Virus record (IMG/VR): IMGVR_UViG_3300028800_000009
Coordinates: 1-64,000 of that record
DNA: 64,000 nucleotides
Origin: a virus
Reading direction: 5' to 3' (one strand)
Shown here: positions 1-64,000 of the stretch, one piece after another
Position numbering within the stretch: position 1 is the first letter of the stretch
Layout: each line of letters opens with the position of its first letter
Translations under genes and position numbers: made by a program
Notes under the pieces: generated by a model
Databases searched by the model: none
What the model saw: the letters and a program-made list of their open reading frames with translations, nothing else
Told to the model about the DNA's origin: nothing

Positions 1-124
1 CGAGTACTATCCCGACGGATCGGTGAAGCGCGTCGAATTCCATTCGCATCAGTCAACAATTACGATGGACCCGCGAGTGCGTTTCACAATCGGCAACGAC
101 CTTTCCATTCTACCGAACACCTAA
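1..124 (+). CDS. Partial 58-aa hypothetical protein (3' end)
   Basis: Only the last 40 codons are present (frame from base 2, stop TAA 122-124). The residues are identical to the C-terminal part of the protein at 4539-4715, because this segment lies in the 288-bp direct repeat. The start is outside the window. No function is recognised. A GGGAG ribosome-binding site for the next gene follows the stop directly. Confidence 0.6.
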   Translation, partial: EYYPDGSVKRVEFHSHQSTITMDPRVRFTIGNDLSILPNT

Positions 125-288
125 AGGGAGCCGTAGGATGAAGGCTGTCTTTGCAATTCTTGCTCTCTCTGTATTTTTCATGGCTGGCGGCTGTCAGTCC
201 AATGACGATCTCTACAGCGGCACCCTCAAGAGCGAGCTTCGCAAGTGCGAGCGCGTGACCGGTGATCCAGGTTGGTGCGCGCGAAAGC
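1..288. repeat. 288-bp direct repeat, left copy
   Basis: Bases 1-288 are identical, as read by eye, to 4592-4879. The copy carries the 3' part of a 58-codon gene, an intergenic ribosome-binding site and the first 50 codons of a small lipoprotein gene. Identity ends exactly at 288/4879, after which the two copies diverge completely. Because the window starts inside the repeat, its true left boundary is unknown. It may be a real cassette-flanking duplication or an assembly artefact. Confidence 0.95.
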
Positions 289-314
289 TTTTCGAAATTG
301 TTTCACGTAATTGA
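138..314 (+). CDS. Truncated small lipoprotein (58 aa)
   Basis: Starts with a signal peptide and lipobox (hydrophobic run ending AGGC at residues 16-19), so a lipid-anchored envelope protein is predicted. Residues 1-50 equal those of the 143-aa lipoprotein at 4729. The sequence then leaves the repeat, adds eight unrelated residues (LFEIVSRN) and stops at TGA 312-314, losing the membrane-spanning second half. It is probably a by-product of the repeat junction rather than a functional gene. AGGGAG lies 8-13 bases upstream of the ATG. Confidence 0.5.
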   Translation: MKAVFAILALSVFFMAGGCQSNDDLYSGTLKSELRKCERVTGDPGWCARKLFEIVSRN

Positions 315-329
315 GGAGCCCGTAGAAGC

Positions 330-983
330 ATGTTGAAACGCCCACGCGCGCTTGATCTTTTCTGCGGCGCAGGCGGCGCAACCAAAGGGCTGCAACGCGC
401 CGGCTATAGCGTGATGGGCGTTGACCTCAACCCAATGCCAAACTATTGCGGCGAGATGTTTCGCCAGGACGATGCGACCGGGATGCTTCTATCGGAGATT
501 CGATCTTTTGACTTCGCGTGGGCTTCGCCACCGTGCCAAAAGTTTTGCGCGCTCAACACGCGCGAGGACTTGTCCGGCTATCCTGACCTGATCGAGCCCA
601 TCCGCAACATCCTGATCGAGAGTGGCGTCCCGTTCGTCATTGAGAACGTGCCCGGCGCTCCGGTACGCGCCGATCTCATTCTCTGCGGCGCCATGTTCGG
701 ATTGCGCAGCTACCGCCATCGGCATTTTGAATGCTCCTTTCCGGTCAGCCAGCCCGAGCACCCCACGCATAAGGTCCGGGTGAACCGCCGCGGCGAGAAC
801 CGGCGAGCGCATTGGGCCAACGGCGGCTTCATCACGGTCACGGGCGACGTTGGCACCTACTGCGGCCCGGAAGCCATGGGCATAGATTGGATGAACGGCA
901 ACGAGATGAGCGAGGCGATACCGCCCGCCTATGCCGAGTATATTGGTCGTGCTGCGCTGGCAATCCTTGCCAGCGCAGCATAG
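330..983 (+). CDS. DNA C5-cytosine methyltransferase-like protein 1
   Basis: Predicted to transfer a methyl group from S-adenosylmethionine to C5 of cytosine in DNA. Visible C5-MTase motifs are motif I DLFCGAGG (residues 9-16), motif IV ASPPCQ with catalytic Cys69, motif VI ENV (105-107) and an RHRHFE segment like motif VIII. At 217 aa it is much shorter than Dcm-type enzymes. No obvious target-recognition domain is seen, and the C-terminus has an IPPAY segment where the usual motif X would be. It is a paralogue of the protein at 3314-4027. There is no partner restriction enzyme nearby, so it probably protects or pre-modifies phage DNA. GAGGAG ribosome-binding site upstream. Confidence 0.85.
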   Translation: MLKRPRALDLFCGAGGATKGLQRAGYSVMGVDLNPMPNYCGEMFRQDDATGMLLSEIRSFDFAWASPPCQKFCALNTREDLSGYPDLIEPIRNILIESGVPFVIENVPGAPVRADLILCGAMFGLRSYRHRHFECSFPVSQPEHPTHKVRVNRRGENRRAHWANGGFITVTGDVGTYCGPEAMGIDWMNGNEMSEAIPPAYAEYIGRAALAILASAA

Positions 984-1002
984 CTAGAAAGGAGGCCCTA
1001 TC

Positions 1003-1365
1003 GTGGTCCCGAGATTCATCAGCAACTATCGCGGCACTCACAAGTCAAAGCCGGTGAAGAAGGGCGATTACGTGGTCGCGACGAAATACGGCGATGGAGA
1101 TCCTGGCGATCAGTTTTGCATCGGCACCTATGACGGCTCGTTCGACCACTTTGGAGAGATGCGTCACTTGGTACTCGACAATGATGGCAAGAATTTCCGG
1201 CACAATGGATTCCGCCGCGTGGAGCGCGTCACGAGCAAACGTGGCGCTTGGTTAGTCGCGCACCTCGCTTATATCGAAAAGATGCAAGATCAATATAGTG
1301 TTTGGCATTGGGTTCATGCCTCTTGGGCTGAGCTTAATTCAGTCGCGCAACAGCTAGCAGCATAG
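1003..1365 (+). CDS. Hypothetical protein (120 aa)
   Basis: Not recognised. GTG start chosen because a strong AAGGAGG lies about 8 bases upstream; no in-frame ATG fits as well. The N-terminal half is beta-rich with Gly, Asp and Tyr (KKGDYVVATKYGDGDPGDQF), resembling a small SH3-like barrel; the C-terminal half is helical with Trp. It sits between a methyltransferase and an RNA ligase in the same tightly spaced operon. Confidence 0.65.
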   Translation: MVPRFISNYRGTHKSKPVKKGDYVVATKYGDGDPGDQFCIGTYDGSFDHFGEMRHLVLDNDGKNFRHNGFRRVERVTSKRGAWLVAHLAYIEKMQDQYSVWHWVHASWAELNSVAQQLAA

Positions 1366-1374
1366 GAGCATTGA

Positions 1375-1929
1375 ATGAGTGAGTTCGTTCCGTTTCAAAA
1401 GATCGGCCGCCTGTCGCGCGAGATCATCGTGACCGAAAAGATCGACGGCACGAATGGCGTGATCGAGATCGGCGAAGACGGCTCTTACCAGATCGGTAGC
1501 CGCTCGCGCTGGCTTGGCGCCGATGGCGATAACTTCGGCTTCGGCATGTGGGCGCTCACTCACAAGGACGAACTGATCGCCGGGCTTGGTGTCGGGCGTC
1601 ACTTTGGCGAGTGGTGGGGCTCCGGTATCCAGCGCCGCTATGGGCTGACCGAGAAACGATTCTCTCTCTTCAACGTGCATCGGTGGGGTGAGGCGCGGCC
1701 GGCGTGCTGCCATGTCGTACCGACGCTCTGGCGTGGCGACTTCGACACGACCGAGATCAAGCGCGTCATGGACGAATTGAAAGCTGGCGGCAGCGTCGCG
1801 GCTCCGGGCTTCATGCGCCCAGAGGGCGTCGTGATCTATCACGCGCAAGCGAACGTGCTGTTCAAGAAGACCTATGACAATGATGACGCAGGCAAAGGGC
1901 GCGAGCCTATTGCCGCGATGAACACCTAG
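1375..1929 (+). CDS. Small RNA ligase (nucleotidyltransferase superfamily)
   Basis: Predicted ATP-dependent RNA ligase of the RNA_ligase/Rnl2-like type, joining 3'-OH and 5'-phosphate RNA ends through an enzyme-AMP intermediate. Motif I is EKIDGTNG with adenylated Lys22. FGEWWG looks like motif III, FSLFNVHRW like motif IIIa, PEGVVIYHA like motif IV, and LFKKTYD like motif V with its two lysines. At 184 aa it is essentially the catalytic domain alone. Phage RNA ligases usually repair tRNA or mRNA cut by host anticodon nucleases, but no polynucleotide kinase is adjacent. ATG follows AGGAGCATTGA, with only 9 bases between it and the previous stop. Confidence 0.85.
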   Translation: MSEFVPFQKIGRLSREIIVTEKIDGTNGVIEIGEDGSYQIGSRSRWLGADGDNFGFGMWALTHKDELIAGLGVGRHFGEWWGSGIQRRYGLTEKRFSLFNVHRWGEARPACCHVVPTLWRGDFDTTEIKRVMDELKAGGSVAAPGFMRPEGVVIYHAQANVLFKKTYDNDDAGKGREPIAAMNT

Positions 1930-1946
1930 CACGAAGGGAGCCAAGC

Positions 1947-2186
1947 ATGAAGACCATTCCAAACCCAGAAAAAGCCTTTTCTGTCGCGTGCGGCTGCGGC
2001 GCTCCTTCCGGCCAGGATTGCCCGCACACGCCGATCCGCTGTCCTCATCGCTGGTGGTACGGGTCGAGCCCGGCATCGCTTCACGACAGCGTGCCTGATG
2101 ACCAGAAGATCGGCGGCAAGCGTGAATGCGAGTACTGTGGCCGGGTTGAGCGCGCGGAATTGTCCTGGTCAACGGTCGTAGCTTAA
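1947..2186 (+). CDS. Cys/His-rich small protein (79 aa)
   Basis: Unrecognised, but likely zinc-binding. The N-terminal half has CGCGAPSGQDCPH, followed by a further Cys-Pro-His; the C-terminal half has CEYCGR. Two metal sites are plausible. AAGGGAGCC upstream of the ATG is the ribosome-binding form repeated throughout this island. Confidence 0.65.
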   Translation: MKTIPNPEKAFSVACGCGAPSGQDCPHTPIRCPHRWWYGSSPASLHDSVPDDQKIGGKRECEYCGRVERAELSWSTVVA

Positions 2187-2200
2187 AGGGAGGCCTAGTC

Positions 2201-2395
2201 ATGCCGAATGTTGGGCAAACATTTACGCGCGTACCTGCTGGGTCACCGACGGGTTTGATGCAAAACTGCCGGAAGCGCGTGGCCATTGGCTTCTTACCGG
2301 GCGACTTTGACCGTTTGGTAAAACTTTCGCGCAAGAACGGTATCAGCTTTAACGAGCAAGTGCGCCGTCTCTGTACTTCGACCGACCATATTTAA
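2201..2395 (+). CDS. Arc-like ribbon-helix-helix protein
   Basis: 64 aa. The central part reads KRVAIGFLPGDFDRLVKLSR and is followed by ISFNEQVRRL. That gives a beta strand, a helix starting at FDRL, and a second helix after an S-x-N turn, as in Arc/MetJ-type DNA-binding dimers. It may act as a small transcriptional regulator. Start ATG after AGGGAGG. The family call rests on pattern only. Confidence 0.55.
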   Translation: MPNVGQTFTRVPAGSPTGLMQNCRKRVAIGFLPGDFDRLVKLSRKNGISFNEQVRRLCTSTDHI

Positions 2396-2405
2396 GGAGC
2401 GTGCG

Positions 2406-2609
2406 TTGCCACTCGATCTGACACAGGAGGAGAAAGACATCCTTTGCACAATTTGGGCCGGATGGGATGTTGAAGACCTCGACGATGCGCAAAAGCTGAT
2501 CGTGCAAGCGCTCGCTCGCAAAGGACTCATTCGTCAAATCTGGGCCATGACGCCAAAGGGCAATGCTGCCATTGCCCGAGCTGAGGCATTTGGTGAGGAT
2601 GTCCTGTGA
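2406..2609 (+). CDS. Small helical protein, possible winged-helix (67 aa)
   Basis: TTG start chosen because AAGGAGC lies 7 bases upstream and no ATG is available. The sequence LIVQALARKGLIRQIWAMTP followed by KGNAAIARAEA looks like the recognition helix and wing of a small winged-helix fold. No specific family is recognised. Its stop overlaps the next start (GTGA). Confidence 0.6.
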   Translation: MPLDLTQEEKDILCTIWAGWDVEDLDDAQKLIVQALARKGLIRQIWAMTPKGNAAIARAEAFGEDVL

Positions 2610-2863
2610 CCGACCATCCGTGCAAAGGCATGACAAGGGCGCAGCGCGAAGCTTTTGAGCGCGTCGCTGTCAATCAGATGCCAGCATGCACATGGCCGAC
2701 GATCGATGCGCTTTTGAAAGCTGGCGTGATCGAGCGTGGTGAAGCAGAGACAAGGCGCGATGCAATGGGCGTCTACCAAATTCCAAGCTTCCGTGTTCCG
2801 CTCGCGGTCCATGCGCAATGGTGCGCGTGGTGCAGCGAGCAGCCAGAAAACTCGGAAGCATAA
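2606..2863 (+). CDS. Hypothetical protein (85 aa)
   Basis: GTG start overlaps the previous stop by 4 bases (GTGA), indicating translational coupling. The segment MTRAQREAFERVAVNQMPAC then WPTIDALLKAGVIER resembles a helix-turn-helix arrangement typical of short phage proteins. A Cys pair occurs near the C-terminus (CAWC). Function unknown. Confidence 0.6.
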   Translation: MTDHPCKGMTRAQREAFERVAVNQMPACTWPTIDALLKAGVIERGEAETRRDAMGVYQIPSFRVPLAVHAQWCAWCSEQPENSEA

Positions 2864-2873
2864 AGGAGCCCCC

Positions 2874-3095
2874 ATGAAGGATACGGGCGGCGTCGCGTTT
2901 CCGGTCAGCATCCCAGGCTGCGGCGATAACGGTTGGCAGGGGATGGATCTGCGCGACTACTTTGCGGCGAAGGCAATTCCGCGCATGGTGTCTCTTTGCC
3001 AGGATCGAGACGGCGGTTGGGACCCAGTCGCGGTTGCGGTCGGTTGCTATGAGATCGCCGACGCGATGATCGAAGCCCGCAAGCAGCCAATTTAG
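2874..3095 (+). CDS. Conserved phage hypothetical protein (73 aa)
   Basis: Start set at ATG 2874, directly after AAAGGAGCCCCC, although the open frame extends upstream. The core GMDLRDYFAAKAIP followed by a C-terminal YEIADAMIEAR is a recurring pattern in phage and prophage small proteins (usually GMTLRDYFA...IADAMLAAR). Its role is not known. Confidence 0.75.
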   Translation: MKDTGGVAFPVSIPGCGDNGWQGMDLRDYFAAKAIPRMVSLCQDRDGGWDPVAVAVGCYEIADAMIEARKQPI

Positions 3096-3103
3096 GAGCG
3101 CCA

Positions 3104-3304
3104 GTGGACGACGATCTTGAACCGCCCGATACTGGCCGCGACTGTCCGTGGAAGTGCAAGCCGTCATCGCGTGCATGCCTTTGTAGGAAGACGACGCTTG
3201 AGATCGCGCGCCAAACAAGATACCGCGTGCGCCGCGACCGAGGGCGTGCAGTAGTAAAGAATCTTGAAACTGGGCAGATTACTATCCTGCCCGACAGACG
3301 ATAG
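3104..3304 (+). CDS. Hypothetical Cys-containing protein (66 aa)
   Basis: GTG start behind TAGGAGCGCCA. The N-terminal half contains CPWKCK and CLCRK, perhaps a metal site. The C-terminal half is basic and beta-like, ending GQITILPDRR. Not recognised. It directly precedes the second methyltransferase gene. Confidence 0.55.
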   Translation: MDDDLEPPDTGRDCPWKCKPSSRACLCRKTTLEIARQTRYRVRRDRGRAVVKNLETGQITILPDRR

Positions 3305-3313
3305 AGGAGCGTC

Positions 3314-4027
3314 ATGAAGCCCAAGGCGCTTGATCTTTTCTGCGGTGCGGGCGGCGCAACTAAGGGATTGCAGCGCGCGGGGTTCCATGTGACCGGGGTT
3401 GATATCAATCCTCAGCCCCGATATTGCGGCGATGAGTTAATTCAGGCAGATGCGCTCGCGCCGCCGGTTGATCTGGCCGACTTCGATTTCATCTGGGCTT
3501 CACCACCTTGCCAAGCATACACACTCGCGGCGCCATTACAGAAGCGCGACAACCCGCGCCTAATCGAACCGGTGCGCGAATTGCTCGTTGCATCCGGCAA
3601 GCCCTATACGATCGAGAACGTGCCGAAAGCACCGTTGATCAATCCAACAACGTTATGTGGTTTGACATTCGGATTGCGGGTCAAGCGGCACCGTATCTTC
3701 GAGACCACGTTTCCAGTTCAGCCGCCGATTTGTCCCAAAGGCCATCCCGGCGATTGGCTCATCGTATTCGGTTGGTCGGCGCTCAAGCGTAGCCGAGGCG
3801 CCGGCACGGGGCCGAAGAAAGACCGCGGCAAGACGAAGGGTCATTCCGTTCCGCACGCTGAAGCCGGCGCCGCAATGGGCATCGATTGGATGAACCGTAA
3901 AGAATTGAGTGAGTCTATCCCGCCCGCATATTCTGAATTCATCGCCCGCGCGTTTTTGGCAAAGCCAAGCATCGGGCTCGACCCGATCTGGCATGGGAAT
4001 ATCACCAACGGCGAAGTTACGCCTTAA
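3314..4027 (+). CDS. DNA C5-cytosine methyltransferase-like protein 2
   Basis: Second C5-MTase of the cassette, 237 aa. It has motif I DLFCGAGG (residues 7-14), motif IV ASPPCQ with catalytic Cys66, motif VI ENVPKAP, and RHRIFE. It aligns along its whole length with the 217-aa protein at 330-983 but carries about 20 extra residues in a basic insert before the C-terminal block GIDWMNRKELSESIPPAYSE. The pair are therefore diverged duplicates, possibly with different target sites. ATG after GAGGAGCGTC. Confidence 0.85.
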   Translation: MKPKALDLFCGAGGATKGLQRAGFHVTGVDINPQPRYCGDELIQADALAPPVDLADFDFIWASPPCQAYTLAAPLQKRDNPRLIEPVRELLVASGKPYTIENVPKAPLINPTTLCGLTFGLRVKRHRIFETTFPVQPPICPKGHPGDWLIVFGWSALKRSRGAGTGPKKDRGKTKGHSVPHAEAGAAMGIDWMNRKELSESIPPAYSEFIARAFLAKPSIGLDPIWHGNITNGEVTP

Positions 4028-4043
4028 AAGGGGGAACGCCAGC

Positions 4044-4286
4044 ATGGAGCCGGGTGACTACATCTTTTGGGGCGAACAGCCGAACGTCCATATCTGGCTC
4101 GTCAAGTCTGTGTTCCTTGGCGTCAAAGGACAGGAGAGTTTGGTCGAGATTGAGAATGTGAGCCACAAGCCTGGCGTCTATTTCGTCGGGGCCACCAGCT
4201 TCGGCATCCACAAGATAGCCGCTGAAACAATGTTTGTTCCCGAGTGTCTTCTGCGCGGTCTCAGGACCGGCAGAGAAGCCGTCTAA
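4044..4286 (+). CDS. Hypothetical protein (80 aa)
   Basis: ATG 4044 is placed behind AAAAGGGGGAACGCC; the open frame upstream overlaps the methyltransferase and is not used. Beta-rich with a short hydrophobic core (YIFWGEQPNVHIWLVKSVFL). No family recognised. Confidence 0.6.
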   Translation: MEPGDYIFWGEQPNVHIWLVKSVFLGVKGQESLVEIENVSHKPGVYFVGATSFGIHKIAAETMFVPECLLRGLRTGREAV

Positions 4287-4299
4287 AACGGAGGTGCCT

Positions 4300-4524
4300 T
4301 TGGATTTAAAGATTACGAATGGCTCGAGCGTCACCCGCATTTGGGATAATGACCATACCGAATTCTTGGCCGCGTTCCAATACGAGACCCACGCGATCTC
4401 GTTCGCCAAGGATTGCGCCGCCGAAGATCGCGACACTCGGGTTTGGTATATCGTCAGCAACCATCATTCTGGCGGGGTGCCGATTGTTAGACCGCAACCC
4501 AAAACCGCCGCGCAAGCGGCCTAA
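4300..4524 (+). CDS. Hypothetical protein (74 aa)
   Basis: TTG start at 4300 is favoured because GGAGG lies 5 bases upstream; a GTG at 4294 overlaps that site. Contains FAAFQYETHAISFAKD-like helical sequence and a beta hairpin TRVWYIVSNHH. Unknown function. Confidence 0.5.
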   Translation: MDLKITNGSSVTRIWDNDHTEFLAAFQYETHAISFAKDCAAEDRDTRVWYIVSNHHSGGVPIVRPQPKTAAQAA

Positions 4525-4538
4525 GAAGGGAGCCAACG

Positions 4539-4715
4539 ATGAATGAGCGATGCGGCTGGTGCAGCAGCGAAACGATCAAGGTCTACCACACCGAGTACTA
4601 TCCCGACGGATCGGTGAAGCGCGTCGAATTCCATTCGCATCAGTCAACAATTACGATGGACCCGCGAGTGCGTTTCACAATCGGCAACGACCTTTCCATT
4701 CTACCGAACACCTAA
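4539..4715 (+). CDS. Small protein with N-terminal Cys pair (58 aa)
   Basis: ATG behind AAGGGAGCCAACG. N-terminus MNERCGWCSSETIKVY has a CxxC knuckle; the rest is beta-like. The downstream 124 bases are duplicated at the left window edge. Function unknown. Confidence 0.6.
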   Translation: MNERCGWCSSETIKVYHTEYYPDGSVKRVEFHSHQSTITMDPRVRFTIGNDLSILPNT

Positions 4716-4879
4716 AGGGAGCCGTAGGATGAAGGCTGTCTTTGCAATTCTTGCTCTCTCTGTATTTTTCATGGCTGGCGGCTGTCAGTCCAATGACGAT
4801 CTCTACAGCGGCACCCTCAAGAGCGAGCTTCGCAAGTGCGAGCGCGTGACCGGTGATCCAGGTTGGTGCGCGCGAAAGC
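4592..4879. repeat. 288-bp direct repeat, right copy
   Basis: Second copy of the repeat at 1-288. Here both genes it touches are intact: the 58-aa protein at 4539-4715 and the 143-aa lipoprotein at 4729-5160. The right copy therefore looks ancestral and the left copy truncated. The two copies bracket the methyltransferase and RNA ligase cassette. Confidence 0.95.
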
Positions 4880-5160
4880 AAATGGAGAGGAAGATTGTCT
4901 GGTTTTTTCAGGGATTGGGTCAACCAACAGCAGGCTTTTTGCCAGCGATTAGCTTTATTGGGGGCGCTACGTGTTTCGTTATTGGCATTAGTCTCGTCGC
5001 CATCGGTGCCCATATTTTAGGTTTCCCCCTAATGTTAAGCGGCGTCCTCTTAATTATTTTGCCCTATCTGCTAAACACCTCTAATCGCTTCCCCGAAAAT
5101 GTCCTCGTTGCTCCGGTTGTTGTAACGGAAACAGAATTCAGCGACGACTTCGCTGTATGA
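4729..5160 (+). CDS. Lipoprotein with two membrane segments (143 aa)
   Basis: Signal peptide with lipobox AGGC (Cys at residue 19), a charged Cys-containing stretch (CERVTGDPGWC), then two strongly hydrophobic segments at roughly 75-95 and 97-113. It is an inner-membrane or periplasm-facing lipoprotein of unknown role; superinfection exclusion is one possibility for such phage genes but is not shown. The first 151 bases are repeated at 138-288. Confidence 0.65.
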   Translation: MKAVFAILALSVFFMAGGCQSNDDLYSGTLKSELRKCERVTGDPGWCARKQMERKIVWFFQGLGQPTAGFLPAISFIGGATCFVIGISLVAIGAHILGFPLMLSGVLLIILPYLLNTSNRFPENVLVAPVVVTETEFSDDFAV

Positions 5161-5232
5161 AATGGTCTTGGCCGCAGAACGTGCTCGCCGCTGGCGATCT
5201 TGCCAAAACCCAGGCGCGTTAAGGGAGCCTGC

Positions 5233-5802
5233 ATGCGCAACCAACGACAACGTGAGGTTCATGAGTGGTGCGCCGCAGCTTTCGGCGTCGAGCATGCATC
5301 CTCCGTGCCGCAGCGCGCGGTTCGTCTCCTTGAGGAAACGATCGAAGCCTATCAAGCTGCCGGCGGCGATCTTGAGATGGCTCATCGCCTCCTCGATTTC
5401 GTCTTCCGGCATCCCGTTGGATCGCTTAATCAGGAACTCGGCGGTATTGGGCTCACGCTCCTTGCGCTCGCGCAAGCGGCTGGCCTGAGTGCCGACGATG
5501 AAGAGCGCCGGGAGTTTGATCGCGTGCTAAAGAAGCCGCTTGCATGGTTTCATGCCCGCAATGAGGCGAAGAACGATGCGGGCTTTGAAGTTAACGCCTA
5601 CCCTGTCAATAGAGGAGCATTGGTCGTGAAGCAGGAGAATGTTGATAAAATCCGCGCCGCCCTTAAGGCTCGCACCAAATATGCGGCATGCAACGACCCG
5701 GACGCACCAGCGGCAACATTCGACCGCGTTCTCGGTTGGTCAATCATAGTAGTAGCCATCGTCCTCCTATCCGTCGTATTCTGGGCCGCGATCGGTTCTT
5801 AG
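5233..5802 (+). CDS. MazG-like nucleotide pyrophosphohydrolase with C-terminal membrane tail
   Basis: Residues 1-115 look like a phage MazG-like all-alpha NTP pyrophosphatase, with LLEETIEAYQAAGG (the EExxE metal site) and ELGGIGLTLLALAQAAGLSA. Such enzymes hydrolyse NTPs or dNTPs, or possibly alarmones. Residues 165-187 form a transmembrane helix (WSIIVVAIVLLSVVFWA), which is unusual for this family. An in-frame GTG at 5626 with AGAGGAGC upstream could start a separate 58-aa membrane protein, so this may be a fusion of two genes. Start ATG 5233 chosen for its AAGGGAGCCTGC leader. Confidence 0.7.
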   Translation: MRNQRQREVHEWCAAAFGVEHASSVPQRAVRLLEETIEAYQAAGGDLEMAHRLLDFVFRHPVGSLNQELGGIGLTLLALAQAAGLSADDEERREFDRVLKKPLAWFHARNEAKNDAGFEVNAYPVNRGALVVKQENVDKIRAALKARTKYAACNDPDAPAATFDRVLGWSIIVVAIVLLSVVFWAAIGS

Positions 5803-5814
5803 GGAGTATCAGTC

Positions 5815-6057
5815 ATGTTCTACCTCACTATCATCTGCCTCTCGGGCCAACTTCTCTGCGCCCACTTCGACGAGCGCCAGTCCTATCCGGTATTCTCGCG
5901 CGAAAAGCAATGTATCGAGTACGGCGCGGACGTCGCGACGCGCTATCATACCCAGCCGTGGCTTACCAGCGCCGGCCTCTTTGCGAGCGGCCTGGACTTC
6001 GGCATCAAATGCCGACGCCCGGATACGAAGAGGGCCTGGCGCCCGAGCGTACTATGA
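5815..6057 (+). CDS. Small exported or membrane-associated protein (80 aa)
   Basis: ATG behind AGGGAGTATCAGTC. The N-terminus MFYLTIICLSGQLLCAHF is hydrophobic, and two later cysteines occur (QCIEYG, IKCRRP). It resembles small periplasmic phage proteins of unknown function. Its stop overlaps the helicase start (ATGA). Confidence 0.6.
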   Translation: MFYLTIICLSGQLLCAHFDERQSYPVFSREKQCIEYGADVATRYHTQPWLTSAGLFASGLDFGIKCRRPDTKRAWRPSVL

Positions 6058-7661
6058 AGTCCATGATTCCTTTATGGACGCACCAAGAAAAAATATTCGA
6101 GCGCTCGAAGGACGCCCCGGCTTGGGCTCTACTGATGGAGCAACGGACCGGTAAGAGCCGTATCGCAGTTATGACCGCCGAGCATCTATTTTGTAAAGGC
6201 GAAATCGACGCCGTCGCGGTCGTCGCCCCGCTCGGCGTCGACGTAAACTGGACCCTCGACGAGTTCCCGAAGTGGGCTACCGCGCCGTTCGCGTCTTTTA
6301 ACTGGCGAGTGAAACGCGTCGGAAAGGAATTCCTTCGGCGATTCGAAGAATTCCTTTCTATTCGCGACCGCCTCCCCGTCTTTACGATGAACGTCGACGC
6401 GCTAATTACGGAGGAGGGAAAGAAATCTCTTAAAAGATTTCTTTCCCAACGTCGCGTCCTCTATATCCTCGACGAGTCCGACGTCATATGTAATCCCGGC
6501 GCGAAAAGGACGAAGACCGCGCTCGCCTCCTCGAAATACGCGCCCTACCGGCGTATCCTTACCGGAACGCCCGTCGCTGAGTCGCCATTCGACGCCTACG
6601 CGCAGTTCAAATTCCTCGACCCTGCGATCCTCGGCTTCTCTGAGTTCTCATCTTTCAAGGCTCGGTACGCGGATATCGGGGTTACGGGCGACCGCGCGTT
6701 CCGGGAGGTCCATGATCGGGTCTACGCTCGCGAGATCGCTGCCGGGCGCCAGCCGCCCGTCGCGGAAGGCATCGCCATCACGGAAGCTGCCCGAATTGGG
6801 AAAACATGGGACGAGGTGAAGGAGTATCGGAATTTAGAAGAGCTATCCTTAAAAATCGGAGCTTTCAGCTCCCGAGTTTTGCGCTCCGAAGTCTCCGACG
6901 CCCCCGCGAAAATCTACGCGAAAGCCCGCTTCCAACTTACGCCACGCCAGCGCGCTTTCTACGACGAACTTCGCGATAAGTTCATCGCCGAGCTATCGTC
7001 GGAGGAAGTCGTCTCGACCTCGAACGTCCTCGCGCGCTATACGCGTCTTCAGCAAGTTACGTCGAACCTCGCCGTCCTCGACCGCGTAGCCCAGGAGTGC
7101 CCGCGTTGCGTCGGGACCGATCCGGAATGCGTCGCCTGTGACGGCATCGGGCTCGTGGTGCCGGAACGGATTGAAAAGCGAATCGACGAGACGAACCCAC
7201 GGCTCCTTTCGCTGGGGGAAGAGCTAAGGCGTAATCGCCTTAGCTCTTCCATCGTATGGTGCAAGTTCAACGTCGACGTTGATGACGTTATCGGGCTCCT
7301 CGAAAAGATGGGGCGTAGACCAGTCCGATACGATGGTCGCATCTCGGACGAAGAAAAACTCCGTTCGAAGCGCGCGTTCCAAGAGGGGTTAGCAACCGAT
7401 ATCGTCGGCAAGACCTCGTCGGGGGGACGAGGTCTTGATTTCTCCCGAACCGAAGGTATCCATTTCTATAACTGCGCATTCCCCTTACGATGGCGCCTTC
7501 AGGGCGAGGATCGTGGCGAATCGCTCTTAAAGCGCTTCGCCACGATCGTTACCGATCACATTGCGGAAGATAGCATCGATGACAAGATCGTAGAGGCGCT
7601 GCGTAACAAGCGCCAAGTTTCGTCGCTTGTTACCGGCGATCGCGTAGAGGACTGGATATGA
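6054..7661 (+). CDS. SNF2-type superfamily 2 DNA helicase/ATPase
   Basis: 535 aa. ATG 6054 overlaps the upstream stop (ATGA), so the longer open frame is rejected. Walker A is QRTGKS near residue 30, motif II is DESD at 140-143 and motif III is LTGTP at 169-173. The second RecA lobe carries SSGGRGLDFS and LQGEDR near the C-terminus. A zinc-ribbon-like insert CPRC-x6-CVAC occupies residues 349-362. Such phage helicases work in replication or recombination. The coding sequence holds six long inverted repeats, each reported separately. Confidence 0.9.
   Translation: MKSMIPLWTHQEKIFERSKDAPAWALLMEQRTGKSRIAVMTAEHLFCKGEIDAVAVVAPLGVDVNWTLDEFPKWATAPFASFNWRVKRVGKEFLRRFEEFLSIRDRLPVFTMNVDALITEEGKKSLKRFLSQRRVLYILDESDVICNPGAKRTKTALASSKYAPYRRILTGTPVAESPFDAYAQFKFLDPAILGFSEFSSFKARYADIGVTGDRAFREVHDRVYAREIAAGRQPPVAEGIAITEAARIGKTWDEVKEYRNLEELSLKIGAFSSRVLRSEVSDAPAKIYAKARFQLTPRQRAFYDELRDKFIAELSSEEVVSTSNVLARYTRLQQVTSNLAVLDRVAQECPRCVGTDPECVACDGIGLVVPERIEKRIDETNPRLLSLGEELRRNRLSSSIVWCKFNVDVDDVIGLLEKMGRRPVRYDGRISDEEKLRSKRAFQEGLATDIVGKTSSGGRGLDFSRTEGIHFYNCAFPLRWRLQGEDRGESLLKRFATIVTDHIAEDSIDDKIVEALRNKRQVSSLVTGDRVEDWI
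6322..6358. repeat. Intragenic inverted repeat 1 (helicase gene)
   Basis: GAAAGGAATTC / GAATTCCTTTC, 11 bp, extended by TTCG/CGAA after one unpaired base. Lies wholly in coding sequence. Confidence 0.95.
6416..6447. repeat. Intragenic inverted repeat 2 (helicase gene)
   Basis: GGGAAAGAAATCT / AGATTTCTTTCCC, 13 bp perfect, 6-base loop. Uses AT-rich codons (AAA TCT CTT AAA AGA TTT) unusual for this gene. Confidence 0.95.
7217..7250. repeat. Intragenic inverted repeat 3 (helicase gene)
   Basis: GGAAGAGCTAAGGCG / CGCCTTAGCTCTTCC, 15 bp perfect, 4-base loop TAAT. Confidence 0.97.
7409..7437. repeat. Intragenic inverted repeat 4 (helicase gene)
   Basis: CAAGACCTCGTC / GACGAGGTCTTG, 12 bp perfect, loop GGGGG. 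Confidence 0.97.
7509..7547. repeat. Intragenic inverted repeat 5 (helicase gene)
   Basis: GATCGTGGCGAA / TTCGCCACGATC, 12 bp perfect, 15-base loop. Confidence 0.97.
7603..7633. repeat. Intragenic inverted repeat 6 (helicase gene)
   Basis: GTAACAAGCG / CGCTTGTTAC, 10 bp perfect, 11-base loop, near the helicase 3' end. Confidence 0.95.
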
Positions 7662-7720
7662 AAATCGCTTTACTTCTGCCTCCGACCCGTTTAACGTCTT
7701 TCCCCAATAGGGAGAACTAG
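7658..7720 (+). CDS. Possible 20-aa leader peptide
   Basis: ATGA overlap with the helicase stop opens a 20-codon frame starting MKIALLLPP and ending TAG just before the next gene. It may only reinitiate ribosomes. There is no further support. Confidence 0.2.
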   Translation: MKIALLLPPTRLTSFPNREN

Positions 7721-7724
7721 GTAA

Positions 7725-8087
7725 ATGCCACGCGTCTTCATCATCCATGACCAACCCAGGCGGAATAAGGTCTCTGGCGAATTCGAGAGCTGGCGTAATT
7801 TCCGCCCTGCCGGTGAATTCGGGGAACTTGTCACAGTCATACCGTCGATTCGAACATCGAATGACCCGAACGCCGAATTAGTCAAGATTCAGGAAACCCT
7901 CTCCGATTACCGCGAAGACGATTATCTACTTCTCGTCGGTTCTGGGGAGTTCCTCGCCTTTGCCGGTGCGATCGCGGCACGTGCGACCGGGGGTCCGATT
8001 CGTTGGCTCTATTACGATAAGAAAAATGATCGCTACTTTCCGAGTCCGCGGATCGACGTCTACTCAGATGCGGATAAACCACGCTAA
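7725..8087 (+). CDS. Hypothetical protein (120 aa), Rossmann-like
   Basis: Starts MPRVFIIHDQP and has a central REDDYLLLVGSGEFLAFAGA. That is an alternating hydrophobic strand and Gly-rich turn, as in small nucleotide-binding folds. Close relatives are common between helicase and ATPase genes in phages, but I cannot name a function. AGGGAG lies upstream, slightly distant. Confidence 0.65.
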   Translation: MPRVFIIHDQPRRNKVSGEFESWRNFRPAGEFGELVTVIPSIRTSNDPNAELVKIQETLSDYREDDYLLLVGSGEFLAFAGAIAARATGGPIRWLYYDKKNDRYFPSPRIDVYSDADKPR

Positions 8088-8100
8088 CCTGGAGAATCAG
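8086..8100 (+). promoter_or_regulatory. Conserved leader/RBS element AACC(T/G)GGAGAAT(C/T)AG
   Basis: AACCTGGAGAATCAG directly before ATG 8103. The same 15-mer, with one or two changes, precedes the genes at 13526, 26643 and 29250. It includes the Shine-Dalgarno core GGAG plus conserved flanks, suggesting a phage-specific translation-initiation signal. Confidence 0.7.
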
Positions 8101-8102
8101 AA

Positions 8103-8816
8103 ATGAAATATGAATTCACTGGCGAGACCAAAATATCTTTTGGTGTTACCCTTAAGCGTATTCGCGCCCTCATCGAAATTAAATTATGGGGCGTCGCTAA
8201 GGGCGATCTCGGGGGATGGATCGAGAAAGAAGAAAATTTAGCCCGGGTCCACGGCGACGCCTGGGTCTCAGGCAATGCCCGGGTCTACGGCGACGCCCGG
8301 GTCTACGGCAACGCCCGGGTCTACGGCAACGCCCGGGTCTACGGCGACGCCCGGGTCTCCGGCGACGCCCGGGTCTACGGCAACGCCTGGGTCTCCGGCA
8401 ACGCCTGCGTCTCCGGCAACGCCTGGGTCTACGGCGACGCCCGGGTCTCCGGCAACGCCTGCGTCTCCGACGACGCCCGGGTCTCCGACGACGCCTGGGT
8501 CTACGGCGACGCCTGGGTCTCCGACGACGCCCGGGTCTACGGCGACGCCCGGGTCTACGGCAATGCCTGGGTCTCCGGCGACGCCCTGGTCTCTAAACCC
8601 ATTATCGTTGCTTCTCGTTCCGACGGTTATACTTTTCTTTGCGCGCCGCGAGAAAAGAAGCCTCCAGTTATTATTGCAGGATGCCGATATTTTACTTTTG
8701 GTGAAGCCCGAGAACACTGGGAAAAGACACGAGGTGGTACGCCTCTAGGCGATGAATCTTTAGCTCTCGTCGATCATTTGGAAAGAATGGCAAAAATTCA
8801 AGGGTGGGTAGAATGA
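8103..8816 (+). CDS. YdcK-like beta-solenoid repeat protein
   Basis: 237 aa. The N-terminus (RIRALIEIKLWGVAKGDLGGWIEKEENL) is the usual cap of this family. Residues 51-165 are about 18 hexad repeats of the type V-Y-G-D-A-R or V-S-G-N-A-W, forming a left-handed-helix-like solenoid; the C-terminal cap ends in a helix. Relatives occur widely in phages and enterobacteria (YdcK solenoid) but have no settled role. The repeat is encoded by nearly identical 18-bp units, so copy number could change easily by slippage. Start ATG preceded by the AACCTGGAGAATCAG element. Confidence 0.8.
   Translation: MKYEFTGETKISFGVTLKRIRALIEIKLWGVAKGDLGGWIEKEENLARVHGDAWVSGNARVYGDARVYGNARVYGNARVYGDARVSGDARVYGNAWVSGNACVSGNAWVYGDARVSGNACVSDDARVSDDAWVYGDAWVSDDARVYGDARVYGNAWVSGDALVSKPIIVASRSDGYTFLCAPREKKPPVIIAGCRYFTFGEAREHWEKTRGGTPLGDESLALVDHLERMAKIQGWVE
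8254..8592 (+). repeat. 18-bp tandem repeats inside the solenoid gene
   Basis: Units of the form GACGCCCGGGTCTACGGC repeat about 18 times, varying mainly at GAC/AAC, CGG/TGG/TGC and TAC/TCC. The array encodes hexads of the beta-solenoid and is also open in other frames, giving spurious Pro/Arg-rich open frames. Confidence 0.95.
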
Positions 8817-9358
8817 CCGACGACATCGAATCTGCCCCCGATCCATCGAACGACGACCTCGCCGAAGTCTCGCGTCTCGCTAAGCGCGTCCTGGAGCTAT
8901 CCTCTACAATCGATGCGGCACAAGCCGAACTCGACGATATCGAGACGAAGGTCCTACCGGAGCTTATGGCTCTGGTAGGACTCGCCGAGTTCCGCCTCGA
9001 TAGCGGCGAGATCGTGAAGCGTGGGACCGTCGTCCGGGCGTCGATACCCGAAGAGCATCGCTACGAGGCCCACGCACGGCTCGCGGCGATGGGCCATGGC
9101 GATTTGGTCAAGCATGTTATCTCGCTCCAGTTCGGGAAGGGGGAGTCGCAGCAGGCGACGCGCGCCTATGACCTTCTTCGCCAAGAGTTCCCGGACCTTC
9201 CGATTGGGGATAAGGAGTCGGTTCACTCGGGCTCGCTCACGGCGCTGGTAAAGGAACTTCTCTCAAAAGGTCAAGACGTTCCGCTTGACCTTTTTGGCGT
9301 CTTCATCCGCCACGGTGTCACGATCAAGGCGGCGCGGCGAAAGAAGGAGGAATTATGA
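8813..9358 (+). CDS. Coiled-coil replication-module protein (181 aa)
   Basis: ATG 8813 overlaps the previous stop (ATGA) and is preferred to the GTG at 8804. Residues 20-50 form a coiled coil (LAKRVLELSSTIDAAQAELD); the rest is mixed, ending in a basic KAARRKKEEL. It overlaps and is coupled to the SMC-like ATPase at 9355, so a partner or loader role is plausible but not demonstrated. Confidence 0.7.
   Translation: MTDDIESAPDPSNDDLAEVSRLAKRVLELSSTIDAAQAELDDIETKVLPELMALVGLAEFRLDSGEIVKRGTVVRASIPEEHRYEAHARLAAMGHGDLVKHVISLQFGKGESQQATRAYDLLRQEFPDLPIGDKESVHSGSLTALVKELLSKGQDVPLDLFGVFIRHGVTIKAARRKKEEL
8951..8981. repeat. Intragenic inverted repeat 7 (gene 8813)
   Basis: GTCCTACC / GGTAGGAC, 8 bp, continued by a G-U pair and GAGC/GCTC: 13 paired positions in RNA. 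Confidence 0.85.
9265..9294. repeat. Intragenic inverted repeat 8 (gene 8813)
   Basis: AAAAGGTCAAG / CTTGACCTTTT, 11 bp perfect, 8-base loop, ending in a T run, so it is also terminator-like. Confidence 0.95.
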
Positions 9359-10674
9359 AAATCGTCAAGTTCCAGGCCGAGCACTTCAAACGGCTCAAGG
9401 TCGTCGAAATCTCCCCCAGCGGCGATATGATTACGCTCGCCGGCAAGAATGGATCAGGGAAGTCCTCCGTCCTCGACGCGATCTACGCAGCCCTCGGCGG
9501 CCGGGACGCCGCGCCCGAGGTCGCAATCGCGCGCGGCGAGGAGAGCGCCCGTATCCGCCTCGACCTCGGCGAACTCGTCGTAACGCGAAAGTTCACCGCG
9601 AGGGATACCTCAGTCGTCGTCGAGGCGGCTAACGGCGCGCGTTTCCCGTCGCCCCAGCGGATGCTCGACGACTTAATCGGCGCTATCGCCTTCGACCCGC
9701 TTCGGTTCGTAAGGCTGAAGCCGAAGGAGCAGATGGATGAGCTTAGGAAACTCGTCGCCTTCGACGTCGACCTCGACGACCTCGTCCGCCTGAACGCCGC
9801 CGATTACGAGGTGCGGCGGGAGATAAATCGGAGGGCGGCGAGTCTCAGGGCGCAGGGAAGCGCAATCATCGTGCCGGACGATTGCGCTTCCGATCCGGTC
9901 GACGCGAAGGAGATACTCGACCGCCTCACGTCGGCGGGAGACGCGAACGGGAAGCTGGACTATGAGAGGCGTCGGCGCCGGAAACGTGCCGACGACGTCG
10001 AGTCGCTCCGAGTCTCGGCCCGTCTCAAACGCGAGCGGGCGGCGGAACTCAGGCTCGCGGCCGAGGCCCTCGACGGTTCAGCGCGGAAAGCCGACGACGA
10101 CGCGATCGCGATAACCGCCGAACTCGATGGCCTCGCGCCCGTCCCCGATCCGGTCGATGCAGCGGCGATACGGGCGGAATTGGCCGCTGCGGAGGTGATA
10201 AATTCCGCCGTCGCGCGACGCGCCGAGAAGCTCCAGCTCGAAGGAGCCGCGGCGGCCGAGGAGGTGAAGGCGGCAATCATCACAGAGACGATAGCGGGGC
10301 GCGAGAAGGAGCGCACCGAGGCCCTGGCTGCGGCTAAGTTTCCGATCGAGGGGTTAGCATTAGGGAAAGAGGAAGTTCTCTATCGCGAACTCCCTCTTTC
10401 CCTCGCCTCCTCCGGCGAGCAGATACGGGTATCGATGGCCATTGCGATGGCGATGAACCCGACCCTCCGGGTCATATCCATTCGGGAGGGATCGTTCTTA
10501 GACCAAGAAGGTCTAAGAACGATCGCCGAGATGGCGCGGGAGAAGGGTTATCAGGTCTGGGTCGAAGACAACCGGTCGACCGACCCTATGGCGATCGTGA
10601 TGGAAGACGGGAGCGTCTCGGAGTGCCCCGGCCACGTCGCGTCGGAGGCGGACCCGACCCGACGAGCCCGCTAA
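9355..10674 (+). CDS. SMC/RecF-like AAA ATPase
   Basis: 439 aa. Walker A GKNGSGKSS (residues 30-38) follows a RecF-type N-terminus (MKIVKFQAEHFKRLK). The middle is a long charged coiled coil (about 150-310). The signature region SSGEQIRVSMAIAMAMN starts near residue 352, and the Walker-B-like strand reads RVISIREG, with Glu378 retained but no preceding Asp, as in related phage ATPases. It probably acts in recombination, repair or as a replication accessory ATPase. Coupled to both neighbours. Contains three strong inverted repeats. Transcription downstream is limited by the terminator at 10697. Confidence 0.8.
   Translation: MKIVKFQAEHFKRLKVVEISPSGDMITLAGKNGSGKSSVLDAIYAALGGRDAAPEVAIARGEESARIRLDLGELVVTRKFTARDTSVVVEAANGARFPSPQRMLDDLIGAIAFDPLRFVRLKPKEQMDELRKLVAFDVDLDDLVRLNAADYEVRREINRRAASLRAQGSAIIVPDDCASDPVDAKEILDRLTSAGDANGKLDYERRRRRKRADDVESLRVSARLKRERAAELRLAAEALDGSARKADDDAIAITAELDGLAPVPDPVDAAAIRAELAAAEVINSAVARRAEKLQLEGAAAAEEVKAAIITETIAGREKERTEALAAAKFPIEGLALGKEEVLYRELPLSLASSGEQIRVSMAIAMAMNPTLRVISIREGSFLDQEGLRTIAEMAREKGYQVWVEDNRSTDPMAIVMEDGSVSECPGHVASEADPTRRAR
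9856..9891. repeat. Intragenic inverted repeat 9 (SMC-like gene)
   Basis: GGAAGCGCAATC / GATTGCGCTTCC, 12 bp perfect, 12-base loop. Confidence 0.97.
10362..10403. repeat. Intragenic inverted repeat 10 (SMC-like gene)
   Basis: AGGGAAAGAGG / CCTCTTTCCCT, 11 bp, then one mismatch and AGTTC/GAACT: 16 of 17 paired, 8-base loop. Confidence 0.95.
10490..10524. repeat. Intragenic inverted repeat 11 (SMC-like gene)
   Basis: GATCGTTCTTAGACC / GGTCTAAGAACGATC, 15 bp perfect, loop AAGAA. Falls just after the Walker-B-like strand and uses TTA, CTA and AGA codons. Confidence 0.97.
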
Positions 10675-10696
10675 TTCCCCCCTAGCGGGTTAACTA

Positions 10697-10732
10697 CCGG
10701 GGCGCGTTCCCCCGAGCGCGCCCCGGCTTTTT
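10697..10732 (+). terminator. Rho-independent terminator
   Basis: Perfect 10-bp stem CCGGGGCGCG / CGCGCCCCGG (10697-10706, 10717-10726) with a 10-base loop, followed by CTTTTT. It lies in the 70-base gap after the SMC-like ATPase. The next gene's GAGAGGA ribosome-binding site follows at once, so it may be partial. Confidence 0.85.
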
Positions 10733-10744
10733 CGAGAGGATATT

Positions 10745-11050
10745 ATGGCTATGAAGAAGAAGATTAACTGGAAAGCGCGGGCGCTTGAATCGGAGCAGGA
10801 CCACGATATTATCCGCTTCGAGTTCGAGCGCCCGATCCCGATAATCCTCTTCTGCCCGATGTGCGGACTTCGCCATATCGACGTCGGCGAGTTCTCGGAG
10901 AAGCCCCACCATACCCATGCCTGTCAGGGCTGTGGCTTCGTCTGGCGGCCATCGACGCGCTTCACGGTCGGGGTCCAGTTCCTCCCCGATTTCAAGGACG
11001 ACCCCGAGGCGATTAAGCGTTGGGAGAAAGCTCAAAAGGTGCCGTTGTGA
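10745..11050 (+). CDS. Zinc-ribbon phage protein (101 aa)
   Basis: Contains CPMCGLRHIDVGEF, then KPHHTHACQGCGFVW: a four-Cys zinc ribbon with a His cluster. This Cys/His pattern is common in phage early proteins of unknown biochemical role. The alternative start is the second Met (residue 3). Stop overlaps the next start (GTGA). Confidence 0.75.
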   Translation: MAMKKKINWKARALESEQDHDIIRFEFERPIPIILFCPMCGLRHIDVGEFSEKPHHTHACQGCGFVWRPSTRFTVGVQFLPDFKDDPEAIKRWEKAQKVPL

Positions 11051-11637
11051 ACCACATCATGATAGACCTGGAGACCCTCGGCGTCGGAACCTTCCCCGCA
11101 CTCCTCTCGATTGGCGCGGTCGTCTTCGATCCGGAGAGCGGGGTATTACCTCCGACTCCTAATCTTGAAGCATCTGCGAGCAGTTGGATGATGCGCTTAA
11201 TCAGCGTCGAGAGTTGCCTTCGCCTCGGCGCTACGGTTTCCGATTCGACACTCGCCTGCTGGGCTTCCCCCGAACTCGACGCCGCCCGCCCGGGGACGTT
11301 CGGGGGAACTTATCCCATAAAAGACGCGATCAATGACTTAAATATATTCGTATGCCATTACGGCGCGCAGCGGGTATGGTTCCACGGTTTGACTTTCGAC
11401 GTCGCTATCCTTACGAGGTACGCCGAGCTTGTCGGTTTATCCTGGCAGTTCGACTATCGCGCCGGCCGCGACACGCGGACGCTCTTCGACCTCGCGCCGG
11501 AAGTCGTCCGTGAAGCGTTCGCGGATAAGCCGTCCGAGTTTATTAAGCACAACGCGGTCTGGGACGCGTGGCTCCAAGCGAAAGCCGTTTGCAAAGTCTA
11601 CGCTGAACTGAGGAATTGTCAGTGGTTCGCGGGCTAA
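11047..11637 (+). CDS. DEDD 3'-5' exonuclease (Rv2179c/DnaQ-like)
   Basis: 196 aa from GTG 11047, chosen for its GTGA overlap; an internal ATG at 11059 is the alternative. Exo I is MIDLETLG (Asp and Glu metal ligands), Exo II lies in WFHGLTFDVAIL, and Exo III is the C-terminal H-x4-D block (IKHNAVWDAWLQ). These features match the Rv2179c-like exonuclease group, which acts on single-stranded nucleic acid. It probably serves phage replication or RNA turnover, separately from the polymerase's own exonuclease domain. Confidence 0.8.
   Translation: MNHIMIDLETLGVGTFPALLSIGAVVFDPESGVLPPTPNLEASASSWMMRLISVESCLRLGATVSDSTLACWASPELDAARPGTFGGTYPIKDAINDLNIFVCHYGAQRVWFHGLTFDVAILTRYAELVGLSWQFDYRAGRDTRTLFDLAPEVVREAFADKPSEFIKHNAVWDAWLQAKAVCKVYAELRNCQWFAG
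11265..11308. repeat. Intragenic inverted repeat 12 (exonuclease gene)
   Basis: TTCCCCCGAAC / GTTCGGGGGAA, 11 bp perfect, 22-base loop. Confidence 0.95.
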
Positions 11638-11732
11638 AGCTCCGATCTTCCTCTATCCCGGCGGCCGACCGCCGCTGGCATGCCGCTCGCCGGGAGCGGC
11701 TTACATCCCCCGGCTGCCAAGAAGGAGTAATC

Positions 11733-12638
11733 ATGACTGAGAAGAAGCACCAGGACACCGAAGCAAAGAACCTGCCGGAAGAGATACCGCCAAAGCGCGA
11801 AGAGAATCGCGCTTTGGCCGTCGTCGATTACGGCGATCAGGCCGGCGCCGGCGCCGAGGGGATGAGCCAGGACGACTACAAGATTCCGCTGTTGCGAATC
11901 CTCCAGACCAATTCGCCCCAGGTCGACGGCGAGAAGAAGATCGAGGGGGCGGTTGCGGGGATGATCTTCAATACGGCGACCCAGGAGTTTTGGGACGTGA
12001 CGAAACAAAAATTAATTTTCGTTCCGTCACAACGAGACCGGAACTTCGTCGAGTATATCCCGCGCGAGCCGTGGGGCGGCGGTTTCGTCGGAACGCGGAA
12101 GCCGGACGATCCGCTCGTCCTTAAGCTTCTCAAAGAGCAGGGGAAGTTCGGGAAGCTGAAGTATGCCGAAGGGACGACACTCGCGACGACCGGCCAGCAG
12201 GTCCCGACCGAGATCAGCGATACGTTCTACCTCTACGGTATCGTTGTGACGCCGTACGGGGTCCCCCAGCGCGCGGTCATCCCGTTTACCTCGACCCAAA
12301 TCCCGAAATACCAGGCATGGGCCGCGGTCTACGATAACACGCGCTACCCCGGGAAGAACCGCTCGCTCATCCTCCCCCCGGTGTGGTGCCACCGCTACGC
12401 GCTCGGGACCCGCGCCGAATCGAACAAGAAGGGGCGTTTCTACGGCTGGACGCTCGGCTTCGAGAAGAGCCCGTCGATCGAGAGCCGGATCGATGCGCGG
12501 GAAGGCCATCCCGAGTTCGACCCGCTGGCGAAGATGGCGTCGGAGTTTTACGATATGATCAAGCGGGGCGCGGCGAAGATCGACCGCGATGCCGAGCAGG
12601 CCGCCGGCGTCGAGAAGGACGAAGAAGTTCCGTTCTAG
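11733..12638 (+). CDS. Replication-module protein with SSB-like acidic tail
   Basis: 301 aa; ATG 11733 sits behind AAGGAGTAATC. The central domain is beta-rich and basic (KLIFVPSQRDRNFVEYIPRE; PFTSTQIPKYQAWAAVY). The C-terminus is acidic and ends EKDEEVPF, close to the DDDIPF-type tail by which single-strand-binding proteins recruit partners. The family is common in phage replication clusters. A ssDNA-binding role is inferred from the tail and position, not from a recognised OB-fold. Confidence 0.6.
   Translation: MTEKKHQDTEAKNLPEEIPPKREENRALAVVDYGDQAGAGAEGMSQDDYKIPLLRILQTNSPQVDGEKKIEGAVAGMIFNTATQEFWDVTKQKLIFVPSQRDRNFVEYIPREPWGGGFVGTRKPDDPLVLKLLKEQGKFGKLKYAEGTTLATTGQQVPTEISDTFYLYGIVVTPYGVPQRAVIPFTSTQIPKYQAWAAVYDNTRYPGKNRSLILPPVWCHRYALGTRAESNKKGRFYGWTLGFEKSPSIESRIDAREGHPEFDPLAKMASEFYDMIKRGAAKIDRDAEQAAGVEKDEEVPF
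11790..11817. repeat. Intragenic inverted repeat 13 (SSB-tailed gene)
   Basis: CCAAAGCGCGA / TCGCGCTTTGG, 11 bp perfect, 6-base loop. Confidence 0.97.
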
Positions 12639-12824
12639 ATGAAGCTTGTTCGATCCAACGGTAGTGAGCTTACGGTAAGGGATACGGGGCCGGTCGTTTT
12701 CCGGCTCCGTGCCTCGCCGGGCGCCCCGTTACCGTTGTTGGATGAAGTTATGGAAGAGGAGGAAGCCAGGATCATCCTTCGAACGCTCCTGGCTTCCCGC
12801 CGCTACGAAGGGGGTAAGGTATGA
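12639..12824 (+). CDS. Hypothetical protein (61 aa)
   Basis: ATG immediately follows the previous TAG. Beta-rich N-terminus, then an acidic helix EVMEEEEARIILRTLLASRR. Stop overlaps the next start (ATGA). Two inverted repeats (12684-12710 and 12761-12797) occupy a third of this short gene, so its codons are strongly constrained. Function unknown. Confidence 0.6.
   Translation: MKLVRSNGSELTVRDTGPVVFRLRASPGAPLPLLDEVMEEEEARIILRTLLASRRYEGGKV
12684..12710. repeat. Intragenic inverted repeat 14 (gene 12639)
   Basis: ACGGGGCCGG / CCGGCTCCGT, 10 paired positions with one G-U, 7-base loop. Confidence 0.9.
12761..12797. repeat. Intragenic inverted repeat 15 (gene 12639)
   Basis: GGAAGCCAGG / CCTGGCTTCC, 10 bp perfect, 17-base loop. 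Confidence 0.95.
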
Positions 12825-13312
12825 CGATACTCTGCGACCGCGACTTGCTCGAACTCATGAGGGATGGCCTCATTTCCCCATTCGACCCGGAGATGATCAA
12901 TCCGGCGAGCATTGATATCCGGGTTGGTCGAACGGCGATCGTCGAGGGCAATGACGGCCTTAACGTCCCACTGACGCTAGGCGAGTACGGCCTCCTCGTC
13001 GCCCCTGGGGAGACGGTCCTGATCTCGACGATGGAGACCTTCGATATCCCGAACGGGTATGCGATGGACCTGCGCCTCAAGTCATCGATCGCTCGGCGGG
13101 GGTGGAACCACGCCCTCGCGTTCTGGGTTGATCCCGGGTGGCGTGGGGTACTTACGATGGAGGTGACGAATAAACTCCGCTACAACCACCTGATCCTGAC
13201 GCCGGGCGAGCGTTTCGCCCAGGTGATCGTCCACGAGCTATCGGCGCCATCGGCCCGGCCATACGCCGGGAAATATAAGGATTCCAACGCAGTATCGGGA
13301 GAACGGAAATGA
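12821..13312 (+). CDS. dcd: dCTP deaminase / dUTPase-family protein
   Basis: 163 aa. Conserved Dcd motifs: NPASIDIRVG, DLRLKSSIARRGW and FWVDPGWRGVLTMEVTN, the last containing the catalytic-Glu region, plus GERFAQVIVHEL. Predicted to convert dCTP to dUTP, or both deaminate and hydrolyse, feeding thymidylate synthesis. No thymidylate synthase is visible in this window. It is slightly shorter than E. coli Dcd (193 aa). Coupled to both neighbours by 4-base overlaps. Confidence 0.85.
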   Translation: MTILCDRDLLELMRDGLISPFDPEMINPASIDIRVGRTAIVEGNDGLNVPLTLGEYGLLVAPGETVLISTMETFDIPNGYAMDLRLKSSIARRGWNHALAFWVDPGWRGVLTMEVTNKLRYNHLILTPGERFAQVIVHELSAPSARPYAGKYKDSNAVSGERK

Positions 13313-13464
13313 GCGAAAGATACAAGATCGAACGCGAGAACGGCGATCGGCCGAGCCTTTCCTGCTACGAGATTGTCGATACCGTCGAAGGCCGGGTATT
13401 GGCAACCCGGCTCCTCTACCGCGATGCTGAAAAGATTGCGATGACCCTCAACAAATCACTTTAA
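13309..13464 (+). CDS. Hypothetical protein (51 aa)
   Basis: Starts in an ATGA overlap with the dCTP deaminase stop and ends TAA 13462. Composition is normal for the region (charged N-terminus, helix DAEKIAMTLNKSL). No family recognised. Confidence 0.55.
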   Translation: MSERYKIERENGDRPSLSCYEIVDTVEGRVLATRLLYRDAEKIAMTLNKSL

Positions 13465-13524
13465 CTCCGCCGAGGGATAGGTTATATAGGTTGGACTGTT
13501 TCGGACCCAACCGGGAGAATCAAG
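13460..13524 (+). promoter_or_regulatory. Candidate sigma70-like phage promoter plus leader element
   Basis: TTTAAC (13460-13465), 17-base spacer, TATATA (13483-13488). AACCGGGAGAATCAAG then ends just before ATG 13526. The layout matches sites at 20618, 26582 and 29188. It lies in the only sizeable gap between 12.6 and 14.2 kb. Confidence 0.6.
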
Positions 13525-13525
13525 C

Positions 13526-14176
13526 ATGAATCAGATCACCAAGTTTTTCGTCGTCGACTACCGTCTATTGAACGATATCAAGATCGCTGAATATCCAACC
13601 GAGGAGGAAGCTCGCACGAACTGCCCGTCCGAGGGCGGCGCGAGCGTCGTTACCTCCGAGGAAGCGCTCCGCGCCTTCGACGGACCAATCCTCGTCGCGG
13701 TGTACAACCGTATCCGCCGCGGCGCCATGATCAAACGGTTCGAGAGCAAGGAAGCCGGCGTCCGCCGTGTCTGGGTTCTTTTGGAGAACTACGACCCGGC
13801 GCTGATCAATCCCTCGGCTTCGCCCGAGGTTCCCAAAACCGAACCGACGACGGGCGAAGCCGCCGGCGACAAAGAGGAGGCCGATATGGCCGCAAAGACG
13901 AAGTCCAAACGCAAGTCCGCCGGCCGCGGCGTCAAGAAAACGAGCGCGCGCGCGCGTTCGTCCGATACGAAGCGCGCGCGTATCTCCGACGACGCGAAGA
14001 TCACGGTCCTCGCGGCCGAAAACCCGAAGAAGCCCGGCTCGGAGGCTTTCAAACGCTTCGAGAAATACCGGACCGGCTCGAAGGTCTCGACGACGCTCGC
14101 GAACGGCGTCACGCGCGCCGATCTGTCGTGGGACCGCGCCCACGGCTTCATTGCGATCGAGAACCCGAAGGAATAA
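13526..14176 (+). CDS. Basic-tailed protein, possible DNA-binding (216 aa)
   Basis: Residues 1-95 are a folded mixed domain (FFVVDYRLLNDIKIAEYPTE). Residues 115-155 are a Lys/Arg/Ala-rich, histone-H1-like stretch (KTKSKRKSAGRG, ARARSSDTKRAR). The C-terminus has KITVLAAENPKKPGSEAFKR and FEKYRTGSKV, reminiscent of small phage domains near polymerase genes. Own promoter and leader upstream. Nucleoid-like or DNA-binding function is inferred from charge. Confidence 0.55.
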   Translation: MNQITKFFVVDYRLLNDIKIAEYPTEEEARTNCPSEGGASVVTSEEALRAFDGPILVAVYNRIRRGAMIKRFESKEAGVRRVWVLLENYDPALINPSASPEVPKTEPTTGEAAGDKEEADMAAKTKSKRKSAGRGVKKTSARARSSDTKRARISDDAKITVLAAENPKKPGSEAFKRFEKYRTGSKVSTTLANGVTRADLSWDRAHGFIAIENPKE

Positions 14177-14197
14177 TACCTCCGGGGAGGGTAGGAT

Positions 14198-15148
14198 ATG
14201 GGCCTTAAATCCGCGGTAGCGTTCTTCAAAGGGATACCTGACCGGACGAGGGATATCTATTCCTTTGACGAGGGTTGGATGTATACCTCGGCCCTCTCCC
14301 TCGACGCGGCCTACCCGGTCCCCCATATGCTCGGGAAGTTTGGCCTTACCGCTTCCGACCTCGACGCCGCCGTAACCCGGTTCGCCGGGGAGCCGCGGGT
14401 CGAGGCCGGTGACGGGACACTCGTCCTCAAATCCGGGCGACTGAAGAGTTCCATCGACCTCGTCGACGTCGACGAGCCGAGTCAGGCGCTCCATAAAACC
14501 GTGCCGAACCCGGACGCGATACCGGAGAACCTCCTCGAAGCGATCGAGAGGGTCCTACCGTTCGCTGCTAGCGACGGGACGTGGCAGAAGTCGGTCGAGC
14601 TATCGAAGGGGAAGGTCCGGGCGATTGATTCCTATCACGGCGCCTCGGCGGAGGTCCCCGGGCTCGACCTCGGCGATCCTCTCCCGTTGCCCGCGGATAC
14701 CCTCAAATTCATCGTATCGCGGGAGGCGCCGATCGGGATCAAGCGGCTCCCCTCGGCGCTCGCTATCTTCTGGGCCTCCGGAGCGTGGGTCCTGCTTAGG
14801 CTCTCGACCCAGGCGTGGCCTTCGCTGGCGGACAGTATCTTCGCCAAGGCGAAGGATGCGGAGACGCCGGTCGCCTTTACCGACGAATGGCGCGAGGCGT
14901 TCGTCGACGTCGCCGCCCTCGGGGACGGATATATCGACCTCGCCCCGGACGGCCTGACCGCGAAGACGGCTCACGCCGAGGCTCGCGCGGAGCTACCGAC
15001 AGGCGCGGCCGGTAGCTCGCGCTGGCGGCGGGCGAACCTCGCCGACGTAATGAAAGTCGCCACCCACTGGGATCCCGACGCTCCGGCCCCGGCCCCGTTC
15101 CGCGGCGATGGGATCGTCGGTATCGTCGCGGGCGTGAGGACGAAGTAA
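14198..15148 (+). CDS. Possible sliding-clamp-like replication protein (316 aa)
   Basis: Located two genes before the DNA polymerase. It has two similar-sized beta-rich halves: KSGRLKSSIDLVDVD near residues 78-92, then an AIERVLPFAASDGTWQKSVE block, and KFIVSREAPIGIKRLPSALA near 172-191. The order (strand-rich ends, a helix-initiating 'LLEAIERVLPFAASD') resembles the 'fxxALxxvxxaas' repeats of beta clamps. This is pattern-level evidence only, with no family match claimed. GGGAGGGTAGGAT precedes ATG. Confidence 0.45.
   Translation: MGLKSAVAFFKGIPDRTRDIYSFDEGWMYTSALSLDAAYPVPHMLGKFGLTASDLDAAVTRFAGEPRVEAGDGTLVLKSGRLKSSIDLVDVDEPSQALHKTVPNPDAIPENLLEAIERVLPFAASDGTWQKSVELSKGKVRAIDSYHGASAEVPGLDLGDPLPLPADTLKFIVSREAPIGIKRLPSALAIFWASGAWVLLRLSTQAWPSLADSIFAKAKDAETPVAFTDEWREAFVDVAALGDGYIDLAPDGLTAKTAHAEARAELPTGAAGSSRWRRANLADVMKVATHWDPDAPAPAPFRGDGIVGIVAGVRTK
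14990..15018. repeat. Intragenic inverted repeat 16 (gene 14198)
   Basis: GAGCTACCG / CGGTAGCTC, 9 bp perfect, 11-base loop, with further GCGC pairing outside a bulge. Confidence 0.9.
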
Positions 15149-15149
15149 A

Positions 15150-15731
15150 GTGGGGAACCGTATATCGGCGCTCCTTCACACCCATTCTATCGCGCCGGAT
15201 AAGGCTAACCGTCATCCATCCGATTTTTATCGCACGCCACCTATCGGAACCGAGCGCTTACTCGATTACGAACAGTTACGCGGCACGGTATGGGAACCGG
15301 CGTGCGGCGACGGGGCGATCAGCGAAGTCCTAAAGGCCCGCGGGATTAAAGTTATCTCGACTGACCTCTATAATCGCGGCTATGGCCGGTCCGGGGTAGA
15401 CTTCCTTACGGCCAAACCGCCGAAAGACTTCGCCCATATCCTTACGAACCCACCTTTCAAACTGATCGAGCCGTTCGTCGCGCGAGCCCTAGAAGTAACG
15501 CCGCGGAAGGTAATTATCCTCGCGCGTCTACTCTGGTTAGAAGGGAAGACGCGCCGGAAGTTCTTCTTAAAGGCGCCATTAAAGCGTATTTGGGTCTCAT
15601 CCTCCCGCCTGAACGTCTCGCGCGGCGGTAAGGACTACGGCGACGGAGGGGAGGGCGGAATGGTTGCCTTCGCCTGGTACGTCTTCGAGCGCGGATATAA
15701 AGGGAAACCAGAGCTAGGATGGCTACCATGA
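15150..15731 (+). CDS. N6-adenine-type DNA methyltransferase (NPPF)
   Basis: 193 aa, GTG start. SAM-binding motif I VWEPACGDGAISEVL, acidic strand end VISTDLY, and catalytic motif IV LTNPPFK. The C-terminal basic segment WVSSSRLNVSRGGKDYGDGG likely contacts DNA. This is the amino-methyltransferase fold of gamma-like phage enzymes. It probably protects phage DNA. Lies 8 bases before the polymerase fusion gene. Confidence 0.8.
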   Translation: MGNRISALLHTHSIAPDKANRHPSDFYRTPPIGTERLLDYEQLRGTVWEPACGDGAISEVLKARGIKVISTDLYNRGYGRSGVDFLTAKPPKDFAHILTNPPFKLIEPFVARALEVTPRKVIILARLLWLEGKTRRKFFLKAPLKRIWVSSSRLNVSRGGKDYGDGGEGGMVAFAWYVFERGYKGKPELGWLP

Positions 15732-15738
15732 GGAAACG

Positions 15739-18700
15739 ATGCCAGGCATAAAGTTCGGCGGCGCGAAAGCCAAGAAGAAGGTGAAAGAAGACGGCGACCT
15801 ACTTTCTCTCGCTTCGGGGAAAGATGAGGGTCTTCTTCTTTCCCCCTCCGACTCCTGGTCCGAGGTCTGGAAAGGGATGCCAACCTACGAGATGGGGTCG
15901 ACCGAAGCCTTCCGAAAGGTAACGATCCATCTCCGCGATCCTGGAGAGTTAGAGGACCTCTCCAGGATGCTCGGGATCGATTTAACCGACCGGACCTCGA
16001 CCGTCTATCTCTCCCGCGACGAGGACTACGTCGCGCCGAAGGAGCTAATCTACGAGAGCGACGATCCGAGGCCGCCGCGCTACCCGGTCTACGTCATCTC
16101 CAAGGGGCGTTGGGATACGCCGCTAACGGCCGAGGCCCTCCGCGCGATCGGCGTTCCACATAAGGTCGTCATCGAACCTTCCGAGGCCTCCCGGTACGAG
16201 GAGGCGCTGGGTAAGGAGCGTCTTCTCGTCGCCCCGGAAGACTTCTCGAAACGCGGCGAGGGCGGTATCCCCGTCCGTAACTTTGTTTGGGAGACGGCCG
16301 TCGCGAGCGGAGCGAAGCGGCATTGGATCCTGGACGATAACATTCACGGGTTTCTACGATTGAACAGGAATCGGAGAATCCCCGTGTCGGGGCCGTCGAT
16401 TTTCCGCGCAGCCGAAGACTTCTCCGACCGCTACGAGAACGTCGCGCTGTCGGGCTTCAACTATATGTACCTAGCGCGGGACAATCAAGAGCTACCGCCT
16501 TTCTGTTTGAACACGCGTATCTACTCGATGATCCTGATCAATCACGATCTGGATCTCCCGGAGCGTTGGCGGGGTCGGTATAACGAGGATACGGACCTTT
16601 CCTTACGCGCCCTCAAGGCCGGATGGGCGACTGTGCTCTTTAACGCGTTCCTCGGGGATAAGGCGCCGACCCTGACGATGAAGGGCGGCAACGCGGAGAT
16701 ATACGCCGACAGCGATCGTCGGCGCGAGTTCGCGGAGAGCCTTAAGGCCCAGCACCCGGACGTCGTCGAGGTCGTCTGGCGCTACGAACGCTGGCACCAC
16801 GAGGTCAACTATCGGCCTTTCGCCGGAAACCGGCTGATCCCGAGGAAGGATCAGCCGGTTTCCGCCGGCGAATACGGAATGAGGATCGCGCGCAGCTCCC
16901 GGACGGGCCGCTATGTCCCCCCGCCGCTCGCCCCGGTCGTTATTACGATGGCGCCGAGGAAAGCGGAGGCTCTTCCAAAAGAACCCGTAGAAATAAAAGA
17001 AGAGCCTCCGCTTTCCTCGGTTTCCCTAACCCCACGCTCCTCTAAGCCGGAGAACGCCGCCCCCGTCGTTTTCGCCCCCCGCGCCGCTAAAACGACGATG
17101 TTGAGCGCCCCCGAGGCGAACCGCTACGTCGACCCCTTCCTTCGCTCTATCGAGCCCCAGCTTAAGGTCTGGGATACCGAGCTATACCCGCCGAAGTTCG
17201 ACTACGCGACGTGGCCGTGGGGCGATAAGTCCTTCGTCGTCGCCGACGTCGAGGTATTCGAGAATTTTTTCCTCGTGGCGGTCAAGCGTTTGCAGGATGG
17301 CAAACGCTTGACCTTCGAGCTTAGCGATCGCTCCCCGAAGCTTAATCGGATCGAGCTAGAGACCGTGATGCTGAATAATTGTATCGTCACGTTCAACGGC
17401 AATAACTTCGACCTCCCGATCATCGGGATGGCGCTGCTCGGCTTCGATAACCGTAAGCTCAAGGAGGCATCGAATCGGATCATTCGCGAGGGGATCAAGT
17501 CGTGGGATATTGAACGTGAATTCGGGGTTCGACTTCCCAAGTTCAATTCGATCGATCTTATGGAGCCCAACCCGAGCGTACGGATGGGGCTTAAGATGCT
17601 CCACGCGCGGCTGAACGGTCGCTTCATCGTCGATCTTCCGTTCGAGGATGTCGAACTGAGTAGCCGCGAGATGAACGTCGCGACGCTCTACTGCCTTAAC
17701 GACCTCGACGCGACCGAGGGACTCTGTAACGCCCTCCGGGAACCGCTCGACCTTCGTCGCGCCCTCTCGGGCCAGTACGGAATGGACCTGCGCTCGAAGA
17801 GTGACGCCCAAGTCGGGGAAGCGATCGTAAAGAGCCGGGTGGGGATTAGGGGGAACCCGAAAGACGGTATCCCTTCGATACAGTCTTTCGGGTATTCTGT
17901 CCCCAGCTTTGTATCCTTCGAAAGCCCAGCCCTCCGCGAAGTCCTCCGTAGCCTCCGCGAGACGACCTTCCACATCAACGGCTCCGGTCGCGTCGAGACC
18001 CCGGATTGGCTTAAGGACCTTTCTATACCTCTAGGCTCGGCCGCGTATACGATGGGAATAGGCGGTCTTCATTCGACCGAGGGCTCGCGCGCCATTCTCT
18101 CGGACGAAGAGAACGTCCTCGTCGATATCGACGTCTCTAGCCAGTATCCGAGGATCATCCTCAAGCTCGGGCTCTACCCGAAGGCGCTCGGGCCGAAGTT
18201 CCTCGACGTTTACCGCGAACTGACGGACGAGCGCGTCGCCGCGAAAGCGGCCGGCGATAAGACGAAGGCCGATGGCGGTAAAATCGCGCTGAACGGGGTG
18301 TACGGCAAGCTCGGATCGTCCTATTCGATCCTCTACGCCCCGGACCTGATGATCGCGACGACCCTGACCGGCCAGCTCTCGCTCTTGATGTTGATTGAGC
18401 GCCTTGAAGCCGCGGGGATACCCGTGGCTTCAGGCAACACGGATGGCGTGCTCCCGTTCGTGAAACGATCGAAGCTGAAGGAATTAGCTTCGATCGTTTC
18501 GCGATGGGAGGCCGAAACCGGTTTCGCGATCGAGCGGACGGAGTACGACGCGATCTACAACTCGTCCGTCAATTCTTATATCGCGGTAAAGCCCGGCGGA
18601 AAGACCAAGATCAAGGGGCCGCTCGCTAACCCATGGCGCGAGGGGAATCTCCGCGAGATGCTATCGAAGAACCCCCAGATGACGATCCTCTCGGACGCGC

Positions 18701-19065
18701 TCGTGGACCTGATCGTAAAAGGAACGCCGGTAGAGGAGACGATAACAAACGCGGCGGACCCGCGCGCGTTTGTTACGGTAATCCAAGTACGCGGCGGCGC
18801 AGAATGGCGCGGAGCGAAGCTCGGGCGCGTCGCGCGCTATTACTATTCGTTCGACGGCGATCCGATCCTCGACGCGAAGGGGAAGCGCCAGGTTGCGAAA
18901 ACGGAGGGAGCGAAGCCGTTAATGGAATTGACGGCTTCGCTCCCCGAAGACGTGGATCGTTTGCGATACTTCGAAGAAGCGAAAGCGCTCGCCGTCGACT
19001 ACGCTATCCTGAAACCAGAGGGAGAGTTAGCTGAAGATAGTTGTTGTGTAATTCCGTTTGTGTAA
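15739..19065 (+). CDS. TET-associated-glycosyltransferase-like domain fused to family-B-like DNA polymerase
   Basis: 1108 aa with no internal break. Residues about 113-355 match my knowledge of TAGT glycosyltransferases: PVYVISKGRW, then HWILDDNIHGFLRLNRNRR with DDN at 199-201, FCLNTRIYS, RWRGRYNEDTDLSLRALKAGW and TMKGGN. A Pro-rich linker (356-475) follows. The rest is a DNA polymerase with Exo I VADVEVFE (Asp503, Glu505), Exo II FNGNNFD, Exo III YCLNDLD, motif A DVSSQYP (Asp798), motif B KIALNGVYG (Lys848) and motif C SGNTDGV (Asp902; the first Asp of the usual DTD is Asn). Predicted role: replicate phage DNA and, through the N-domain, glycosylate hydroxymethylated cytosine. Ten inverted repeats lie within the gene. 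Confidence 0.85.
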   Translation: MPGIKFGGAKAKKKVKEDGDLLSLASGKDEGLLLSPSDSWSEVWKGMPTYEMGSTEAFRKVTIHLRDPGELEDLSRMLGIDLTDRTSTVYLSRDEDYVAPKELIYESDDPRPPRYPVYVISKGRWDTPLTAEALRAIGVPHKVVIEPSEASRYEEALGKERLLVAPEDFSKRGEGGIPVRNFVWETAVASGAKRHWILDDNIHGFLRLNRNRRIPVSGPSIFRAAEDFSDRYENVALSGFNYMYLARDNQELPPFCLNTRIYSMILINHDLDLPERWRGRYNEDTDLSLRALKAGWATVLFNAFLGDKAPTLTMKGGNAEIYADSDRRREFAESLKAQHPDVVEVVWRYERWHHEVNYRPFAGNRLIPRKDQPVSAGEYGMRIARSSRTGRYVPPPLAPVVITMAPRKAEALPKEPVEIKEEPPLSSVSLTPRSSKPENAAPVVFAPRAAKTTMLSAPEANRYVDPFLRSIEPQLKVWDTELYPPKFDYATWPWGDKSFVVADVEVFENFFLVAVKRLQDGKRLTFELSDRSPKLNRIELETVMLNNCIVTFNGNNFDLPIIGMALLGFDNRKLKEASNRIIREGIKSWDIEREFGVRLPKFNSIDLMEPNPSVRMGLKMLHARLNGRFIVDLPFEDVELSSREMNVATLYCLNDLDATEGLCNALREPLDLRRALSGQYGMDLRSKSDAQVGEAIVKSRVGIRGNPKDGIPSIQSFGYSVPSFVSFESPALREVLRSLRETTFHINGSGRVETPDWLKDLSIPLGSAAYTMGIGGLHSTEGSRAILSDEENVLVDIDVSSQYPRIILKLGLYPKALGPKFLDVYRELTDERVAAKAAGDKTKADGGKIALNGVYGKLGSSYSILYAPDLMIATTLTGQLSLLMLIERLEAAGIPVASGNTDGVLPFVKRSKLKELASIVSRWEAETGFAIERTEYDAIYNSSVNSYIAVKPGGKTKIKGPLANPWREGNLREMLSKNPQMTILSDALVDLIVKGTPVEETITNAADPRAFVTVIQVRGGAEWRGAKLGRVARYYYSFDGDPILDAKGKRQVAKTEGAKPLMELTASLPEDVDRLRYFEEAKALAVDYAILKPEGELAEDSCCVIPFV
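15816..15845. repeat. Intragenic inverted repeat 17 (polymerase gene)
   Basis: GGGGAAAGA / TCTTTCCCC, 9 bp perfect, 12-base loop, N-terminal extension of the fusion protein. Confidence 0.9.
15938..15968. repeat. Intragenic inverted repeat 18 (polymerase gene)
   Basis: ATCCTGGAGAG / CTCTCCAGGAT, 11 bp perfect, 9-base loop. Confidence 0.97.
16824..16864. repeat. Intragenic inverted repeat 19 (polymerase gene)
   Basis: CGGAAACCGGCTGATCC / GGATCAGCCGGTTTCCG, 17 bp perfect, 7-base loop, at the end of the glycosyltransferase-like domain. Confidence 0.98.
16954..17020. repeat. Intragenic inverted repeat 20 (polymerase gene), 22-bp arms
   Basis: Arms 16954-16975 and 16999-17020 are perfect complements over 22 bp with a 23-base AT-rich loop. 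This is the longest inverted repeat in the window and encodes part of the inter-domain linker. Confidence 0.98.
17280..17313. repeat. Intragenic inverted repeat 21 (polymerase gene)
   Basis: GGTCAAGCGTTTGC / GCAAACGCTTGACC, 14 bp perfect, 6-base loop. The arms encode the two strands of a beta turn (VKRLQDGKRLT) just after Exo I. Confidence 0.98.
17855..17893. repeat. Intragenic inverted repeat 22 (polymerase gene)
   Basis: ACCCGAAAGAC / GTCTTTCGGGT, 11 bp perfect, with an inner TATC/GATA pair. Confidence 0.96.
18462..18500. repeat. Intragenic inverted repeat 23 (polymerase gene)
   Basis: GAAACGATCGAAGCT / AGCTTCGATCGTTTC, 15 bp perfect, 9-base loop, extended by G-U and two G-C pairs. Lies just after polymerase motif C. 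Confidence 0.98.
18743..18775. repeat. Intragenic inverted repeat 24 (polymerase gene)
   Basis: TAACAAACGCG / CGCGTTTGTTA, 11 bp perfect, 11-base loop. Confidence 0.97.
18906..18944. repeat. Intragenic inverted repeat 25 (polymerase gene)
   Basis: GGGAGCGAAGCCGT / ACGGCTTCGCTCCC, 14 bp perfect, then T-G wobble and AAT/ATT: 18 paired positions. Confidence 0.98.
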
Positions 19066-19082
19066 CGCATTATGTAACGGCA

Positions 19083-19472
19083 ATGCCAACAGTCTCGTGC
19101 AAGAAATGCGGGGGCGACCATGTCACGTAGGAGTGTCGATCGTCGCCTGCAAAAGTGGCGGCCTTCGCTAAGGCGAAGGAAGCGGCCACTCCCGCAACGC
19201 ATCACGATGCTGGTCAAGTTCCGCGACGCGGCCGAAGTTCGCCGTCTCCGACAGTTAAACCCAGGGAGCGACGTGAGTCTGTTGTATTGGGGCTCAACAA
19301 GGATCGTGGACGTGAGCTATCCCCGCCAGATCCTCCTCCCCTTGTTGTATCTCGGCGGCACTCCAATCTATGCGCCCCACCAGGAGAATGCGCCTATTGC
19401 GACCGTCGCCGGCAATACGCCCGAGACGGAATGACCAAGACCAGGCGCAAGAAGGCGAAGGGGCCGAAATGA
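19083..19472 (+). pseudogene. Zinc-knuckle protein gene interrupted by in-frame amber codon
   Basis: ATG 19083 opens MPTVSCKKCGGDHVT and meets TAG at 19128-19130. The same frame stays open for another 113 codons (ECRSSPAKVAAFAKAKEA and on) to TGA 19470. Ignoring the amber, C6-x2-C9-x3-H13-x4-C18 is a CCHC zinc knuckle spanning the stop. The C-terminal part has a second site (LCAPPGECAYCDRRRQY). Its TGA overlaps the next ATG (ATGA), as expected of a real gene. Recent nonsense mutation, sequencing error and suppression are all possible; TAG is a normal stop elsewhere in this phage. Confidence 0.6.
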
Positions 19473-19825
19473 GGGCGAGTATGAGCGAGGCGATGATCGA
19501 TCAAGCGCCAGACGCCGAAAAGGTTGCCGCAGACTTCCTAAACGGACCGTTGATGGCCTACATGGAAACGGCGGCATCGGCCGCTAATCCGAGCCGAAAG
19601 CACGCCGACATTCGCAGGTATGGCGGCGTGAGCTGCATCGTTCAGGATGTTGGAGGCACTGAGCCAGGACCATCATCCGACCTCGACCTCGACCGCGCCT
19701 TCGTGATCTGCCAAAAAAAAAACCTTGGCTTTTGGGCAATGAATAGCCCAGAAGAATGGTGGCTGGCTTGCCGTAAGGTCGCAGAGAAAATCGAGGCACT
19801 GAAGCGCGTCGCGGGGGAGAAATGA
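19469..19825 (+). CDS. Hypothetical protein (118 aa)
   Basis: ATG 19469 in an ATGA overlap; ATG 19481 is an alternative. Helical N-terminus (DAEKVAADFLNGPLMAYMET), a middle strand SCIVQDVGGTE, and a C-terminal helix. An A9 homopolymer at 19715-19723 encodes QKKN and is a possible frameshift-prone site for sequencing or polymerase. Function unknown. Confidence 0.6.
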   Translation: MRASMSEAMIDQAPDAEKVAADFLNGPLMAYMETAASAANPSRKHADIRRYGGVSCIVQDVGGTEPGPSSDLDLDRAFVICQKKNLGFWAMNSPEEWWLACRKVAEKIEALKRVAGEK

Positions 19826-19867
19826 TTCCATGCTTATCCGGTTGTCGCACACAGGAGCTAGGGGTTG

Positions 19868-20251
19868 ATGGCTGAAATAGACGATGACGCCGAAAAGGCT
19901 AAGCGCGATGCTGGGTTTAAGAAGTTCCTCGCTGATACCGACAAAGAGACGCTGTGGTGGGCGCACTACCGCCTACTAAGCGCGCTTCATGCCGCTCGAT
20001 ATGCGGCAGATACCGACAAGAACAAGGATCAGCAGGCCATTCTCCACATAATCGGCGTCACCGCCGATTATTGGCAACCGCAACTACCGGGGATGCCTAG
20101 TTATATCGAGGTCGCGAAGGAATGCCGCGCAGACGACGATCACCATGAGCTTACCTATCTCGGCGAGCGGCTGGGCGTCTACATCACCGGCGATGAGTTC
20201 ATGACTAAGGGTAGTGGTCGCGAGACGTGGGTCTGCTATGAGCAAAGATAG
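19868..20251 (+). CDS. Hypothetical protein (127 aa)
   Basis: ATG behind ACAGGAGCTAGGGGTTG. Helical, with DKETLWWAHYRLLSALHAARYA and a C-terminal beta part ending ETWVCYEQR. It abuts the next gene with no gap. No recognised domain. Confidence 0.6.
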   Translation: MAEIDDDAEKAKRDAGFKKFLADTDKETLWWAHYRLLSALHAARYAADTDKNKDQQAILHIIGVTADYWQPQLPGMPSYIEVAKECRADDDHHELTYLGERLGVYITGDEFMTKGSGRETWVCYEQR

Positions 20252-20602
20252 ATGAACCTCGCCGACTTCAATCGTCTCCGGGCTTTTATGGCCAGGACGA
20301 CCTCCGACGCCGATCCCGAGGCGCTGACGGCGATCCGGATGGCGAATAGGTTACTAGCCGAGAACGACTTGACGTGGGATAAGGTCTTCGCGCGGACGGT
20401 AAAGGTTATCGATGCGATCGAAACGGCGACGCCAGATGATCCGGCGCAGGAGAATATATCGAGTCTTATCGACGAGGCCGAAGCGAACGCGACCAATGAT
20501 TGGGAAGCCGATTTCTGCGCCGACGTTCGCCGTAAGCTCGCCGAACGAGGCTCTTTAACTGAAAAGCAGGTAGATAAGCTTCGGGAAATACGCGACCGCT
20601 AA
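20252..20602 (+). CDS. Conserved phage hypothetical protein (116 aa)
   Basis: Starts directly after the previous TGA... stop. NRLRAFMARTTSDADPEALT and IRMANRLLAENDLTWDKVF form one helical unit, and FCADVRRKLAERGSLTEKQVDKL a second. The C-terminal 'LAERGxLTxKQ' pattern is frequent in phage replication-associated proteins such as the tails of some helicase-loader-like or resolvase-like genes, but no function can be fixed. Confidence 0.6.
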   Translation: MNLADFNRLRAFMARTTSDADPEALTAIRMANRLLAENDLTWDKVFARTVKVIDAIETATPDDPAQENISSLIDEAEANATNDWEADFCADVRRKLAERGSLTEKQVDKLREIRDR

Positions 20603-20617
20603 AAAACATTTAAAACG

Positions 20618-20668
20618 CTTTATAAAGGGTTTTGGTTGGTCTATATTTCGATCATCAGAACGGGAGAC
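20618..20668 (+). promoter_or_regulatory. Candidate sigma70-like phage promoter
   Basis: TTTATA (20618-20623), 17-base spacer, TATATT (20641-20646), with an AT-rich stretch upstream in an otherwise GC-rich region. GAACGGGAGACGG then precedes ATG 20673. It is the best -10 match of the four related sites in this window. Confidence 0.65.
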
Positions 20669-20672
20669 GGAT

Positions 20673-20855
20673 ATGCGGATCGAGGACATCAAGGCGAATG
20701 ACGTGCTGGTAGGTGTCGATGAGAACGGCGCGGGCTACTACCGCGTCCTGAAGGTCAGCCGGGTAACAATCCGCGTGCGGGGCGAGAATGGCAACGAGTT
20801 CCGGGCCTACCCGACAATCTTCAACCGCAAGATCGATTACCCCGTTAACGTCTGA
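20673..20855 (+). CDS. Small beta-barrel-like protein (60 aa)
   Basis: Starts MRIEDIKANDVLVGVDENGA and continues with VLKVSRVTIRVRGENGNEFR: alternating strands like a KOW/SH3-type barrel. First gene after the promoter at 20618. Function unknown. Confidence 0.6.
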   Translation: MRIEDIKANDVLVGVDENGAGYYRVLKVSRVTIRVRGENGNEFRAYPTIFNRKIDYPVNV

Positions 20856-20873
20856 TACGAAAGGGCCGGATCA

Positions 20874-21122
20874 ATGGCAATCGCCTACAAACTCTTCTCT
20901 CGCATGACCGACATGGCGGAGGATTTGGCGCTGCATTTTGATCGCGCCAAGGACCGCGCGCTTGTTGCCTTTCAGGATCAGGTTGGGTGGCCGTTTCGCG
21001 CTTCGCAGGCGCAGTTGTCCGAGTGGAATGCAAAAAGATGGCCTGGGTGCGACTTGCCCAGCTCTCCCGACCCGAACGAGGCGCCGAAGCTCGGCGAGTA
21101 TTTCCGCACCGATGGACACTGA
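20874..21122 (+). CDS. Hypothetical protein (82 aa)
   Basis: ATG behind AAAGGGCCGGATCA. Helical N-terminal half (LFSRMTDMAEDLALHFDRAK), Trp-containing C-terminal half. No domain recognised; part of the small-gene island. Confidence 0.5.
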   Translation: MAIAYKLFSRMTDMAEDLALHFDRAKDRALVAFQDQVGWPFRASQAQLSEWNAKRWPGCDLPSSPDPNEAPKLGEYFRTDGH

Positions 21123-21134
21123 GAAAGACCACCC

Positions 21135-21299
21135 ATGAACATCATCGATCGCGAGATAGCTCTGCTTCGCTCCATCGTCCGGTCCTGCCGCGATCACATC
21201 GCGCGAGGCACTCCGCTAAACTGGACCGGTGACGAACTGACGGCAATGCGGCGAGCGGAGGATGAGCGTCAGCCGGATAAGAGCGGGCTGCGCAAGTGA
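21135..21299 (+). CDS. Hypothetical protein (54 aa)
   Basis: ATG 21135, ending TGA 21297-21299 in a GTGA overlap with the next gene. All-helical and charged, starting MNIIDREIALLRSIVRSCRD. Not recognised. Confidence 0.5.
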   Translation: MNIIDREIALLRSIVRSCRDHIARGTPLNWTGDELTAMRRAEDERQPDKSGLRK

Positions 21300-21508
21300 C
21301 CGCCACAAATCGCGTGCTTGAGCTGTTGCAGATTGCGGGGTCGCACGGCGCGACAACGGCGGAAATTTCTCGGGTATGCCATGTACGGTTCTTCCTGGCG
21401 CGAATCTTGATGATGGCCGAATATCGAAAAGTTGTGACAAGCGAATTTGATCCCGGTGGCGCTCAGCGCCTGCGCCGATACTGGCTTTCTTCCCTCAAAC
21501 CTAGATAG
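21296..21508 (+). CDS. Small winged-helix-like protein (70 aa)
   Basis: GTG start coupled to the previous stop. VLELLQIAGSHGATTAEISR followed by VRFFLARILMMAEYRKVVTS fits helix, turn, recognition helix; the RRYWLSSLKP end could be the wing. It may be DNA-binding; no named family. Confidence 0.5.
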   Translation: MTATNRVLELLQIAGSHGATTAEISRVCHVRFFLARILMMAEYRKVVTSEFDPGGAQRLRRYWLSSLKPR

Positions 21509-21514
21509 GCCCCG

Positions 21515-21700
21515 ATGAGCGACCTCGCGCCTGATGTCGTCAGACTGGTGATTGCGGCCCGAATGGTTGCGTTCGGCGATAGCGCCCCTGACCATGCGGC
21601 CATTCGCGAGCTTGACCAAGCGAGCGAAGCATTCGCCGACCGCGTGCCCTGGCATGATGAGCCCTCTGTCGATCGCTGTCACCGCGCCTGCTGCTGGTAG
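21515..21700 (+). CDS. Conserved small phage protein (61 aa)
   Basis: The pattern VVRLVIAARMVAFGD, then ELDQASEAFADRVPWHDEP, is familiar from alphaproteobacterial phages and prophages, where it has no assigned role. Ends with a Cys-rich HRACCW. Supports an alphaproteobacterial host. Confidence 0.6.
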   Translation: MSDLAPDVVRLVIAARMVAFGDSAPDHAAIRELDQASEAFADRVPWHDEPSVDRCHRACCW

Positions 21701-21709
21701 GGCGAGTTC

Positions 21710-21781
21710 ATGTGCGACGATGCGCGCGAAGCTGGAACGGTCGAGATGACAGTCGCTGAGTTGCGCGGGGCTAGATGTTGA
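21710..21781 (+). CDS. Possible 23-aa peptide upstream of dam
   Basis: ATG 21710 to TGA 21779-21781, which overlaps ATG 21781 by one base. It may couple translation to the methylase. There is no other support. Confidence 0.2.
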   Translation: MCDDAREAGTVEMTVAELRGARC

Positions 21782-22497
21782 TGCGGTATTTTGGGGGCAA
21801 GCAGAGAATAGCCCATCGGTTGGCGGCGGTTCTTACCCCGCTTGCTATACAGCGCGGTAACTACGTTGAGCCTTTTGTTGGTGGTGCTGCGGTAATATCG
21901 CACGTTTCCGCGCCCGTCAGGATAGCCTCAGACAGCAATTTGGCTTTGATAACTATGTGGAGTGCGCTTGCGGCAGGGTGGTCCCCGCCAGAGGATGTTT
22001 CAGAAGCGACATACGCCTCTATAAAGACCGCCGCAGACCCCAAAGACCCACTCACGGCCTTCATTGGGTTTGGGGTTTCTTTTGCCGGGAAGTGGTTTGG
22101 CGGCTACGCGAGAGGCGGCGCAGGAAGAAATTACGCGGCAAATGCCGCCTCGTCATTGAGAAGAAAGATGCGTGGCTTAGAAGGGGTGCGGTGGATAGCG
22201 GGCGACTATCGGGTATGCCCTACTCCTCCCGGGGCTGTCATCTATTGTGACCCTCCTTATGCTGGGACAACTCAGTATGGCGCTGTAGCGCCGTTTTTGT
22301 GGTCCGAGTTTTGGGCTTGGTGTCTTGCCAAACATGATGCTGGAAACGCAGTTTTTGTTTCCGAATACGCCGCCCCCGAAACCTTTCGAGCGATCCTCAC
22401 GATCCCCGTTAAGACTGACATTCGAACAAAGGCGAACGGGAAGGAGCAACGACTAGAAAAGCTGTTTGTCCCTAATAAGGGTAGCTCTTATGGGTAA
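21775..22497 (+). CDS. dam: Dam-type N6-adenine DNA methyltransferase (D12 class)
   Basis: 240 aa (239 or 238 if a later ATG is used; ATG 21781 gives the typical MRYFGGKQRIA start). YFGGK is the D12-class N-terminal motif, VEPFVGGAAV the SAM-binding motif, and VIYCDPPYAGT catalytic motif IV DPPY. Methylates adenine N6, probably in a short site such as GATC or similar. Lower GC and different codon choice from the replication genes suggest independent acquisition. A GGCGCT/AGCGCC hairpin followed by T5 occurs inside it (22279-22297). Confidence 0.85.
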   Translation: MLMRYFGGKQRIAHRLAAVLTPLAIQRGNYVEPFVGGAAVISHVSAPVRIASDSNLALITMWSALAAGWSPPEDVSEATYASIKTAADPKDPLTAFIGFGVSFAGKWFGGYARGGAGRNYAANAASSLRRKMRGLEGVRWIAGDYRVCPTPPGAVIYCDPPYAGTTQYGAVAPFLWSEFWAWCLAKHDAGNAVFVSEYAAPETFRAILTIPVKTDIRTKANGKEQRLEKLFVPNKGSSYG

Positions 22498-22541
22498 TAG
22501 CCGGATAAGCATGAAACAGTTACTAGGAAAGGGCCACTAAC

Positions 22542-22730
22542 ATGACCATGATCAGCCATAACGTCCGCGTCTATCTCTCTTCGCCAAAAGAGGATGTGAG
22601 TGGCGAGCTACGCCAGCAAAGCATCGAAGGCGTGTGGATTTATTGCGGCTTCCAGGAGCAGGCGAAGCTTCGGTTTTACCCGCAGCATCGCATCGTCGAA
22701 ATTCAAGACAATGGGTACGTGCACCGATGA
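22542..22730 (+). CDS. Hypothetical protein (62 aa)
   Basis: Beta-rich small protein (VRVYLSSPKEDVSGELR; GVWIYCGFQEQAKLRFYPQH). Alternative start at the second Met. Overlaps the next gene by 4 bases. Unknown. Confidence 0.55.
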   Translation: MTMISHNVRVYLSSPKEDVSGELRQQSIEGVWIYCGFQEQAKLRFYPQHRIVEIQDNGYVHR

Positions 22731-22960
22731 GAACCTTCCTTGAGGATTTAGCGGCCGTTCACAGCGAGAATTGGATGACCGTCGGCGGAAAACCTTTCGC
22801 GATTGAAGCATCGCTCCGGCTCACCCAATTGCATGCCGCGCTTTTAACCGCCAAGGACACAATCAAGGCGCTTCACGGACCGATCGCGTGGGATATTTAT
22901 GATGAGCACTCGCCGGAAATGAAACAGATTAATGCGGCGCTCGAAAAGGCAAAGACGTGA
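22727..22960 (+). CDS. Hypothetical protein (77 aa)
   Basis: ATG 22727 in an ATGA overlap. Mostly helical (LRLTQLHAALLTAKDTIKAL). Stop overlaps the next start as GTGA. Not recognised. Confidence 0.55.
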   Translation: MRTFLEDLAAVHSENWMTVGGKPFAIEASLRLTQLHAALLTAKDTIKALHGPIAWDIYDEHSPEMKQINAALEKAKT

Positions 22961-23235
22961 CCGGACATTGCCCGCGCGGGATATCGGATTGCGACTGCGG
23001 CTCTGCATACTGCGAACGCCGCAAGCCGAAGGCTCGGAGACAACCAATGAGCTTGGATGGGGCACTTGCCACGATTCTCGGATCGAAGATCGCGCACGAT
23101 ATAACCATGTCGCAGGGCCGGCATTGGGCAGTTGTCGCGGCGATGGCTCGTGCGACCACGGACCAAGACCCCGAAGCAATCCGCGTCTTGCGCGAGCATG
23201 TTGCCGCGCGCCGAAAGGAAACAGCCCATGAATGA
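22957..23235 (+). CDS. Two-part small protein: Cys-rich head, helical tail (92 aa)
   Basis: Residues 1-28 (GHCPRGISDCDCGSAYCERR) form a Cys-rich unit found as a stand-alone peptide in phages. Residues 31-92 form a helical unit beginning at an internal ATG 23047 with GGAG upstream. The tail (HDITMSQGRHWAVVAAMARA and on) is nearly identical to the protein at 24811, so it may be an independently translated gene or a fusion. Confidence 0.55.
   Translation: MTGHCPRGISDCDCGSAYCERRKPKARRQPMSLDGALATILGSKIAHDITMSQGRHWAVVAAMARATTDQDPEAIRVLREHVAARRKETAHE
23091..23215. repeat. ~125-bp imperfect direct repeat, copy 1
   Basis: Aligns without gaps to 24843-24967 (offset 1752) with about a dozen mismatches. 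Both copies encode the same helical domain in frame, so this is a gene-segment duplication under protein-level constraint. Confidence 0.85.
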
Positions 23236-23395
23236 CCGCCTCGAATATCGCCGTTCGCTAGGTTTGCCCGATCTGGGGTTAGACGAGAAAGTGACGTGCC
23301 CGCGCTGTGGTGAAGAGCGCGACCGCGAGACGCCGATGGCCTGTGAGGACTTCGATTGTCCGACCGCAGCAGACATCAATTTGCGCAACCGCTAG
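23228..23395 (+). CDS. Zinc-ribbon small protein (55 aa)
   Basis: ATG 23228 overlaps the previous stop by 8 bases. VTCPRCGEERDRETPMACED followed by FDCP gives CxxC plus two further Cys, a likely zinc ribbon. Ends TAG. Function unknown. Confidence 0.55.
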   Translation: MNDRLEYRRSLGLPDLGLDEKVTCPRCGEERDRETPMACEDFDCPTAADINLRNR

Positions 23396-23419
23396 AAAGT
23401 CAAGAAAGGCCCGACCGAA

Positions 23420-23605
23420 ATGCCGCAGCTAATGGAAGTCCGTTTTGTTTTTCATGCCCTTGAGCAATGGGATGGTTCGAAGTGGAACCCCGTCCCGAAT
23501 TTGACGCCGGGGCAAGATCAGAGAGGCGGCAAGATGCATTTCGATGTCGAGGACTGTGATCGCTCGCTTGATGCGGTCGAACGCGCTCTTAACCCAAATC
23601 GATAA
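23420..23605 (+). CDS. Hypothetical protein (61 aa)
   Basis: ATG behind AAAGGCCCGACCGAA. EVRFVFHALEQWDGSKWNPV is beta-like, followed by a C-terminal helix. No family recognised. Confidence 0.5.
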   Translation: MPQLMEVRFVFHALEQWDGSKWNPVPNLTPGQDQRGGKMHFDVEDCDRSLDAVERALNPNR

Positions 23606-23615
23606 GGGGCCGCCA

Positions 23616-23732
23616 ATGAAGATCACGCAGCCGCAGAAGAAAGCGCTTCAGCTAATCGATGGTGGTTATGTGAAGCACTGCCATCCCTTCACCTTCACAA
23701 CGGCGCACAGCGCCACAGGACGCGCGGCATGA
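23616..23732 (+). CDS. Hypothetical protein (38 aa)
   Basis: ATG 23616, TGA in an ATGA overlap with the next gene. ITQPQKKALQLIDGGYVKHC resembles the first helices of a small winged helix; the rest is short. Confidence 0.45.
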   Translation: MKITQPQKKALQLIDGGYVKHCHPFTFTTAHSATGRAA

Positions 23733-23983
23733 GCGGCCGCCCAGACTGGGATAATCAATTCGCCGAAAGCGAGGATGAGCGCAATGCGCGCCTGCGGCTG
23801 AAGCGGCAGTTGAGATATGACAAGGAAAGGCGAACAATCGTAAGTCCTGATCCGCGTGACCCAGATTATATGCGCGTCGGCATGTTCGTCCTGCACAATT
23901 GCTCGCGTTGCAAAGACGGCAGGGTGCCATGCGCCGTCGGCAATCCTCATCAGTGCGAATACCCACACGCTCGAAACGATTAA
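23729..23983 (+). CDS. Cys-rich hypothetical protein (84 aa)
   Basis: Charged N-terminus (ERNARLRLKRQLRYDKERR), then a metal-site-like C-terminus: HNCSRCKDGRVPC and HQCEYPHARN. Likely zinc-binding. Translationally coupled to the 38-aa gene upstream. Confidence 0.55.
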   Translation: MSGRPDWDNQFAESEDERNARLRLKRQLRYDKERRTIVSPDPRDPDYMRVGMFVLHNCSRCKDGRVPCAVGNPHQCEYPHARND

Positions 23984-24010
23984 GTCAGGAAAGGCCCGAA
24001 AGGAAAATCC

Positions 24011-24793
24011 ATGACCGACCTCATCGCCTACCACAACGACCCCGCGCTCAAATCCTTCGTCCTCGCGCAGCTCGTCGAGCACCGCGAGCACGACAAACTG
24101 GTCAAGGGCCAGTATTGGGAGAATGGTAAAGGCTGCGCGGTTGGCTGCACGCTTGAAGCCGTGCGCCTGCATAAAGGCAACGCCGCGAAGATTGCTCACA
24201 ACAAGCACGCGCTCTATGAGGCCGAGCTTGGTATTCCAATGATCCTCGCGCGCCTGGAGGACAAGCACTTCGAGGAACTGAGCAATGGCGACAGCCAAGC
24301 ATGGCCCGAGCGGTTTATTTCGGCGATCAAACCCGGTGCCAATCTCGCGATGATCTGGCCGCGGTACGCACTCTGGCTATTGAGTGAGGAATTGCCGCAA
24401 CGCGCCAAACGACCGGCTACGGTCGCGTCTCTTGCTGAAGTCGCGGCGCTCTACCGTGAATGGATGGAGGGCGCGAAGCCCAGCGCGGAGCGCTGGCTGA
24501 GCGCCCGTAGAAACGCCGCCGACGCCTACGCCGCCGACGCCGACGCCGCCGCCGCCGCCGTCTACGCCGCCGTCTACGCCGACGCCGACGCCGTCTACGC
24601 CGACGCCGACGCCGCCTACGACGCCGCCGACGCCGCCGCCGACGCCGCCGTCTACGCCGCCGTCTACGCCGACGCCGACGCCGACGCCGACGCCGCCGTC
24701 TACGCCGCCGCCGACGCCGCCGTCTACGCCGCTCGCGCTTCCTTCTGGAAGCGCTCGGCAGACAAGATCATCGAATTACTTGAAGCCGCGTAA
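24011..24793 (+). CDS. Ala-rich repeat phage protein (260 aa)
   Basis: Residues 1-165 are a conserved globular part (LIAYHNDPALKSFVLAQLVE; GCAVGCTLEAVRLHKGN; WPRYALWLLSEELPQRA). Residues about 170-245 are low complexity made of Ala with periodic Asp, Tyr and Val (AADAYAADADAA type), probably a long amphipathic helix. A final helix closes the protein. Similar proteins with AA-D/Y-A repeats are widespread in phages and without known function. Confidence 0.65.
   Translation: MTDLIAYHNDPALKSFVLAQLVEHREHDKLVKGQYWENGKGCAVGCTLEAVRLHKGNAAKIAHNKHALYEAELGIPMILARLEDKHFEELSNGDSQAWPERFISAIKPGANLAMIWPRYALWLLSEELPQRAKRPATVASLAEVAALYREWMEGAKPSAERWLSARRNAADAYAADADAAAAAVYAAVYADADAVYADADAAYDAADAAADAAVYAAVYADADADADAAVYAAADAAVYAARASFWKRSADKIIELLEAA
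24516..24732 (+). repeat. Trinucleotide/hexanucleotide tandem array (GCCGAC/GCCTAC/GCCGTC)
   Basis: More than 200 bases built almost only from GCC alternating with GAC, TAC or GTC codons, encoding the Ala-rich segment. Such arrays expand and contract readily by slippage. Confidence 0.95.
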
Positions 24794-24810
24794 AGTCAGG
24801 AAGGGTCCGC

Positions 24811-24978
24811 ATGAGAACGCTTGAAGAAATCCGCCGCACGCTCGCGCACGACATCACCATGTCGCAAGGACGGCATTGGGCGGTTGTCGCGGCGGTGGCT
24901 CGTGCGACCACGGATCAAGACCCCGAAGCAATCCGCGTCTTGCGCGAGCACGTTGCCTCAACTCGAAAGAAAGCATGA
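24811..24978 (+). CDS. Paralogous helical small protein (55 aa)
   Basis: ATG behind AGGAAGGGTCCGC, ending TGA 24976. From residue 12 on (AHDITMSQGRHWAVVAAVAR then ATTDQDPEAIRVLREHVA) it matches the C-terminal half of the protein at 22957-23235. Here it stands alone with its own start, supporting separate translation of that half. Confidence 0.6.
   Translation: MRTLEEIRRTLAHDITMSQGRHWAVVAAVARATTDQDPEAIRVLREHVASTRKKA
24843..24967. repeat. ~125-bp imperfect direct repeat, copy 2
   Basis: Partner of 23091-23215. Changes are mostly synonymous or conservative, showing duplication followed by selection on the protein. Confidence 0.85.
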
Positions 24979-24988
24979 AAGGCCGCCC

Positions 24989-25039
24989 ATGAGCGTCATC
25001 GAAGAAATCGCAGCCGAGCGCGGCATCAAGACCAAATAG
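24989..25039 (+). CDS. 16-codon open frame, probable gene remnant
   Basis: MSVIEEIAAERGIKTK then TAG. It looks like the N-terminus of a longer phage protein cut short. Ribosome-binding site AAAGG is weak. It may be a remnant rather than a gene. Confidence 0.25.
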   Translation: MSVIEEIAAERGIKTK

Positions 25040-25058
25040 TCAGGAAGGGTCAGACCCG

Positions 25059-26126
25059 ATGGGCATGCCCGACAAGAGCCTAACCGAAGAGCAAGAGAGG
25101 ATCGCCGAAGCGGTTCGCGACTTCGTTACGACCGCTTCGCCCGGAGATTTCTTCGTTATCCAAGGTCTCGCCGGGACCGGTAAGACAACCTTGATGACCT
25201 CTCTCGATCTTCCAGGAGCAGTCCTCGTCGCGCCGACCGGGAAGGCTGCATCGGTCCTCCGCGCGAAGTCCGACCGCGACGCGATGACGATTCATTCCGC
25301 GATCTACAACTTCTGTGGGACCAAGACCGACGAAAACGGGAAGCTCGTTCCCATCTTCGTCGATAAGGATTTTGTCTCGCTCCCGCTCGTGCTACTCGAC
25401 GAATCGAGCATGGTTGGTCAATCCTTAGCGACCGATCTCCTCGCGACCGGCGCCGTCGTCGTCGCTTTCGGCGACCCTGGGCAATTGCCGCCGGTCAAAG
25501 ATCGCCAGTTCTTTAATTCGCCGGACGCGACCCTACGCGAAATCCATCGGCAGGCCCTCGATTCGCCAATCATAAGACAAGCTCACCGTATCCGTAACGG
25601 CGAGCGTGCCGTTACGGATGGCGACGGCTTCGTATGCCTTCCATCCTCCCGCGGGCTCGACCTAACATCCTTCGGTATCGTCCTCTGCTGGACGAACAAG
25701 ACGCGGACGGCGCTTAATTCGATCATACGAAAAGCGAAGGGTATAGAAGGCCCTTCGCTTTTCCCAGGCGAGCCCGTGATGTGTCTTCGGAACGACTACG
25801 CTCGGGGTATCTTTAACGGAGAGATATATCGGGTTGCGAAGGAGCGCGCGCCGGGGACGACCCTATGGCTAGAGGGCGGATCGGTCATTCCTAAAGCCAA
25901 GGTCGAGCGGTTCGACGGCGACTTCGACAAAGAGGACGACGAGACGACGCCGTTCGCGCTCGCTTACGCTTCGACGTGCCACAAATTCCAGGGTAGTGAA
26001 GAAGAGCGCGTCCTCGTCTTCGACGAGATGGGTTCCGATCGTCAAGAGCGAGCGCGCTGGCTCTATACCGCCGTGACCCGCGCGCGGAGCCACGTTACGG
26101 TCGTACGGCCGGAGGATTGGGGATGA
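25059..26126 (+). CDS. RecD/Dda-like ATP-dependent DNA helicase
   Basis: 355 aa superfamily 1 helicase. Motif I GLAGTGKTTL, Ia APTGKAAS, II LLDESSMVG, III FGDPGQLPPV, IV region REIHRQ, V STCHKFQGSE, VI LYTAVTRAR. This is the Dda/RecD2-like type with 5'-3' polarity. It likely unwinds DNA at phage forks or during recombination. Starts a second replication block after the accessory island and overlaps the nuclease gene (ATGA). Three inverted repeats lie in the coding sequence. Confidence 0.9.
   Translation: MGMPDKSLTEEQERIAEAVRDFVTTASPGDFFVIQGLAGTGKTTLMTSLDLPGAVLVAPTGKAASVLRAKSDRDAMTIHSAIYNFCGTKTDENGKLVPIFVDKDFVSLPLVLLDESSMVGQSLATDLLATGAVVVAFGDPGQLPPVKDRQFFNSPDATLREIHRQALDSPIIRQAHRIRNGERAVTDGDGFVCLPSSRGLDLTSFGIVLCWTNKTRTALNSIIRKAKGIEGPSLFPGEPVMCLRNDYARGIFNGEIYRVAKERAPGTTLWLEGGSVIPKAKVERFDGDFDKEDDETTPFALAYASTCHKFQGSEEERVLVFDEMGSDRQERARWLYTAVTRARSHVTVVRPEDWG
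25106..25139. repeat. Intragenic inverted repeat 26 (RecD-like gene)
   Basis: CGAAGCGGT / ACCGCTTCG, 9 bp perfect, 16-base loop. Confidence 0.9.
25590..25619. repeat. Intragenic inverted repeat 27 (RecD-like gene)
   Basis: ATCCGTAACGGC / GCCGTTACGGAT, 12 bp perfect, 6-base loop. Confidence 0.97.
25729..25763. repeat. Intragenic inverted repeat 28 (RecD-like gene)
   Basis: GAAAAGCGAAGGG / CCCTTCGCTTTTC, 13 bp perfect, 9-base loop. Confidence 0.97.
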
Positions 26127-26572
26127 GCGGCTCCGAGGACTCACTCTGGAAAATGGAGCGCGATAAGCTCTCCTCATTTGGCATTCTTAAACGGATCGAG
26201 CACAAGCACGAGCTAGGCTGGCCCGACGTCCTCTACGTTCTCCGCCGGCCGGCGCCGTTTCACGATCAGCGCGCGACGGGTTTCATAGAGAACAAGCAGC
26301 TCGACGGGTGGCCTATTCGCGCAAGCTCGGTAGTAAGGATACCGAGCTTGACGCGAGACCAAGCTAACTGGCTCGGGGCTTGGAGCAAGGCGGGTGGCCG
26401 AGCGGCCCTAGGTCTTCAAGTCGGGTCCGAATACCTCTTCTTCTCGGGCTCGGTCGTCGGGCCGATATTCCTCGATAACCCCTTACCGCAAGCAGCGGTA
26501 AGGGGTTATGCCGGGCTTATAATGTCCGACGGCTTCAGGGTCGCCGACGCCCTAAAGTTCCTGGCGGGCTGA
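26123..26572 (+). CDS. Probable PD-(D/E)XK nuclease (149 aa)
   Basis: ATG 26123 coupled to the helicase stop. LGWPDVLYVLRR supplies the catalytic Asp after a Gly-Trp-Pro, GFIENKQLDGWP gives the E-x-K, and TRDQANWLGAWSKAGGRAAL matches the Q-containing helix and basic strand of VRR-NUC or Holliday-resolvase-like phage nucleases. Joint position with the helicase suggests processing of replication or recombination intermediates. Two strong hairpin repeats in the coding region. Confidence 0.7.
   Translation: MSGSEDSLWKMERDKLSSFGILKRIEHKHELGWPDVLYVLRRPAPFHDQRATGFIENKQLDGWPIRASSVVRIPSLTRDQANWLGAWSKAGGRAALGLQVGSEYLFFSGSVVGPIFLDNPLPQAAVRGYAGLIMSDGFRVADALKFLAG
26322..26350. repeat. Intragenic inverted repeat 29 (nuclease gene)
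   Basis: CAAGCTCGGTA / TACCGAGCTTG, 11 bp perfect, 7-base loop, extended by CGCG/CGCG beyond a one-base bulge. Confidence 0.97.
26475..26509. repeat. Intragenic inverted repeat 30 (nuclease gene)
   Basis: ATAACCCCTTACCGC / GCGGTAAGGGGTTAT, 15 bp perfect, loop AAGCA. Uses TTA, CAA, GCA, GTA and AGG codons. Confidence 0.98.
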
Positions 26573-26581
26573 AGATGGCAC

Positions 26582-26640
26582 TTTACGGAATCTTAACGTC
26601 CGGCTACTATCCTCCGGTCGAACTTAACCGGGAGAATTAG
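26582..26640 (+). promoter_or_regulatory. Candidate sigma70-like phage promoter plus leader element
   Basis: TTTACG (26582-26587), 17-base spacer, TACTAT (26605-26610), then AACCGGGAGAATTAG (26626-26640) directly before ATG 26643. It drives the reductase operon. Confidence 0.6.
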
Positions 26641-26642
26641 AG

Positions 26643-27044
26643 ATGCTTAAGAAAACCGAAGCCAAGCCATTTTCAGTCATACTGACCATTCCGGCGGACC
26701 GCATCGCGAACATGATGATCTCGTTCGTCGAGAGCGGCGATCCCGTCACGCACGCCTCTAAGGGAGGCTGGTGCGCCGGGATCAGCCTTAAGTTCCACAC
26801 ATTCCCCCTCTGGTACGCCAGCCCGGAGACCTGGTCAAACGACTTTACCGTCGCGGTCGACGAGGTCGGGGACGGGAAAATAAAAACCCACTTCATACGC
26901 CGCGCCGACCTCGTCCGCGGCCTGGCGATCCTCGCCGAAAAGTATCCGGATCACTTCGCTATGATCCTACGGGACGACACCGACGCGCCGTGCGCGGACC
27001 TCTTCGTTCAGTGCGTCCTCTTCGGGGAGGAAAAATATGCTTGA
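26643..27044 (+). CDS. Hypothetical protein (133 aa)
   Basis: First gene after a promoter. Starts MLKKTEAKPFSVILTIPADR; mixed alpha/beta, with HASKGGWCAGISLKF and a C-terminal ADLFVQCVLFGEE strand. Similar small proteins sit beside phage nucleotide-metabolism genes. Overlaps the next gene by 8 bases. Confidence 0.6.
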   Translation: MLKKTEAKPFSVILTIPADRIANMMISFVESGDPVTHASKGGWCAGISLKFHTFPLWYASPETWSNDFTVAVDEVGDGKIKTHFIRRADLVRGLAILAEKYPDHFAMILRDDTDAPCADLFVQCVLFGEEKYA

Positions 27045-27453
27045 CCGCGTCCGAATCGGCGACCGCGTCCTCGAAGCAAGGGCGCCCTGGACCGGAGCGT
27101 GGGTCGTAACCGACCTACGGGTACGCCCAGGCCGTGCCGGCGAGAGCTGGCTATCCATCACCTACACCCAGTACGGTATCCGCTCCGTCTCCTCGACCGA
27201 GCGTCTCGTCGCCGCCCCGGAGGGTTGGGAAGACCCGCCTAAGCGACCGCTCTCCAAACGGCTTTTGAGGCCCGAGGATTACGGGGTCTGGGAGCGCCAG
27301 CTCGAAGACGACCCGGAATATCAGGCCGCGCTCGCGGACTTCCGGCAACGGTACGCGGACTGGGCCGAGAGGTTCCTCCCCTCACTCGGGCTCGCCGAGC
27401 ACGCCCGCCTCGCGCGCCAGCTTGTCGATTCGTTAGAAATGGAGAAGACATGA
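27037..27453 (+). CDS. Hypothetical protein (138 aa)
   Basis: N-terminal beta-rich part (VRIGDRVLEARAPWTGAWVV), acidic helical C-terminus (LEDDPEYQAALADFRQRYAD). ATGA overlap with the reductase gene. Unknown; possibly an accessory of the reductase by position only. Confidence 0.6.
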   Translation: MLDRVRIGDRVLEARAPWTGAWVVTDLRVRPGRAGESWLSITYTQYGIRSVSSTERLVAAPEGWEDPPKRPLSKRLLRPEDYGVWERQLEDDPEYQAALADFRQRYADWAERFLPSLGLAEHARLARQLVDSLEMEKT

Positions 27454-29183
27454 CGGTAAATCAATACGGCCCAAAGACGAAGGCCGCCGACGCCCTCCAC
27501 GCGATGAAGTACCGTACCGAGGGCGAGAGTTTCCGCGAGGCGGCCCAACGGGTTGCGTTCGCGCTGAAAGACGACGACCGTCACTATCACGAGTTACGCG
27601 AGATTCTCCTGGCGATGAGGTTCATGCCGGCTGGCCGCGTTCAGAACGCGATGGGCGCCTCGCGAATGACGACCCCCTACAATTGCTTCGTATCGGGGAC
27701 GATCGCTGATTCCTACGTTGAAGGGTCGGGGAGCATCATGGCGAGGGCTCACGAGGCGGCCGCGACGATGAGGATGGGTGGTGGGATCGGTTACGACTTC
27801 TCGACGCTCCGGCCGCGCGGGTTCATGGTCTCAAAGCTCGGAAGCCAGTCAACGGGACCGGTTAGCTTTATGGATATCTTCAACGCGGTCTGCCTCGCGA
27901 CGAGTTCGAGCGGCCACCGGCGCGGCGCACAGATGGGCGTGATGAGGGTCGATCATCCCGATATCGAAGAGTTCGTCCGCGCCAAGCAGAACGAGGATCG
28001 TCTGAGAGGCTTTAACCTCTCGATCGCCGTGACGGACGAATTCATGGAGGCGGCCCTATCAGGGAAACCCTTCCGTTTAAGGTGGCAGCCGGACGCCTCT
28101 CGCGACGCGCTCGGGGAGCGCGAGATCGACGCCGCCGAGCTTTGGGAAAAGATTATGCGCTCGACCTGGGACTGGGCCGAGCCGGGAGTCATCTTCATCG
28201 ACCGGGTCAACCGGATGAATAACCTCTACTACGCCGAGACCATCGCCGCGACCAACCCGTGCGGCGAGCAACCACTGCCGCCCTATGGCGCGTGCCTCCT
28301 TGGGAGTATCAACCTCCCGGCTTATTTAGTAAAGGGACCCGGTGGATACTCTTTCGACTATGACCTCCTCAAACGTGATATTCCGATCGTCGTCCGCGGG
28401 ATGGATAACGTCGTCGATCGTGCGCGCTACCCGCTCCCGGAGCAACGCGTCGAGGCCGTGACCAAGCGGCGAATGGGGATAGGCGTGATGGGACTCGCCA
28501 ACGCGCTTGAAGCGCTAGGATATCCCTACGGCGCCCCCGAGTTCCTGGCGCTCGAAGGGAATCTTCTGGCCTTTATTAACGCTGAATGCTACCGCGCGAG
28601 CGTGGATCTGGCGCGGGAGAAGGGGTCGTTCCCGCGGTTCGACGTCGAGAAACATCTCGCCGGCGAATTCGTAAGGAATCTTCCGGAGGATATCGTCGCC
28701 GGGATACGTCGTTACGGGATACGGAACTCGCACCTCACGAGCATCGCGCCGACCGGAACGATCAGTATGTGTTGCGATAACGTCAGCGGGGGAATCGAGC
28801 CGGTCTTCAGTTACGTTATCGAGCGGCCGATCAATACGCCGGACGGGACGATGATGGCGAAGATCGAGGACTACGGGTATGCCGCCCTCGGGGTTAGCGG
28901 AAAGCGGTTCGACGAAGTCTCGGTCGACGAGCACGTCGACGTTCTCGTCGCAGCCCAGAGGCACGTCGATAGCTCGGTGAGCAAAACGTGTAACGTCCCG
29001 TCGTCGACACCATGGGCCAGCTTCAAGGATATCTACCGGCGAGCGTGGGAGGAGGGCGCAAAGAGCTGCTCGACCTTTACGAACGGCGGCCGGCGCGGGG
29101 GTCTTCTCTCCGCGGCCGAGGGAAGTCGAGAAGAGGCGGCCTGTACGATCGACCCAGAGACGGGCATCCGGAGCTGCGAATAA
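27450..29183 (+). CDS. nrdJ: Adenosylcobalamin-dependent (class II) ribonucleotide reductase
   Basis: 577 aa. PYNCFVSGT and NPCGEQPLPPYGACLLGSIN carry redox and radical-site cysteines. MRMGGGIGYDFSTLRPRG, RRGAQMGVMRVDHPDI and SIAPTGTISM are typical of NrdJ. A C-terminal Cys lies in IRSCE. Reduces ribonucleotides to deoxyribonucleotides using B12, needing no NrdB subunit or oxygen. It supplies dNTPs for the polymerase. The length suits monomeric or compact phage NrdJ. Ends the operon started at 26582. Notably this long gene lacks the inverted repeats seen in its neighbours. Confidence 0.92.
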   Translation: MTVNQYGPKTKAADALHAMKYRTEGESFREAAQRVAFALKDDDRHYHELREILLAMRFMPAGRVQNAMGASRMTTPYNCFVSGTIADSYVEGSGSIMARAHEAAATMRMGGGIGYDFSTLRPRGFMVSKLGSQSTGPVSFMDIFNAVCLATSSSGHRRGAQMGVMRVDHPDIEEFVRAKQNEDRLRGFNLSIAVTDEFMEAALSGKPFRLRWQPDASRDALGEREIDAAELWEKIMRSTWDWAEPGVIFIDRVNRMNNLYYAETIAATNPCGEQPLPPYGACLLGSINLPAYLVKGPGGYSFDYDLLKRDIPIVVRGMDNVVDRARYPLPEQRVEAVTKRRMGIGVMGLANALEALGYPYGAPEFLALEGNLLAFINAECYRASVDLAREKGSFPRFDVEKHLAGEFVRNLPEDIVAGIRRYGIRNSHLTSIAPTGTISMCCDNVSGGIEPVFSYVIERPINTPDGTMMAKIEDYGYAALGVSGKRFDEVSVDEHVDVLVAAQRHVDSSVSKTCNVPSSTPWASFKDIYRRAWEEGAKSCSTFTNGGRRGGLLSAAEGSREEAACTIDPETGIRSCE

Positions 29184-29187
29184 TCCC

Positions 29188-29247
29188 TTTACATCCAAAC
29201 TGGGACGGGCGTAATATCTCTTTCGTCGACCTAACCTGGAGAATCAG
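29188..29247 (+). promoter_or_regulatory. Candidate sigma70-like phage promoter plus leader element
   Basis: TTTACA (29188-29193), 18-base spacer, TAATAT (29212-29217), then AACCTGGAGAATCAG (29233-29247) before ATG 29250. Best -35 match of the set. Confidence 0.65.
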
Positions 29248-29249
29248 AG

Positions 29250-29525
29250 ATGACCAACAAGCACATACCCTTACGAAAGTATGTGGGTCACGTTTCTGGC
29301 TACGGTGAAGGTATGACCCCCTCCCCACCCGCGCCCCCGGACGACCCCTTCCGCTGGGAAGCCCACAAAGAGGAGTTCCGCGACCTCGCCGTGGTAAAGT
29401 ACCGCCAGGGCGTGAAGGACGGCCTCCGGGAGGGCGACCTCGACCTCCTCGGGGAATGGGTCCGACGGTTCGAGGAAGGGGGTAATCTCTACCCTCTTCC
29501 TCCGAGACGTAATTTTATTACCTAA
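29250..29525 (+). CDS. Hypothetical protein (91 aa)
   Basis: Last rightward gene. A Pro-rich stretch (PSPPAPPDDPFRWE) is followed by a charged helix (EEFRDLAVVKYRQGVKDGLR). Has its own promoter and leader. A hairpin (29472-29502) lies near its 3' end. Unknown. Confidence 0.6.
   Translation: MTNKHIPLRKYVGHVSGYGEGMTPSPPAPPDDPFRWEAHKEEFRDLAVVKYRQGVKDGLREGDLDLLGEWVRRFEEGGNLYPLPPRRNFIT
29472..29502. repeat. Intragenic inverted repeat 31 (gene 29250)
   Basis: GAGGAAG / CTTCCTC plus a G-U and GGGTA/TACCC: 13 paired positions, 5-base loop. Confidence 0.85.
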
Positions 29526-29729
29526 ATACGAGAGTCCAGGAGCAGGCCGCCTAGGGGCCTTCTCCTGGGGCGCCCCCTCTATAGCGCCCGACCCCCTCCC
29601 CCTAACCACGCCCCCTGAAACCGGGGTCCTCCGGCTAAATAAAAAGCCCCGCTTCCTAGGGAGGCGGGGCTTTCGGGTAGAGGCTCTTAGGGGGAGAGGG
29701 CAACCAATTCTCTCGCTCTAGTCCCTCGA
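29526..29729. other. Intergenic switch between early (+) and late (-) modules
   Basis: About 200 bases between convergent genes with no convincing open frame. It is C-rich (CCCCCTCT runs) and contains the bidirectional terminator at 29643. No promoter was recognised. Confidence 0.7.
29643..29673. terminator. Bidirectional terminator between convergent modules
   Basis: AAAGCCCCGC (29643-29652) pairs with GCGGGGCTTT (29664-29673) around an 11-base loop. The stem is flanked by A and T runs, giving a U-tract on either strand. It separates the rightward early genes from the leftward late genes. Confidence 0.85.
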
Positions 29730-30368
29730 TTATACCCCCTTCGCGGGGACGGTAGGAAGCGAATTATAGACCACCTCGAAAGCCGGCCGGACGTTTACGA
29801 GAAGGTGATCGGCGACGAGCCGCTCGATCCGGAAGGCCGTGGACCCGAGCTGGAGCAGCGGGAGCGAGCCGAACCGCGGCGGAAGGGAGGGGACGTCGTC
29901 GCAGCCGTTCCGGGTAGCGATGCTCGGAACGGCTGCGATCGCGGTAAGTGCAGCCGTCCCGAGGGCGCGGGCCGGTTCGAAGACGACGAGCCGCTCGACC
30001 GCGATCCCGAGGAGGATGAGCATCAGGACGAAGATTTGGGCCTCGGCGCCACCCTTGGAATGGCCCCCGATATAGATCATCTTCCCGGCGGCGACCGCCG
30101 TTAGAACGAGCGGAATTAGCCGCCATGCGATCGAGGTCGCCGAGGCGAAAAATCCGGCGTCGACCGAGAAGCCGGCGAGGTCGGTTGATTCGGCGTCCGC
30201 GTCCGTTAGGTCGTCGCGGATGTTATTCGTACCTTTGAAGGATATCCGGATCGATGTCGCGTCTTCGACGACGAGGGCGTGGGCCAAGTCCGAGCTGATC
30301 GTCGGGGCGACGTAGGCGCGCTCGGCGTCGCCGAGCATCACGAGATCGATAGGGAGGAGGGCTATCAC
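29730..30368 (-). CDS. Lipase/esterase-like serine hydrolase (212 aa)
   Basis: GTG at 30368 overlaps the neighbour's stop (GTGA), so the longer open frame is dropped. SIRISFKGTNNIRDD resembles the oxyanion region of class-3 lipases, and YIGGHSKGGAEAQ is the GxSxG nucleophile elbow with Ser in GHSKG. FEPARALG follows as the acid-bearing strand region. Last gene of the late operon; it may attack envelope lipids or polysaccharide esters during entry or lysis. An inverted repeat (29899-29938) lies inside. Confidence 0.65.
   Translation of the reverse strand: MIALLPIDLVMLGDAERAYVAPTISSDLAHALVVEDATSIRISFKGTNNIRDDLTDADAESTDLAGFSVDAGFFASATSIAWRLIPLVLTAVAAGKMIYIGGHSKGGAEAQIFVLMLILLGIAVERLVVFEPARALGTAALTAIAAVPSIATRNGCDDVPSLPPRFGSLPLLQLGSTAFRIERLVADHLLVNVRPAFEVVYNSLPTVPAKGV
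29899..29938. repeat. Intragenic inverted repeat 32 (lipase-like gene, minus strand)
   Basis: TCGCAGCCGTTCCG / CGGAACGGCTGCGA, 14 bp perfect, 12-base loop with inner AGC/GCT. The only strong member found in the leftward module. Confidence 0.96.
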
Positions 30369-31123
30369 GAGGCCAGCTCCTTCAGCCGCGCTTCCATCGC
30401 GGCGAGGTCGAGACCCGACGGCGCGGTGCCCTGGGACGTGACCCAATCCGGGTAAAGCTCGGCGTGGGCCTCGTCGATACAGGCGAGGGCGAAAGCCTTC
30501 GTCATCGCTTGAACCTTCCCCCAGGAGACGCAGTAGAAGAGGTCGCCCGCGTAGCCGACGAGCGGAACGTCGTGGCCGTCGTTGGTCATCGTGCCCGGCG
30601 CTACGTCCCATGTAGCGCCGGCGTTAAACTGATCCATCATATAGGACGGGCAGCGGATGCCGATACGGCACGCCCCGAATATCTGGGTAGCCCAACGGAT
30701 ATGATCGAGGTTCCGATCGTCGATCCGCGCCGTTCCGGCAGACTTAAAATTAAGGAAGCCGGTTTTTGTTAGATATTCGCAAGCATCGCTCTCACTCGTC
30801 CCGAGGTCGGTCGCGGGGTTATCTTTATCAAACCCCGTCAACTCGGTGTAGAGCGCGAGCACGTCGTCGGTCGTCGGCAATCCCATACCGCCCGTGTTCG
30901 CCGTCCGGAGCATTAGTTGATGCCCAGCGTCGGCCTCGACGCAGCACCCGTAGAGGTCGTTACCGAGCATCCCCCAATATGGGCCGACTACGTTCGTCAC
31001 CGCGCGAATATAGTCGTTCGAGGAAGGAGGGGGCGAACCGAGCCCGGAGAGGAACTGGCTCGTCGCGAGAGCACCCCTCATCGCGCGAGCGTCGAAGCGT
31101 GGTGGATGTTTGCCGAATCTCAT
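30365..31123 (-). CDS. Papain-like cysteine peptidase-like protein (252 aa)
   Basis: PYWGMLGNDLYGCCVEADAG provides a candidate catalytic Cys at a helix start, and NDGHDVPLVGYAGDLFYCVS a His with a following strand ending VSWGK. The order Cys, His, Asn/Ser and the W-G after the strand are as in C1/C39-type folds. No signal peptide. Possibly a peptidoglycan- or protein-cleaving late enzyme; assignment is from motif order only. Confidence 0.5.
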   Translation of the reverse strand: MRFGKHPPRFDARAMRGALATSQFLSGLGSPPPSSNDYIRAVTNVVGPYWGMLGNDLYGCCVEADAGHQLMLRTANTGGMGLPTTDDVLALYTELTGFDKDNPATDLGTSESDACEYLTKTGFLNFKSAGTARIDDRNLDHIRWATQIFGACRIGIRCPSYMMDQFNAGATWDVAPGTMTNDGHDVPLVGYAGDLFYCVSWGKVQAMTKAFALACIDEAHAELYPDWVTSQGTAPSGLDLAAMEARLKELAS

Positions 31124-31136
31124 TCGGGACCTCTTA

Positions 31137-31171
31137 AGAAAAATATAGGAGGTCCCTTTCGGAACCTCCTA
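31137..31171 (-). terminator. Terminator on the minus strand
   Basis: TAGGAGGT (31146-31153) pairs with ACCTCCTA (31164-31171). Read leftward the hairpin is followed by TATATTTTTC. It lies in the 79-base gap downstream of the lipoprotein gene 31203-31730. Confidence 0.75.
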
Positions 31172-31202
31172 GTTTACCAACGGAGAAGGGAGCGCCCGTC
31201 GG

Positions 31203-31730
31203 TTATTTACCCGCGATCCCGTGAAGGATCACACGCGCCTCGTCGGGCGTAAGGCCCGGTACTGCCGCGCGGCGGAGCGGCGCCGAGGCCGGAACGACGA
31301 GCCCGACCGCCAGCTCGACGACCGGCAGGAGCACGGCGACGGCCGGTAGAATCTCGCCCCAGGGCGGGGGGAGCGCGACCGAGAACGGCGCGAGCGTGTT
31401 AACGATGAGGTTTACCGTCGCCTCGACCTGGGTAATGATGGGTTGGGCCGCGGTCGTCGTCGCGACCCCGCTCAGTTGGGTCGCGAGAGTCTGGAGCGTC
31501 GCGACCGCCTGCTGGACATTAGCGATTGCAACGGGCGAAATCTTACCGGTCGTCGCCGCGAGAGCCGGTAAAGCGTTGACGAAAGCGTTGGCGATCGTCG
31601 AGACGTCGTTTACGACGGTCGCGAGTTGTTGGGCCGGGGTCCCAGTCCCACACGCTGCGAGCATCAGAACTCCGAGCGACGAACCGCCGAGCTGGATCGC
31701 TCGACGACGGGTAAGCGTTCTATCGAACAT
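31203..31730 (-). CDS. Tat-type lipoprotein (175 aa)
   Basis: Starts MFDRTLTRRRAIQLGGSSLG and continues to LMLAACG: a twin-arginine-like motif, a hydrophobic core and a lipobox with Cys27. The mature part is Ala/Val/Thr-rich helical with several hydrophobic stretches. Phage-encoded outer or inner membrane lipoprotein next to lysis genes; it may be spanin-like or block superinfection. No family identified. Confidence 0.6.
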   Translation of the reverse strand: MFDRTLTRRRAIQLGGSSLGVLMLAACGTGTPAQQLATVVNDVSTIANAFVNALPALAATTGKISPVAIANVQQAVATLQTLATQLSGVATTTAAQPIITQVEATVNLIVNTLAPFSVALPPPWGEILPAVAVLLPVVELAVGLVVPASAPLRRAAVPGLTPDEARVILHGIAGK

Positions 31731-31760
31731 AGTATTTCTCCCTTTGAAGATTGGCGCGCG

Positions 31761-32219
31761 TTACGGCTGGGCCGCGCCGATCCCAGTATTAGTCGGCGGC
31801 GTCGCCGGGCTCGCAGCAGCCTCCGCGATCCCGTCGGGAAGCGAGCGTGTAACGAGATCGGCGAGTTTCTTCGCCCCCTCGGGCGTGGCAGGGTCGATTC
31901 CGGCGTCCTTCAGGTAGCCCGGAAATTTATCGGTGATAAACTGGACCGCGGCGTTCCCGATCGCGTTATGGGTATCGACGTGATCCCAACCCTTCGCCTT
32001 AATGACGTCGAGCGACTGCATCGTACCGAACTTGATACCCTTACGCGCCGCGTCGGTCAAATTGGCCGCGATTGCGTCGCCGTTCTTAAGGTTGAGGAAC
32101 TTGACAAGTCGCTGGGCAGCCCACGACGCGAGCGCGAGCAGGACGGTTCCGACCAGGTAGAGGATATCCTGCTCAATTCCGGAAAGGCTAATAACGGTGG
32201 ACGGGTCGGTTCCGATCAT
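31761..32219 (-). CDS. Holin-like protein (LLH type)
   Basis: 152 aa with one clear membrane helix near the N-terminus (ILYLVGTVLLALASWAAQRL) followed by an amphipathic and soluble tail. This is the layout of the Phage_holin_LLH family. Predicted to permeabilise the inner membrane at lysis onset. Sits between the transglycosylase-like gene and the lipoprotein gene, consistent with a lysis cassette. Confidence 0.65.
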   Translation of the reverse strand: MIGTDPSTVISLSGIEQDILYLVGTVLLALASWAAQRLVKFLNLKNGDAIAANLTDAARKGIKFGTMQSLDVIKAKGWDHVDTHNAIGNAAVQFITDKFPGYLKDAGIDPATPEGAKKLADLVTRSLPDGIAEAAASPATPPTNTGIGAAQP

Positions 32220-32332
32220 ATCTATCTCCTAGGGGGTTTAAGGTTAGGGAATCCGACGCTCCCCGAAAGAAGCGCCGGACCCTACGGGCGGCCCGTCAAA
32301 GGGAGGAACCAAAGCGGGTCGGCCCGAAAGTG
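32220..32332 (-). other. Leader of holin gene with hairpin
   Basis: 113 bases without a gene. A 9-bp stem with one G-U pair (32252-32260 with 32271-32279) precedes the holin ribosome-binding site (CCTAGGAG, read leftward). No U-tract, so it is not a standard terminator; a regulatory role is possible. Confidence 0.35.
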
Positions 32333-32806
32333 TCAGGCGACGTCGATAAGAGCATTCCAATTAGCGACGAATTCGGCCTCGGTTCCGGCGCCGGCCGTCG
32401 TATTGTAAAATCGCTTCCAATAAGCCGCGAGATCGGCGACGTAGGTCGGGTTCCCCGGGTCGGGAAGCGGATCGGCGGCGCGGCGGTAAAGAACGCGCGC
32501 CATCGCGGCAGCATAACGGGGATAGATTTCGAGGCTATCTTCTCCGATATTACCCTCCGCGAGCCCACGGACGCAGACGGCGAGAAAGGTATGATACGCG
32601 AGATAGTTGGCCCAAATATCGTCGTGGGTCGCGCGCTCCATCTGGAAGTAACCCTTCGCCGGGCCGCCACCGCGTTGGTTGATGTCTTTAAGCCCGCTCT
32701 CCTGAATCGCGGTTCCGACGAGGAGGTCCTCGGCGGCGCGCGAGTAGAGGCCGGTCATCTTTAACGCCGGTATGACGACGGTCGAGCGGAACTCGGGGGC
32801 GTTCAT
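32333..32806 (-). CDS. Lysozyme/transglycosylase-like protein (157 aa)
   Basis: LLVGTAIQESGLKDINQRGGGPAKGYFQME has the catalytic Glu in the AIQESG context, then a Gly-x-x-Gly-Tyr-Phe-Gln segment, as in SLT-fold enzymes. The C-terminal half is helical (YVADLAAYWKRFYNT). A likely endolysin cleaving peptidoglycan glycan strands, given the adjacent holin. No signal peptide, so holin-dependent. Confidence 0.65.
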   Translation of the reverse strand: MNAPEFRSTVVIPALKMTGLYSRAAEDLLVGTAIQESGLKDINQRGGGPAKGYFQMERATHDDIWANYLAYHTFLAVCVRGLAEGNIGEDSLEIYPRYAAAMARVLYRRAADPLPDPGNPTYVADLAAYWKRFYNTTAGAGTEAEFVANWNALIDVA

Positions 32807-32819
32807 TCTTTCTCCAGGT

Positions 32820-33182
32820 TTATCGGTGGAAGTAGTACGCCGCGACGAGGCCGAGTATCCCGACGACGTAACCGAGCATATTGGCCATGCCGATCCCCTT
32901 CGAGTTACGCTCGACGACGAGATTTTCCAGTGTGTCGATGCGGGTCTCTATAGCCTTAAACGCGAGTCCGGCCTCGGCGGAGCGCATGAACATCTTAGCC
33001 TGATCGTTGGTCATCTGGCGCAGCTCGTTCAGACCTTCGAGCCTCTTATCTACCGACGCCTCGGCCTTCAGGATGGCGGTCTGTGAGGCGACGTGCTGCT
33101 GCTGGTAGCGCTCGTCGCGCTCATTGAGTAGCTCGCGCAGCCCCTTCATCTCGGTCTCTACGGCGACGAGCCTTTCGTTCAT
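32820..33182 (-). CDS. Coiled-coil protein with C-terminal membrane anchor (120 aa)
   Basis: Long coiled coil from residue 1 to about 92 (VETEMKGLRELLNERDERYQ) then one TM helix (MLGYVVGILGLVAAYYF) at the extreme C-terminus. Resembles tail-anchored phage lysis accessory proteins. Overlaps the next gene (ATGA). Confidence 0.6.
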   Translation of the reverse strand: MNERLVAVETEMKGLRELLNERDERYQQQHVASQTAILKAEASVDKRLEGLNELRQMTNDQAKMFMRSAEAGLAFKAIETRIDTLENLVVERNSKGIGMANMLGYVVGILGLVAAYYFHR

Positions 33183-33571
33183 CGCCTTCTCTGGAGTGCC
33201 TCCACCTGCTCGCGGATCGACTCGATCTTCGCCTCATGGGAGATAATCAATTCGTCCTGCTTCTGGGTATGCTCGGCGATCCGGACGTGGTCGGAATCCA
33301 TCGAGTCGAGGCGCCGCTCCTCGGCCCGGACCTGCTCCCTAATAGTCGAGACGGCCTTGATGAACTCCGTCTGGCTCGCGACGATCGTCTTTATGTCGTC
33401 GTTCATGTGGGTCGCGATCCATAAACACGTCGAGGCGAGCGCCGCGGCGAGGAAGGAGCATATCGCCGTGACGGCGTGGGTAATCCCGCTGTATTTTCCC
33501 TCACCGCCGAACTTCTCTGCCCCCTCGGTTACAATGCGGAGGATGGGGGGACCGTGGGAATCCGACGCCAT
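33179..33571 (-). CDS. Membrane-anchored coiled-coil protein (130 aa)
   Basis: One TM helix at about 32-53 (VTAICSFLAAALASTCLWIA) followed by a periplasmic or cytoplasmic coiled coil to the C-terminus. Opposite topology to its neighbour at 32820; the two might form a pair, but no spanin signature (lipobox) is present. Confidence 0.55.
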   Translation of the reverse strand: MASDSHGPPILRIVTEGAEKFGGEGKYSGITHAVTAICSFLAAALASTCLWIATHMNDDIKTIVASQTEFIKAVSTIREQVRAEERRLDSMDSDHVRIAEHTQKQDELIISHEAKIESIREQVEALQRRR

Positions 33572-33586
33572 AATCTAAACCCTTTT

Positions 33587-34453
33587 CTACGGGAGGAGGC
33601 TCGCGTTGGGCTCGTTCGGCAGTCCGCCGGCGGAGACGGACCAGTTCCCGGCTCCATCCGGCATGAAGCAGGCCCACTCGTCGTGGCCGATCGACGACAC
33701 GCCACCCTTAAACGGCCAGGCGCTCGTCCACGCGATGCGGCCGGAGACGCTATAGTCCTGGAAGCATATCGAGAAGCCGGCGGCGACGGACGACGTCGCC
33801 GGAAACACCGGCGATTCGTTTCCGACGCCGGACCACGTCAGGGTCTTGCAATTATCCGTCGCCGCAACCGGATGGGTCGTATCGGTCGAGGCGAGCGGCG
33901 ACGTGAGCCACCCGCAACCCCCGCCGCTCGTACCCGTCCCGGCCGGACCCACGAGCGAAACGCCGGCAGGCCAGCCGCCCGAAGCCTTCGGCCCGTAGAT
34001 GGACCAATTCGAGGTCGCGATGTAGAAATCGCCGACGTTACCGACCGTCGAGCCCGGCGCGGCGGAGCCGTTCAGGATCGTATTCGACGAGGGGGAAGGC
34101 GCGGAACCCACGACCGGAGCCTGGGACTGAAGGACCCACGCGCCGAGGATATACTCGTACCAACTCCCATTCTTCGCCTGGGTGAAGATGTTGCCGCTCG
34201 CCGCGACTTCGAGGAGGGTACCGTAGCCGCCGGCGGCCGGCGATCCGTTCAGGAGGATCGCGTTCCCGCCGTTCGTCGTCGTCGCGGTTCCGAAGGTCCA
34301 AGTTCCGGCCGAGGTCATGAGGCTCGACCCCGTCCCCGGCGCGGTGAGCGTCGTCCCGTCGGGCGAGAGGGCGACGACGGCGGCGGTCTGGCTCTCGGCT
34401 ATCGGGGCCACGAAAAGAAGAAAGAGCAGACATAGATAGGATAGGTATTTCAT
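33587..34453 (-). CDS. Secreted fibre-like protein (288 aa)
   Basis: Sec signal peptide MKYLSYLCLLFLLFVAPIAE, then Gly/Ser/Thr-rich beta sequence with a collagen-like GPAGTGTSGGG and paired Cys (SICFQDY, WACFMP). Domain style (NAILLNGSPAAGGYG; YEYILGAWVLQSQ) is that of phage tail-fibre tips. One of five neighbouring fibre-like genes with signal peptides. Confidence 0.6.
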   Translation of the reverse strand: MKYLSYLCLLFLLFVAPIAESQTAAVVALSPDGTTLTAPGTGSSLMTSAGTWTFGTATTTNGGNAILLNGSPAAGGYGTLLEVAASGNIFTQAKNGSWYEYILGAWVLQSQAPVVGSAPSPSSNTILNGSAAPGSTVGNVGDFYIATSNWSIYGPKASGGWPAGVSLVGPAGTGTSGGGCGWLTSPLASTDTTHPVAATDNCKTLTWSGVGNESPVFPATSSVAAGFSICFQDYSVSGRIAWTSAWPFKGGVSSIGHDEWACFMPDGAGNWSVSAGGLPNEPNASLLP

Positions 34454-34485
34454 TTTAGATTATCCTCGTTACCGGGATGTGTCCT

Positions 34486-34650
34486 TCAAATTCGTCCGAG
34501 CAAAAGCAAGATGATCAGGATCACGACAATGAGGCCCAATCCCCCTCCTGCATAGTAGCCGCCCCCGTAGAAGGGGCCGCCCCCGAATCCGCTGAATCCC
34601 CCGAGCAGGATGATGACGACGACGATCAGGAGAATGGTGCCTATGGACAT
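34486..34650 (-). CDS. DUF3309 family membrane peptide (54 aa)
   Basis: Starts MSIGTILLIVVVIILLGG, has a Gly/Tyr-rich middle (GGGPFYGGGYYAGGG), and a second TM run ending LIILLLLGRI. This is the typical layout of DUF3309 proteins of proteobacteria, where the role is unknown. Unusual in a phage; probably host-derived. Confidence 0.8.
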   Translation of the reverse strand: MSIGTILLIVVVIILLGGFSGFGGGPFYGGGYYAGGGLGLIVVILIILLLLGRI

Positions 34651-34757
34651 GATTTACCCTTTCGCTTGCGATACGCTCGAAGCCACGCGGCGCGGCACTT
34701 GAGGCACCAGCGCTGAAACCTCGTCTTATGGCCCGAGACACTACGGATTGTACTCAA
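34641..34757 (-). CDS. Small basic CxxC protein (38 aa)
   Basis: TTG start at 34757 overlaps the previous stop (TTGA). FQRWCLKCRAAWLRAYRKRK is Arg/Lys-rich with one CxxC. It overlaps the DUF3309 gene by 10 bases. Supported only by overlap and composition. Confidence 0.4.
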   Translation of the reverse strand: MSTIRSVSGHKTRFQRWCLKCRAAWLRAYRKRKGKSCP

Positions 34758-34927
34758 CTCTCGGGAATTTTCTCCAGCTCAACGATGGCCTTGGTCAACT
34801 CGCCAATGCGGCGCCTGATCGAGGTGGTATCCTCTATGCCGTATTCAAGGCATCGCTCCAGCGCGGTCCTGGCTCTAATCATCGTGTCGCGAATGGAATT
34901 TTTCTTGAGCCTCCCGATACTGTCCAT
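34754..34927 (-). CDS. Small helical protein (57 aa)
   Basis: ATG complement at 34925-34927, stop complement 34754-34756. Charged helical sequence (MIRARTALERCLEYGIEDTT; IGELTKAIVELEKIPES). Not recognised. About 90 bases separate it from the large secreted protein gene to its right, where nothing is seen. Confidence 0.5.
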   Translation of the reverse strand: MDSIGRLKKNSIRDTMIRARTALERCLEYGIEDTTSIRRRIGELTKAIVELEKIPES

Positions 34928-35017
34928 CGTGTATTACCCATCACCCGTTACCGATGCCAGTAGCCAAAAACGATCTCGTAGCCGCTCCCGAAGGAGGGGG
35001 AGCGCGATAAGCTTTCC

Positions 35018-37060
35018 TCATCGGTGAAAAATTCCCCATGTTGGCTCGTTGCCAGTAACCGCGGGGAAGAAAACAGAGGCATAATTTGTCGTGCCGCGCC
35101 ACAGACTGTCAGCTATTGCGGCACCGGCCCAGCCTTGGTCGACCGCTGTTTCCAGCGCCGGCCATGCGTTCGCGAAGTAGCTCTCAGTTCCAGATGGGTC
35201 GGAACTGCCGGGGCCATTGAGCGTGTTGGTGCATGTGCCGCCGTTCTGCCAACCCGTCGCGACTGCTCCCTGCCACACGGCATAGAATGTGGTCAGGTAA
35301 AGTCCCGAGTTGGGATTTCCTGGGCCTGTGGCGAATTCGGCATTATAGCTTGCCCCTTGGCTGTAGCAGCCGTTTGGATTCGTTCCATTGCCAAAGCGAC
35401 CGATAGTAAAGAGGCTTGCCTCCTGCGCGAGATTGCTCAGGTTGGTTGCAGCCGTACCGCTCATCACGTTTAGATCGAGATCGAGATTGAGCGACATCGT
35501 CATGAAATCTTGCTGCCATGGGGCGCCGTAACCACTGTTGGCCGGATTTCCCGCCCCGCAATAATCGCATGCGGCAACTTCATGGGAGTAAAACACATGA
35601 ATCGAATTAACTCCGATCATGGTGGCATCCTGAGATAGCTGATACGCCATCTCGGTCGTTAGATCGGTCTTCATTTGATTGGATGGCGTCACGGCGAGGA
35701 ATTGCCCAACCGTGCGATAGTCCCATGCGTCGGCGCGTGTTTGGTCGAACCAGTTTCGTGTCGGGAATGATCCACCATTGCCATTGTCGCGATGAAGGAA
35801 CCCAGCAACGAGCGCTGTTGCCTCAAGCTGTTCATAAGCGGCATATTCCCCGGTCAGAATAAAACCGACATAGCCACTTGATGGGTGATGGGCATTATCC
35901 CAGCAAATAGCGACGCTGCCACTTCCGATTTGGCTTGAGCATGGATACGGCGTAGCCCATCCGCCCGTACCACCATCGCAATTCGTGGTCGTGTTTTGAG
36001 ATGGCAGCGCCATCCCGTCGCCGTTGGAATGATCAAGACACACATGCGGATAGGTCCGCAACGCGCGCCATGCCGCAGCAACGGCAGCCTGTGCGCGACT
36101 ATCGCCTAGCGACGTGAAGTAATCCGCATCCCATTCTGCGAGTGGCCCAATGTCGGGACGGCCCCCGGTTTGCTCCATATCCGTGACCCACGGTCCTTGC
36201 GAAAACGGGGTGTAGGTCTGGACAAGAGCATTCAGCGCTGTGCTGCTCGGCGGTGTCGTGAGCGAATAATTGGGGATCAACTTCGATGCAACGAGGTCTG
36301 TCGCATTCGGTGTTGTCGCTGCCTCGGAAGTGGAACAGCCTCTGAGGTCGTAGCCCGTCCATGCATAATGTGTGATCGTGCCCGGCGCGTAGGCTGTCGA
36401 GCCGAGGATCGTCACTGTGGGGCTGTAGGTAACATCTTCCTGGGAATTATCGACCCATCCGCCATTGTCGATCATCACCCTGACGCAGACATTGTTGTCG
36501 GCGTAAAGCCGCACATCGAAGGCAACCCGAAGTCGGCTCGTGCTCGGTGTGGTATACCCAATCGTCGTCCAGTAGAGGCAATCGACTTCTGCCGCACCCG
36601 ATTCCCAGGTCAGCTTTGGAGACGCGAATAGCGACGAAAGGGCGACGGTTCCAGACACATTCCCCGTGAACACGACTTGAGCGGCAGGGTTCGCCGATGT
36701 GATCGAGGCACAGGTCAGCGCGGTCCCGCCAGGAGACGTTCCGGTATTGATGTGAAGTGTCCCGGCTCCCGATGCTTTCCCCGCCATGATAGCAAAGCGG
36801 CACGAGCCGTCACTCCACGTTGAGACACCCGTGACCTGATAGTTGAGCGGATCGGGCGACGCGACATTGCCGCAGCCGGTCGTCGTGCCCTTGGCGAACC
36901 CTACGCCTGTGTGGAAGTCCCCGGCACCGGCGACGGGGAAGCTCGTGAGCGGAGTCCCTCCCCCGCTTCCGATCGTCGCCGAGCCGTGCCACGGCGACGA
37001 CGCGACGGCCACCGATAGGGTAAGGAAATATAGAAAGACGAGCACGATTAATCTGCTCAT
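35018..37060 (-). CDS. Large secreted protein, possible glycan-active (680 aa)
   Basis: Sec signal peptide MSRLIVLVFLYFLTLSVAVA cleaved before SSPWHGSATIGSGGG. The N-terminal 220 residues are beta-rich; the middle and C-terminal parts are helical with Trp/Tyr/Asp patterns (WDADYFTSLGDSRAQAAVAA; DFMTMSLNLDLDLNVM) suggesting an alpha/alpha toroid, as in polysaccharide lyases. Even Cys number. Codon use is less GC-rich than the tail genes. May degrade host capsule or exopolysaccharide. No exact family recognised. Confidence 0.5.
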   Translation of the reverse strand: MSRLIVLVFLYFLTLSVAVASSPWHGSATIGSGGGTPLTSFPVAGAGDFHTGVGFAKGTTTGCGNVASPDPLNYQVTGVSTWSDGSCRFAIMAGKASGAGTLHINTGTSPGGTALTCASITSANPAAQVVFTGNVSGTVALSSLFASPKLTWESGAAEVDCLYWTTIGYTTPSTSRLRVAFDVRLYADNNVCVRVMIDNGGWVDNSQEDVTYSPTVTILGSTAYAPGTITHYAWTGYDLRGCSTSEAATTPNATDLVASKLIPNYSLTTPPSSTALNALVQTYTPFSQGPWVTDMEQTGGRPDIGPLAEWDADYFTSLGDSRAQAAVAAAWRALRTYPHVCLDHSNGDGMALPSQNTTTNCDGGTGGWATPYPCSSQIGSGSVAICWDNAHHPSSGYVGFILTGEYAAYEQLEATALVAGFLHRDNGNGGSFPTRNWFDQTRADAWDYRTVGQFLAVTPSNQMKTDLTTEMAYQLSQDATMIGVNSIHVFYSHEVAACDYCGAGNPANSGYGAPWQQDFMTMSLNLDLDLNVMSGTAATNLSNLAQEASLFTIGRFGNGTNPNGCYSQGASYNAEFATGPGNPNSGLYLTTFYAVWQGAVATGWQNGGTCTNTLNGPGSSDPSGTESYFANAWPALETAVDQGWAGAAIADSLWRGTTNYASVFFPAVTGNEPTWGIFHR

Positions 37061-38244
37061 GGAATGTACGCCACCATATCGGTTTGAGTGCTGACCACGA
37101 TGATAATCGCGTCGTGCGCCGAATCGTATTGTGCCCGATTGAACATGCCGCCTTCATTGCCGCCAGGAAGAGATGATGGCGTTACAGCATTCGATCCGTT
37201 GGCAGTCACGGCCGTCCACGCAAATGTTGTGGTGTTGAGGTTATATGCCGTCGTCGATCCGGGGATGATGCACCAGATCTTGCTATCGACGGTCCGGTAG
37301 ACGACGCCAGGAGAGCCGCCAAAATTCTGACACGTTTGATTGCCTGTCGTCGTCACATTCGTCAAGGTGCCGGTCAGGCTCATGTAACCAGCGTAACCGT
37401 TCCCGATCATCCACAAGCGCTGGTGGGCCACATCCATCGCCGAGCCGTAATAATTGGCCGTTGGCGGCGACGAGTTGTTGTTATAGACCCACGCGTTTGT
37501 GCTGGGCGTCCATACCTTGGTGCCATTGAACTGCCCAGTGAAGTAAACATTGCCGTCCGTCGGGTTGTAGAAGGAGCTTTCGTAATATGGACTCCCTCCG
37601 GAAGGAGTATTTGCCTCTTGCGTCCAGTGACCGGCAAGATAGAGCCAGCTTTGCGGCCCTTCGTTGCCGCTGATGTAAATCGCACCGAAAGCACGGAACA
37701 AACCATAGCTCGGGACATAGACTAGCGCGCCGTAGGTATGAACGCTTGCCGGGCACCCGGCGCCCGTGCAGTTGGTGCTATCGACGTAGTAGCCGGTGTT
37801 ACCCGTGTCGGCCGTGCTTGGTCCAAATTCTCGCACCCAATTGAGCGAATTCTTGAGGTCGTTCTTATAGACCTCATTGCCGGCGTAGTCGGTATGACCG
37901 CCGCCATGGCAGTACATGATGCTGTTGGCGGTATCTTCGGCACAGCTCGACCACGTATCTGTAACTGCCGTCGAGCCTGTCGCGCCGCCCGGGCTGACAC
38001 TCGGAAAAACATTTTGTATTTGACCGGCCGTAACGCCCGATTGCGTGCTGAGATCGATAAAACAGCCATGGCTCGTACATGGACCAGTCGCTAGAGCGGT
38101 GGATAGCTTATCCGCGCCGCCCCCGCCGGCGATCGTCCCCGAGCCGTGCCATGGAGACGACGCCTCCGCGACGTACCCAAAGAGGCCGGTGACGGAGAGA
38201 GTAAGCGCGAGCGCGAAGCAGAGGTCGGCGAATAACTTACGCAT
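37057..38244 (-). CDS. Secreted beta-propeller-like protein (395 aa)
   Basis: Start taken at 38244 (TGATG with the previous stop) giving MRKLFADLCFALALTLSVTG, a signal peptide, then SSPWHGSGTIAGGGG, nearly the same mature N-terminus as the protein at 35018. Kelch-like repeats follow: HTYGALVYVPSYGLFRAFGA, DSKIWCIIPGSTTAYNLNTT, SAHDAIIIVVS. Likely a secreted carbohydrate-binding or enzyme-associated propeller. Confidence 0.55.
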   Translation of the reverse strand: MRKLFADLCFALALTLSVTGLFGYVAEASSPWHGSGTIAGGGGADKLSTALATGPCTSHGCFIDLSTQSGVTAGQIQNVFPSVSPGGATGSTAVTDTWSSCAEDTANSIMYCHGGGHTDYAGNEVYKNDLKNSLNWVREFGPSTADTGNTGYYVDSTNCTGAGCPASVHTYGALVYVPSYGLFRAFGAIYISGNEGPQSWLYLAGHWTQEANTPSGGSPYYESSFYNPTDGNVYFTGQFNGTKVWTPSTNAWVYNNNSSPPTANYYGSAMDVAHQRLWMIGNGYAGYMSLTGTLTNVTTTGNQTCQNFGGSPGVVYRTVDSKIWCIIPGSTTAYNLNTTTFAWTAVTANGSNAVTPSSLPGGNEGGMFNRAQYDSAHDAIIIVVSTQTDMVAYIP

Positions 38245-39176
38245 CAGATACCCCAATTCGTCGTGATCTGCGCGTCAAGCGTCGAGCGTGTGCCGCTCAT
38301 GGTCGTCGAGTTAGTACCCGACTCTACCCATGTATCCGTTGCGCCGCTGACCGCACCACTAACGACGAAGCCGCTCTGCGATGATGCTCCGCTCGTAAGT
38401 GTCCCTGGAATATTCACACCATTTTCAAGAAGGGCTGAGCTGGCGGCATTGATCGTACAAATGCCTCTGATCCAAGTACCCAACGCTACGGTACCAGTTA
38501 TCTCGCCGCTGCCACCCTCAAGACAATCGATATGATTGCTGGTCCCCCATCCAATACTGGTATTGAATAGGTTCTGGCCGGTAATAACCTCGCGGTTTCC
38601 TGCGGTAGTCCCGGTCTGTTTTGCAGCCGTATAAATCGTGCTACCATTTGCGATCGTAAGGCTAGCGGACCAGACCAACTTGGTTGTGGCGCTCCCGGTC
38701 AGACAGGTCGACGATGTATTAATACAATTCGCCGTCGCAGCCGCGCTTTGAGAGGTCGAACCTTGATTTCCGGCATTGACTGAACCGACCTGATCAAAGA
38801 CCGTCTGGGCGGCACATGTCGATCCCGAACAGAACGTGGCGAGATCAGCCTCGTCTAGCTTTCCGTTCGTCGTCAAAGATTTGATGCTACACGTCGTCTG
38901 ACTCGCAACGCCGTTACAGGTTCCAGTACCGGCGTCGTTCCGATAAACGCTAATCAAGGCCGTCCCGCACGTCGCGGCGCTAAACGCACGCAGTCCCCAC
39001 CAGTGCGTCCAATTGGCATCGATGTCGCCAGGACCGACGTAGCCACCACAGGTCGGCCCAGAGGAAGCCGACTTTGCGGAGACGATCGCCTGGAGCATCC
39101 CATGGGCGTCGACGGTTGGCGACGCCCACAAAAGGCCGAGGACGGCTAGGAGAGCCGCCGATAATTTCCTAATCAT
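38244..39176 (-). CDS. Secreted arabinofuranosidase-type lectin-like protein (310 aa)
   Basis: Start at MIRKLSAALLAVLGLLWASP (39176) with a signal peptide ending VDA. GGYVGPGDI, WWGLRAFSAATCGTALISVY and NGKLDEADLATFCSGSTC, then FDQVGSVNAGNQGSTSQSA, match the pattern 'ayslR...A..vrR...dIgf..nG.LD...l..Fc....c.v...YDQSG....tQ' of alpha-L-arabinofuranosidase B / concanavalin-like folds found in phage fibres. Binds or cleaves glycans by inference. Confidence 0.6.
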   Translation of the reverse strand: MIRKLSAALLAVLGLLWASPTVDAHGMLQAIVSAKSASSGPTCGGYVGPGDIDANWTHWWGLRAFSAATCGTALISVYRNDAGTGTCNGVASQTTCSIKSLTTNGKLDEADLATFCSGSTCAAQTVFDQVGSVNAGNQGSTSQSAAATANCINTSSTCLTGSATTKLVWSASLTIANGSTIYTAAKQTGTTAGNREVITGQNLFNTSIGWGTSNHIDCLEGGSGEITGTVALGTWIRGICTINAASSALLENGVNIPGTLTSGASSQSGFVVSGAVSGATDTWVESGTNSTTMSGTRSTLDAQITTNWGI

Positions 39177-39180
39177 CGGC

Positions 39181-41469
39181 TTAGCTCCACGTGCCGTTAA
39201 ACGAGTACACGTCGTATTTGGTCGTCCCGTTCCCAACGTAACACATCTTATCACCGGCCGCTCCCGAGGAAGCGATAGCCGTGTTCGCTGCCTTATATGA
39301 GGTAAAGTTCGTATTCTCGTACTGAACGCTGGCGAGCCCAGAGAAGGTAATCGTCGTCGCGATATTGTTCGCGTTACGGACACAATATTGCACTCCGTTC
39401 GCGGGGGTCGGCATCGTAATGGTGCAAGTCCCCGTACACTCGAATATATCATTCGATCCGGCGAAGGTATGAGTAGTCCCCGTCGCGAAAGTCGGGGGCC
39501 GGTCGACGTACGCCGTCGTCGCGATCTTCGTCGAGTTATCGTTCGCGGCCTGTGTCGCCGCCGTCCACGTCCCCGTGATCGCGCTATTAGCCGAAAGAAG
39601 ATTCGTCCCGACCCGATCGGCATAAGCCGTCGTCCCTATCTTCGTCGAGTTATCGTTCGCAGCCTGGGTCGTCGTCGTCGGATTTCCGCCGAGCGCGATC
39701 GAGGTCTGGATCAACGAACTAGTAATCCCTCCCGACGCGATATGAAGCGTGTTGGAAGTGTTCGTGAACTCCGCCCCGATTGTATTCACGGCGTAGAGAT
39801 CGCCACCGACGACGCCTCCGGCGAAGAAGACGTTCGTCCCGTCGCTCTGAAGGCAACCGTTCGCCCCAGGCTTGAGAGTCACAATCGGCAGGCCGGAAGG
39901 GGGGAACGTGCCCGTATACGTACCTTGGACGAGCGTCCACGTCCCCGTCCCCGTCACGGTATAGCAGGAGACCATATTCGCGGCGAACAAACCGGTTGCG
40001 ACCGCGTTAATTGTCAAATTTTGGGCCGTCGTAGAATTAAGGTTGATCGTTCCGCCCATGTCCGCGGTGCCGAACGCTGTACTCGTCGCGGCCGTACGGC
40101 CAGGCGAACCGATGTTAATCGTATGGGCCGTATTATCGAGAATGAAGTTTGATGACGGCGTATAGCCCGTAATCGTCGTGCTGTTCGTCGCCCACGCGCC
40201 GATCTGACCAGCCAGCGCGCTCGACACCGTGCCGCCGCCAGAGCCAGGGGCTGATAAAACGCCGGCCGTATTGACGATCGACGAGTTGTCGGCGCGAACA
40301 ACGCCAAGCGCCCCGCTCGTCGCGACCGGAAGCTGGGCAACCGGAACCGTACCAGAGTTGATCTCCGAACCCGCAATACTCTTATTGGTTAGCGTATCGG
40401 TCGTCGCGCGGCCGACGAGCGTGTCGCTGGAGGTCGGCAAGGAGAGCGTACCGCCGTTCAGGATCGTCGCGATCGTCGGCGACGTTAGCGTCTTATTCGA
40501 AAGGGTATCGGTCGAGGTACGCGAGACAAGCGTATCGGTAAGGGCCGGAAGCGAGAGCGTCCCGCTCGCGATAGCCTGGGGCTGAAGAGTCGTCGTCCCC
40601 GAGGTCGAGCCCGCGAGACCAAGCTTACCGAGGAGAGCCGTCGGCGTCCCGATCGTGAGCACGCCGGCCGTGTAGGTAAGCCCGGCGTTCGACGTACAAT
40701 TTCCGGCGCCGTTATCGGTTAAGACGTCGGTTGCGGAACCAGCCGGGGTACACCCCCCACCTCCTCCACCCCCAGTCGATGCGAAAGTAAGCGTCCCTGG
40801 GCCTACGGTAATCGTCATATTGGCCCCGGCGATCGGTACGGCGTAGTGAAGTAGGCCGTCCGCACCCGATCCGATCGGAATCTGACCGTTCGTAAAGCTC
40901 GTCCCGAGACGCTGGACCGCGAGAATACCGGAAGTAATATTACCGGCGTTCGTCGTATCGACGATCGCCGAAGAGACAAACGAAGAGCCGTTCGTCTTCG
41001 TGACGTTGAGCAGGCCGGTCGAGGTATTTAGCGTACCGTCACCGTTGACAGTTGGAACGCCGCCGAACGACCCGGCATTATTGAACTGGAGCTGCCCCGA
41101 GGAGCCGCCCGGCGTCCCGCCACCTCCGCCCGAACCCAGGGGGCCGATCGTCGAGCCGCCGCTACGATAGAAAAGGCCCGAACCGGTTGCCCAGATATCG
41201 CCGTTGTTAAGCGTCGCGGGTGTCGATCCAGGAGCGATATTGAGACTCGCGACCGAGCCCGCTGGGGGCAGAATAAGCTCCCCGAGCATCGTATCGCCGG
41301 CCTTATTGACCGGCGTATAGCCAAGTTCGTCCTCCTTCGCGGTGAAATAGGAATTCCACTGTGCGGCTGTAGGAACTTGTCCGGTGACGAAGCCCGGGTT
41401 TGATCCGGCATATGCCACACCGACCGAAAGCGCAATCGCCCCGAGCAAGGAGGATAGAAGCTTCTTCAT
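39181..41469 (-). CDS. Tail-fibre-like protein with signal peptide (762 aa)
   Basis: MKKLLSSLLGAIALSVGVAYAG is a clean Sec signal peptide. The mature chain starts NPGFVTGQVPTAAQWNSYF, a fibre head seen in phage tail proteins. It then has many short repeats (DTLVGRATTDTLTNKSI; DTLVSRTSTDTLSNKTL; DNSTKIGTTAYADRV), Gly-rich linkers and a C-terminal beta tip. It is a trimeric-fibre type protein; why it should be exported is unclear. Confidence 0.7.
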   Translation of the reverse strand: MKKLLSSLLGAIALSVGVAYAGSNPGFVTGQVPTAAQWNSYFTAKEDELGYTPVNKAGDTMLGELILPPAGSVASLNIAPGSTPATLNNGDIWATGSGLFYRSGGSTIGPLGSGGGGGTPGGSSGQLQFNNAGSFGGVPTVNGDGTLNTSTGLLNVTKTNGSSFVSSAIVDTTNAGNITSGILAVQRLGTSFTNGQIPIGSGADGLLHYAVPIAGANMTITVGPGTLTFASTGGGGGGGCTPAGSATDVLTDNGAGNCTSNAGLTYTAGVLTIGTPTALLGKLGLAGSTSGTTTLQPQAIASGTLSLPALTDTLVSRTSTDTLSNKTLTSPTIATILNGGTLSLPTSSDTLVGRATTDTLTNKSIAGSEINSGTVPVAQLPVATSGALGVVRADNSSIVNTAGVLSAPGSGGGTVSSALAGQIGAWATNSTTITGYTPSSNFILDNTAHTINIGSPGRTAATSTAFGTADMGGTINLNSTTAQNLTINAVATGLFAANMVSCYTVTGTGTWTLVQGTYTGTFPPSGLPIVTLKPGANGCLQSDGTNVFFAGGVVGGDLYAVNTIGAEFTNTSNTLHIASGGITSSLIQTSIALGGNPTTTTQAANDNSTKIGTTAYADRVGTNLLSANSAITGTWTAATQAANDNSTKIATTAYVDRPPTFATGTTHTFAGSNDIFECTGTCTITMPTPANGVQYCVRNANNIATTITFSGLASVQYENTNFTSYKAANTAIASSGAAGDKMCYVGNGTTKYDVYSFNGTWS

Positions 41470-41483
41470 CTTAATTTACCCCT

Positions 41484-42695
41484 TTAACCATCGACTGTGA
41501 CAACAAGAGTACACGGCGGATTCTGACTGGAGCTGATGACCGCGTTACCACCCTGCCAATTGACAGTTCCGGTATTGATAATGCTGACAACACCAAGAAG
41601 GGTCGCGTAATGAGAAGCCGTCTCACTTAACCCGGTCTTGATACCGGAAAACGCAAGATTTCCCGTCGTGCTAGCAGCAAATGATTCGTACATCGACCCG
41701 GGAACTTCCGGCGTCGTACCGTCGAACCCGACTGCGGTAAGCGCGGCATTCTGGGGCGTAAGAAGATTTACCGATCCGGTCACATCGTATCGGACCTGAT
41801 TTGCGGCCCAACTTAAGAAGCTATTTCGGATCGAACTCGAAAGCTCGAAAACGCTCGTCGATGCGCTCGTGACCGTGGAAGATAACGTTGTTGTCGTCGA
41901 TCTAGGTTTCTGGTGAAACCAGTTCAACCCTTGGACTGGATTTGAAGACCACGCCGGACCGGAGCCAACAAGCCAATATCCGACGAGTGTCTTCGTCGGA
42001 TCGCCGCTCATAATCTCGTTGCCTACATTACCGGCCGTAGTGTCGGTAATGTGCCCGGTTGTCGATGGAACGAGCGACGAGATCACGCCGGAGGTTTGAG
42101 CCGCGTAGATATAATACGGCGTTCCCGGCGTCAGCCCAGACGGGGCTAGGTTAACACCAGCCGCAGGGATCGAGCAATTCTGGCCGGCGACGAGGAGATT
42201 ATTCCCGCCATGACCCGGCAACAAAGTAATCTGCGAGCCCGAGGTATAGACGAGCTGACATTGACCGTTCTGAAGCTGAAGGCCAGTAGCACCAAATCTT
42301 ATCCACCCAGAGCCACCCGTATCGGGGTCGCTGGTATTATTCTCGGCCGTCGAGAGCCAGAACAACCCGAAGGTCGCTACCGATGCGACGACCGCGCCTT
42401 TAGGATAACCTCCAACTGCGGCTTGAAAGACGCCGTCGTAAGGTAGAAATGATCCACCGCCGTTTTGCCACCATATCCAAGCCGATATTTCGTTAAGGAT
42501 ACCATTCATATCCTTACCGGCCGGCGCGACTCCTCCCGCACCTTCATTCGTAAAGGTAGTCGGAGGGAACCCGAGATCGAGCGAGGCGGCGTTAGGGTCC
42601 GAAGTCGTTTTCGGAATCAACCGAATAAATGATCCGCTCGCCGAGGCCGCGAAAGCTTCAAGTAGCTTCGTCGAGGGAATATTTGACGACTGCAC
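41484..42695 (-). CDS. Tail fibre / receptor-binding protein without signal peptide (403 aa)
   Basis: GTG start. The N-terminal 110 residues (LLEAFAASASGSFIRLIPKT; GFPPTTFTNEGAGGVAPAG; KDMNGILNEISAWIWWQNGG) are the usual attachment domain of proteobacterial phage tail fibres. The C-terminal part is beta-rich with a lectin-like tip. First fibre gene after the baseplate, so probably the virion-bound fibre. Confidence 0.75.
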   Translation of the reverse strand: MQSSNIPSTKLLEAFAASASGSFIRLIPKTTSDPNAASLDLGFPPTTFTNEGAGGVAPAGKDMNGILNEISAWIWWQNGGGSFLPYDGVFQAAVGGYPKGAVVASVATFGLFWLSTAENNTSDPDTGGSGWIRFGATGLQLQNGQCQLVYTSGSQITLLPGHGGNNLLVAGQNCSIPAAGVNLAPSGLTPGTPYYIYAAQTSGVISSLVPSTTGHITDTTAGNVGNEIMSGDPTKTLVGYWLVGSGPAWSSNPVQGLNWFHQKPRSTTTTLSSTVTSASTSVFELSSSIRNSFLSWAANQVRYDVTGSVNLLTPQNAALTAVGFDGTTPEVPGSMYESFAASTTGNLAFSGIKTGLSETASHYATLLGVVSIINTGTVNWQGGNAVISSSQNPPCTLVVTVDG

Positions 42696-42706
42696 TTTTT
42701 AAACCC

Positions 42707-43429
42707 TCACAAAATAACGACGGTCGCGGCGACACCGACCGGTTTCGGTAAGACCCCAGATTGGAAAATGATCGACTCCTGAACCGGCGTCGGCGTAAAG
42801 GCGAAGGTATAGGTCATCGTCATATCCTGGCCGTCCGTAACGTAACATTGGCCGCTCTGGCCGAAGAGGCTCATCAAAATCGCGTTGATACCGGGTATCG
42901 ATCCGTCGCAGATATTGTAAAGAGCCTTCGCGAAGATCAATGTGCGATAGGCGTCGTCCGTTAGCGCAAAATTATTCGTAACCGGTTGACCTGCGTAGAA
43001 CGGAGATACGCCGCCAGGACCGAAATTGTCGTAGTCCGTCGTACCTCCCTCCTCAAAGCCGAAATACTTCCCGGCCGAGACTTGGAGAACGCGCGACACA
43101 CCAACGATTCGCCCCCAAACGTCGAGTCCGTATCCCTGGGCCGTATCGATGTTCCAGATCATGTTGTAGAACGCCGACATATTCTCGGTTTGGTCGACGT
43201 TTTGATTAAAGTAGTCGATCAGTTGGGTAAGGATCGGTGAATTCGCGTATTGACTTATAATCGTCAACGTATAGTCGAAAGCATTCAAGACGCCGATCGG
43301 CGAGACCCCGATCGTAAAATTCCCGATCGCGCTATCCGAAAGATAATCGAACGATGCATCCGTAAGCTGTCCGACCGGGCTTATCCCGATCTCGAACATA
43401 CCGATAGAATTAGAAGCTGGGGTCGACAT
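42707..43429 (-). CDS. Baseplate protein, DUF2612 family (240 aa)
   Basis: LTQLIDYFNQNVDQTENMSA then GYGLDVWGRIVGVSRVL and YAGQPVTNNFALTDDAYRTLIFAKALYNIC are typical DUF2612 blocks. The family follows baseplate J in phages and joins baseplate to fibre (P2 I-like role). An N-terminal extension of about 55 residues carries repeats of the form SAIGNFTIGVSPIG, shared with the neck protein at 52327. Confidence 0.75.
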   Translation of the reverse strand: MSTPASNSIGMFEIGISPVGQLTDASFDYLSDSAIGNFTIGVSPIGVLNAFDYTLTIISQYANSPILTQLIDYFNQNVDQTENMSAFYNMIWNIDTAQGYGLDVWGRIVGVSRVLQVSAGKYFGFEEGGTTDYDNFGPGGVSPFYAGQPVTNNFALTDDAYRTLIFAKALYNICDGSIPGINAILMSLFGQSGQCYVTDGQDMTMTYTFAFTPTPVQESIIFQSGVLPKPVGVAATVVIL

Positions 43430-43430
43430 A

Positions 43431-44840
43431 TCAGACGACCGAGACTTGGATTAAATTAGCGTCCGTAACCGGAACTTGATTAGACTGGACTTGGACATTA
43501 TTCTGTGCCGGAGCGCACGCCGTCATAGCTTCGGAGCCGACGGTTTGCATATTATTAAGAACCCAACTCGTTCCGCTACCGGATAGGATCGTGGTTCCTT
43601 CCGCGACCCCGGGGCCGAATATTTGCTGTCCTATAGCCACGGTTCCAGTAACGGATGATACCGTGAGAGCCGTTCCGGCAATAACGCCCGTAAAAGACGC
43701 CGCGATAGTATTCGTCGACCCGATCAAAAGCGACTTAATCAGCGCCCAAGTCCCGAGGAGGGCGATCGGCGCGACGAACCGCGTCGCGAGAATATTAGAT
43801 CCGATCCTGGCGCGCGTCCCACCATCCCCTCCACCAAAGGCGTTGATAATTGCTTGCTGAACGAGAGCGACCGCGTTCGAGGGGACCGTCGGACCATTAA
43901 CGATCTGAACTTCAAACAGGACTTGAAGATCGGTCGGCCGCTCGAATGTAACGCTGTAAGCGATCGGGGACGTATAGAGAGGGTTATTATCGAACGCCGT
44001 TACCGTCGTATTTCCGGTATAGGCGCAACCCGGGCCTTTCTTCGATAAAATGGCTTGGCCCACCGCCAGGTCGGTCGCGCCGACGGCTGCTATATAAATC
44101 GAATTCGCAGCGATCGACTGACCTAAGACCGTAACCGGCGACGCCGTCCCGTTATCATATCCGAAATAGTCGAGAACACCGGGAACGTTCGCTACAGCTC
44201 CGATAATCGAGCCGATCGCGCCGAAACTATTCCCCGCGACCGTTGCAGCGCGTCGCTCCTCGAAAGCTGCGCGGCTCTCGACGTTATTACCGAGAACGCC
44301 ATCGGTCGGGTTATTGATCGTATCCCAACCATTGATCGTTTGGGCGATGACGTTAAGCGTATTCGCGGGGCACGCGATCGGCCCGACGACGTTACACGAG
44401 AACGGTAGCGTAATCGACCCGCTGATCGGGATCGTCCCGGCCTGGGTTGCGGTATACGTGTTACCGTCACTCGCCTGAGCGGCCGCGCCGACCGGAATAA
44501 CGACGCCTACGAGCCCGACGCAAAGCGCCTGAACGACCGTCGGTTGGGCCGGGATGCGCTCGATAAAATAGATACGCGCGATCGCATCCTGCATACGGCC
44601 GGTCGCGAACGCTGGATCGACCTGATTCGTGAAGTAGACGAACGTATCGTTCGCGTTTCCGATGATCGCCGTCTCGGACGTGACGATCTGGCCTTGAGGA
44701 GTCTCCAAATTCTCGAAATTGAGCGTGCCCCCGAACGCGGCTTGCCAGTCAGCGATAATGCCGTCGAGGATAGCGGACTCGGCCGGCGCTATGAACCCGT
44801 TAGGTCCGAAAACAACGATCGGGACGTTCGTCGTCGCCAT
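43431..44840 (-). CDS. Baseplate wedge protein J-like (469 aa)
   Basis: AESAILDGIIADWQAAFGGTL and TPQGQIVTSETAIIGNANDTF, RAAFEERRAATVAGNSFGAI and VPGVLDYFGYDNGTASPVTV are baseplate_J features; the trimerising wedge under the sheath. Near residues 385-445 an inserted module (GTALTVSSVTGTVAIGQQIF then GPGVAEGTTILSGSGTSWVL) interrupts the C-terminal domain and recurs in other virion proteins here. Confidence 0.85.
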   Translation of the reverse strand: MATTNVPIVVFGPNGFIAPAESAILDGIIADWQAAFGGTLNFENLETPQGQIVTSETAIIGNANDTFVYFTNQVDPAFATGRMQDAIARIYFIERIPAQPTVVQALCVGLVGVVIPVGAAAQASDGNTYTATQAGTIPISGSITLPFSCNVVGPIACPANTLNVIAQTINGWDTINNPTDGVLGNNVESRAAFEERRAATVAGNSFGAIGSIIGAVANVPGVLDYFGYDNGTASPVTVLGQSIAANSIYIAAVGATDLAVGQAILSKKGPGCAYTGNTTVTAFDNNPLYTSPIAYSVTFERPTDLQVLFEVQIVNGPTVPSNAVALVQQAIINAFGGGDGGTRARIGSNILATRFVAPIALLGTWALIKSLLIGSTNTIAASFTGVIAGTALTVSSVTGTVAIGQQIFGPGVAEGTTILSGSGTSWVLNNMQTVGSEAMTACAPAQNNVQVQSNQVPVTDANLIQVSVV

Positions 44841-45196
44841 CAGAAACTCGCCGGGGTTATGACCCCATTCTTATCCGTTACTTGAACCTGCCCGTGAAGT
44901 CCGCGGTCATCGAAAGCTGTGATGAATGTTTGGGCTGCGACGACCCCAGGGACAGTCTCGGCTGCGGCCGAGAACTGAGCCTTAAGCGCAGCGAGCGACG
45001 GCGCCGAGCCGAGAATATCCTCGAAATATGGAACGCCGGGCGCTGTATTGTACCATAACTCTTGCTGGAAGAGCTTGATCGCCGAAGCAGCGTCCTGGGC
45101 GAGCGCGTAAGGTACGCTCGCGACGGCGAGGTTTCCGCTCGCATCGGCGAGCAGATCCCAGGAAACGGTATCCAGAAGGAGCGTCGTCTGAGCCAT
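44840..45196 (-). CDS. Baseplate protein, gp25/W-like (118 aa)
   Basis: ATG 45196 preferred to GTG 45199. LLLDTVSWDLLADASGNLAV, YALAQDAASAIKLFQQELWY and GVPYFEDILG match the small baseplate protein located between spike and J in this phage group. Acts in sheath-initiator or wedge assembly by position. Confidence 0.75.
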   Translation of the reverse strand: MAQTTLLLDTVSWDLLADASGNLAVASVPYALAQDAASAIKLFQQELWYNTAPGVPYFEDILGSAPSLAALKAQFSAAAETVPGVVAAQTFITAFDDRGLHGQVQVTDKNGVITPASF

Positions 45197-45843
45197 CACG
45201 AACCATTATTAGGCGCGAGCGTCGGTTGCTCCGTATCGTCGTGGCTATCGTTCGGCTGATCATGTGTATGCGTCTTGATGTCGAACGAGATACCGCCCGT
45301 CGGGAAGAAGATACCGTTAATGGTAATGCCGCCGGATGCCATGACTATCGTATTCCCATTTTTGTCGGCGATCGTGATACCGGCCATATTGAATTGGACG
45401 TACTGATTCGGCGCGCTACCGAGGACGGAGAAGAGGTACATCCCGTCGGCCATATCGAAGCGCCGCAACGATCCCGGATTGGCGAGTCCCTTGTTGACCT
45501 TGACCGACGATATATCCCGATCCGCGAACACCGCGACGCCGATATCCCCAATCTGGGGATCCATGATGATCGCGTTAAGACCACCCTGGACTCGGCAGTA
45601 GGTAAGCGCGTGAAGCGTCCCGTGGCCCTGCGAGTTCCCTACGCCGTCGACCATGTTGACGAGCGGCAGGACATCGACAAAGCCAACTGGCGAGACTCCA
45701 CCATCGTTCGTAACGGAAACGACCTTGACGAGCGTCGCCGTAGAGATTAGTCGTAGCGCCTGATCGACGATGAAGCTCGTACCGTTGAAAGGCGACGCCT
45801 CGGAACTAGGCTGCTGCTGACCGGGGAAACCATCCTGGGGCAT
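45196..45843 (-). CDS. Baseplate central spike protein (gpV / Gp138-like)
   Basis: 215 aa. N-terminal OB-like domain (TATLVKVVSVTNDGGVSPVG; IGDIGVAVFADRDISSVKVN) then a beta-helical stem (MAGITIADKNGNTIVMASGG) and a C-terminal THTHDQP metal-binding tip, where HxH binds an iron in such spikes. Punctures the outer membrane on tail contraction. Confidence 0.8.
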   Translation of the reverse strand: MPQDGFPGQQQPSSEASPFNGTSFIVDQALRLISTATLVKVVSVTNDGGVSPVGFVDVLPLVNMVDGVGNSQGHGTLHALTYCRVQGGLNAIIMDPQIGDIGVAVFADRDISSVKVNKGLANPGSLRRFDMADGMYLFSVLGSAPNQYVQFNMAGITIADKNGNTIVMASGGITINGIFFPTGGISFDIKTHTHDQPNDSHDDTEQPTLAPNNGS

Positions 45844-46722
45844 CTACGGCCTCCCGACGACCGGGCCGAGACCGGGGCGCGTCGCGGAAAAATTAACTTC
45901 CCACTTCCCACCTGGCATCATCGCGTCGAGGTTATAGTCGAGCGAATAGACAATCCACGGACCGGTAGCAGGCTTCAAACTACTCTCGACCTGGACCGTC
46001 TGGCCGAATCCGATCGCCGGGTTGAAGAGGGTCCGGACGAATATTCCCTTCGACGTATACGATGGATAATTGATCTTCCCATCCGCGTCCGACACGACCG
46101 GGATTAAGCCGCCGCGCGAGCCGCCGCGCGGCCAAATCGCCAAAACGCCGTTATCGATCGTCCAATTTATCCCCGCTTCCTTAGCCGCAGCCTGGGCTTG
46201 ATTACGCGGGGAGCCCCAGAAATAGGAGATTGGTAAGACGCCGGTCACGCCGCTATTCTCGAAAGAGAGCCCCATCGTCGTCGCGAGGCTCGACATAATA
46301 TCCGCGACCTTCGTCGACCCCGTCGTGCTAATCGGCTGCGCGACCATCACGGCTTCGATCAGGCCGGTATGAGCCTCAACATGAAAACCTACTTCCGGCT
46401 GCTCCTCGAAACCGCCCCATGCGTTCGTAATCGTCCCTTGGAAGACGACCGCCGGAGACGCGCCTGCATCGTAGGCCATTACAATGACCGTATTACGCCT
46501 AACCTCGGTCCAGACGAGCCCGAGCGTCGAGAGCTGGTTGATTATCGAGGGTGTTAAACCGAAGACCGTCATATCCAGCGTGCCCATCGAAGGGCCGCCA
46601 GCCTTAAGTATCTTCGCCGTAACGCGAAGTCCGGTTACGTTAACCGTATCCTCGCCGGTCTCCCCGAATGTTCCGGTCCCGAGGATAAAGCGAAGATCAA
46701 TCAGGCGCTCGACAAAGGTCAC
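45844..46722 (-). CDS. Baseplate hub protein (292 aa)
   Basis: GTG start overlapping the neighbour's stop. Contains SMGTLDMTVFGLTPSIINQL, GTITNAWGGFEEQPEVGFHV and AAKEAGINWTIDNGVLAIWP, the fold order of gp27/gpD-like hubs that cap the tail tube and hold the spike. Placed between plug-like protein and spike, as expected. Confidence 0.75.
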   Translation of the reverse strand: MTFVERLIDLRFILGTGTFGETGEDTVNVTGLRVTAKILKAGGPSMGTLDMTVFGLTPSIINQLSTLGLVWTEVRRNTVIVMAYDAGASPAVVFQGTITNAWGGFEEQPEVGFHVEAHTGLIEAVMVAQPISTTGSTKVADIMSSLATTMGLSFENSGVTGVLPISYFWGSPRNQAQAAAKEAGINWTIDNGVLAIWPRGGSRGGLIPVVSDADGKINYPSYTSKGIFVRTLFNPAIGFGQTVQVESSLKPATGPWIVYSLDYNLDAMMPGGKWEVNFSATRPGLGPVVGRP

Positions 46723-47027
46723 GCGGCGAGGTCCGAGGCTTCGATATAAGCGAGGCTATAGCGCGAACCTAAACCCGTGAAGTTCGGATTGCCGCTACCC
46801 TCATTATCGATAAAAGCGAGATCGCCGATGAACCCGAGATAGACCGATCGGACGATCCGATTTAGGTTCTGGCATAATACACCGCCAATGATCAGTACGT
46901 TGTTTACGTAGAGATCGAGGTAGAGCCCTGTGAACTTCTGGTAGACGTTTATCTGACAAACCTGATTCCCAAGAGTTACGGTAATTCCCTGGGATGGTAT
47001 CGCCTGGAGTGGTACAATCAACATCAC
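46719..47027 (-). CDS. Baseplate plug-family protein (102 aa)
   Basis: GTG-ATG start; either may be used. The pattern IVPLQAIPSQGITVTLGNQV, NVYQKFTGLYLDLYVNNVLI and GFIGDLAFIDNEGSGNPNFT with GLGSRYSLAYIE matches the small 'baseplate plug' family of Bcep781-like phages. Confidence 0.75.
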   Translation of the reverse strand: MMLIVPLQAIPSQGITVTLGNQVCQINVYQKFTGLYLDLYVNNVLIIGGVLCQNLNRIVRSVYLGFIGDLAFIDNEGSGNPNFTGLGSRYSLAYIEASDLAA

Positions 47028-47648
47028 TTAGTTTCCGACGATACTGGATAACGCCGACTGCTGTACCGGGGTCGCCCCGACGGCGACGACTATCCCACCA
47101 TTCTGCTTATCGACCCCCGACGGCGTCTTCGTCTGGGTAAAAGTCGGCGCTACGGCGATCCGTATCTGAACGAGCCAGACCTCGACGACGATGAGCCCAA
47201 CACCGTTACTGCTCGCGCGCCGGAAATCCGCGTGGGTGATATTGACCGGCGAGAAGATCAGCTCGGGCGTTACAACGTCGTAGAGATTAAGGTCGCGGAC
47301 GATCGCGAGGATCGAGGAGAGGAAAGCCTGGCGCTTCGCGTCCGAGCCCCCGCCCGAGAACGAGACCTTCACATCATACGGGACCTCAACCTTATTATAA
47401 GATTGAAATGCCCCCGCTTCTTGGGGATAGGTCGAGACCTCGTAATCCTGGCGAAACGCAAAATCGATCACGTTATCGGCTAAGACGACCGGGAGGCCGT
47501 TAAAGAAGATACCCCACTGAGAATCGGTCGATGGCGGTAGAAGGTCCGGCGTATCGGCGACGGCCAGCGGCGGCGGAAGTATGACCGGAGAACCGAATGG
47601 CCGGAGCAGCGGCGGGACACCAGGTAGGTTCGGTACGTTCGGACCCAC
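47028..47648 (-). CDS. Tail/baseplate protein (206 aa)
   Basis: GTG start. Pro-rich N-terminus, then FFNGLPVVLADNVIDFAFRQ and ISTYPQEAGAFQSYNKVEVP-like sequence (here VSTYPQEAGAFQSYNKVEVP), a conserved block of myophage proteins between tape measure and hub. Likely a tube-to-baseplate adaptor (gp53/LysM-like position). Confidence 0.65.
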   Translation of the reverse strand: MGPNVPNLPGVPPLLRPFGSPVILPPPLAVADTPDLLPPSTDSQWGIFFNGLPVVLADNVIDFAFRQDYEVSTYPQEAGAFQSYNKVEVPYDVKVSFSGGGSDAKRQAFLSSILAIVRDLNLYDVVTPELIFSPVNITHADFRRASSNGVGLIVVEVWLVQIRIAVAPTFTQTKTPSGVDKQNGGIVVAVGATPVQQSALSSIVGN

Positions 47649-47649
47649 T

Positions 47650-49464
47650 TTAGTTCATCCCGTAATTGGCTTGCGTCACAAGACTATTTTGCCGGATCGC
47701 ACCTTTTAAATCCCGCGCTACACCGGCCGCATCGGTCGCCTGGGTCGCGACGTTGAGTGTCCCGATATGGACTTCGCTCGAAGAACTCGACGTCGACCGG
47801 TTATCGTTCGCGACCGAGGACGCCGCGGCGGCAGCCTGGGCCGACGGGGAGCCGATCCCGGCGAACGCGGCGCCTTTCCAACCATGCCAAGGCGACCAAC
47901 CTCCCTTAGCCGCCTTATCGAGCGCGTAATCGATTTGAGCCTGAGTCGTCGACGGGTCACGCGCGTCGAGCCCGGTCGACTTCGTGAATTCGTCGCCGAG
48001 GCCGGAGACGGCCATTCCTCCGGAGGCGACGCCCCCGTAGTGAAGCTGATATGGCCCGAAGCTGGAGCCTCGATCGCCGACGTATTTGCCCAGGCCTTCG
48101 CTTCGCGCGACCTGAACCGCAACGTCCGGATTGATACCGCGCTTTACCGCGGCTTGACGAATATAGGCTTCGGTATCGGCGGCCGAGGGAGCGGCGCCTG
48201 GTGTTACCGAAGGGGATTCCGGCGCGGCCGATGACCCGCCGCCGAATAAACCTTTAACGGCGTTCCAGCGATCTTTGGCCCACGTCAACGCTCCAGTGAA
48301 AGCCGATTTCATCGCCGCGAGAACTCTCGGTCCGGCATTCGTCAGGGCTTCGATAAAGCTCTCGATCTTGTCGTTTATATCCCCGAAGAGCGTCGTCCAC
48401 GCTTTACGGATATCATCGGCCGAGCCCGAGAAAAGTGCCGCGATGAACGTAAAGAAATCTCCGAAGAGAGACTTACCGCCATCGATCCACGTCTTCCAGT
48501 CGTCGTATAGAAGTGCTCCGGCTGCGACGAGCGTACCGATCGCTGCGGCAACGGCGAGAATAGGTGCTAAAGGAGCGAGAAGCGCCACGGCGAACGCGAT
48601 AGCAGCAGCCGCGAGCCCGATGAACGCCGCCTCGATTAGCGGCTTATGCTCACGCGCCCAGACCGCGAATGACGTTAGCGCGTTCAAGACGCGAACGAGG
48701 ACCGGCGTAACCGCTGTCAGGAGCGTGCGCCCGAGCGACGTCGAGGATTGCTGAAGCTCTCCCCACGCTTTCTGGAGCGCCGCGCCGGCCGCCGCGTCTT
48801 CCTTCGTAATGACGCCGAGCCGTTTCTGATCGTCGAGCAACCCCTGAACCGCCGCGCGGCCCTGGATCAAGATATTAATCGTACTAGCGTCGAGCCCGAG
48901 CGCTTGCCCGTAAGCCGCCGCGCGCGCCGGATCGAGCTTCGAGAACGCGTCGGCAAGATCGAGAAGGATCGCGCCGCTATCTCTCATCCTTCCGTTATTA
49001 TCGGCAATCTGAACGCCGAGCGCGCGAAAGTAGGGGAGGACGTTCGATTCGCCCGTAACCGAGAAGAGCTGAAACTGATTGATGAGACCGCCGATCGATC
49101 CCGTGATCCCGGCGACCGAGCCACCCGTCAAGACCGCAAGATTGCGCCATGACGATAGGGCCTCGGACGTCGTATCGAATACCTTGGCGAGCCGTCCGAC
49201 CGCTGCGTCAGTTGTCGCCGTATCTTCGATAAAGTCCTTTAGCCCACGGCCGGCGGTGAAGGCCGCGAAGAGTGCAAGGACTTGAGTTCGAAGCTGGGAG
49301 ATGAACTGCGCGGCGTTTTTGCCGGAACGCTCGATATCGGCACCCGTCTTCCGCGCGGCTTCGCCAGTCTTAATAAAATTCGCGGCGGCTTCCTTCCGAC
49401 CCTTATCGAAATTCGATGGGTCCAAGCCAAGCGTGACGATAAGCGAGTCGATAACTGTCGGCAT
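47650..49464 (-). CDS. Tape measure protein with C-terminal lytic domain (604 aa)
   Basis: N-terminal helical region (LDPSNFDKGRKEAAANFIKT), hydrophobic central helices (PLIEAAFIGLAAAAIAFAVA) and a C-terminal lysozyme-like part (DVAVQVARSEGLGKYVGDRG then SSFGPYQLHYGG, with Glu in ARSEGL). Sets tail length; 604 aa predicts a short tail. The muralytic domain probably helps cross peptidoglycan. Sits directly after the frameshifted chaperone. Confidence 0.85.
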   Translation of the reverse strand: MPTVIDSLIVTLGLDPSNFDKGRKEAAANFIKTGEAARKTGADIERSGKNAAQFISQLRTQVLALFAAFTAGRGLKDFIEDTATTDAAVGRLAKVFDTTSEALSSWRNLAVLTGGSVAGITGSIGGLINQFQLFSVTGESNVLPYFRALGVQIADNNGRMRDSGAILLDLADAFSKLDPARAAAYGQALGLDASTINILIQGRAAVQGLLDDQKRLGVITKEDAAAGAALQKAWGELQQSSTSLGRTLLTAVTPVLVRVLNALTSFAVWAREHKPLIEAAFIGLAAAAIAFAVALLAPLAPILAVAAAIGTLVAAGALLYDDWKTWIDGGKSLFGDFFTFIAALFSGSADDIRKAWTTLFGDINDKIESFIEALTNAGPRVLAAMKSAFTGALTWAKDRWNAVKGLFGGGSSAAPESPSVTPGAAPSAADTEAYIRQAAVKRGINPDVAVQVARSEGLGKYVGDRGSSFGPYQLHYGGVASGGMAVSGLGDEFTKSTGLDARDPSTTQAQIDYALDKAAKGGWSPWHGWKGAAFAGIGSPSAQAAAAASSVANDNRSTSSSSSEVHIGTLNVATQATDAAGVARDLKGAIRQNSLVTQANYGMN

Positions 49465-49465
49465 T

Positions 49466-50109
49466 TTACGTCGGCGACCTGTTGCGCTTCGCGATCACGT
49501 ATTGATTGTGACTATCCACGCTGATGACCTCGATCATGTCGTAAACGTCCTCGACGCTATAGTGCTCGTCTAGGTCCCTAAGCGTCGCCTTACCGGCCGA
49601 GATAACGACGGCGAGCGCGCGGGGGACGTTTGTGTATTCGGCGAGACCGGAGATTGGTCTTGTCCCGCCGGCGGGGAATTTGACTTCGCGCCGGCGAGAG
49701 AAAAACCCGTGTGTAACTCGAATATCTTCATCCTCAGAAAGAAGCGCGTCTTAACCTCCTCGATATCGGTCTCGACCATCGGACCGAGGCCGCCGACGCC
49801 GCGCCTAATCGCCGGGTTCGCCGGGTCCGGGACGACCGAGAGACATGAGGAGAACATCTCGTCCATCAACTCATAGACCGACTTATCATCGATCCCGGAG
49901 AGTGCCTTAAACCCCAAACGCGCAATGCCCTGCATGCCGAGGGACGCGACATCCTCGGGAACGTCGACGCCCGACCGCATCAGGGCTAAAAAGGCTTTCG
50001 TCGCCCAGCGTTCGGCCTGGGACGCCGGCATTTCGGTTATGAAGAAGACTTTGTCGGCGTCGCGGCCTCCATCCTCTCCGATCTTTACTGGCTCTGTCTT
50101 TCGCCCCAT
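49466..50109 (-). CDS. Tail assembly chaperone, -1 frameshift long form
   Basis: At 49708-49702 (read leftward) the zero frame runs ACG GGT TTT, containing the slippery heptamer G GGT TTT. Slipping back one base gives FFSRRREVKFPAGGTRPISG, then LAEYTNVPRALAVVISAGKA and RDLDEHYSVEDVYDMIEVIS, ending TAA at 49468-49466, two bases before the tape measure ATG. The -1 extension (about 80 residues) looks fully coding, unlike the zero-frame tail. This is the standard tail-chaperone arrangement. Confidence 0.85.
49570..50109 (-). CDS. Tail assembly chaperone, short form (179 aa)
   Basis: Zero-frame product. Compact helical protein (ASQAERWATKAFLALMRSGV; IEEVKTRFFLRMKIFELHTG) located between tail tube and tape measure, the position of gpG/gpE-type chaperones that coat the tape measure. 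The 45 residues after the slippery site are Pro/Ser/Arg-rich and non-conserved-looking, as expected for the unshifted tail. Confidence 0.8.
   Translation of the reverse strand: MGRKTEPVKIGEDGGRDADKVFFITEMPASQAERWATKAFLALMRSGVDVPEDVASLGMQGIARLGFKALSGIDDKSVYELMDEMFSSCLSVVPDPANPAIRRGVGGLGPMVETDIEEVKTRFFLRMKIFELHTGFSLAGAKSNSPPAGQDQSPVSPNTQTSPARSPSLSRPVRRRLGT
49702..49708 (-). promoter_or_regulatory. Programmed -1 ribosomal frameshift site GGGTTTT
   Basis: Heptamer in X XXY YYZ phase with the chaperone frame. Downstream GC-rich sequence (CGCCGGCGCG within 20 bases) could form the stimulatory structure. Confidence 0.8.
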
Positions 50110-50134
50110 AGGTTCCTCCCTTTGGGATTAAGCG

Positions 50135-50563
50135 TTACGCGAGCGCTGGAATAACCCTTTCCCACGTGATCGAAAACTTCTGGGGCTCCAAAAGCTTCTT
50201 CGCCTCCGGCAGCGGCTGGTAGTCCGTGAGAAACCCCTTCCGCAGAGTCCACTTCTTACCGAGCGTCGGTAAGAGGATGAGGCCCGAGGCCGTAAAGACG
50301 TCCTGGGCTACTTGTTGGGAAGCCCACCACGTGTCGAAGATATTGATCGAGTCCGAATCGGCCTGGAGCGTATAACCCTGAACGACTTCGACGTAGACGA
50401 ATCCGCCCGAGAGGAAACCGTCGACACCCATCCGGACCTCAGCCGACTTAAGGGACTGGGTACTATAGACCTCGTCGGCTGCGAACTGCTGAAGTTGCTG
50501 GGGGACGTCGAAGAGCCCGGGGACCGAGATCAAGATCGTCGCGTTGGCTGCTGTAAGGGACAT
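50135..50563 (-). CDS. Tail tube protein (142 aa)
   Basis: Beta-rich: LQQFAADEVYSTQSLKSAEV, FVYVEVVQGYTLQADSDSIN, KKWTLRKGFLTDYQPLPEAK, FSITWERVIPALA. This matches the tube protein that follows the DUF3383 sheath in this group. Builds the inner tube through which DNA passes. Confidence 0.75.
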   Translation of the reverse strand: MSLTAANATILISVPGLFDVPQQLQQFAADEVYSTQSLKSAEVRMGVDGFLSGGFVYVEVVQGYTLQADSDSINIFDTWWASQQVAQDVFTASGLILLPTLGKKWTLRKGFLTDYQPLPEAKKLLEPQKFSITWERVIPALA

Positions 50564-50574
50564 ATCCGGCGCTC

Positions 50575-52314
50575 CTACTGCAACTCGACACTATCGAGGT
50601 TTATCTTCTGAACGCTCTGGCCATCCGCATAGAAGAACGTCAGCGGGGGCGAATCCCGCGCCTCCCTGGTTATCGGGTCCGCGTCCTGAAGGAGGAAGTA
50701 GTAGCCGACCTGCTGGATCGTCGAAGCGATATTCTTCCCGGCGTCGCCGTTCACCTCCGCGATTTGGGCCGCGGAGAGCGTCACACCCGCGCGAACTGCG
50801 CCAAAATTTAAGCCGGCATTAATCGGGTCCGCCGCTGCTGCTTCGATAAGGCCATCTCCATAAACGTTATACGGAATCGACGGTGCGTTCCCGAGCAGTG
50901 TCATGAACGCGAGCTGGAAGTTGTTGTTCAGCCAAATTTCATTGATGTAGCTATCCATCCACTGGAACGGCCCGGAAACTTGCCCAGGATAGTTCTGAAC
51001 GAAGTTCTGGTTCGCCGTCGCATATGAGCCGTAGAAATTGTATCCGTTCGCGATAAGGTTAGCCGCAATCGATCCGTTCGTAACGGCCGGGGTCAAACCG
51101 GACTGAGTCCGAAAGGCCCAGGTAAACCGTCCGTTTCGGCGCGTGAAGTCGATCGAGGCGCCGACGCCGGCCGCGAACGCGGCGTGAAGAAGATCGGTCG
51201 GTTCCCACTGGAGATACGTACCGGAGATAGAAGATTGAGCAATGAGGTAGCCGAGCGAGCCTGTCGCGGGGACTGTATTCGTCGGGCTCGCGTCGGTATC
51301 CCACGCGATATAGGCGTAGCGATTATTTTGCGTCCCGTTCCACTGGGCGAAGAGGAGTTTTTGCGTATTCCCCGATCCGTTATCCGGATCGAACGTAGTC
51401 GTAAACATCGCCCAGTCTTGTGTGACCTCCGTCAAGAGCGTCATAAATACGGCCGGCGTCGCCGCCGCCGCGCCCTGGGAGACGACCGCGCCGGTCGCGG
51501 AGGTAAGAAGGATCGAAGCTGCGAGCGTACCCGTCGCGAAGGCCGCAGTCGAAGGGATGCCGGTAATACCGGAGGTGCAAACAAACGCGCCCGAGACGCT
51601 ATCGAATGTAAAGACAGGGGCGGTCGCGGAGGCCGTCAATACCTCTCCGGAGACGACGGTCGAGGACTGTGATAGCGAGTACGTCCCGGCCGCGCCGGTC
51701 GAGCCCGTAAGCTGGGCCAAAATAATCGAATTAGCTGTAACGCTCGACCCGGTAACAGTCTGTCCGGGCGCGAAGACCCCGGTAATCGAACCGGCGACCG
51801 TCATTACGGTTCCAGCGATCGTACCGAGCGAGCACGTCGCCTCGGTCGGTTCGCTGCCCGTCAATGCCGAGTTGATGATCGTCGCGGCCGATGAAAAGCT
51901 CGTCGCGGCCGATAGGCTAACAGTCCCAGCGTTATGGGTGTAACCGTCCATCACGATCGAGAGTGTACCGCTAAGCGCCTGGAGCTGAAGGAGCGTAAGC
52001 CCGGTAATATTCCCGCCGCGCAGATACGCGGCGACCGCCGTCGTATTGTACTGGGCGAAGAGCATCGAGCCCGGCTTCTTCGGCGAGTTATCGAACCCGG
52101 CAAAATATTTCGACGCATAGTTGAATTCGTTCGACGAGAGCCCGAAGAACGAACCGACGTCGGGTGCGTCGACGAAGCCCGATACGGTCCCGATCGGGAC
52201 GCGCGCAGAGGTCGTCAAAAACAGCCCGATGATATCGAGCTGATCGCCCCCCGCCGATAAAACGCTCGGGTTGACCTCAACGATCTGTGAAGCGGGTATC
52301 GTCTGTGCTACCAC
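50575..52314 (-). CDS. Tail sheath protein, DUF3383 family (579 aa)
   Basis: GTG start. Starts MVAQTIPASQIVEVNPSVLS; GLSSNEFNYASKYFAGFDNS, LFAQWNGTQNNRYAYIAWDT and GLTPAVTNGSIAANLIANGY are DUF3383 sheath blocks. Residues about 180-250 hold an inserted module (GTIAGTVMTVAGSITGVFAP then GQTVTGSSVTANSIILAQLT) not needed for the fold and shared with other virion proteins; it lengthens the protein to 579 aa. Forms the contractile sheath. Confidence 0.85.
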   Translation of the reverse strand: MVAQTIPASQIVEVNPSVLSAGGDQLDIIGLFLTTSARVPIGTVSGFVDAPDVGSFFGLSSNEFNYASKYFAGFDNSPKKPGSMLFAQYNTTAVAAYLRGGNITGLTLLQLQALSGTLSIVMDGYTHNAGTVSLSAATSFSSAATIINSALTGSEPTEATCSLGTIAGTVMTVAGSITGVFAPGQTVTGSSVTANSIILAQLTGSTGAAGTYSLSQSSTVVSGEVLTASATAPVFTFDSVSGAFVCTSGITGIPSTAAFATGTLAASILLTSATGAVVSQGAAAATPAVFMTLLTEVTQDWAMFTTTFDPDNGSGNTQKLLFAQWNGTQNNRYAYIAWDTDASPTNTVPATGSLGYLIAQSSISGTYLQWEPTDLLHAAFAAGVGASIDFTRRNGRFTWAFRTQSGLTPAVTNGSIAANLIANGYNFYGSYATANQNFVQNYPGQVSGPFQWMDSYINEIWLNNNFQLAFMTLLGNAPSIPYNVYGDGLIEAAAADPINAGLNFGAVRAGVTLSAAQIAEVNGDAGKNIASTIQQVGYYFLLQDADPITREARDSPPLTFFYADGQSVQKINLDSVELQ

Positions 52315-52326
52315 GTCTTAGCTCCT

Positions 52327-53145
52327 CTATCCTATCGGGCTTTCGCCGATGGTAAACTGGCCGATGGCGCTCGGCGACGGGCCGCCGATGGGGGATACGC
52401 CGATAATGAAGTTGCCGATCGCGCTCGCCGATCCCGGCGTCGGCGTATCGGCTAAGACGAGTTGAAGCGTAACCTTCGAGAAGAACTGGAGCGGAATATT
52501 CATAACCGTTTGGTCCGCCTGTATAGCCAACTCGACGATCCACCGCGTTTCGATTTGATCGTTCTCATTCCGAAACGGAATCTGCCGCGGTGTATCCGCG
52601 TAAAGCGGCGTTACAGGTAGATCGAATTCCGCGAAAGCGTCTACGGCGTACCCATCGCGAAACAGCGTCGATATGATCTGGACGTTATCGGCCGACGCAG
52701 GGCCGTGAACGTCGAGTTGGAAGCGAAGCTCGGTCTCCTGCATCACGTTGAGGACTCCAGCAGCGAGTAAGAGAGGGCCGATAGCCTGGGAAACGCTTAC
52801 GCCGTATAGACCGCCCCCTTCATCGGACGCGATAAACGTATTCGGCGCGATCCCGATCCCGAAAACTTGGGTCCCAACCTTGATAACGCCAAAGTTAACT
52901 TCCGATACCGTCATCGTTTGGCCGGCGATCGAGCCGGTGAAGAGGACGTCGATATAATTATCCTTATTCGTCGCGAGACGCGGCCGGCGAATGCACGTAA
53001 ATACGACGAAGTCAGCCCCGGTCGGTTCAGGCACGAGGTTATCCTGGCCCTCGAATATCTCAACGCCAAGCGGGAGGACCCCGGCGAGGAACGACCTTAA
53101 GATCGTCTGGACGTCGGACTGGGATGGCGAGACCGAGAACGGCAC
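52327..53145 (-). CDS. Neck/tail terminator protein, LIC_12616 family, with added modules (272 aa)
   Basis: GTG start. LQDVHGP-like block (FQLDVHGPASADNVQIISTL), LFRDGYAVDAF and LYADTPRQIPFRNENDQIET then RWIVELAIQADQ are the LIC_12616 signature. Inserted near residues 70-125 is the GSIAGQTMTVSEVNFGVIKV module. The C-terminus carries two SAIGNFIIGVSPIG-type repeats. Joins head connector to sheath/tube. Confidence 0.75.
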   Translation of the reverse strand: MPFSVSPSQSDVQTILRSFLAGVLPLGVEIFEGQDNLVPEPTGADFVVFTCIRRPRLATNKDNYIDVLFTGSIAGQTMTVSEVNFGVIKVGTQVFGIGIAPNTFIASDEGGGLYGVSVSQAIGPLLLAAGVLNVMQETELRFQLDVHGPASADNVQIISTLFRDGYAVDAFAEFDLPVTPLYADTPRQIPFRNENDQIETRWIVELAIQADQTVMNIPLQFFSKVTLQLVLADTPTPGSASAIGNFIIGVSPIGGPSPSAIGQFTIGESPIG

Positions 53146-53149
53146 GGAC

Positions 53150-53488
53150 CTACCGGTAGTAGAGAACGTCCAGGGTCGCGGAACCGGTCACCGGTATAAA
53201 CTGGAGCGCGGAGATCGTCCCGTAGTAGACGAACGGGAGGCCATTCGTCGTAACCGGGAGCGTTACGCCGACCGTAGCCGAAGGAGCAACACCATCGTCG
53301 CGAAACCGTACCGCGTTGCCGCTAACCGTGATATAGGCTGCGCGCGCTCCGGCCGCGGGGACCGTAAGACTCTGGACCGTCGAGAATGACGCGATCTGCT
53401 GATAGCCCGTCGGGACGAGCGCGTACGGGATATCCGCGCGCGCCGGGAGCGCAACGAGGAGGAACGCGAGGAGGACGAGCCTTTTCAT
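53150..53488 (-). CDS. Small protein with signal peptide (112 aa)
   Basis: Start at MKRLVLLAFLLVALPARADI (53488), a Sec signal peptide ending ARA. Mature part is a small beta domain (SFSTVQSLTVPAAGARAAYI; VSGNAVRFRDDGVAPSATVG). Conserved among phages of this type at the neck position; exported location contrasts with virion genes around it. Confidence 0.65.
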   Translation of the reverse strand: MKRLVLLAFLLVALPARADIPYALVPTGYQQIASFSTVQSLTVPAAGARAAYITVSGNAVRFRDDGVAPSATVGVTLPVTTNGLPFVYYGTISALQFIPVTGSATLDVLYYR

Positions 53489-53498
53489 AGTATCCCCT

Positions 53499-53879
53499 CT
53501 AAGGGTTCTGGAGCGTGACGGCCGCCTTAGCCCAGTCCGGCCACTGCTCCAGCATGAGCGCGATGAGCCAGGTCCCGGCGTTAGGAGGCGTCGTGATCTC
53601 AAAGAGGTCGCCGCCCTTCAAGAGCGATCGAACGACGCCGTCGGCGCGATCGTAGATGTAGAGCGCGCGCCGCGTGCCATTCAGGTTTAGCCCCTCGACC
53701 TGGACGAGGTCTTTATAGGTAAGGGGTTGGACCTGGAGCCTGACGCTGACCGGCGCGGCGTAGCTCGGCGTCCGCTTCCCAGGGGCGCCGGTCACGTACC
53801 CCGAGCTGGCGAGGTACGTCCCGAGGATATGGGGGTTGACTGAGCCTATCGCGCCGGAAACAAGACTGTGGAGGTTCAA
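53499..53879 (-). CDS. Head-tail connector-region protein (126 aa)
   Basis: TTG start in a TTGA overlap. VRLQVQPLTYKDLVQVEGLN and DGVVRSLLKGGDLFEITTPP with WLIALMLEQWPDWAKAAVTL are recurrent in Bcep781-like neck genes. Probably a stopper or adaptor; exact role not known. Confidence 0.6.
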   Translation of the reverse strand: MNLHSLVSGAIGSVNPHILGTYLASSGYVTGAPGKRTPSYAAPVSVRLQVQPLTYKDLVQVEGLNLNGTRRALYIYDRADGVVRSLLKGGDLFEITTPPNAGTWLIALMLEQWPDWAKAAVTLQNP

Positions 53880-54508
53880 CCCCTGATCTCATAGACGTAA
53901 GTGGACGTATCGAGCGCGGTCCCGGCGACCGTAAAGCCCGTGCCGGCCGTGATCGTCTGGATCGCAGGGATCGCCCCGACCGTGCCGCCAACTGTCTTGA
54001 GCGTGATCAAGACGTTTGAGTTCGCCGTAATCCGCGCGTCGGCGACCGTCACAGGCGTCGCCCCGTTGGCGACGAAAGACCCCGACTTCGGGAAGTAGGC
54101 CTGGCCAATCGCCTGCATCGAAAGCGCGCTCGCGCCGGTAACGGTGACGAGATACTCGATCCACGAGTTCGCCGGGACGACGGTCGCGCCCGTAACCGTA
54201 ACGCCGGTACCAGCCGCGAGAGTCGCGGCGAAGACCCCGTTGTTGACGTAGCGATAGACCCACGAATAACCGAGCGCCGGTTTGACGGGCGCGAGCGCGG
54301 CGACGATGTTCGCCGCGGTATCGGTCGTATCCGTGAAGACCGCGGTCTGTGTACCACCGCGGAGCGTCAGCCCTCCGACGATTCCGGCTGCGGAGATCGT
54401 CGCGGCACCCACCGTATTGAGCGCGACGGCGGCGACGGCGTTAAGATTAAGAAAATTGTTGAGGTTTACGTCGCCGAGCTGCGAACTCCACAGGACTGGG
54501 AGCTTCAT
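53876..54508 (-). CDS. Structural protein (210 aa), fibre/decoration-like
   Basis: Ala/Thr/Val-rich beta sequence (GAATISAAGIVGGLTLRGGT; TLAAGTGVTVTGATVVPANS; TSTYVYEIRG). Lies between connector proteins, so a virion component, perhaps a neck whisker or decoration. No family recognised. Confidence 0.5.
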   Translation of the reverse strand: MKLPVLWSSQLGDVNLNNFLNLNAVAAVALNTVGAATISAAGIVGGLTLRGGTQTAVFTDTTDTAANIVAALAPVKPALGYSWVYRYVNNGVFAATLAAGTGVTVTGATVVPANSWIEYLVTVTGASALSMQAIGQAYFPKSGSFVANGATPVTVADARITANSNVLITLKTVGGTVGAIPAIQTITAGTGFTVAGTALDTSTYVYEIRG

Positions 54509-54518
54509 TTATTTTCTC

Positions 54519-54962
54519 CTATCTGACGCGGTGATCCGCGCTGTTAATCATGTGGGACGAATCGATCAGCGGCTTATCGAAACCCTTCGCCTTGATCGTG
54601 GATTCTGCAAGCGGCGGATCACGGAGGTCCGCTATCGACTGTTTGAGCTGCCCGACGATCCCTTCACCGACGAGATCGAGTGCCTTCGCAGCGTCGTAAT
54701 TATTCGCAACAAGGTTCAGAGCGATTGCCTTCGGCCAACTCGGACTATTCTCCGCGATCATGTTGCGGAAGTACGGCCGGGGCGGCTGGCCGTGCGAAGG
54801 AACTCCGAATTCGTTGAAAGCCGCTACCTCCGGGACGCTCGTCCCATCCGGGTACGTCGCGCCTTCGAGGAAACCGACGTCGACGGCGGCAGCACGGTGA
54901 ACCTTCTTCGAGATTTCAGCGAGCGCGGCGTCGAGTCGGTTGCCGCCTTTGAGCTGTGCCAA
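54519..54962 (-). CDS. HK97 gp10-like head-tail protein (147 aa)
   Basis: TTG start. VGFLEGATYPDGTSVPEVAA, FNEFGVPSHGQPPRPYFRNM and the DSSHMINSADHRVR end are the pattern of the gp10-like family. Functions at the head-tail junction. Confidence 0.7.
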   Translation of the reverse strand: MAQLKGGNRLDAALAEISKKVHRAAAVDVGFLEGATYPDGTSVPEVAAFNEFGVPSHGQPPRPYFRNMIAENSPSWPKAIALNLVANNYDAAKALDLVGEGIVGQLKQSIADLRDPPLAESTIKAKGFDKPLIDSSHMINSADHRVR

Positions 54963-55284
54963 CGGAAGCCTCCTTCAGCGGCGCCTCGGGCGCGGGTTTC
55001 TCTAATGCCCTCTCGACGTGAGCCTTCGCCTCATCGGAGGTCGCGTATTCCCCGACCGGGACGCGTTTGCCGCCGAGCATTAACGCCGCGATCCACGGCG
55101 CCTTAGCGCCGAGGCGGCGTGCGATACCGTAGCGTGGCCTCCAAACCGGATTCTTCTCTTGGCGGAAGACGTCCTGATAGACCTCGCCCACGATGAAATC
55201 GCCATCCATCGCGAGATAGGCGCCCTCGCCCTTGTGGACCGCGAGCAGCTCGTCGGAAAAGCGGTTCTTCCACGTGATAGCCAT
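54916..55284 (-). CDS. Hypothetical protein in connector region (122 aa)
   Basis: Starts MAITWKNRFSDELLAVHKGE; strand-rich core GEVYQDVFRQEKNPVWRPRY; basic Ala/Pro-rich C-terminus. Its 3' end overlaps the gp10-like gene by 47 bases. Unknown role. Confidence 0.55.
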   Translation of the reverse strand: MAITWKNRFSDELLAVHKGEGAYLAMDGDFIVGEVYQDVFRQEKNPVWRPRYGIARRLGAKAPWIAALMLGGKRVPVGEYATSDEAKAHVERALEKPAPEAPLKEASVGTAQRRQPTRRRAR

Positions 55285-55289
55285 AGAGC

Positions 55290-55511
55290 TTACCTCTTAT
55301 AGTGTCTGCGGTTGCGGTTGACCTTCTTGCAGCAGCCCCTTTTGGAGATGGCGGATAGGCCCGCGTGGTATTCGGCAGCGCGGAGGATATCCCTAGCGAC
55401 GATCTCCGGCGCGAGCGGGCCGCCCCCGATCAGCGGCGTTACCGCCACGGTCGGGCAGCGCGTTACCCCGCGCTTAAGGATATGCTCGGCGATCTGCTCC
55501 TCGTCGGTCAT
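55290..55511 (-). CDS. Small protein with basic tail (73 aa)
   Basis: Start MTDEEQIAEHILKRGVTRCP (55511) in an ATGA overlap. The C-terminal KRGCCKKVNRNRRHYKR is strongly basic. Typical small connector-region gene; unknown. Confidence 0.55.
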   Translation of the reverse strand: MTDEEQIAEHILKRGVTRCPTVAVTPLIGGGPLAPEIVARDILRAAEYHAGLSAISKRGCCKKVNRNRRHYKR

Positions 55512-55972
55512 CGCCGACGGAAGAACGGCGAGAGCGAGCCGTCGAGGATCGGGCGCCGCGGCGGCGGAAAGTAGGTCGCGGTCCGGTAGCGGAGCGTCGA
55601 CGCGTAGTACTCCGCGCCATAGGGGCTCTGATTCCACCACGCCTCGGTCGGTGTCGCCGGGACCGAATATTCGAGCGTGGCGTTGACCGACCCTTCGGTC
55701 GCCGCCGAGACTCGGCCGACCGCGCCGCGCGGCTTCCCGTCTGGTCCGGGAGCAAACAGGAACGCCATGTGGGAGACGGCAAGGTTAAGGAGGATCGTCC
55801 GTTCGAACGTATCCTGAATTACGCTCGACGGCGTGTTATCGACCATCCCACCAATCGTCACCCGGTTGAAGAATGACTGGGCCTGGAGCGCGGAGACGGA
55901 GGCAAACTCGGGGTACTGGGAGACCCAGGCCGCGTAATCGAAGACGACAACCCCCCCACAAGGCTGGGTCAT
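55508..55972 (-). CDS. Head-tail adaptor, DUF4054 family (154 aa)
   Basis: VFDYAAWVSQYPEFASVSAL, FFNRVTIGGMVDNTPSSVIQ and LLNLAVSHMAFLFAPG match DUF4054, whose members are head-completion adaptors. Coupled on both sides by 4-base overlaps. Confidence 0.75.
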   Translation of the reverse strand: MTQPCGGVVVFDYAAWVSQYPEFASVSALQAQSFFNRVTIGGMVDNTPSSVIQDTFERTILLNLAVSHMAFLFAPGPDGKPRGAVGRVSAATEGSVNATLEYSVPATPTEAWWNQSPYGAEYYASTLRYRTATYFPPPRRPILDGSLSPFFRRR

Positions 55973-56490
55973 TCGACTGCGGCGATCTCCGCCGCGCCGT
56001 CAACCTCGATTTCGGTAAACTTGATCGGGCTATCGTCGGCAGTCTTCAGCTCGAACTTCTTGTTCATCACGGGGAGTTTGTTCGGGTTCAGCCGTTCGAG
56101 CCCGGTCGTGACCCCGACGCGCTCGCGCGCGGCATCCCGGAGCTTCCCGACGGCCGAGTAAGCGATGATCATCCCTTCCCGGACGGCCGGGAGGTATTTC
56201 CCGGTCTGGTCCATCCACTTATCCCAGAGGTCCTTTGGAACGCCGTGAGTAACCGCGAACCCGCCGACGATGAGGCACCGCGGCCCCTCGTTCTGGGGAT
56301 GGGCCGGACCGTTTAGGACGAACGGCTCCCCGACGGGAAACGCCTGCCGGACCGTGCGGTGGCCGCCGAGCGTAACCTCCTCCATCTCCCGGAACTCATG
56401 GAGCTGGAGCGTGAAGCCCTGGGGAATCTTGCACCCAACCGCGACGGTATCCGTCCCGGTACGGGGCTTGGTCTGCGGAACTGCCGACAT
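55969..56490 (-). CDS. Conserved virion-module protein (173 aa)
   Basis: GCKIPQGFTLQLHEFREMEE, GPAHPQNEGPRCLIVGGFAV and WDKWMDQTGKYLPAVREGMI form a pattern typical of the gene after the capsid gene in this phage group. Role not established. Confidence 0.6.
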   Translation of the reverse strand: MSAVPQTKPRTGTDTVAVGCKIPQGFTLQLHEFREMEEVTLGGHRTVRQAFPVGEPFVLNGPAHPQNEGPRCLIVGGFAVTHGVPKDLWDKWMDQTGKYLPAVREGMIIAYSAVGKLRDAARERVGVTTGLERLNPNKLPVMNKKFELKTADDSPIKFTEIEVDGAAEIAAVE

Positions 56491-56503
56491 AGAGTACTCC
56501 TTT

Positions 56504-57583
56504 TTAGATGCCGATCATCGTTGCCATGGCGAAGAGCTGGCGGCCGATAAAGCCATACGAGCCCGAGGTCATCTTCTGTTTGAAGGACGACATATCGGGG
56601 ACGACGCGGTGGGTCCGGAGCTTCTCTGTATAGGCGAGCCACCCGGTTTCCTGGTTGTCGACCTCCGGCGCAATCAGCTGGCACATCTCGCCGGCAGCGA
56701 CGCCCTGGGGGTTCTGAGCCGTGATCGCGCCGTACTGGATCGCGTTGACGATCTCTAGGTTCGGGTAGTTGTCCTTAAGGAGGAGCTTCACGTTGACATT
56801 GAACGAGTTCGTCGCGGTGAGCGCGCCCTCGCGGGACGGCGAGAGGGCGAGCTTAAACTTGCTCTTCGTATCGATGTTGCCGACCGACTGCGAAATGAGC
56901 GTGTTCACCAGGGTCTGGATGTCCTGGAAAATCTCGTTCGCCGTCGCGTTCGGCGCATTGCCGACGAGCCAGGTGAGGCCGCCGTTCGATTTCGGCGCCG
57001 GCGCAATCGCCGGATTGAGGTTCGGATCGGTCTGGATGCCGTAGAGCTGGAGTCCAAGGAGGCCTTTGAAGGCGAGCAGGTTCTCGAACTTCCCGAGGAC
57101 GTCCGCCGCAGCTCCCTGTATCTCGGTCGCCCAGGAGATCTTCGCGAGGCCGGCGCGGTCCAGCTCCAGCTCACCCCACTGGCATACGGTCTGGAAGAGA
57201 TACGGCTGGCGCGTCTCGAAGTTCGCGTTCGCCGTCGTCGTGCCAGTATTCTGGAAGTCGCCGTACGAGGAGACGGCGCCCCCGCGCTCAACGACCGGGA
57301 AGATCGCCGACTCAGTAGTCCAGTTGCCCTTCTTGACCTCGTCGAAGATCAGCTTGGCGTTGTTGTTCGCCTGGCGGATGCGGAGGATCGCCGGGTCGAT
57401 AATCGTCGTGAGGAATGCCGGGATACCCGAGCTTGGCGTCGTCACCAATTGGGGCTGGGCGTCCATCGCGAGGTCGAAGTTCTCGGCCCACTCGGGCTCG
57501 AGGAACGCCTTGACCCCGGGGAAGTGGTAGCCGTCCCGCTCGAAGGAGCGGAGGAGGCGTTGTGCGTCGTATTCCATTTTCAT
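56504..57583 (-). CDS. Major capsid protein, DUF2184 family (359 aa)
   Basis: Start at MKMEYDAQRLLRSFERDGYH (57583) behind AAGGAGCAA, so the 504-aa open frame is trimmed. AMDAQPQLVTTPSSGIPAFL, GDFQNTGTTTANANFETRQP, WGELELDRAGLAKISWATEI and GLQLYGIQTDPNLNPAIAP are DUF2184 blocks. Forms the HK97-fold shell. Confidence 0.85.
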   Translation of the reverse strand: MKMEYDAQRLLRSFERDGYHFPGVKAFLEPEWAENFDLAMDAQPQLVTTPSSGIPAFLTTIIDPAILRIRQANNNAKLIFDEVKKGNWTTESAIFPVVERGGAVSSYGDFQNTGTTTANANFETRQPYLFQTVCQWGELELDRAGLAKISWATEIQGAAADVLGKFENLLAFKGLLGLQLYGIQTDPNLNPAIAPAPKSNGGLTWLVGNAPNATANEIFQDIQTLVNTLISQSVGNIDTKSKFKLALSPSREGALTATNSFNVNVKLLLKDNYPNLEIVNAIQYGAITAQNPQGVAAGEMCQLIAPEVDNQETGWLAYTEKLRTHRVVPDMSSFKQKMTSGSYGFIGRQLFAMATMIGI

Positions 57584-57608
57584 TTGCTCCTTAAGGGGAA
57601 GGTTAGGC

Positions 57609-58781
57609 TCAGCCGAGCGGGGTCGAGCTAATAGCGACCAGCTCGCCCGGGGCCGCGTTGTTCCCGGCCGGGGCAACGACCCACTTCGTCTCGACGCCGG
57701 CGAGGATCGAGCCCGAGGTATCGCCCGCGCCGGTCGCGTTACTGATGACGTACGTCCCGGTCTTGCCGATGCCGGTCGTCCCGCCCGTGCCGAACGGGAG
57801 GATAAACGGCGCGCCGGTCGAGGAGGTCGTCGAAACCGTCTCGCTAGGCGCGAGCGTACCGGACGTGAGCGTCGTGACCGTGAGCAGGCCGCCCGAGCCG
57901 GTCGCGGTCGCGGTCGACGCGAGGGTCTGGGCGATCGAGAGCGGGTAGGTACCGGCACCCCCGGTACCCGTGCCGCCGGCAAGGATCGTCGTCCCCGCGG
58001 TAAAGGCGTTCGAGCCACCCGAGAGGGTCTGGCCCGGGTAGAGGACGCCCGAAGTCATGCTGGTCACCGTCAGCCAGCCGCCCGAGCCGGTGATGGCCGT
58101 GCCGGTCGGTACGGACTGGGAGATCGAGACGGTGTAGGTCCCGGTCGAACCGGCCGTACCGGTAAGCTGAGAGACGATCGTCGTATTCGGATCGATCCCG
58201 GTCCCGGAGAGCGTCTGGCCCGGGTAGAGGCCACCGGTCGTGATCGTCGCGACGGTAAGGACCGTACCCGCAATACCGCCGACGAAGGTATTCGCCGCAG
58301 CCGAACTGACGTTGAGCGTGTTCGCCGCGATCGTAAGTACGGAGATCGAGGCGGCGGTCGGGGGCGAGCCCGAGGCGGCGAAGGACGCGAGTCCGGTCGT
58401 AAAGTTCGCGTAGACTTTCTGGCCGGCGAGCGCAGTCGTCGAGCCGTTGTTCCGGACGTAGTAGTCCCCGGCGGAGAAGCACGACACGAACGAGCCCGCG
58501 AGGATCGTCATCGAGGCGTCCGGGTAGCCGGGGCCGGGCGTAACGATGTCGGCGCGGAGGCCCTCGCGCTGAACGAACCCGGTGACCGGACCCGACCCGA
58601 AGCTGTTCAGCAGGGTAAAGGTCGGGTCGGCCCACGCGAAGGCGCCGACGGTAAGGCCGGCCGCGCCCGCGAGGAAGGCGCCGACGCCGGCGACGACGGA
58701 ATAGGCGTTTTCGTTCGCGGACGCGCGGTCGCCTTCGACCGCAATCGCCGGTTGAACATTCACAAGCTTTGGAAAGCCCAT
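57609..58781 (-). CDS. Structural cement protein with three inserted modules (390 aa)
   Basis: Residues 1-150 (GDRASANENAYSVVAGVGAF; EGLRADIVTPGPGYPDASMT; GQKVYANFTTGLASF) and the last 30 residues form the usual cement/decoration fold found next to DUF2184 capsids. Between them lie about three copies of a 55-60 aa Gly/Thr module (GTVLTVATITTGGLYPGQTL, WLTVTSMTSGVLYPGQTLSG, LLTVTTLTSGTLAPSETVST), doubling the protein. These probably project from the capsid surface. Confidence 0.7.
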   Translation of the reverse strand: MGFPKLVNVQPAIAVEGDRASANENAYSVVAGVGAFLAGAAGLTVGAFAWADPTFTLLNSFGSGPVTGFVQREGLRADIVTPGPGYPDASMTILAGSFVSCFSAGDYYVRNNGSTTALAGQKVYANFTTGLASFAASGSPPTAASISVLTIAANTLNVSSAAANTFVGGIAGTVLTVATITTGGLYPGQTLSGTGIDPNTTIVSQLTGTAGSTGTYTVSISQSVPTGTAITGSGGWLTVTSMTSGVLYPGQTLSGGSNAFTAGTTILAGGTGTGGAGTYPLSIAQTLASTATATGSGGLLTVTTLTSGTLAPSETVSTTSSTGAPFILPFGTGGTTGIGKTGTYVISNATGAGDTSGSILAGVETKWVVAPAGNNAAPGELVAISSTPLG

Positions 58782-58813
58782 ATGAGTATCTCCTTCGGAG
58801 TTTTAGGGCGGGA

Positions 58814-60607
58814 TCACGCGCCGAGGTTGCGGACGCGGCTCGGCGTAATGCCGAAGTCTTTCTCGAACTGCTGGCGCTCGGTAACGAGAGCCGCGTCGTT
58901 CGCGTGGCGCGGGAAGAGCGTCTTCGCCGCCTCCTTGGCCTTGACGAGGATCGCCACCATCGCCGGGAAGGCACTCGAGTCGACGCCATCGATCGCGATG
59001 TCATTGGCCTTGAGCGCGGCGGCGTAGATCGCGGAGGCGGAATCCATCGCGACGCCGACTTCGCCGATGAGCGGGAAGACTGCCTTCTCGGCCGCCCGGA
59101 TGTCGGCGAGGGTCTTCAGCGTTTCGTCGCGCGTCTCCTTCCGGACTTTCGCGATTGCGGCGTCCATCGCCTTCTCGGTAACACCGGCAGGCTCGCCGGG
59201 CTTCGGCGATTCCTTATCCTTCGCTGCTTTATCCAAAGCTTCTTTCTCCTTGCGCGCTTTCTCCGCGGGGGATTCGTCTTCGACGGCGTCTTCGGGCATC
59301 ATGTCCATGACCTCCTTACAGGAAGCCTCGTCCATACCCTTCGCCTTAAGGTACTCCATAACCTTCGCCTTCGCGCCGGCCGGAGCCACCGCGGCGCTCG
59401 GGTCTGTGACGGTCCCGGGCTGAGCCTCGTCCATCTCGGCGGGCTCGGCCTCGGTCTGCTCGCCCACGAGGTCGAGGATACGCATCATCACGTCGTCCGG
59501 GCCGACGCCGCCGGAAGCCTTCGCCTCCGGGGTCATCATCGGCTCGGCGGCGTCGCGCGCGAGTTTGACGATAGCGGCGCGCTTCTCCTTCAAGTTCTTC
59601 CGCGTCACGTCCTTCAGACCCGGCGCGAGGGCCTTCGCGAACTTCGGCATCGCGTCCGCCGCCAACTTCGGGAGCACGTAAGCGCACAGCGCTCCCTGGG
59701 TCCGCGCGGCCGTCCGCGAGAGGACTGCTACTTTCATATCTTGCTCCTGTTTGATGGCTTCGTCGCCGACGAGGACGTCAGGCCCGGCGCGGCCCTTCTC
59801 TACCAATGCAACGTGGTTGCCCACTATGTCGCGCATGACGCCGTCGTACGGCGTCCCTTCGTAGTAGCCCGGGGACATGTCCGGGCGGTAGTGATACGAA
59901 CAGGACAACTCACGCTTCGATTCGTCCTCGACGCCGTCAATCGCGTACTGGGGCCAAATAGATATGGCGTTGTCAAGGTACGGGTGGTTGTAGACGGCGC
60001 TCGTCCCGGCCGAGCCTACGACGTCGTTCAGCTTCGGGTCGTCGGCGGACGTCGAGACGTGGGTCTTCATCAACGGGACGCCGTTAAAGGTCGGCGCAGC
60101 TTTCTCCAGCTCCTTCGGGTCGCGGAGGAGCTGGTAAACGCGCTCGGGATCGAGCCCGAGCTTCTGCCATCCCGGTATCTCGTGACCGATATAGGGACAA
60201 ACCCCAGCCTTGGAGATATGGGTCGATTCGAGGTGGAGCCGCCCGTCCTTGTCGTAGACCCGCGCCGACGACTTATCGTAGGCAAGGTCGACGGGAAGAG
60301 GACCAAGCGCAAGCGCCCGAGCGCGCTCGGCCATATCGCGGGAAACAAAGGGTCCGATCGCACGATCGGCGGCGAGGCGGACGTGCCAGCCGTCTTCGGC
60401 GTGCTCCGGCTCGTCGGCCTCCTCGGAGAAGAATTTCACGAGGCCCGAGACGAGGCCGTCCCAGTCCTCGGGTTTCATATCCTTCGCGGCCTTCCCCGCC
60501 TCCCGGTAGGCGATTGCGGCGGCCTGAGAGCGCTTATGCCCGGCCTTGATCAGCTCGCCGATATTCGCGCTGATAACTTCCTGGGAATGGCCGGACCTAA
60601 TGGGCAT
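58814..60607 (-). CDS. Prohead protease/scaffold, DUF2213 family (597 aa)
   Basis: Central DUF2213 part: GVPLMKTHVSTSADDPKLND, VGSAGTSAVYNHPYLDNAIS, DESKRELSCSYHYRPDMSPG, DIVGNHVALVEKGRAGPDVL. The C-terminal 280 residues are charged and helical, like a fused scaffold. The N-terminal 100 residues are an extra domain (GHKRSQAAAIAYREAGKAAK). Processes and scaffolds the prohead. Confidence 0.8.
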   Translation of the reverse strand: MPIRSGHSQEVISANIGELIKAGHKRSQAAAIAYREAGKAAKDMKPEDWDGLVSGLVKFFSEEADEPEHAEDGWHVRLAADRAIGPFVSRDMAERARALALGPLPVDLAYDKSSARVYDKDGRLHLESTHISKAGVCPYIGHEIPGWQKLGLDPERVYQLLRDPKELEKAAPTFNGVPLMKTHVSTSADDPKLNDVVGSAGTSAVYNHPYLDNAISIWPQYAIDGVEDESKRELSCSYHYRPDMSPGYYEGTPYDGVMRDIVGNHVALVEKGRAGPDVLVGDEAIKQEQDMKVAVLSRTAARTQGALCAYVLPKLAADAMPKFAKALAPGLKDVTRKNLKEKRAAIVKLARDAAEPMMTPEAKASGGVGPDDVMMRILDLVGEQTEAEPAEMDEAQPGTVTDPSAAVAPAGAKAKVMEYLKAKGMDEASCKEVMDMMPEDAVEDESPAEKARKEKEALDKAAKDKESPKPGEPAGVTEKAMDAAIAKVRKETRDETLKTLADIRAAEKAVFPLIGEVGVAMDSASAIYAAALKANDIAIDGVDSSAFPAMVAILVKAKEAAKTLFPRHANDAALVTERQQFEKDFGITPSRVRNLGA

Positions 60608-60816
60608 CAGAGCGGCTTCACGACGGAGACGGGCGGCGCGACGTAGCGGCCGTACTGATCCTGCGCGACCTGGAACGACACGACGAGGCCGTCGGCCTTC
60701 GCCTCGTTCATGATCGCTGCCAGATCAAGAAGGAGCGGCCCCAAACGCCTACGGTAGGACTCGGCGCGCGAGGCGTCGGTCCTCAAATCCTCGGGATCGA
60801 GTTCGGTCAGAGCCAT
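60607..60816 (-). CDS. Hypothetical protein (69 aa)
   Basis: Start MALTELDPEDLRTDASRAES (60816) in a TGATG junction. Helical then beta (ADGLVVSFQVAQDQYGRYVA). Coupled to the DUF2213 gene. Unknown. Confidence 0.55.
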   Translation of the reverse strand: MALTELDPEDLRTDASRAESYRRRLGPLLLDLAAIMNEAKADGLVVSFQVAQDQYGRYVAPPVSVVKPL

Positions 60817-61034
60817 CAGCAATGGTGCTCGCAAGGCATCCGGTAGAACAATTGGGCCGAACGGCTTGCGATCCGGAGGAGTTCGGGCGAGCGCATCCCC
60901 AGCTCGTGCCATCCGTAGACGTAGTCCGCGGACGCGCCCCTCAGCATCATCGGCACGGTTAGCGGATCGAGACCCACCGATCGCGGGACGAGGCGGAAGA
61001 GCGAGCCGTCCGGGAACGCGAGGCCAAGGCTCAC
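60816..61034 (-). CDS. Small protein (72 aa)
   Basis: GTG start overlapping the neighbour's stop. Contains RLVPRSVGLDPLTVPMMLRG and YVYGWHELGMRSPEL, with a C-terminal CEHHC that could bind metal. The pattern is common beside phage head genes; function unknown. Confidence 0.55.
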   Translation of the reverse strand: MSLGLAFPDGSLFRLVPRSVGLDPLTVPMMLRGASADYVYGWHELGMRSPELLRIASRSAQLFYRMPCEHHC

Positions 61035-61312
61035 GGAGCCGGGGGTGCTACCGCCGCAAGCGCGGCCTGGGCCTCGGTAACGACGGCCGCGGTCGACGCT
61101 TCGACGTCGGTCGAGAGCTTCGCAAGCGCGGCGAGCTGATCAGGCGTCGCACCGGCCGCGGTAGCCGCCGCGACCGCCGCTGCGATTTGGGCCGGGATAC
61201 CCTGGACCGCCGCGACGAGCGGTCCGACCGCCGCCGCAAGGTTCGTTACCGAAGCGGCAAGCGCCACGTCGTCGGCCGAAAGTTTTGCGATCGCGTCGTC
61301 GATTTGGGTCAT
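61031..61312 (-). CDS. Ala-rich coiled-coil protein (93 aa)
   Basis: Start MTQIDDAIAKLSADDVALAA (61312); the longer open frame is rejected. Heptad-like Ala/Val repeats continue to the end (VAAATAAGATPDQLAALAKL). Such proteins accompany capsid or fibre genes in many phages. No defined role. Confidence 0.6.
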   Translation of the reverse strand: MTQIDDAIAKLSADDVALAASVTNLAAAVGPLVAAVQGIPAQIAAAVAAATAAGATPDQLAALAKLSTDVEASTAAVVTEAQAALAAVAPPAP

Positions 61313-61407
61313 AATTCTCTCCTCGGTTTGAAAGATAAGTTGCGCTAGAATTAAACTATCGCGGTTCGCGAATGCGCCCCATAGCAGTTTGCTATCCTCG
61401 CGCGTGA

Positions 61408-61602
61408 TCAAGCGATGCTCCTCGCGATCCTGACCGGGAGCGGTGGAAGCTCGAACTTCCAGCCCAGGCAGTCGTACTTGCCGCAATTGCAGGGGACGGC
61501 GTCATATTCAAGCTTGCCCATCTTGAAGCCAGTCGCGGTCTTGAACTTGAACGATAGGCCGCTCTTCGTCAGGAATTGCTCGACGAACTCGTCGCGGGTC
61601 AT
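61408..61602 (-). CDS. Small Cys-rich protein (64 aa)
   Basis: Starts MTRDEFVEQFLTKSGLSFKF; CNCGKYDCLGWKFELPPLP carries three Cys. ATGA overlap with the winged-helix gene. Unknown. The 95-base gap to 61312 holds only its downstream leader. Confidence 0.55.
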   Translation of the reverse strand: MTRDEFVEQFLTKSGLSFKFKTATGFKMGKLEYDAVPCNCGKYDCLGWKFELPPLPVRIARSIA

Positions 61603-61838
61603 GCCGCGGTAAGTTCCATCGATGGAGTCGCCGTAAGCCTATATCCGAAACCCCACCGTACATCGATGGTATACCCCTTCGAACGGATTCGGCTAATATA
61701 TACTCGCAGCGTATGCTCCGGACTATCCACGTTGCGGTTATCCCAAATCGCACAAAGTTCGCTCGTCGTATGAAACTTCGGCGAGGACGCGAGTACCGCG
61801 ACGATTTTCGCTTCCATCTGGGTCAGGTGCATGTGCAT
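61599..61838 (-). CDS. Stand-alone OmpR/PhoB-type winged-helix DNA-binding protein (79 aa)
   Basis: Covers only the effector domain of response regulators: LTQMEAKIVAVLASSPKFHT, an entry helix SELCAIWDN, then EHTLRVYISRIRSKGYTIDV and WGFGYRL, the recognition helix and wing hairpin. No receiver domain. A transcription factor embedded among head genes; it may regulate late genes or host promoters. Confidence 0.75.
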   Translation of the reverse strand: MHMHLTQMEAKIVAVLASSPKFHTTSELCAIWDNRNVDSPEHTLRVYISRIRSKGYTIDVRWGFGYRLTATPSMELTAA

Positions 61839-61842
61839 GGCT

Positions 61843-62631
61843 CTAGAATCCCGGTATAACGGAGCGTGAAACGCAGCGGCAGTTGATCAACTCGCCGGGG
61901 AAGATATACTCGCCCTCGTCTGGATCGTACCAACCCTTCTTAACGTCGTAGCGGACCTTGTTACGCCCCGCCTTAAGGTGACTCGGCCGCGGGTGCTTTC
62001 CGCCGCCTGAATGAACCCATACCGCTTCGATTACACCTAACTCAGTTTGTCGCACGCGCGTCAGCGTAGCCGTCGCCTTGTTGTTCTGGTCCCGCGCGAT
62101 AAGCGCCGCGCGCCGCTTCGCGACGCCGAGCTGCTCCCGAAGATCGTCGGAGAGCTGCTTAAGGTCCCGGCCCGTCGTGACCGAGCGGAGGACCATCCCC
62201 TCGACCTGGGTCAGGTACGCGGCCGGGATCGAGCGGATCAACCCGACCTGCTCGCCGATCGTCGCCGAAAGAACATCGTTCATCGTCCGCGTCATCTTAA
62301 AGCGGACCGAGAAGCCGGCCTTCTTCAGGATCGCGCGGAGCGTGCGGTCGGAGCGGTCGACGACGTCCTTCGCGAAGTGATCGGCCAGATCGAGCGCCGC
62401 GTCGTCGAAACGGGACTGCCACCGGTCGGCGAGTTCCTTCATCGCCTTACGCAGGCCGGCGGCCGGGCTCTCGTCCGCGGCCATCTCCGGAGGGTTCGCG
62501 TTCCACTGGGCCGTTACCCAGTAACAGAACGAGCGGTGCATTTCCTCGACCAACGCCACGAGCCGACGCCGGAACTCGGCTTCAAGGCCGAGGTTCGGGC
62601 GGACAGGCGCGAGGAGCTTGTTGCGGGTCAT
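61843..62631 (-). CDS. Mu gpF-like minor head protein (262 aa)
   Basis: Contains AHFAKDVVDRSD-like helices (ADHFAKDVVDRSDRTLRAIL), LKQLSDDLREQLGVAKRRAA, LIARDQNNKATATLTRVRQT and a C-terminal EYIFPGELINCRCVSRSVIP. The 'GxPxNCRC' end is the hallmark of the phage Mu F family. Acts near the portal in head morphogenesis. Confidence 0.85.
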   Translation of the reverse strand: MTRNKLLAPVRPNLGLEAEFRRRLVALVEEMHRSFCYWVTAQWNANPPEMAADESPAAGLRKAMKELADRWQSRFDDAALDLADHFAKDVVDRSDRTLRAILKKAGFSVRFKMTRTMNDVLSATIGEQVGLIRSIPAAYLTQVEGMVLRSVTTGRDLKQLSDDLREQLGVAKRRAALIARDQNNKATATLTRVRQTELGVIEAVWVHSGGGKHPRPSHLKAGRNKVRYDVKKGWYDPDEGEYIFPGELINCRCVSRSVIPGF

Positions 62632-62646
62632 CCTAGCTTTACTTCC

Positions 62647-63021
62647 TTATCCGCCTTCCGATTTAGACTTACTACGCTTATTGGCTTCGGAAATTGCCCT
62701 TGATAAACCAAGATTAGGTCCAGGCCCTTCTCCGATACTAGCAACTCGCGTTGCCACAGTCGGACCATTTTTATAGACCTCATAGAACCCTTTAGGATGT
62801 TTCATGACGTAATGAGTCTTATCTGGTGACTCGTGTAAGATTCTATGCTCTTGAGATTTATTATTTCTACCAGCTTTATGCGACGTCGAACCTCCTCCGC
62901 TTGTGAACTGCCCATTACTAGGATCGTGCTTCGTCTCGGCGTCCATCGCAAGGCGGCGTTGGCGCTGTTCGTCGGAAAGAAAACCTGCCATCGCGGTCTG
63001 GGTCGAGGTATATTCAGTCAT
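62647..63021 (-). CDS. Hypothetical protein (124 aa), AT-richer than neighbours
   Basis: Starts MTEYTSTQTAMAGFLSDEQR; MDAETKHDPSNGQFTSGGGS is a linker seen in phage head proteins. The C-terminal 65 residues (HESPDKTHYVMKHPKGFYEV) form a small beta fold. Local base composition is clearly lower in GC than the flanking genes, suggesting a recent insertion of the C-terminal part. Overlaps the portal stop by 4 bases. Confidence 0.55.
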   Translation of the reverse strand: MTEYTSTQTAMAGFLSDEQRQRRLAMDAETKHDPSNGQFTSGGGSTSHKAGRNNKSQEHRILHESPDKTHYVMKHPKGFYEVYKNGPTVATRVASIGEGPGPNLGLSRAISEANKRSKSKSEGG

Positions 63022-64000
63022 TCCCTAGCTCCTCGCTCGGCGCGCTCCAGCGCGCGGCCCGAAGCGGGGCGCTTCAGACTGGCGCGAGCCCTATCAGTTC
63101 GCGGGTCATCGCCGGACGGATCGATATTCCGCGATTCTTCACGCGGGTCTCGGCCACGGTCTTCCCGAGGATCACGCGCCCCCAATTGCCCGACGATCGT
63201 CGAGAGGTCCGGCGACCCTTCCCCAGTCTCATCATCAGGCTGCTCCGGAACCTTGTCAATGTCGATCGACGAGTAGCGGCTGTCCTCCTCGGACGCAATC
63301 GTCTTGCGGACCTCCATCGCGTCGATCGAACCCATCTCACTATAGACCGCGTCGGTATCGGCGTCGATCTTCCGTATCTCCGCCTTCTCCTTCTCGGTCA
63401 TCGCCCAGAGCGGCTGCCAGACGAAGCCGAGATCGGGGTCAATCTTGCCCCAGAGGTTCATCTGGAGAATCTCGATAACCCGTTGGAGGTTCGGCGAGCC
63501 GACGCGCTCCTGGGTCGAAGCTATCGAGTCGTAATAGACGCGGACCTCGCCGTCAGATGACGCGTTAAGGCCCGACGGCGTGATTCCGAAGAGTTTGACC
63601 AGCGGTACCCCGGCCGGGAACGCCATTTGCTCCTCGGCTTGCGCCTGTAGCTCGGAGAGCCCGGAGAGTGGCGCCGCGACGATCTTAAAGTCCTCCTTGT
63701 TTTTATCCGCGACGAGAAGGCCCTGGTTATCCCTCATCGTGTTATAGACGGCGGCACGCTCGGCGAGGAGGGCGGCGCCACCCTTGTTCGTCGTCAGATC
63801 CATATCCGTCTGAAGGACCGGCGTTGAGAAGTTACTCGTAATGTCCGAGATCGCTTGGCGCGTCCGAAGCCAATTCTCGACGTACGGCTTCATCAACTGG
63901 GTAAGCGAGAGGCCACCGAACTGGTAGGCCGGCTTGAGGAGGTCTGGTACCGGACGTGAGCAGAACGAGAGGAGCCGAGAGGAGTGAACCTTCTGACCGT
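63018..64000 (-). CDS. Portal protein, DUF1073-like, 5' end missing
   Basis: The frame continues without a stop to the window edge (codons at 63996-63998 and beyond), so the ATG at 63896 is internal. Upstream residues include RPVPDLLKPAYQFGGLSLTQ. Portal blocks: ITSNFSTPVLQTDMDLTTNK, LFGITPSGLNASSDGEVRVY and DSIASTQERVGSPNLQRVIE. Forms the DNA-entry vertex. The Arg/Asp-rich C-terminus (GARDPREDRGRDPREESRN) is low-complexity. Confidence 0.85.
   Translation of the reverse strand, partial: GQKVHSSRLLSFCSRPVPDLLKPAYQFGGLSLTQLMKPYVENWLRTRQAISDITSNFSTPVLQTDMDLTTNKGGAALLAERAAVYNTMRDNQGLLVADKNKEDFKIVAAPLSGLSELQAQAEEQMAFPAGVPLVKLFGITPSGLNASSDGEVRVYYDSIASTQERVGSPNLQRVIEILQMNLWGKIDPDLGFVWQPLWAMTEKEKAEIRKIDADTDAVYSEMGSIDAMEVRKTIASEEDSRYSSIDIDKVPEQPDDETGEGSPDLSTIVGQLGARDPREDRGRDPREESRNIDPSGDDPRTDRARASLKRPASGRALERAERGARE

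Follow-up and report, generated by a model that had tools for sequence, protein, structure and literature searches.

Perfect inverted repeats crowd the replication genes of an uncultured phage and may record fold-back template switching

The closest known case to the one described here is that of the coding palindromes of nematomorph (hairworm) mitochondria, whose genes carry many perfect inverted repeats with short spacers (PMC6649704, PMC10380579). Quasi-palindrome mutation has been described in E. coli and phage T4 (PMC7202029) and in yeast, where it is associated with high transcription and depends on direction (PMC3820800) and where the arms of repeats within genes are homogenised (PMC8604942). 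Template switching makes perfect stems by copying the reverse complement, and the direction of the switch has been proposed as a source of asymmetric pair frequencies (PMC8794818). Rickettsia palindromic elements (RPE) also place hairpins inside genes and, like REP, are families of related sequences inserted into genes.

The window analysed here (64,000 nucleotides of a 72,121-bp record of an uncultured DNA phage) carries hairpins that resemble the nematomorph palindromes in several respects. In both cases the two arms encode native protein with no insertion (the exception here being one helicase motif, described below), the repeats are lineage specific (judged here against distant relatives only), codon use is more even in the arms, some genes are wholly free, and few repeats fall in the most constraining pairing phase (the phases here are represented 10:10:5). 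They differ in that arms measure 9 to 22 bp here versus up to 142 bp there, in that a single transcription module of a phage is affected rather than mitochondrial DNA, and in a strongly oriented base composition; moreover, some imperfect hairpins are in excess here, whereas none are reported there. With quasi-palindrome mutation as known in E. coli, T4, and yeast, the phage would share the conversion of imperfect repeats into perfect ones, dependence on direction, and homogenised coding arms. However, that process is known from single rare events or hotspots, whereas here some 40 hairpins have accumulated within roughly 17 kb of a single viral genome. The RNA hairpins attributed to template switching (PMC8794818) lie in structure-selected RNA genes and are oriented toward G-C and U-A; here the bias is toward A on the 5′ side and the genes are mRNA genes. 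Unlike RPE and REP, these hairpins form no sequence family.

A reading of the sequence alone had listed 32 inverted repeats and judged them to exceed chance. An independent scan recovered them in the same places, and the hairpins are real, although the total is nearer 40 once imperfect ones (at 8951, 10777, 11997, 16345, 18403, 26859, and 29469) are counted. For the main count we required perfect arms of at least 11 bp and loops of 3 to 25, and took as replication genes the rightward genes at 5.7 to 19.1 and 25.06 to 29.5 kb (16.9 kb in total). These contain 24 such repeats versus a mean of 0.34 (maximum of 2) among 200 controls in which each gene's codons were permuted across its synonymous sites, keeping protein and codon use, as that reading had proposed. 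The same shuffle gave 2.9 expected against 33 observed for arms of at least 9 bp, 0.13 against 16 for at least 12 bp, and 0.04 against 10 for at least 13 bp; the longest perfect arms reach 22 bp. Arms of 16 nt with one to three mismatches are likewise overrepresented, with many of the mismatches at stem ends. Only hairpins with loops of about 3 to 25 nt are in excess; we found no excess of long-range inverted pairing (loops of 41 to 200) or, outside the beta-solenoid gene at 8103-8816, of direct repeats. Spacing is irregular (CV 0.92), and hairpins occur between genes as well as in coding DNA.

The late genes (26.9 kb) have few hairpins, as had been claimed: 9 repeats with arms of at least 9 bp against 4.0 expected, and 1 against 0.33 at 11 bp or more. 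The early/late contrast is overwhelming (P=1.5e-17). No repeat with arms of at least 11 bp was found in the last 8.1 kb of the record. The accessory islands among the early genes, said to lack hairpins, do not lack them entirely, with exceptions at 950-980 (14 bp) and 20048-20071 (10 bp). The reductase gene, also said to be free, indeed has no hairpins, a zero that is weak as sole evidence (Poisson P=0.065).

All of the individual hairpins listed from here on lie on the + strand. Outside the SNF2-like helicase and polymerase genes, there are hairpins at 8951..8981 (13-bp arms with one G-U), 9265..9294 (arms 11, loop 8), 9856..9891 (arms 12, loop 12), 10362..10403 (arms 11, or 17 with one A-C mismatch), 10490..10524 (arms 15, loop 5), 11265..11308 (arms 11, loop 22), 11789..11818 (arms 12, loop 6), 13815..13862 (arms 12, loop 24), 25590..25619 (arms 12, loop 6), 25729..25763 (arms 13, loop 9), 26322..26350 (arms 11, loop 7), and 26475..26509 (arms 15, loop 5), as well as an intergenic one at 10697..10726 (arms 10, loop 10). 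Further hairpins comprise a second intergenic example at 12761..12797 (arms 11, loop 15), which starts with GGAAGC as coding hairpins do; one at 25106..25139 (arms 9, loop 16), inside a Dda/RecD-like helicase gene (25059-26126); and four imperfect ones, namely, a long bulged hairpin at 10777..10836, 20-nt arms (90 percent) at 11997..12030, an 11-bp base with a long loop at 26859..26915, and one at the module end (29469..29505).

The SNF2-like helicase gene (5688..7661, + strand; Pfam PF00176/PF00271, phrog_62) holds six perfect hairpins with arms of at least 10 bp, all recovered by the scan: 6322..6358 (arms 11, loop 15), 6416..6447 (arms 13, loop 6), 7217..7250 (arms 15, loop 4), 7409..7437 (arms 12, loop 5), 7509..7547 (arms 12, or 17 with one mismatch), and 7603..7633 (arms 10, loop 11). 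The hairpin at 7409..7437 covers conserved helicase motif V (SSGGRGL) and keeps the protein, while RLSSS, encoded by the right arm at 7217..7250, departs from the family. It had been stated that no recognised motif is disturbed. This is wrong for 7509..7547, which stands in place of SNF2 motif VI, itself highly conserved: the family's EDRAHRIGQ reads EDRGESLLK here; such overwriting points to a cost rather than a function.

Related phages do not share this feature. The coding rate across related viral and prophage loci (4.8 Mb) is 0.03 per kb versus about 1.5 per kb here, a level about fifty times as high in our phage, and no hairpins were found at the homologous sites of relatives, all of them distant and numbering as many as about 135 for a single site. 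Our scans of viral and other genomes found no close relative (the nearest polymerase is 59 percent and the nearest reductase 64 percent identical), and for this reason no template-switch event could be seen. Every coding hairpin is open in frame and encodes residues homologous to those of relatives, and proteins at these sites align without gaps or gain in length, so the hairpins are not insertions. These distant relatives do not pair at the hairpin sites (paired fraction 0.283 versus 0.260 in a slid control), although several sites look partly complementary there already, clearly so at a few (for example, 0.44 versus 0.24 at 6416), as would be expected if quasi-palindromes become perfected. 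Conservation of right arms falls below background (p=0.02) and that of left arms not significantly so, although the difference between the arms is not significant alone (p=0.36, 0.50). The native protein is mostly retained, and both arms retain more of it than one wholesale copy would leave.

Pairing within the stems shows no preference for G-U. Among single non-Watson-Crick pairs on the sense strand of stems of at least 12 bp, G-U and A-C number 4 and 8, and interior stem mismatches comprise 2 GU, 3 AC, and 7 other. The sense strand also folds as strongly as the antisense strand; together, Watson-Crick pairing without a G-U preference and equal strand folding argue against ordinary selection for mRNA structure. 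Composition is nevertheless oriented: 5′ arms and loops are A rich and T poor (A:T of 122:65 in 5′ arms), A exceeds T on the 5′ side in 22 of 25 hairpins (p=1.6e-4), and A makes up 76 of 203 apical-loop bases. A weak common start, G-R-A-A-G, is seen at the 5′-arm base of coding and intergenic hairpins, and left arms contain AAGC 10 times (1.4 expected) and GAAA 9 times (1.3 expected). Abnormal codons are confined to the hairpin and about 15 nt of flank, and codon use is normal 30 nt away; loop codons are abnormal too (z=-3.6). When loops were inverted, 8 of 23 scored better, versus 24 percent in controls, which gives loop inversion no clear support. Loop size and sequence vary, and no recurring loop motif was found. 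GGA loops of the CsrA type, read by eye from the loop list, number about 8 of 27, near expectation, and attC-like ends, suggested by TAAC/GTTA bases at four hairpins, were rejected by eye on their misfitting flanking bases.

We suggest, at about even probability, that the hairpins are the footprint of direction-biased fold-back template switching that perfects quasi-palindromes, perhaps in association with transcription. Coding palindromes, in this sense, are short inverted repeats in native coding sequence that would be created, extended, and kept perfect by template switching: a stalled nascent strand would fold onto itself, copy the arm just made, and go back to the template. Acting in one orientation in the rightward early (replication) module, this would yield asymmetric arms, and early transcription, through RNA-DNA hybrids or transcription-primed synthesis, may supply both the stalls and the direction. 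Products would be retained at sites where the protein can bear them, and would last because conversion keeps clearing mismatches. Equal folding of the two strands, the lack of a G-U signature, and the absence of hairpins at homologous sites all speak for template switching, as do the irregular spacing, the destroyed helicase motif, and the close precedents. Counted against it are the abnormal loop codons, not predicted by simple copying of an arm, the excess of imperfect hairpins with 16-nt arms, and the retention of native protein in both arms beyond the single-copy expectation. Nor does the model give a reason for this particular phage or module.

The sequence-only reading had offered selection or template switching; both remain, and the evidence leans to template switching. 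The main rival, possible but less probable, is that stem-loops were selected on the early module's sense strand, as mRNA or single-stranded + DNA; arm and loop codons would have been adjusted to favour folding with the protein preserved, and the stem-loops might protect mRNA, slow translation, or be recognised by a host or phage factor. The restriction to early rightward genes, the strand-oriented composition that extends into the loops, the sharply bounded zone of abnormal codons in arms, loops, and flanks, and the mostly intact protein favour selection, but it sits poorly with the indifference to G-U and to strand, the lack of conservation at homologous sites in distant relatives, the irregular spacing, the variable loops, and the loss of motif VI. 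RNase III sites, pausing, and recognition by a phage protein, proposed earlier, found no direct support, and an Rfam search gave no match. A broader version, which we consider slightly less probable, is a hairpin code across the whole module, in which some 40 stem-loops of unrelated sequence, A rich in their 5′ arms and loops, would be selected as a class and recognised by shape and orientation, not by sequence, with a role early in infection (shielding early RNA, holding back translation, or tagging single-stranded intermediates of replication).

A mobile palindromic element (RPE, REP, or MITE-like) whose copies inserted in frame and then degenerated and diverged could account for the weak common motif at the 5′-arm base, yet the sites are no longer than in relatives, the arms are otherwise unrelated, direct repeats are not in excess, and old, decaying copies would not be expected to have perfect arms; we regard this origin as improbable, in keeping with the earlier view that no dispersed repeat family is involved. 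An artefact of assembly or amplification, such as displacement-amplification chimeras, is more improbable again: the phage is known from one record with no second copy, but about two dozen coding hairpins preserve frame and homologous protein, lie in one module, and have a common composition bias, none of which chimeras would give. Least probable of all are untranslated inserts skipped by the ribosome or cut from the RNA (of the byp or gene-60 type), which in-gene hairpins resemble in form, but these are open in frame, with residues that match relatives without gaps.

If template switching is the source, about 17 kb of this genome would hold dozens of recorded, directional events. The drivers of quasi-palindrome mutation, and whether its orientation comes from transcription, could then be tested in a natural setting, and the hairworm mitochondrial puzzle would gain a DNA-virus counterpart. 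If selection is the source, the hairpins would add a new information layer to the early genes of phages.

Under either reading, the hairpins bear on the degree of forced self-complementarity that is tolerable in a polymerase or helicase gene. The gene at 15739..19065 (+ strand), a fusion of a TET-associated glycosyltransferase and a family-B-like DNA polymerase (Pfam PF20691, phrog_1252), holds eight perfect hairpins with arms of at least 10 bp. What looked like a deletion of 25 residues in the fingers of the polymerase, relative to RcWhiteOak, was not unusual after more homologs were aligned. Scan hits in this gene are at 15938..15968 (arms 11, loop 9), 16824..16864 (arms 17, loop 7), 17855..17893 (arms 11, or 17 with one mismatch), 18458..18504 (arms 19 with one T-G, 15 of them perfect at 18462-18500), 18743..18775 (arms 11, loop 11), and 18906..18944 (arms 14, or 18 with one T-G), together with the longest hairpin of all, at 16954..17020 (perfect arms 22, loop 23), which lies inside the domain linker. 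Imperfect hairpins occur at 16345..16386 (two stems) and 18403..18434 (arms 14 with two G-U), and the hairpin at 17280..17313 (arms 14, loop 6) encodes VKRLQDGKRLT, which aligns with relatives without gaps.

Compared with shuffles that preserve both the encoded protein and codon use, the replication genes contain many more perfect inverted repeats than expected, as the sequence-only reading had proposed. With loops of 3 to 25 nucleotides, 24 repeats with arms of at least 11 bp were found (versus 0.34 in shuffles) and 16 with arms of at least 12 bp (versus 0.13); stems with one to three mismatches also show some excess. The reported rarity in late genes held as well: 1 repeat with arms of at least 11 bp was observed versus 0.33 in shuffles, and were the early rate to apply there, the probability of a count this low would be P=1.5e-17. 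The reductase gene is indeed free of repeats, but at the early rate this has P=0.065 and by itself says little. The excess is only short range, with none for inverted repeats at 41 to 200 nt; direct repeats show no excess, and no hairpin matched Rfam.

The hairpins appear to have arisen within existing coding sequence. Their residues in the polymerase, glycosyltransferase, and helicases align without gaps to relatives, the proteins are not lengthened, and many hairpins encode clearly native sequence, such as SNF2 motif V (SSGGRGL) or VKRLQDGKRLT (FKRFEDGKRLA in L041, the locus with the nearest polymerase). We therefore rejected both inserted palindromic elements and skipped (untranslated) segments. 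Right arms are less conserved than same-residue positions elsewhere (p=0.02), and loops tend the same way; left arms do not differ significantly from such positions, nor is the contrast between arms significant by itself. The claim that no recognized motif is disturbed did not survive: at hairpin 7509-7547, EDRGESLLK replaces SNF2 motif VI, EDRAHRIGQ in the family consensus and highly conserved among relatives, and the helicase may be impaired or altered.

For comparison, the analysis covered 327 loci (4.8 Mb) surrounding relatives of the polymerase, helicases, reductase, and exonuclease. These carry 0.03 coding repeats with arms of at least 11 bp per kb; the densest stretch outside the window holds 4 in 5 kb. 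Direct homologs in Pam3, RcWhiteOak, and three related loci (L028, L041, and L253) have essentially no such hairpins. Pairing at aligned sites in relatives is 0.283 versus 0.260 in slid controls; the hairpins are therefore not ancestral. At a few sites (6416, 7409, 6322, and 18743) the family already shows partial self-complementarity; perfected quasi-palindromes would be expected at just such places. Among some 3,600 ORFs, the two richest in hairpins (8 and 6) both lie in the window. The third, with 5 perfect hairpins (loops of 3 to 7), is a C5-cytosine methyltransferase gene adjoining a related polymerase (L052:8184-9977); with 4 hairpins at arms of at least 11 bp versus 0.02 in shuffles, it is a second, gene-limited case without A-rich orientation.

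The hairpins are asymmetric. A exceeds T in the 5′ arm of 22 of 25 informative hairpins (p=1.6e-4; A:T, 122:65), AAGC and GAAA are enriched in 5′ arms only, and apical loops are A rich (76 of 203), whereas coding repeats elsewhere lack the 5′-arm bias (57:52). The two arms and the loops all depart from normal codon use (z about -4); the anomaly fades over 15 to 30 nt, and codons farther out are normal.

Of the two readings originally offered, repeated fold-back template switching in the early module fits this pattern better than selection for RNA structure, because the hairpins are perfect, short range, unrelated, lineage specific, irregularly spaced, oriented, and sometimes damaging. Selection for sense-strand hairpins is a less probable alternative, which would also yield abnormal loop codons and an early-only distribution. 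If mRNA folding were selected, wobble pairs should persist and the sense strand should fold better. The stems are Watson-Crick and for the most part perfect; among those of at least 12 bp in which a single pair is not Watson-Crick, G-U (4) does not exceed A-C (8) on the sense strand, interior mismatches of longer stems comprise 2 GU, 3 AC, and 7 others, and strongly folding windows are equally frequent on the two strands (0.037 and 0.040). As for template switching, quasi-palindrome perfection in yeast is tied to high transcription and replication direction (PMC3820800); a similar link could explain both hairpin orientation and restriction to the transcribed early module. The nearest described case is the coding palindromes of nematomorph mitochondria, for which a conversion mechanism is favored, with the cause unknown (PMC6649704). 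Most defining features are shared, but the phage arms are shorter, and the phage hairpins are oriented, confined to one module, and in some cases imperfect. We found no report of such palindromes in a phage in the literature searched.

The window covers 64,000 of the 72,121 bases of this uncultured-virus record. Its early genes resemble those of myovirus Pam3 (SNF2 helicase, gp32-, gp33-, and gp34-like genes, Dda/RecD-like helicase, and ribonucleotide reductase), and late genes of contractile-tailed phage type occupy the opposite strand. Codon use outside hairpins is alike in both sets (r=0.93), a hint that the late genes were not imported from a foreign source with a separate history. The helicase ORF opens with a stretch (5688-6050) that lacks homology and has unusual codons; translation probably starts near 6.05 kb instead. 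Positions 15739-19065 join a TET-associated glycosyltransferase and a family-B-like phage DNA polymerase in one open frame (1108 aa), and no phage record covering at least 80 percent of this fusion was found. A YdcK-type beta-solenoid protein (8103-8816) carries 18-bp tandem DNA repeats. The neighboring homolog of Pam3 gp33 (8804-9358), annotated there as a host-nuclease inhibitor, could aid hairpin tolerance if it blocks SbcCD-like nucleases, yet Pam3 has gp33 and no hairpins. A methyltransferase-like gene has at its 3′ end a 14-bp hairpin with a loop of 3 nt (950-980), perhaps a terminator, and the hairpin flanked by A-rich and T-rich sequence where the early and late modules converge (29643-29673) is likely one.
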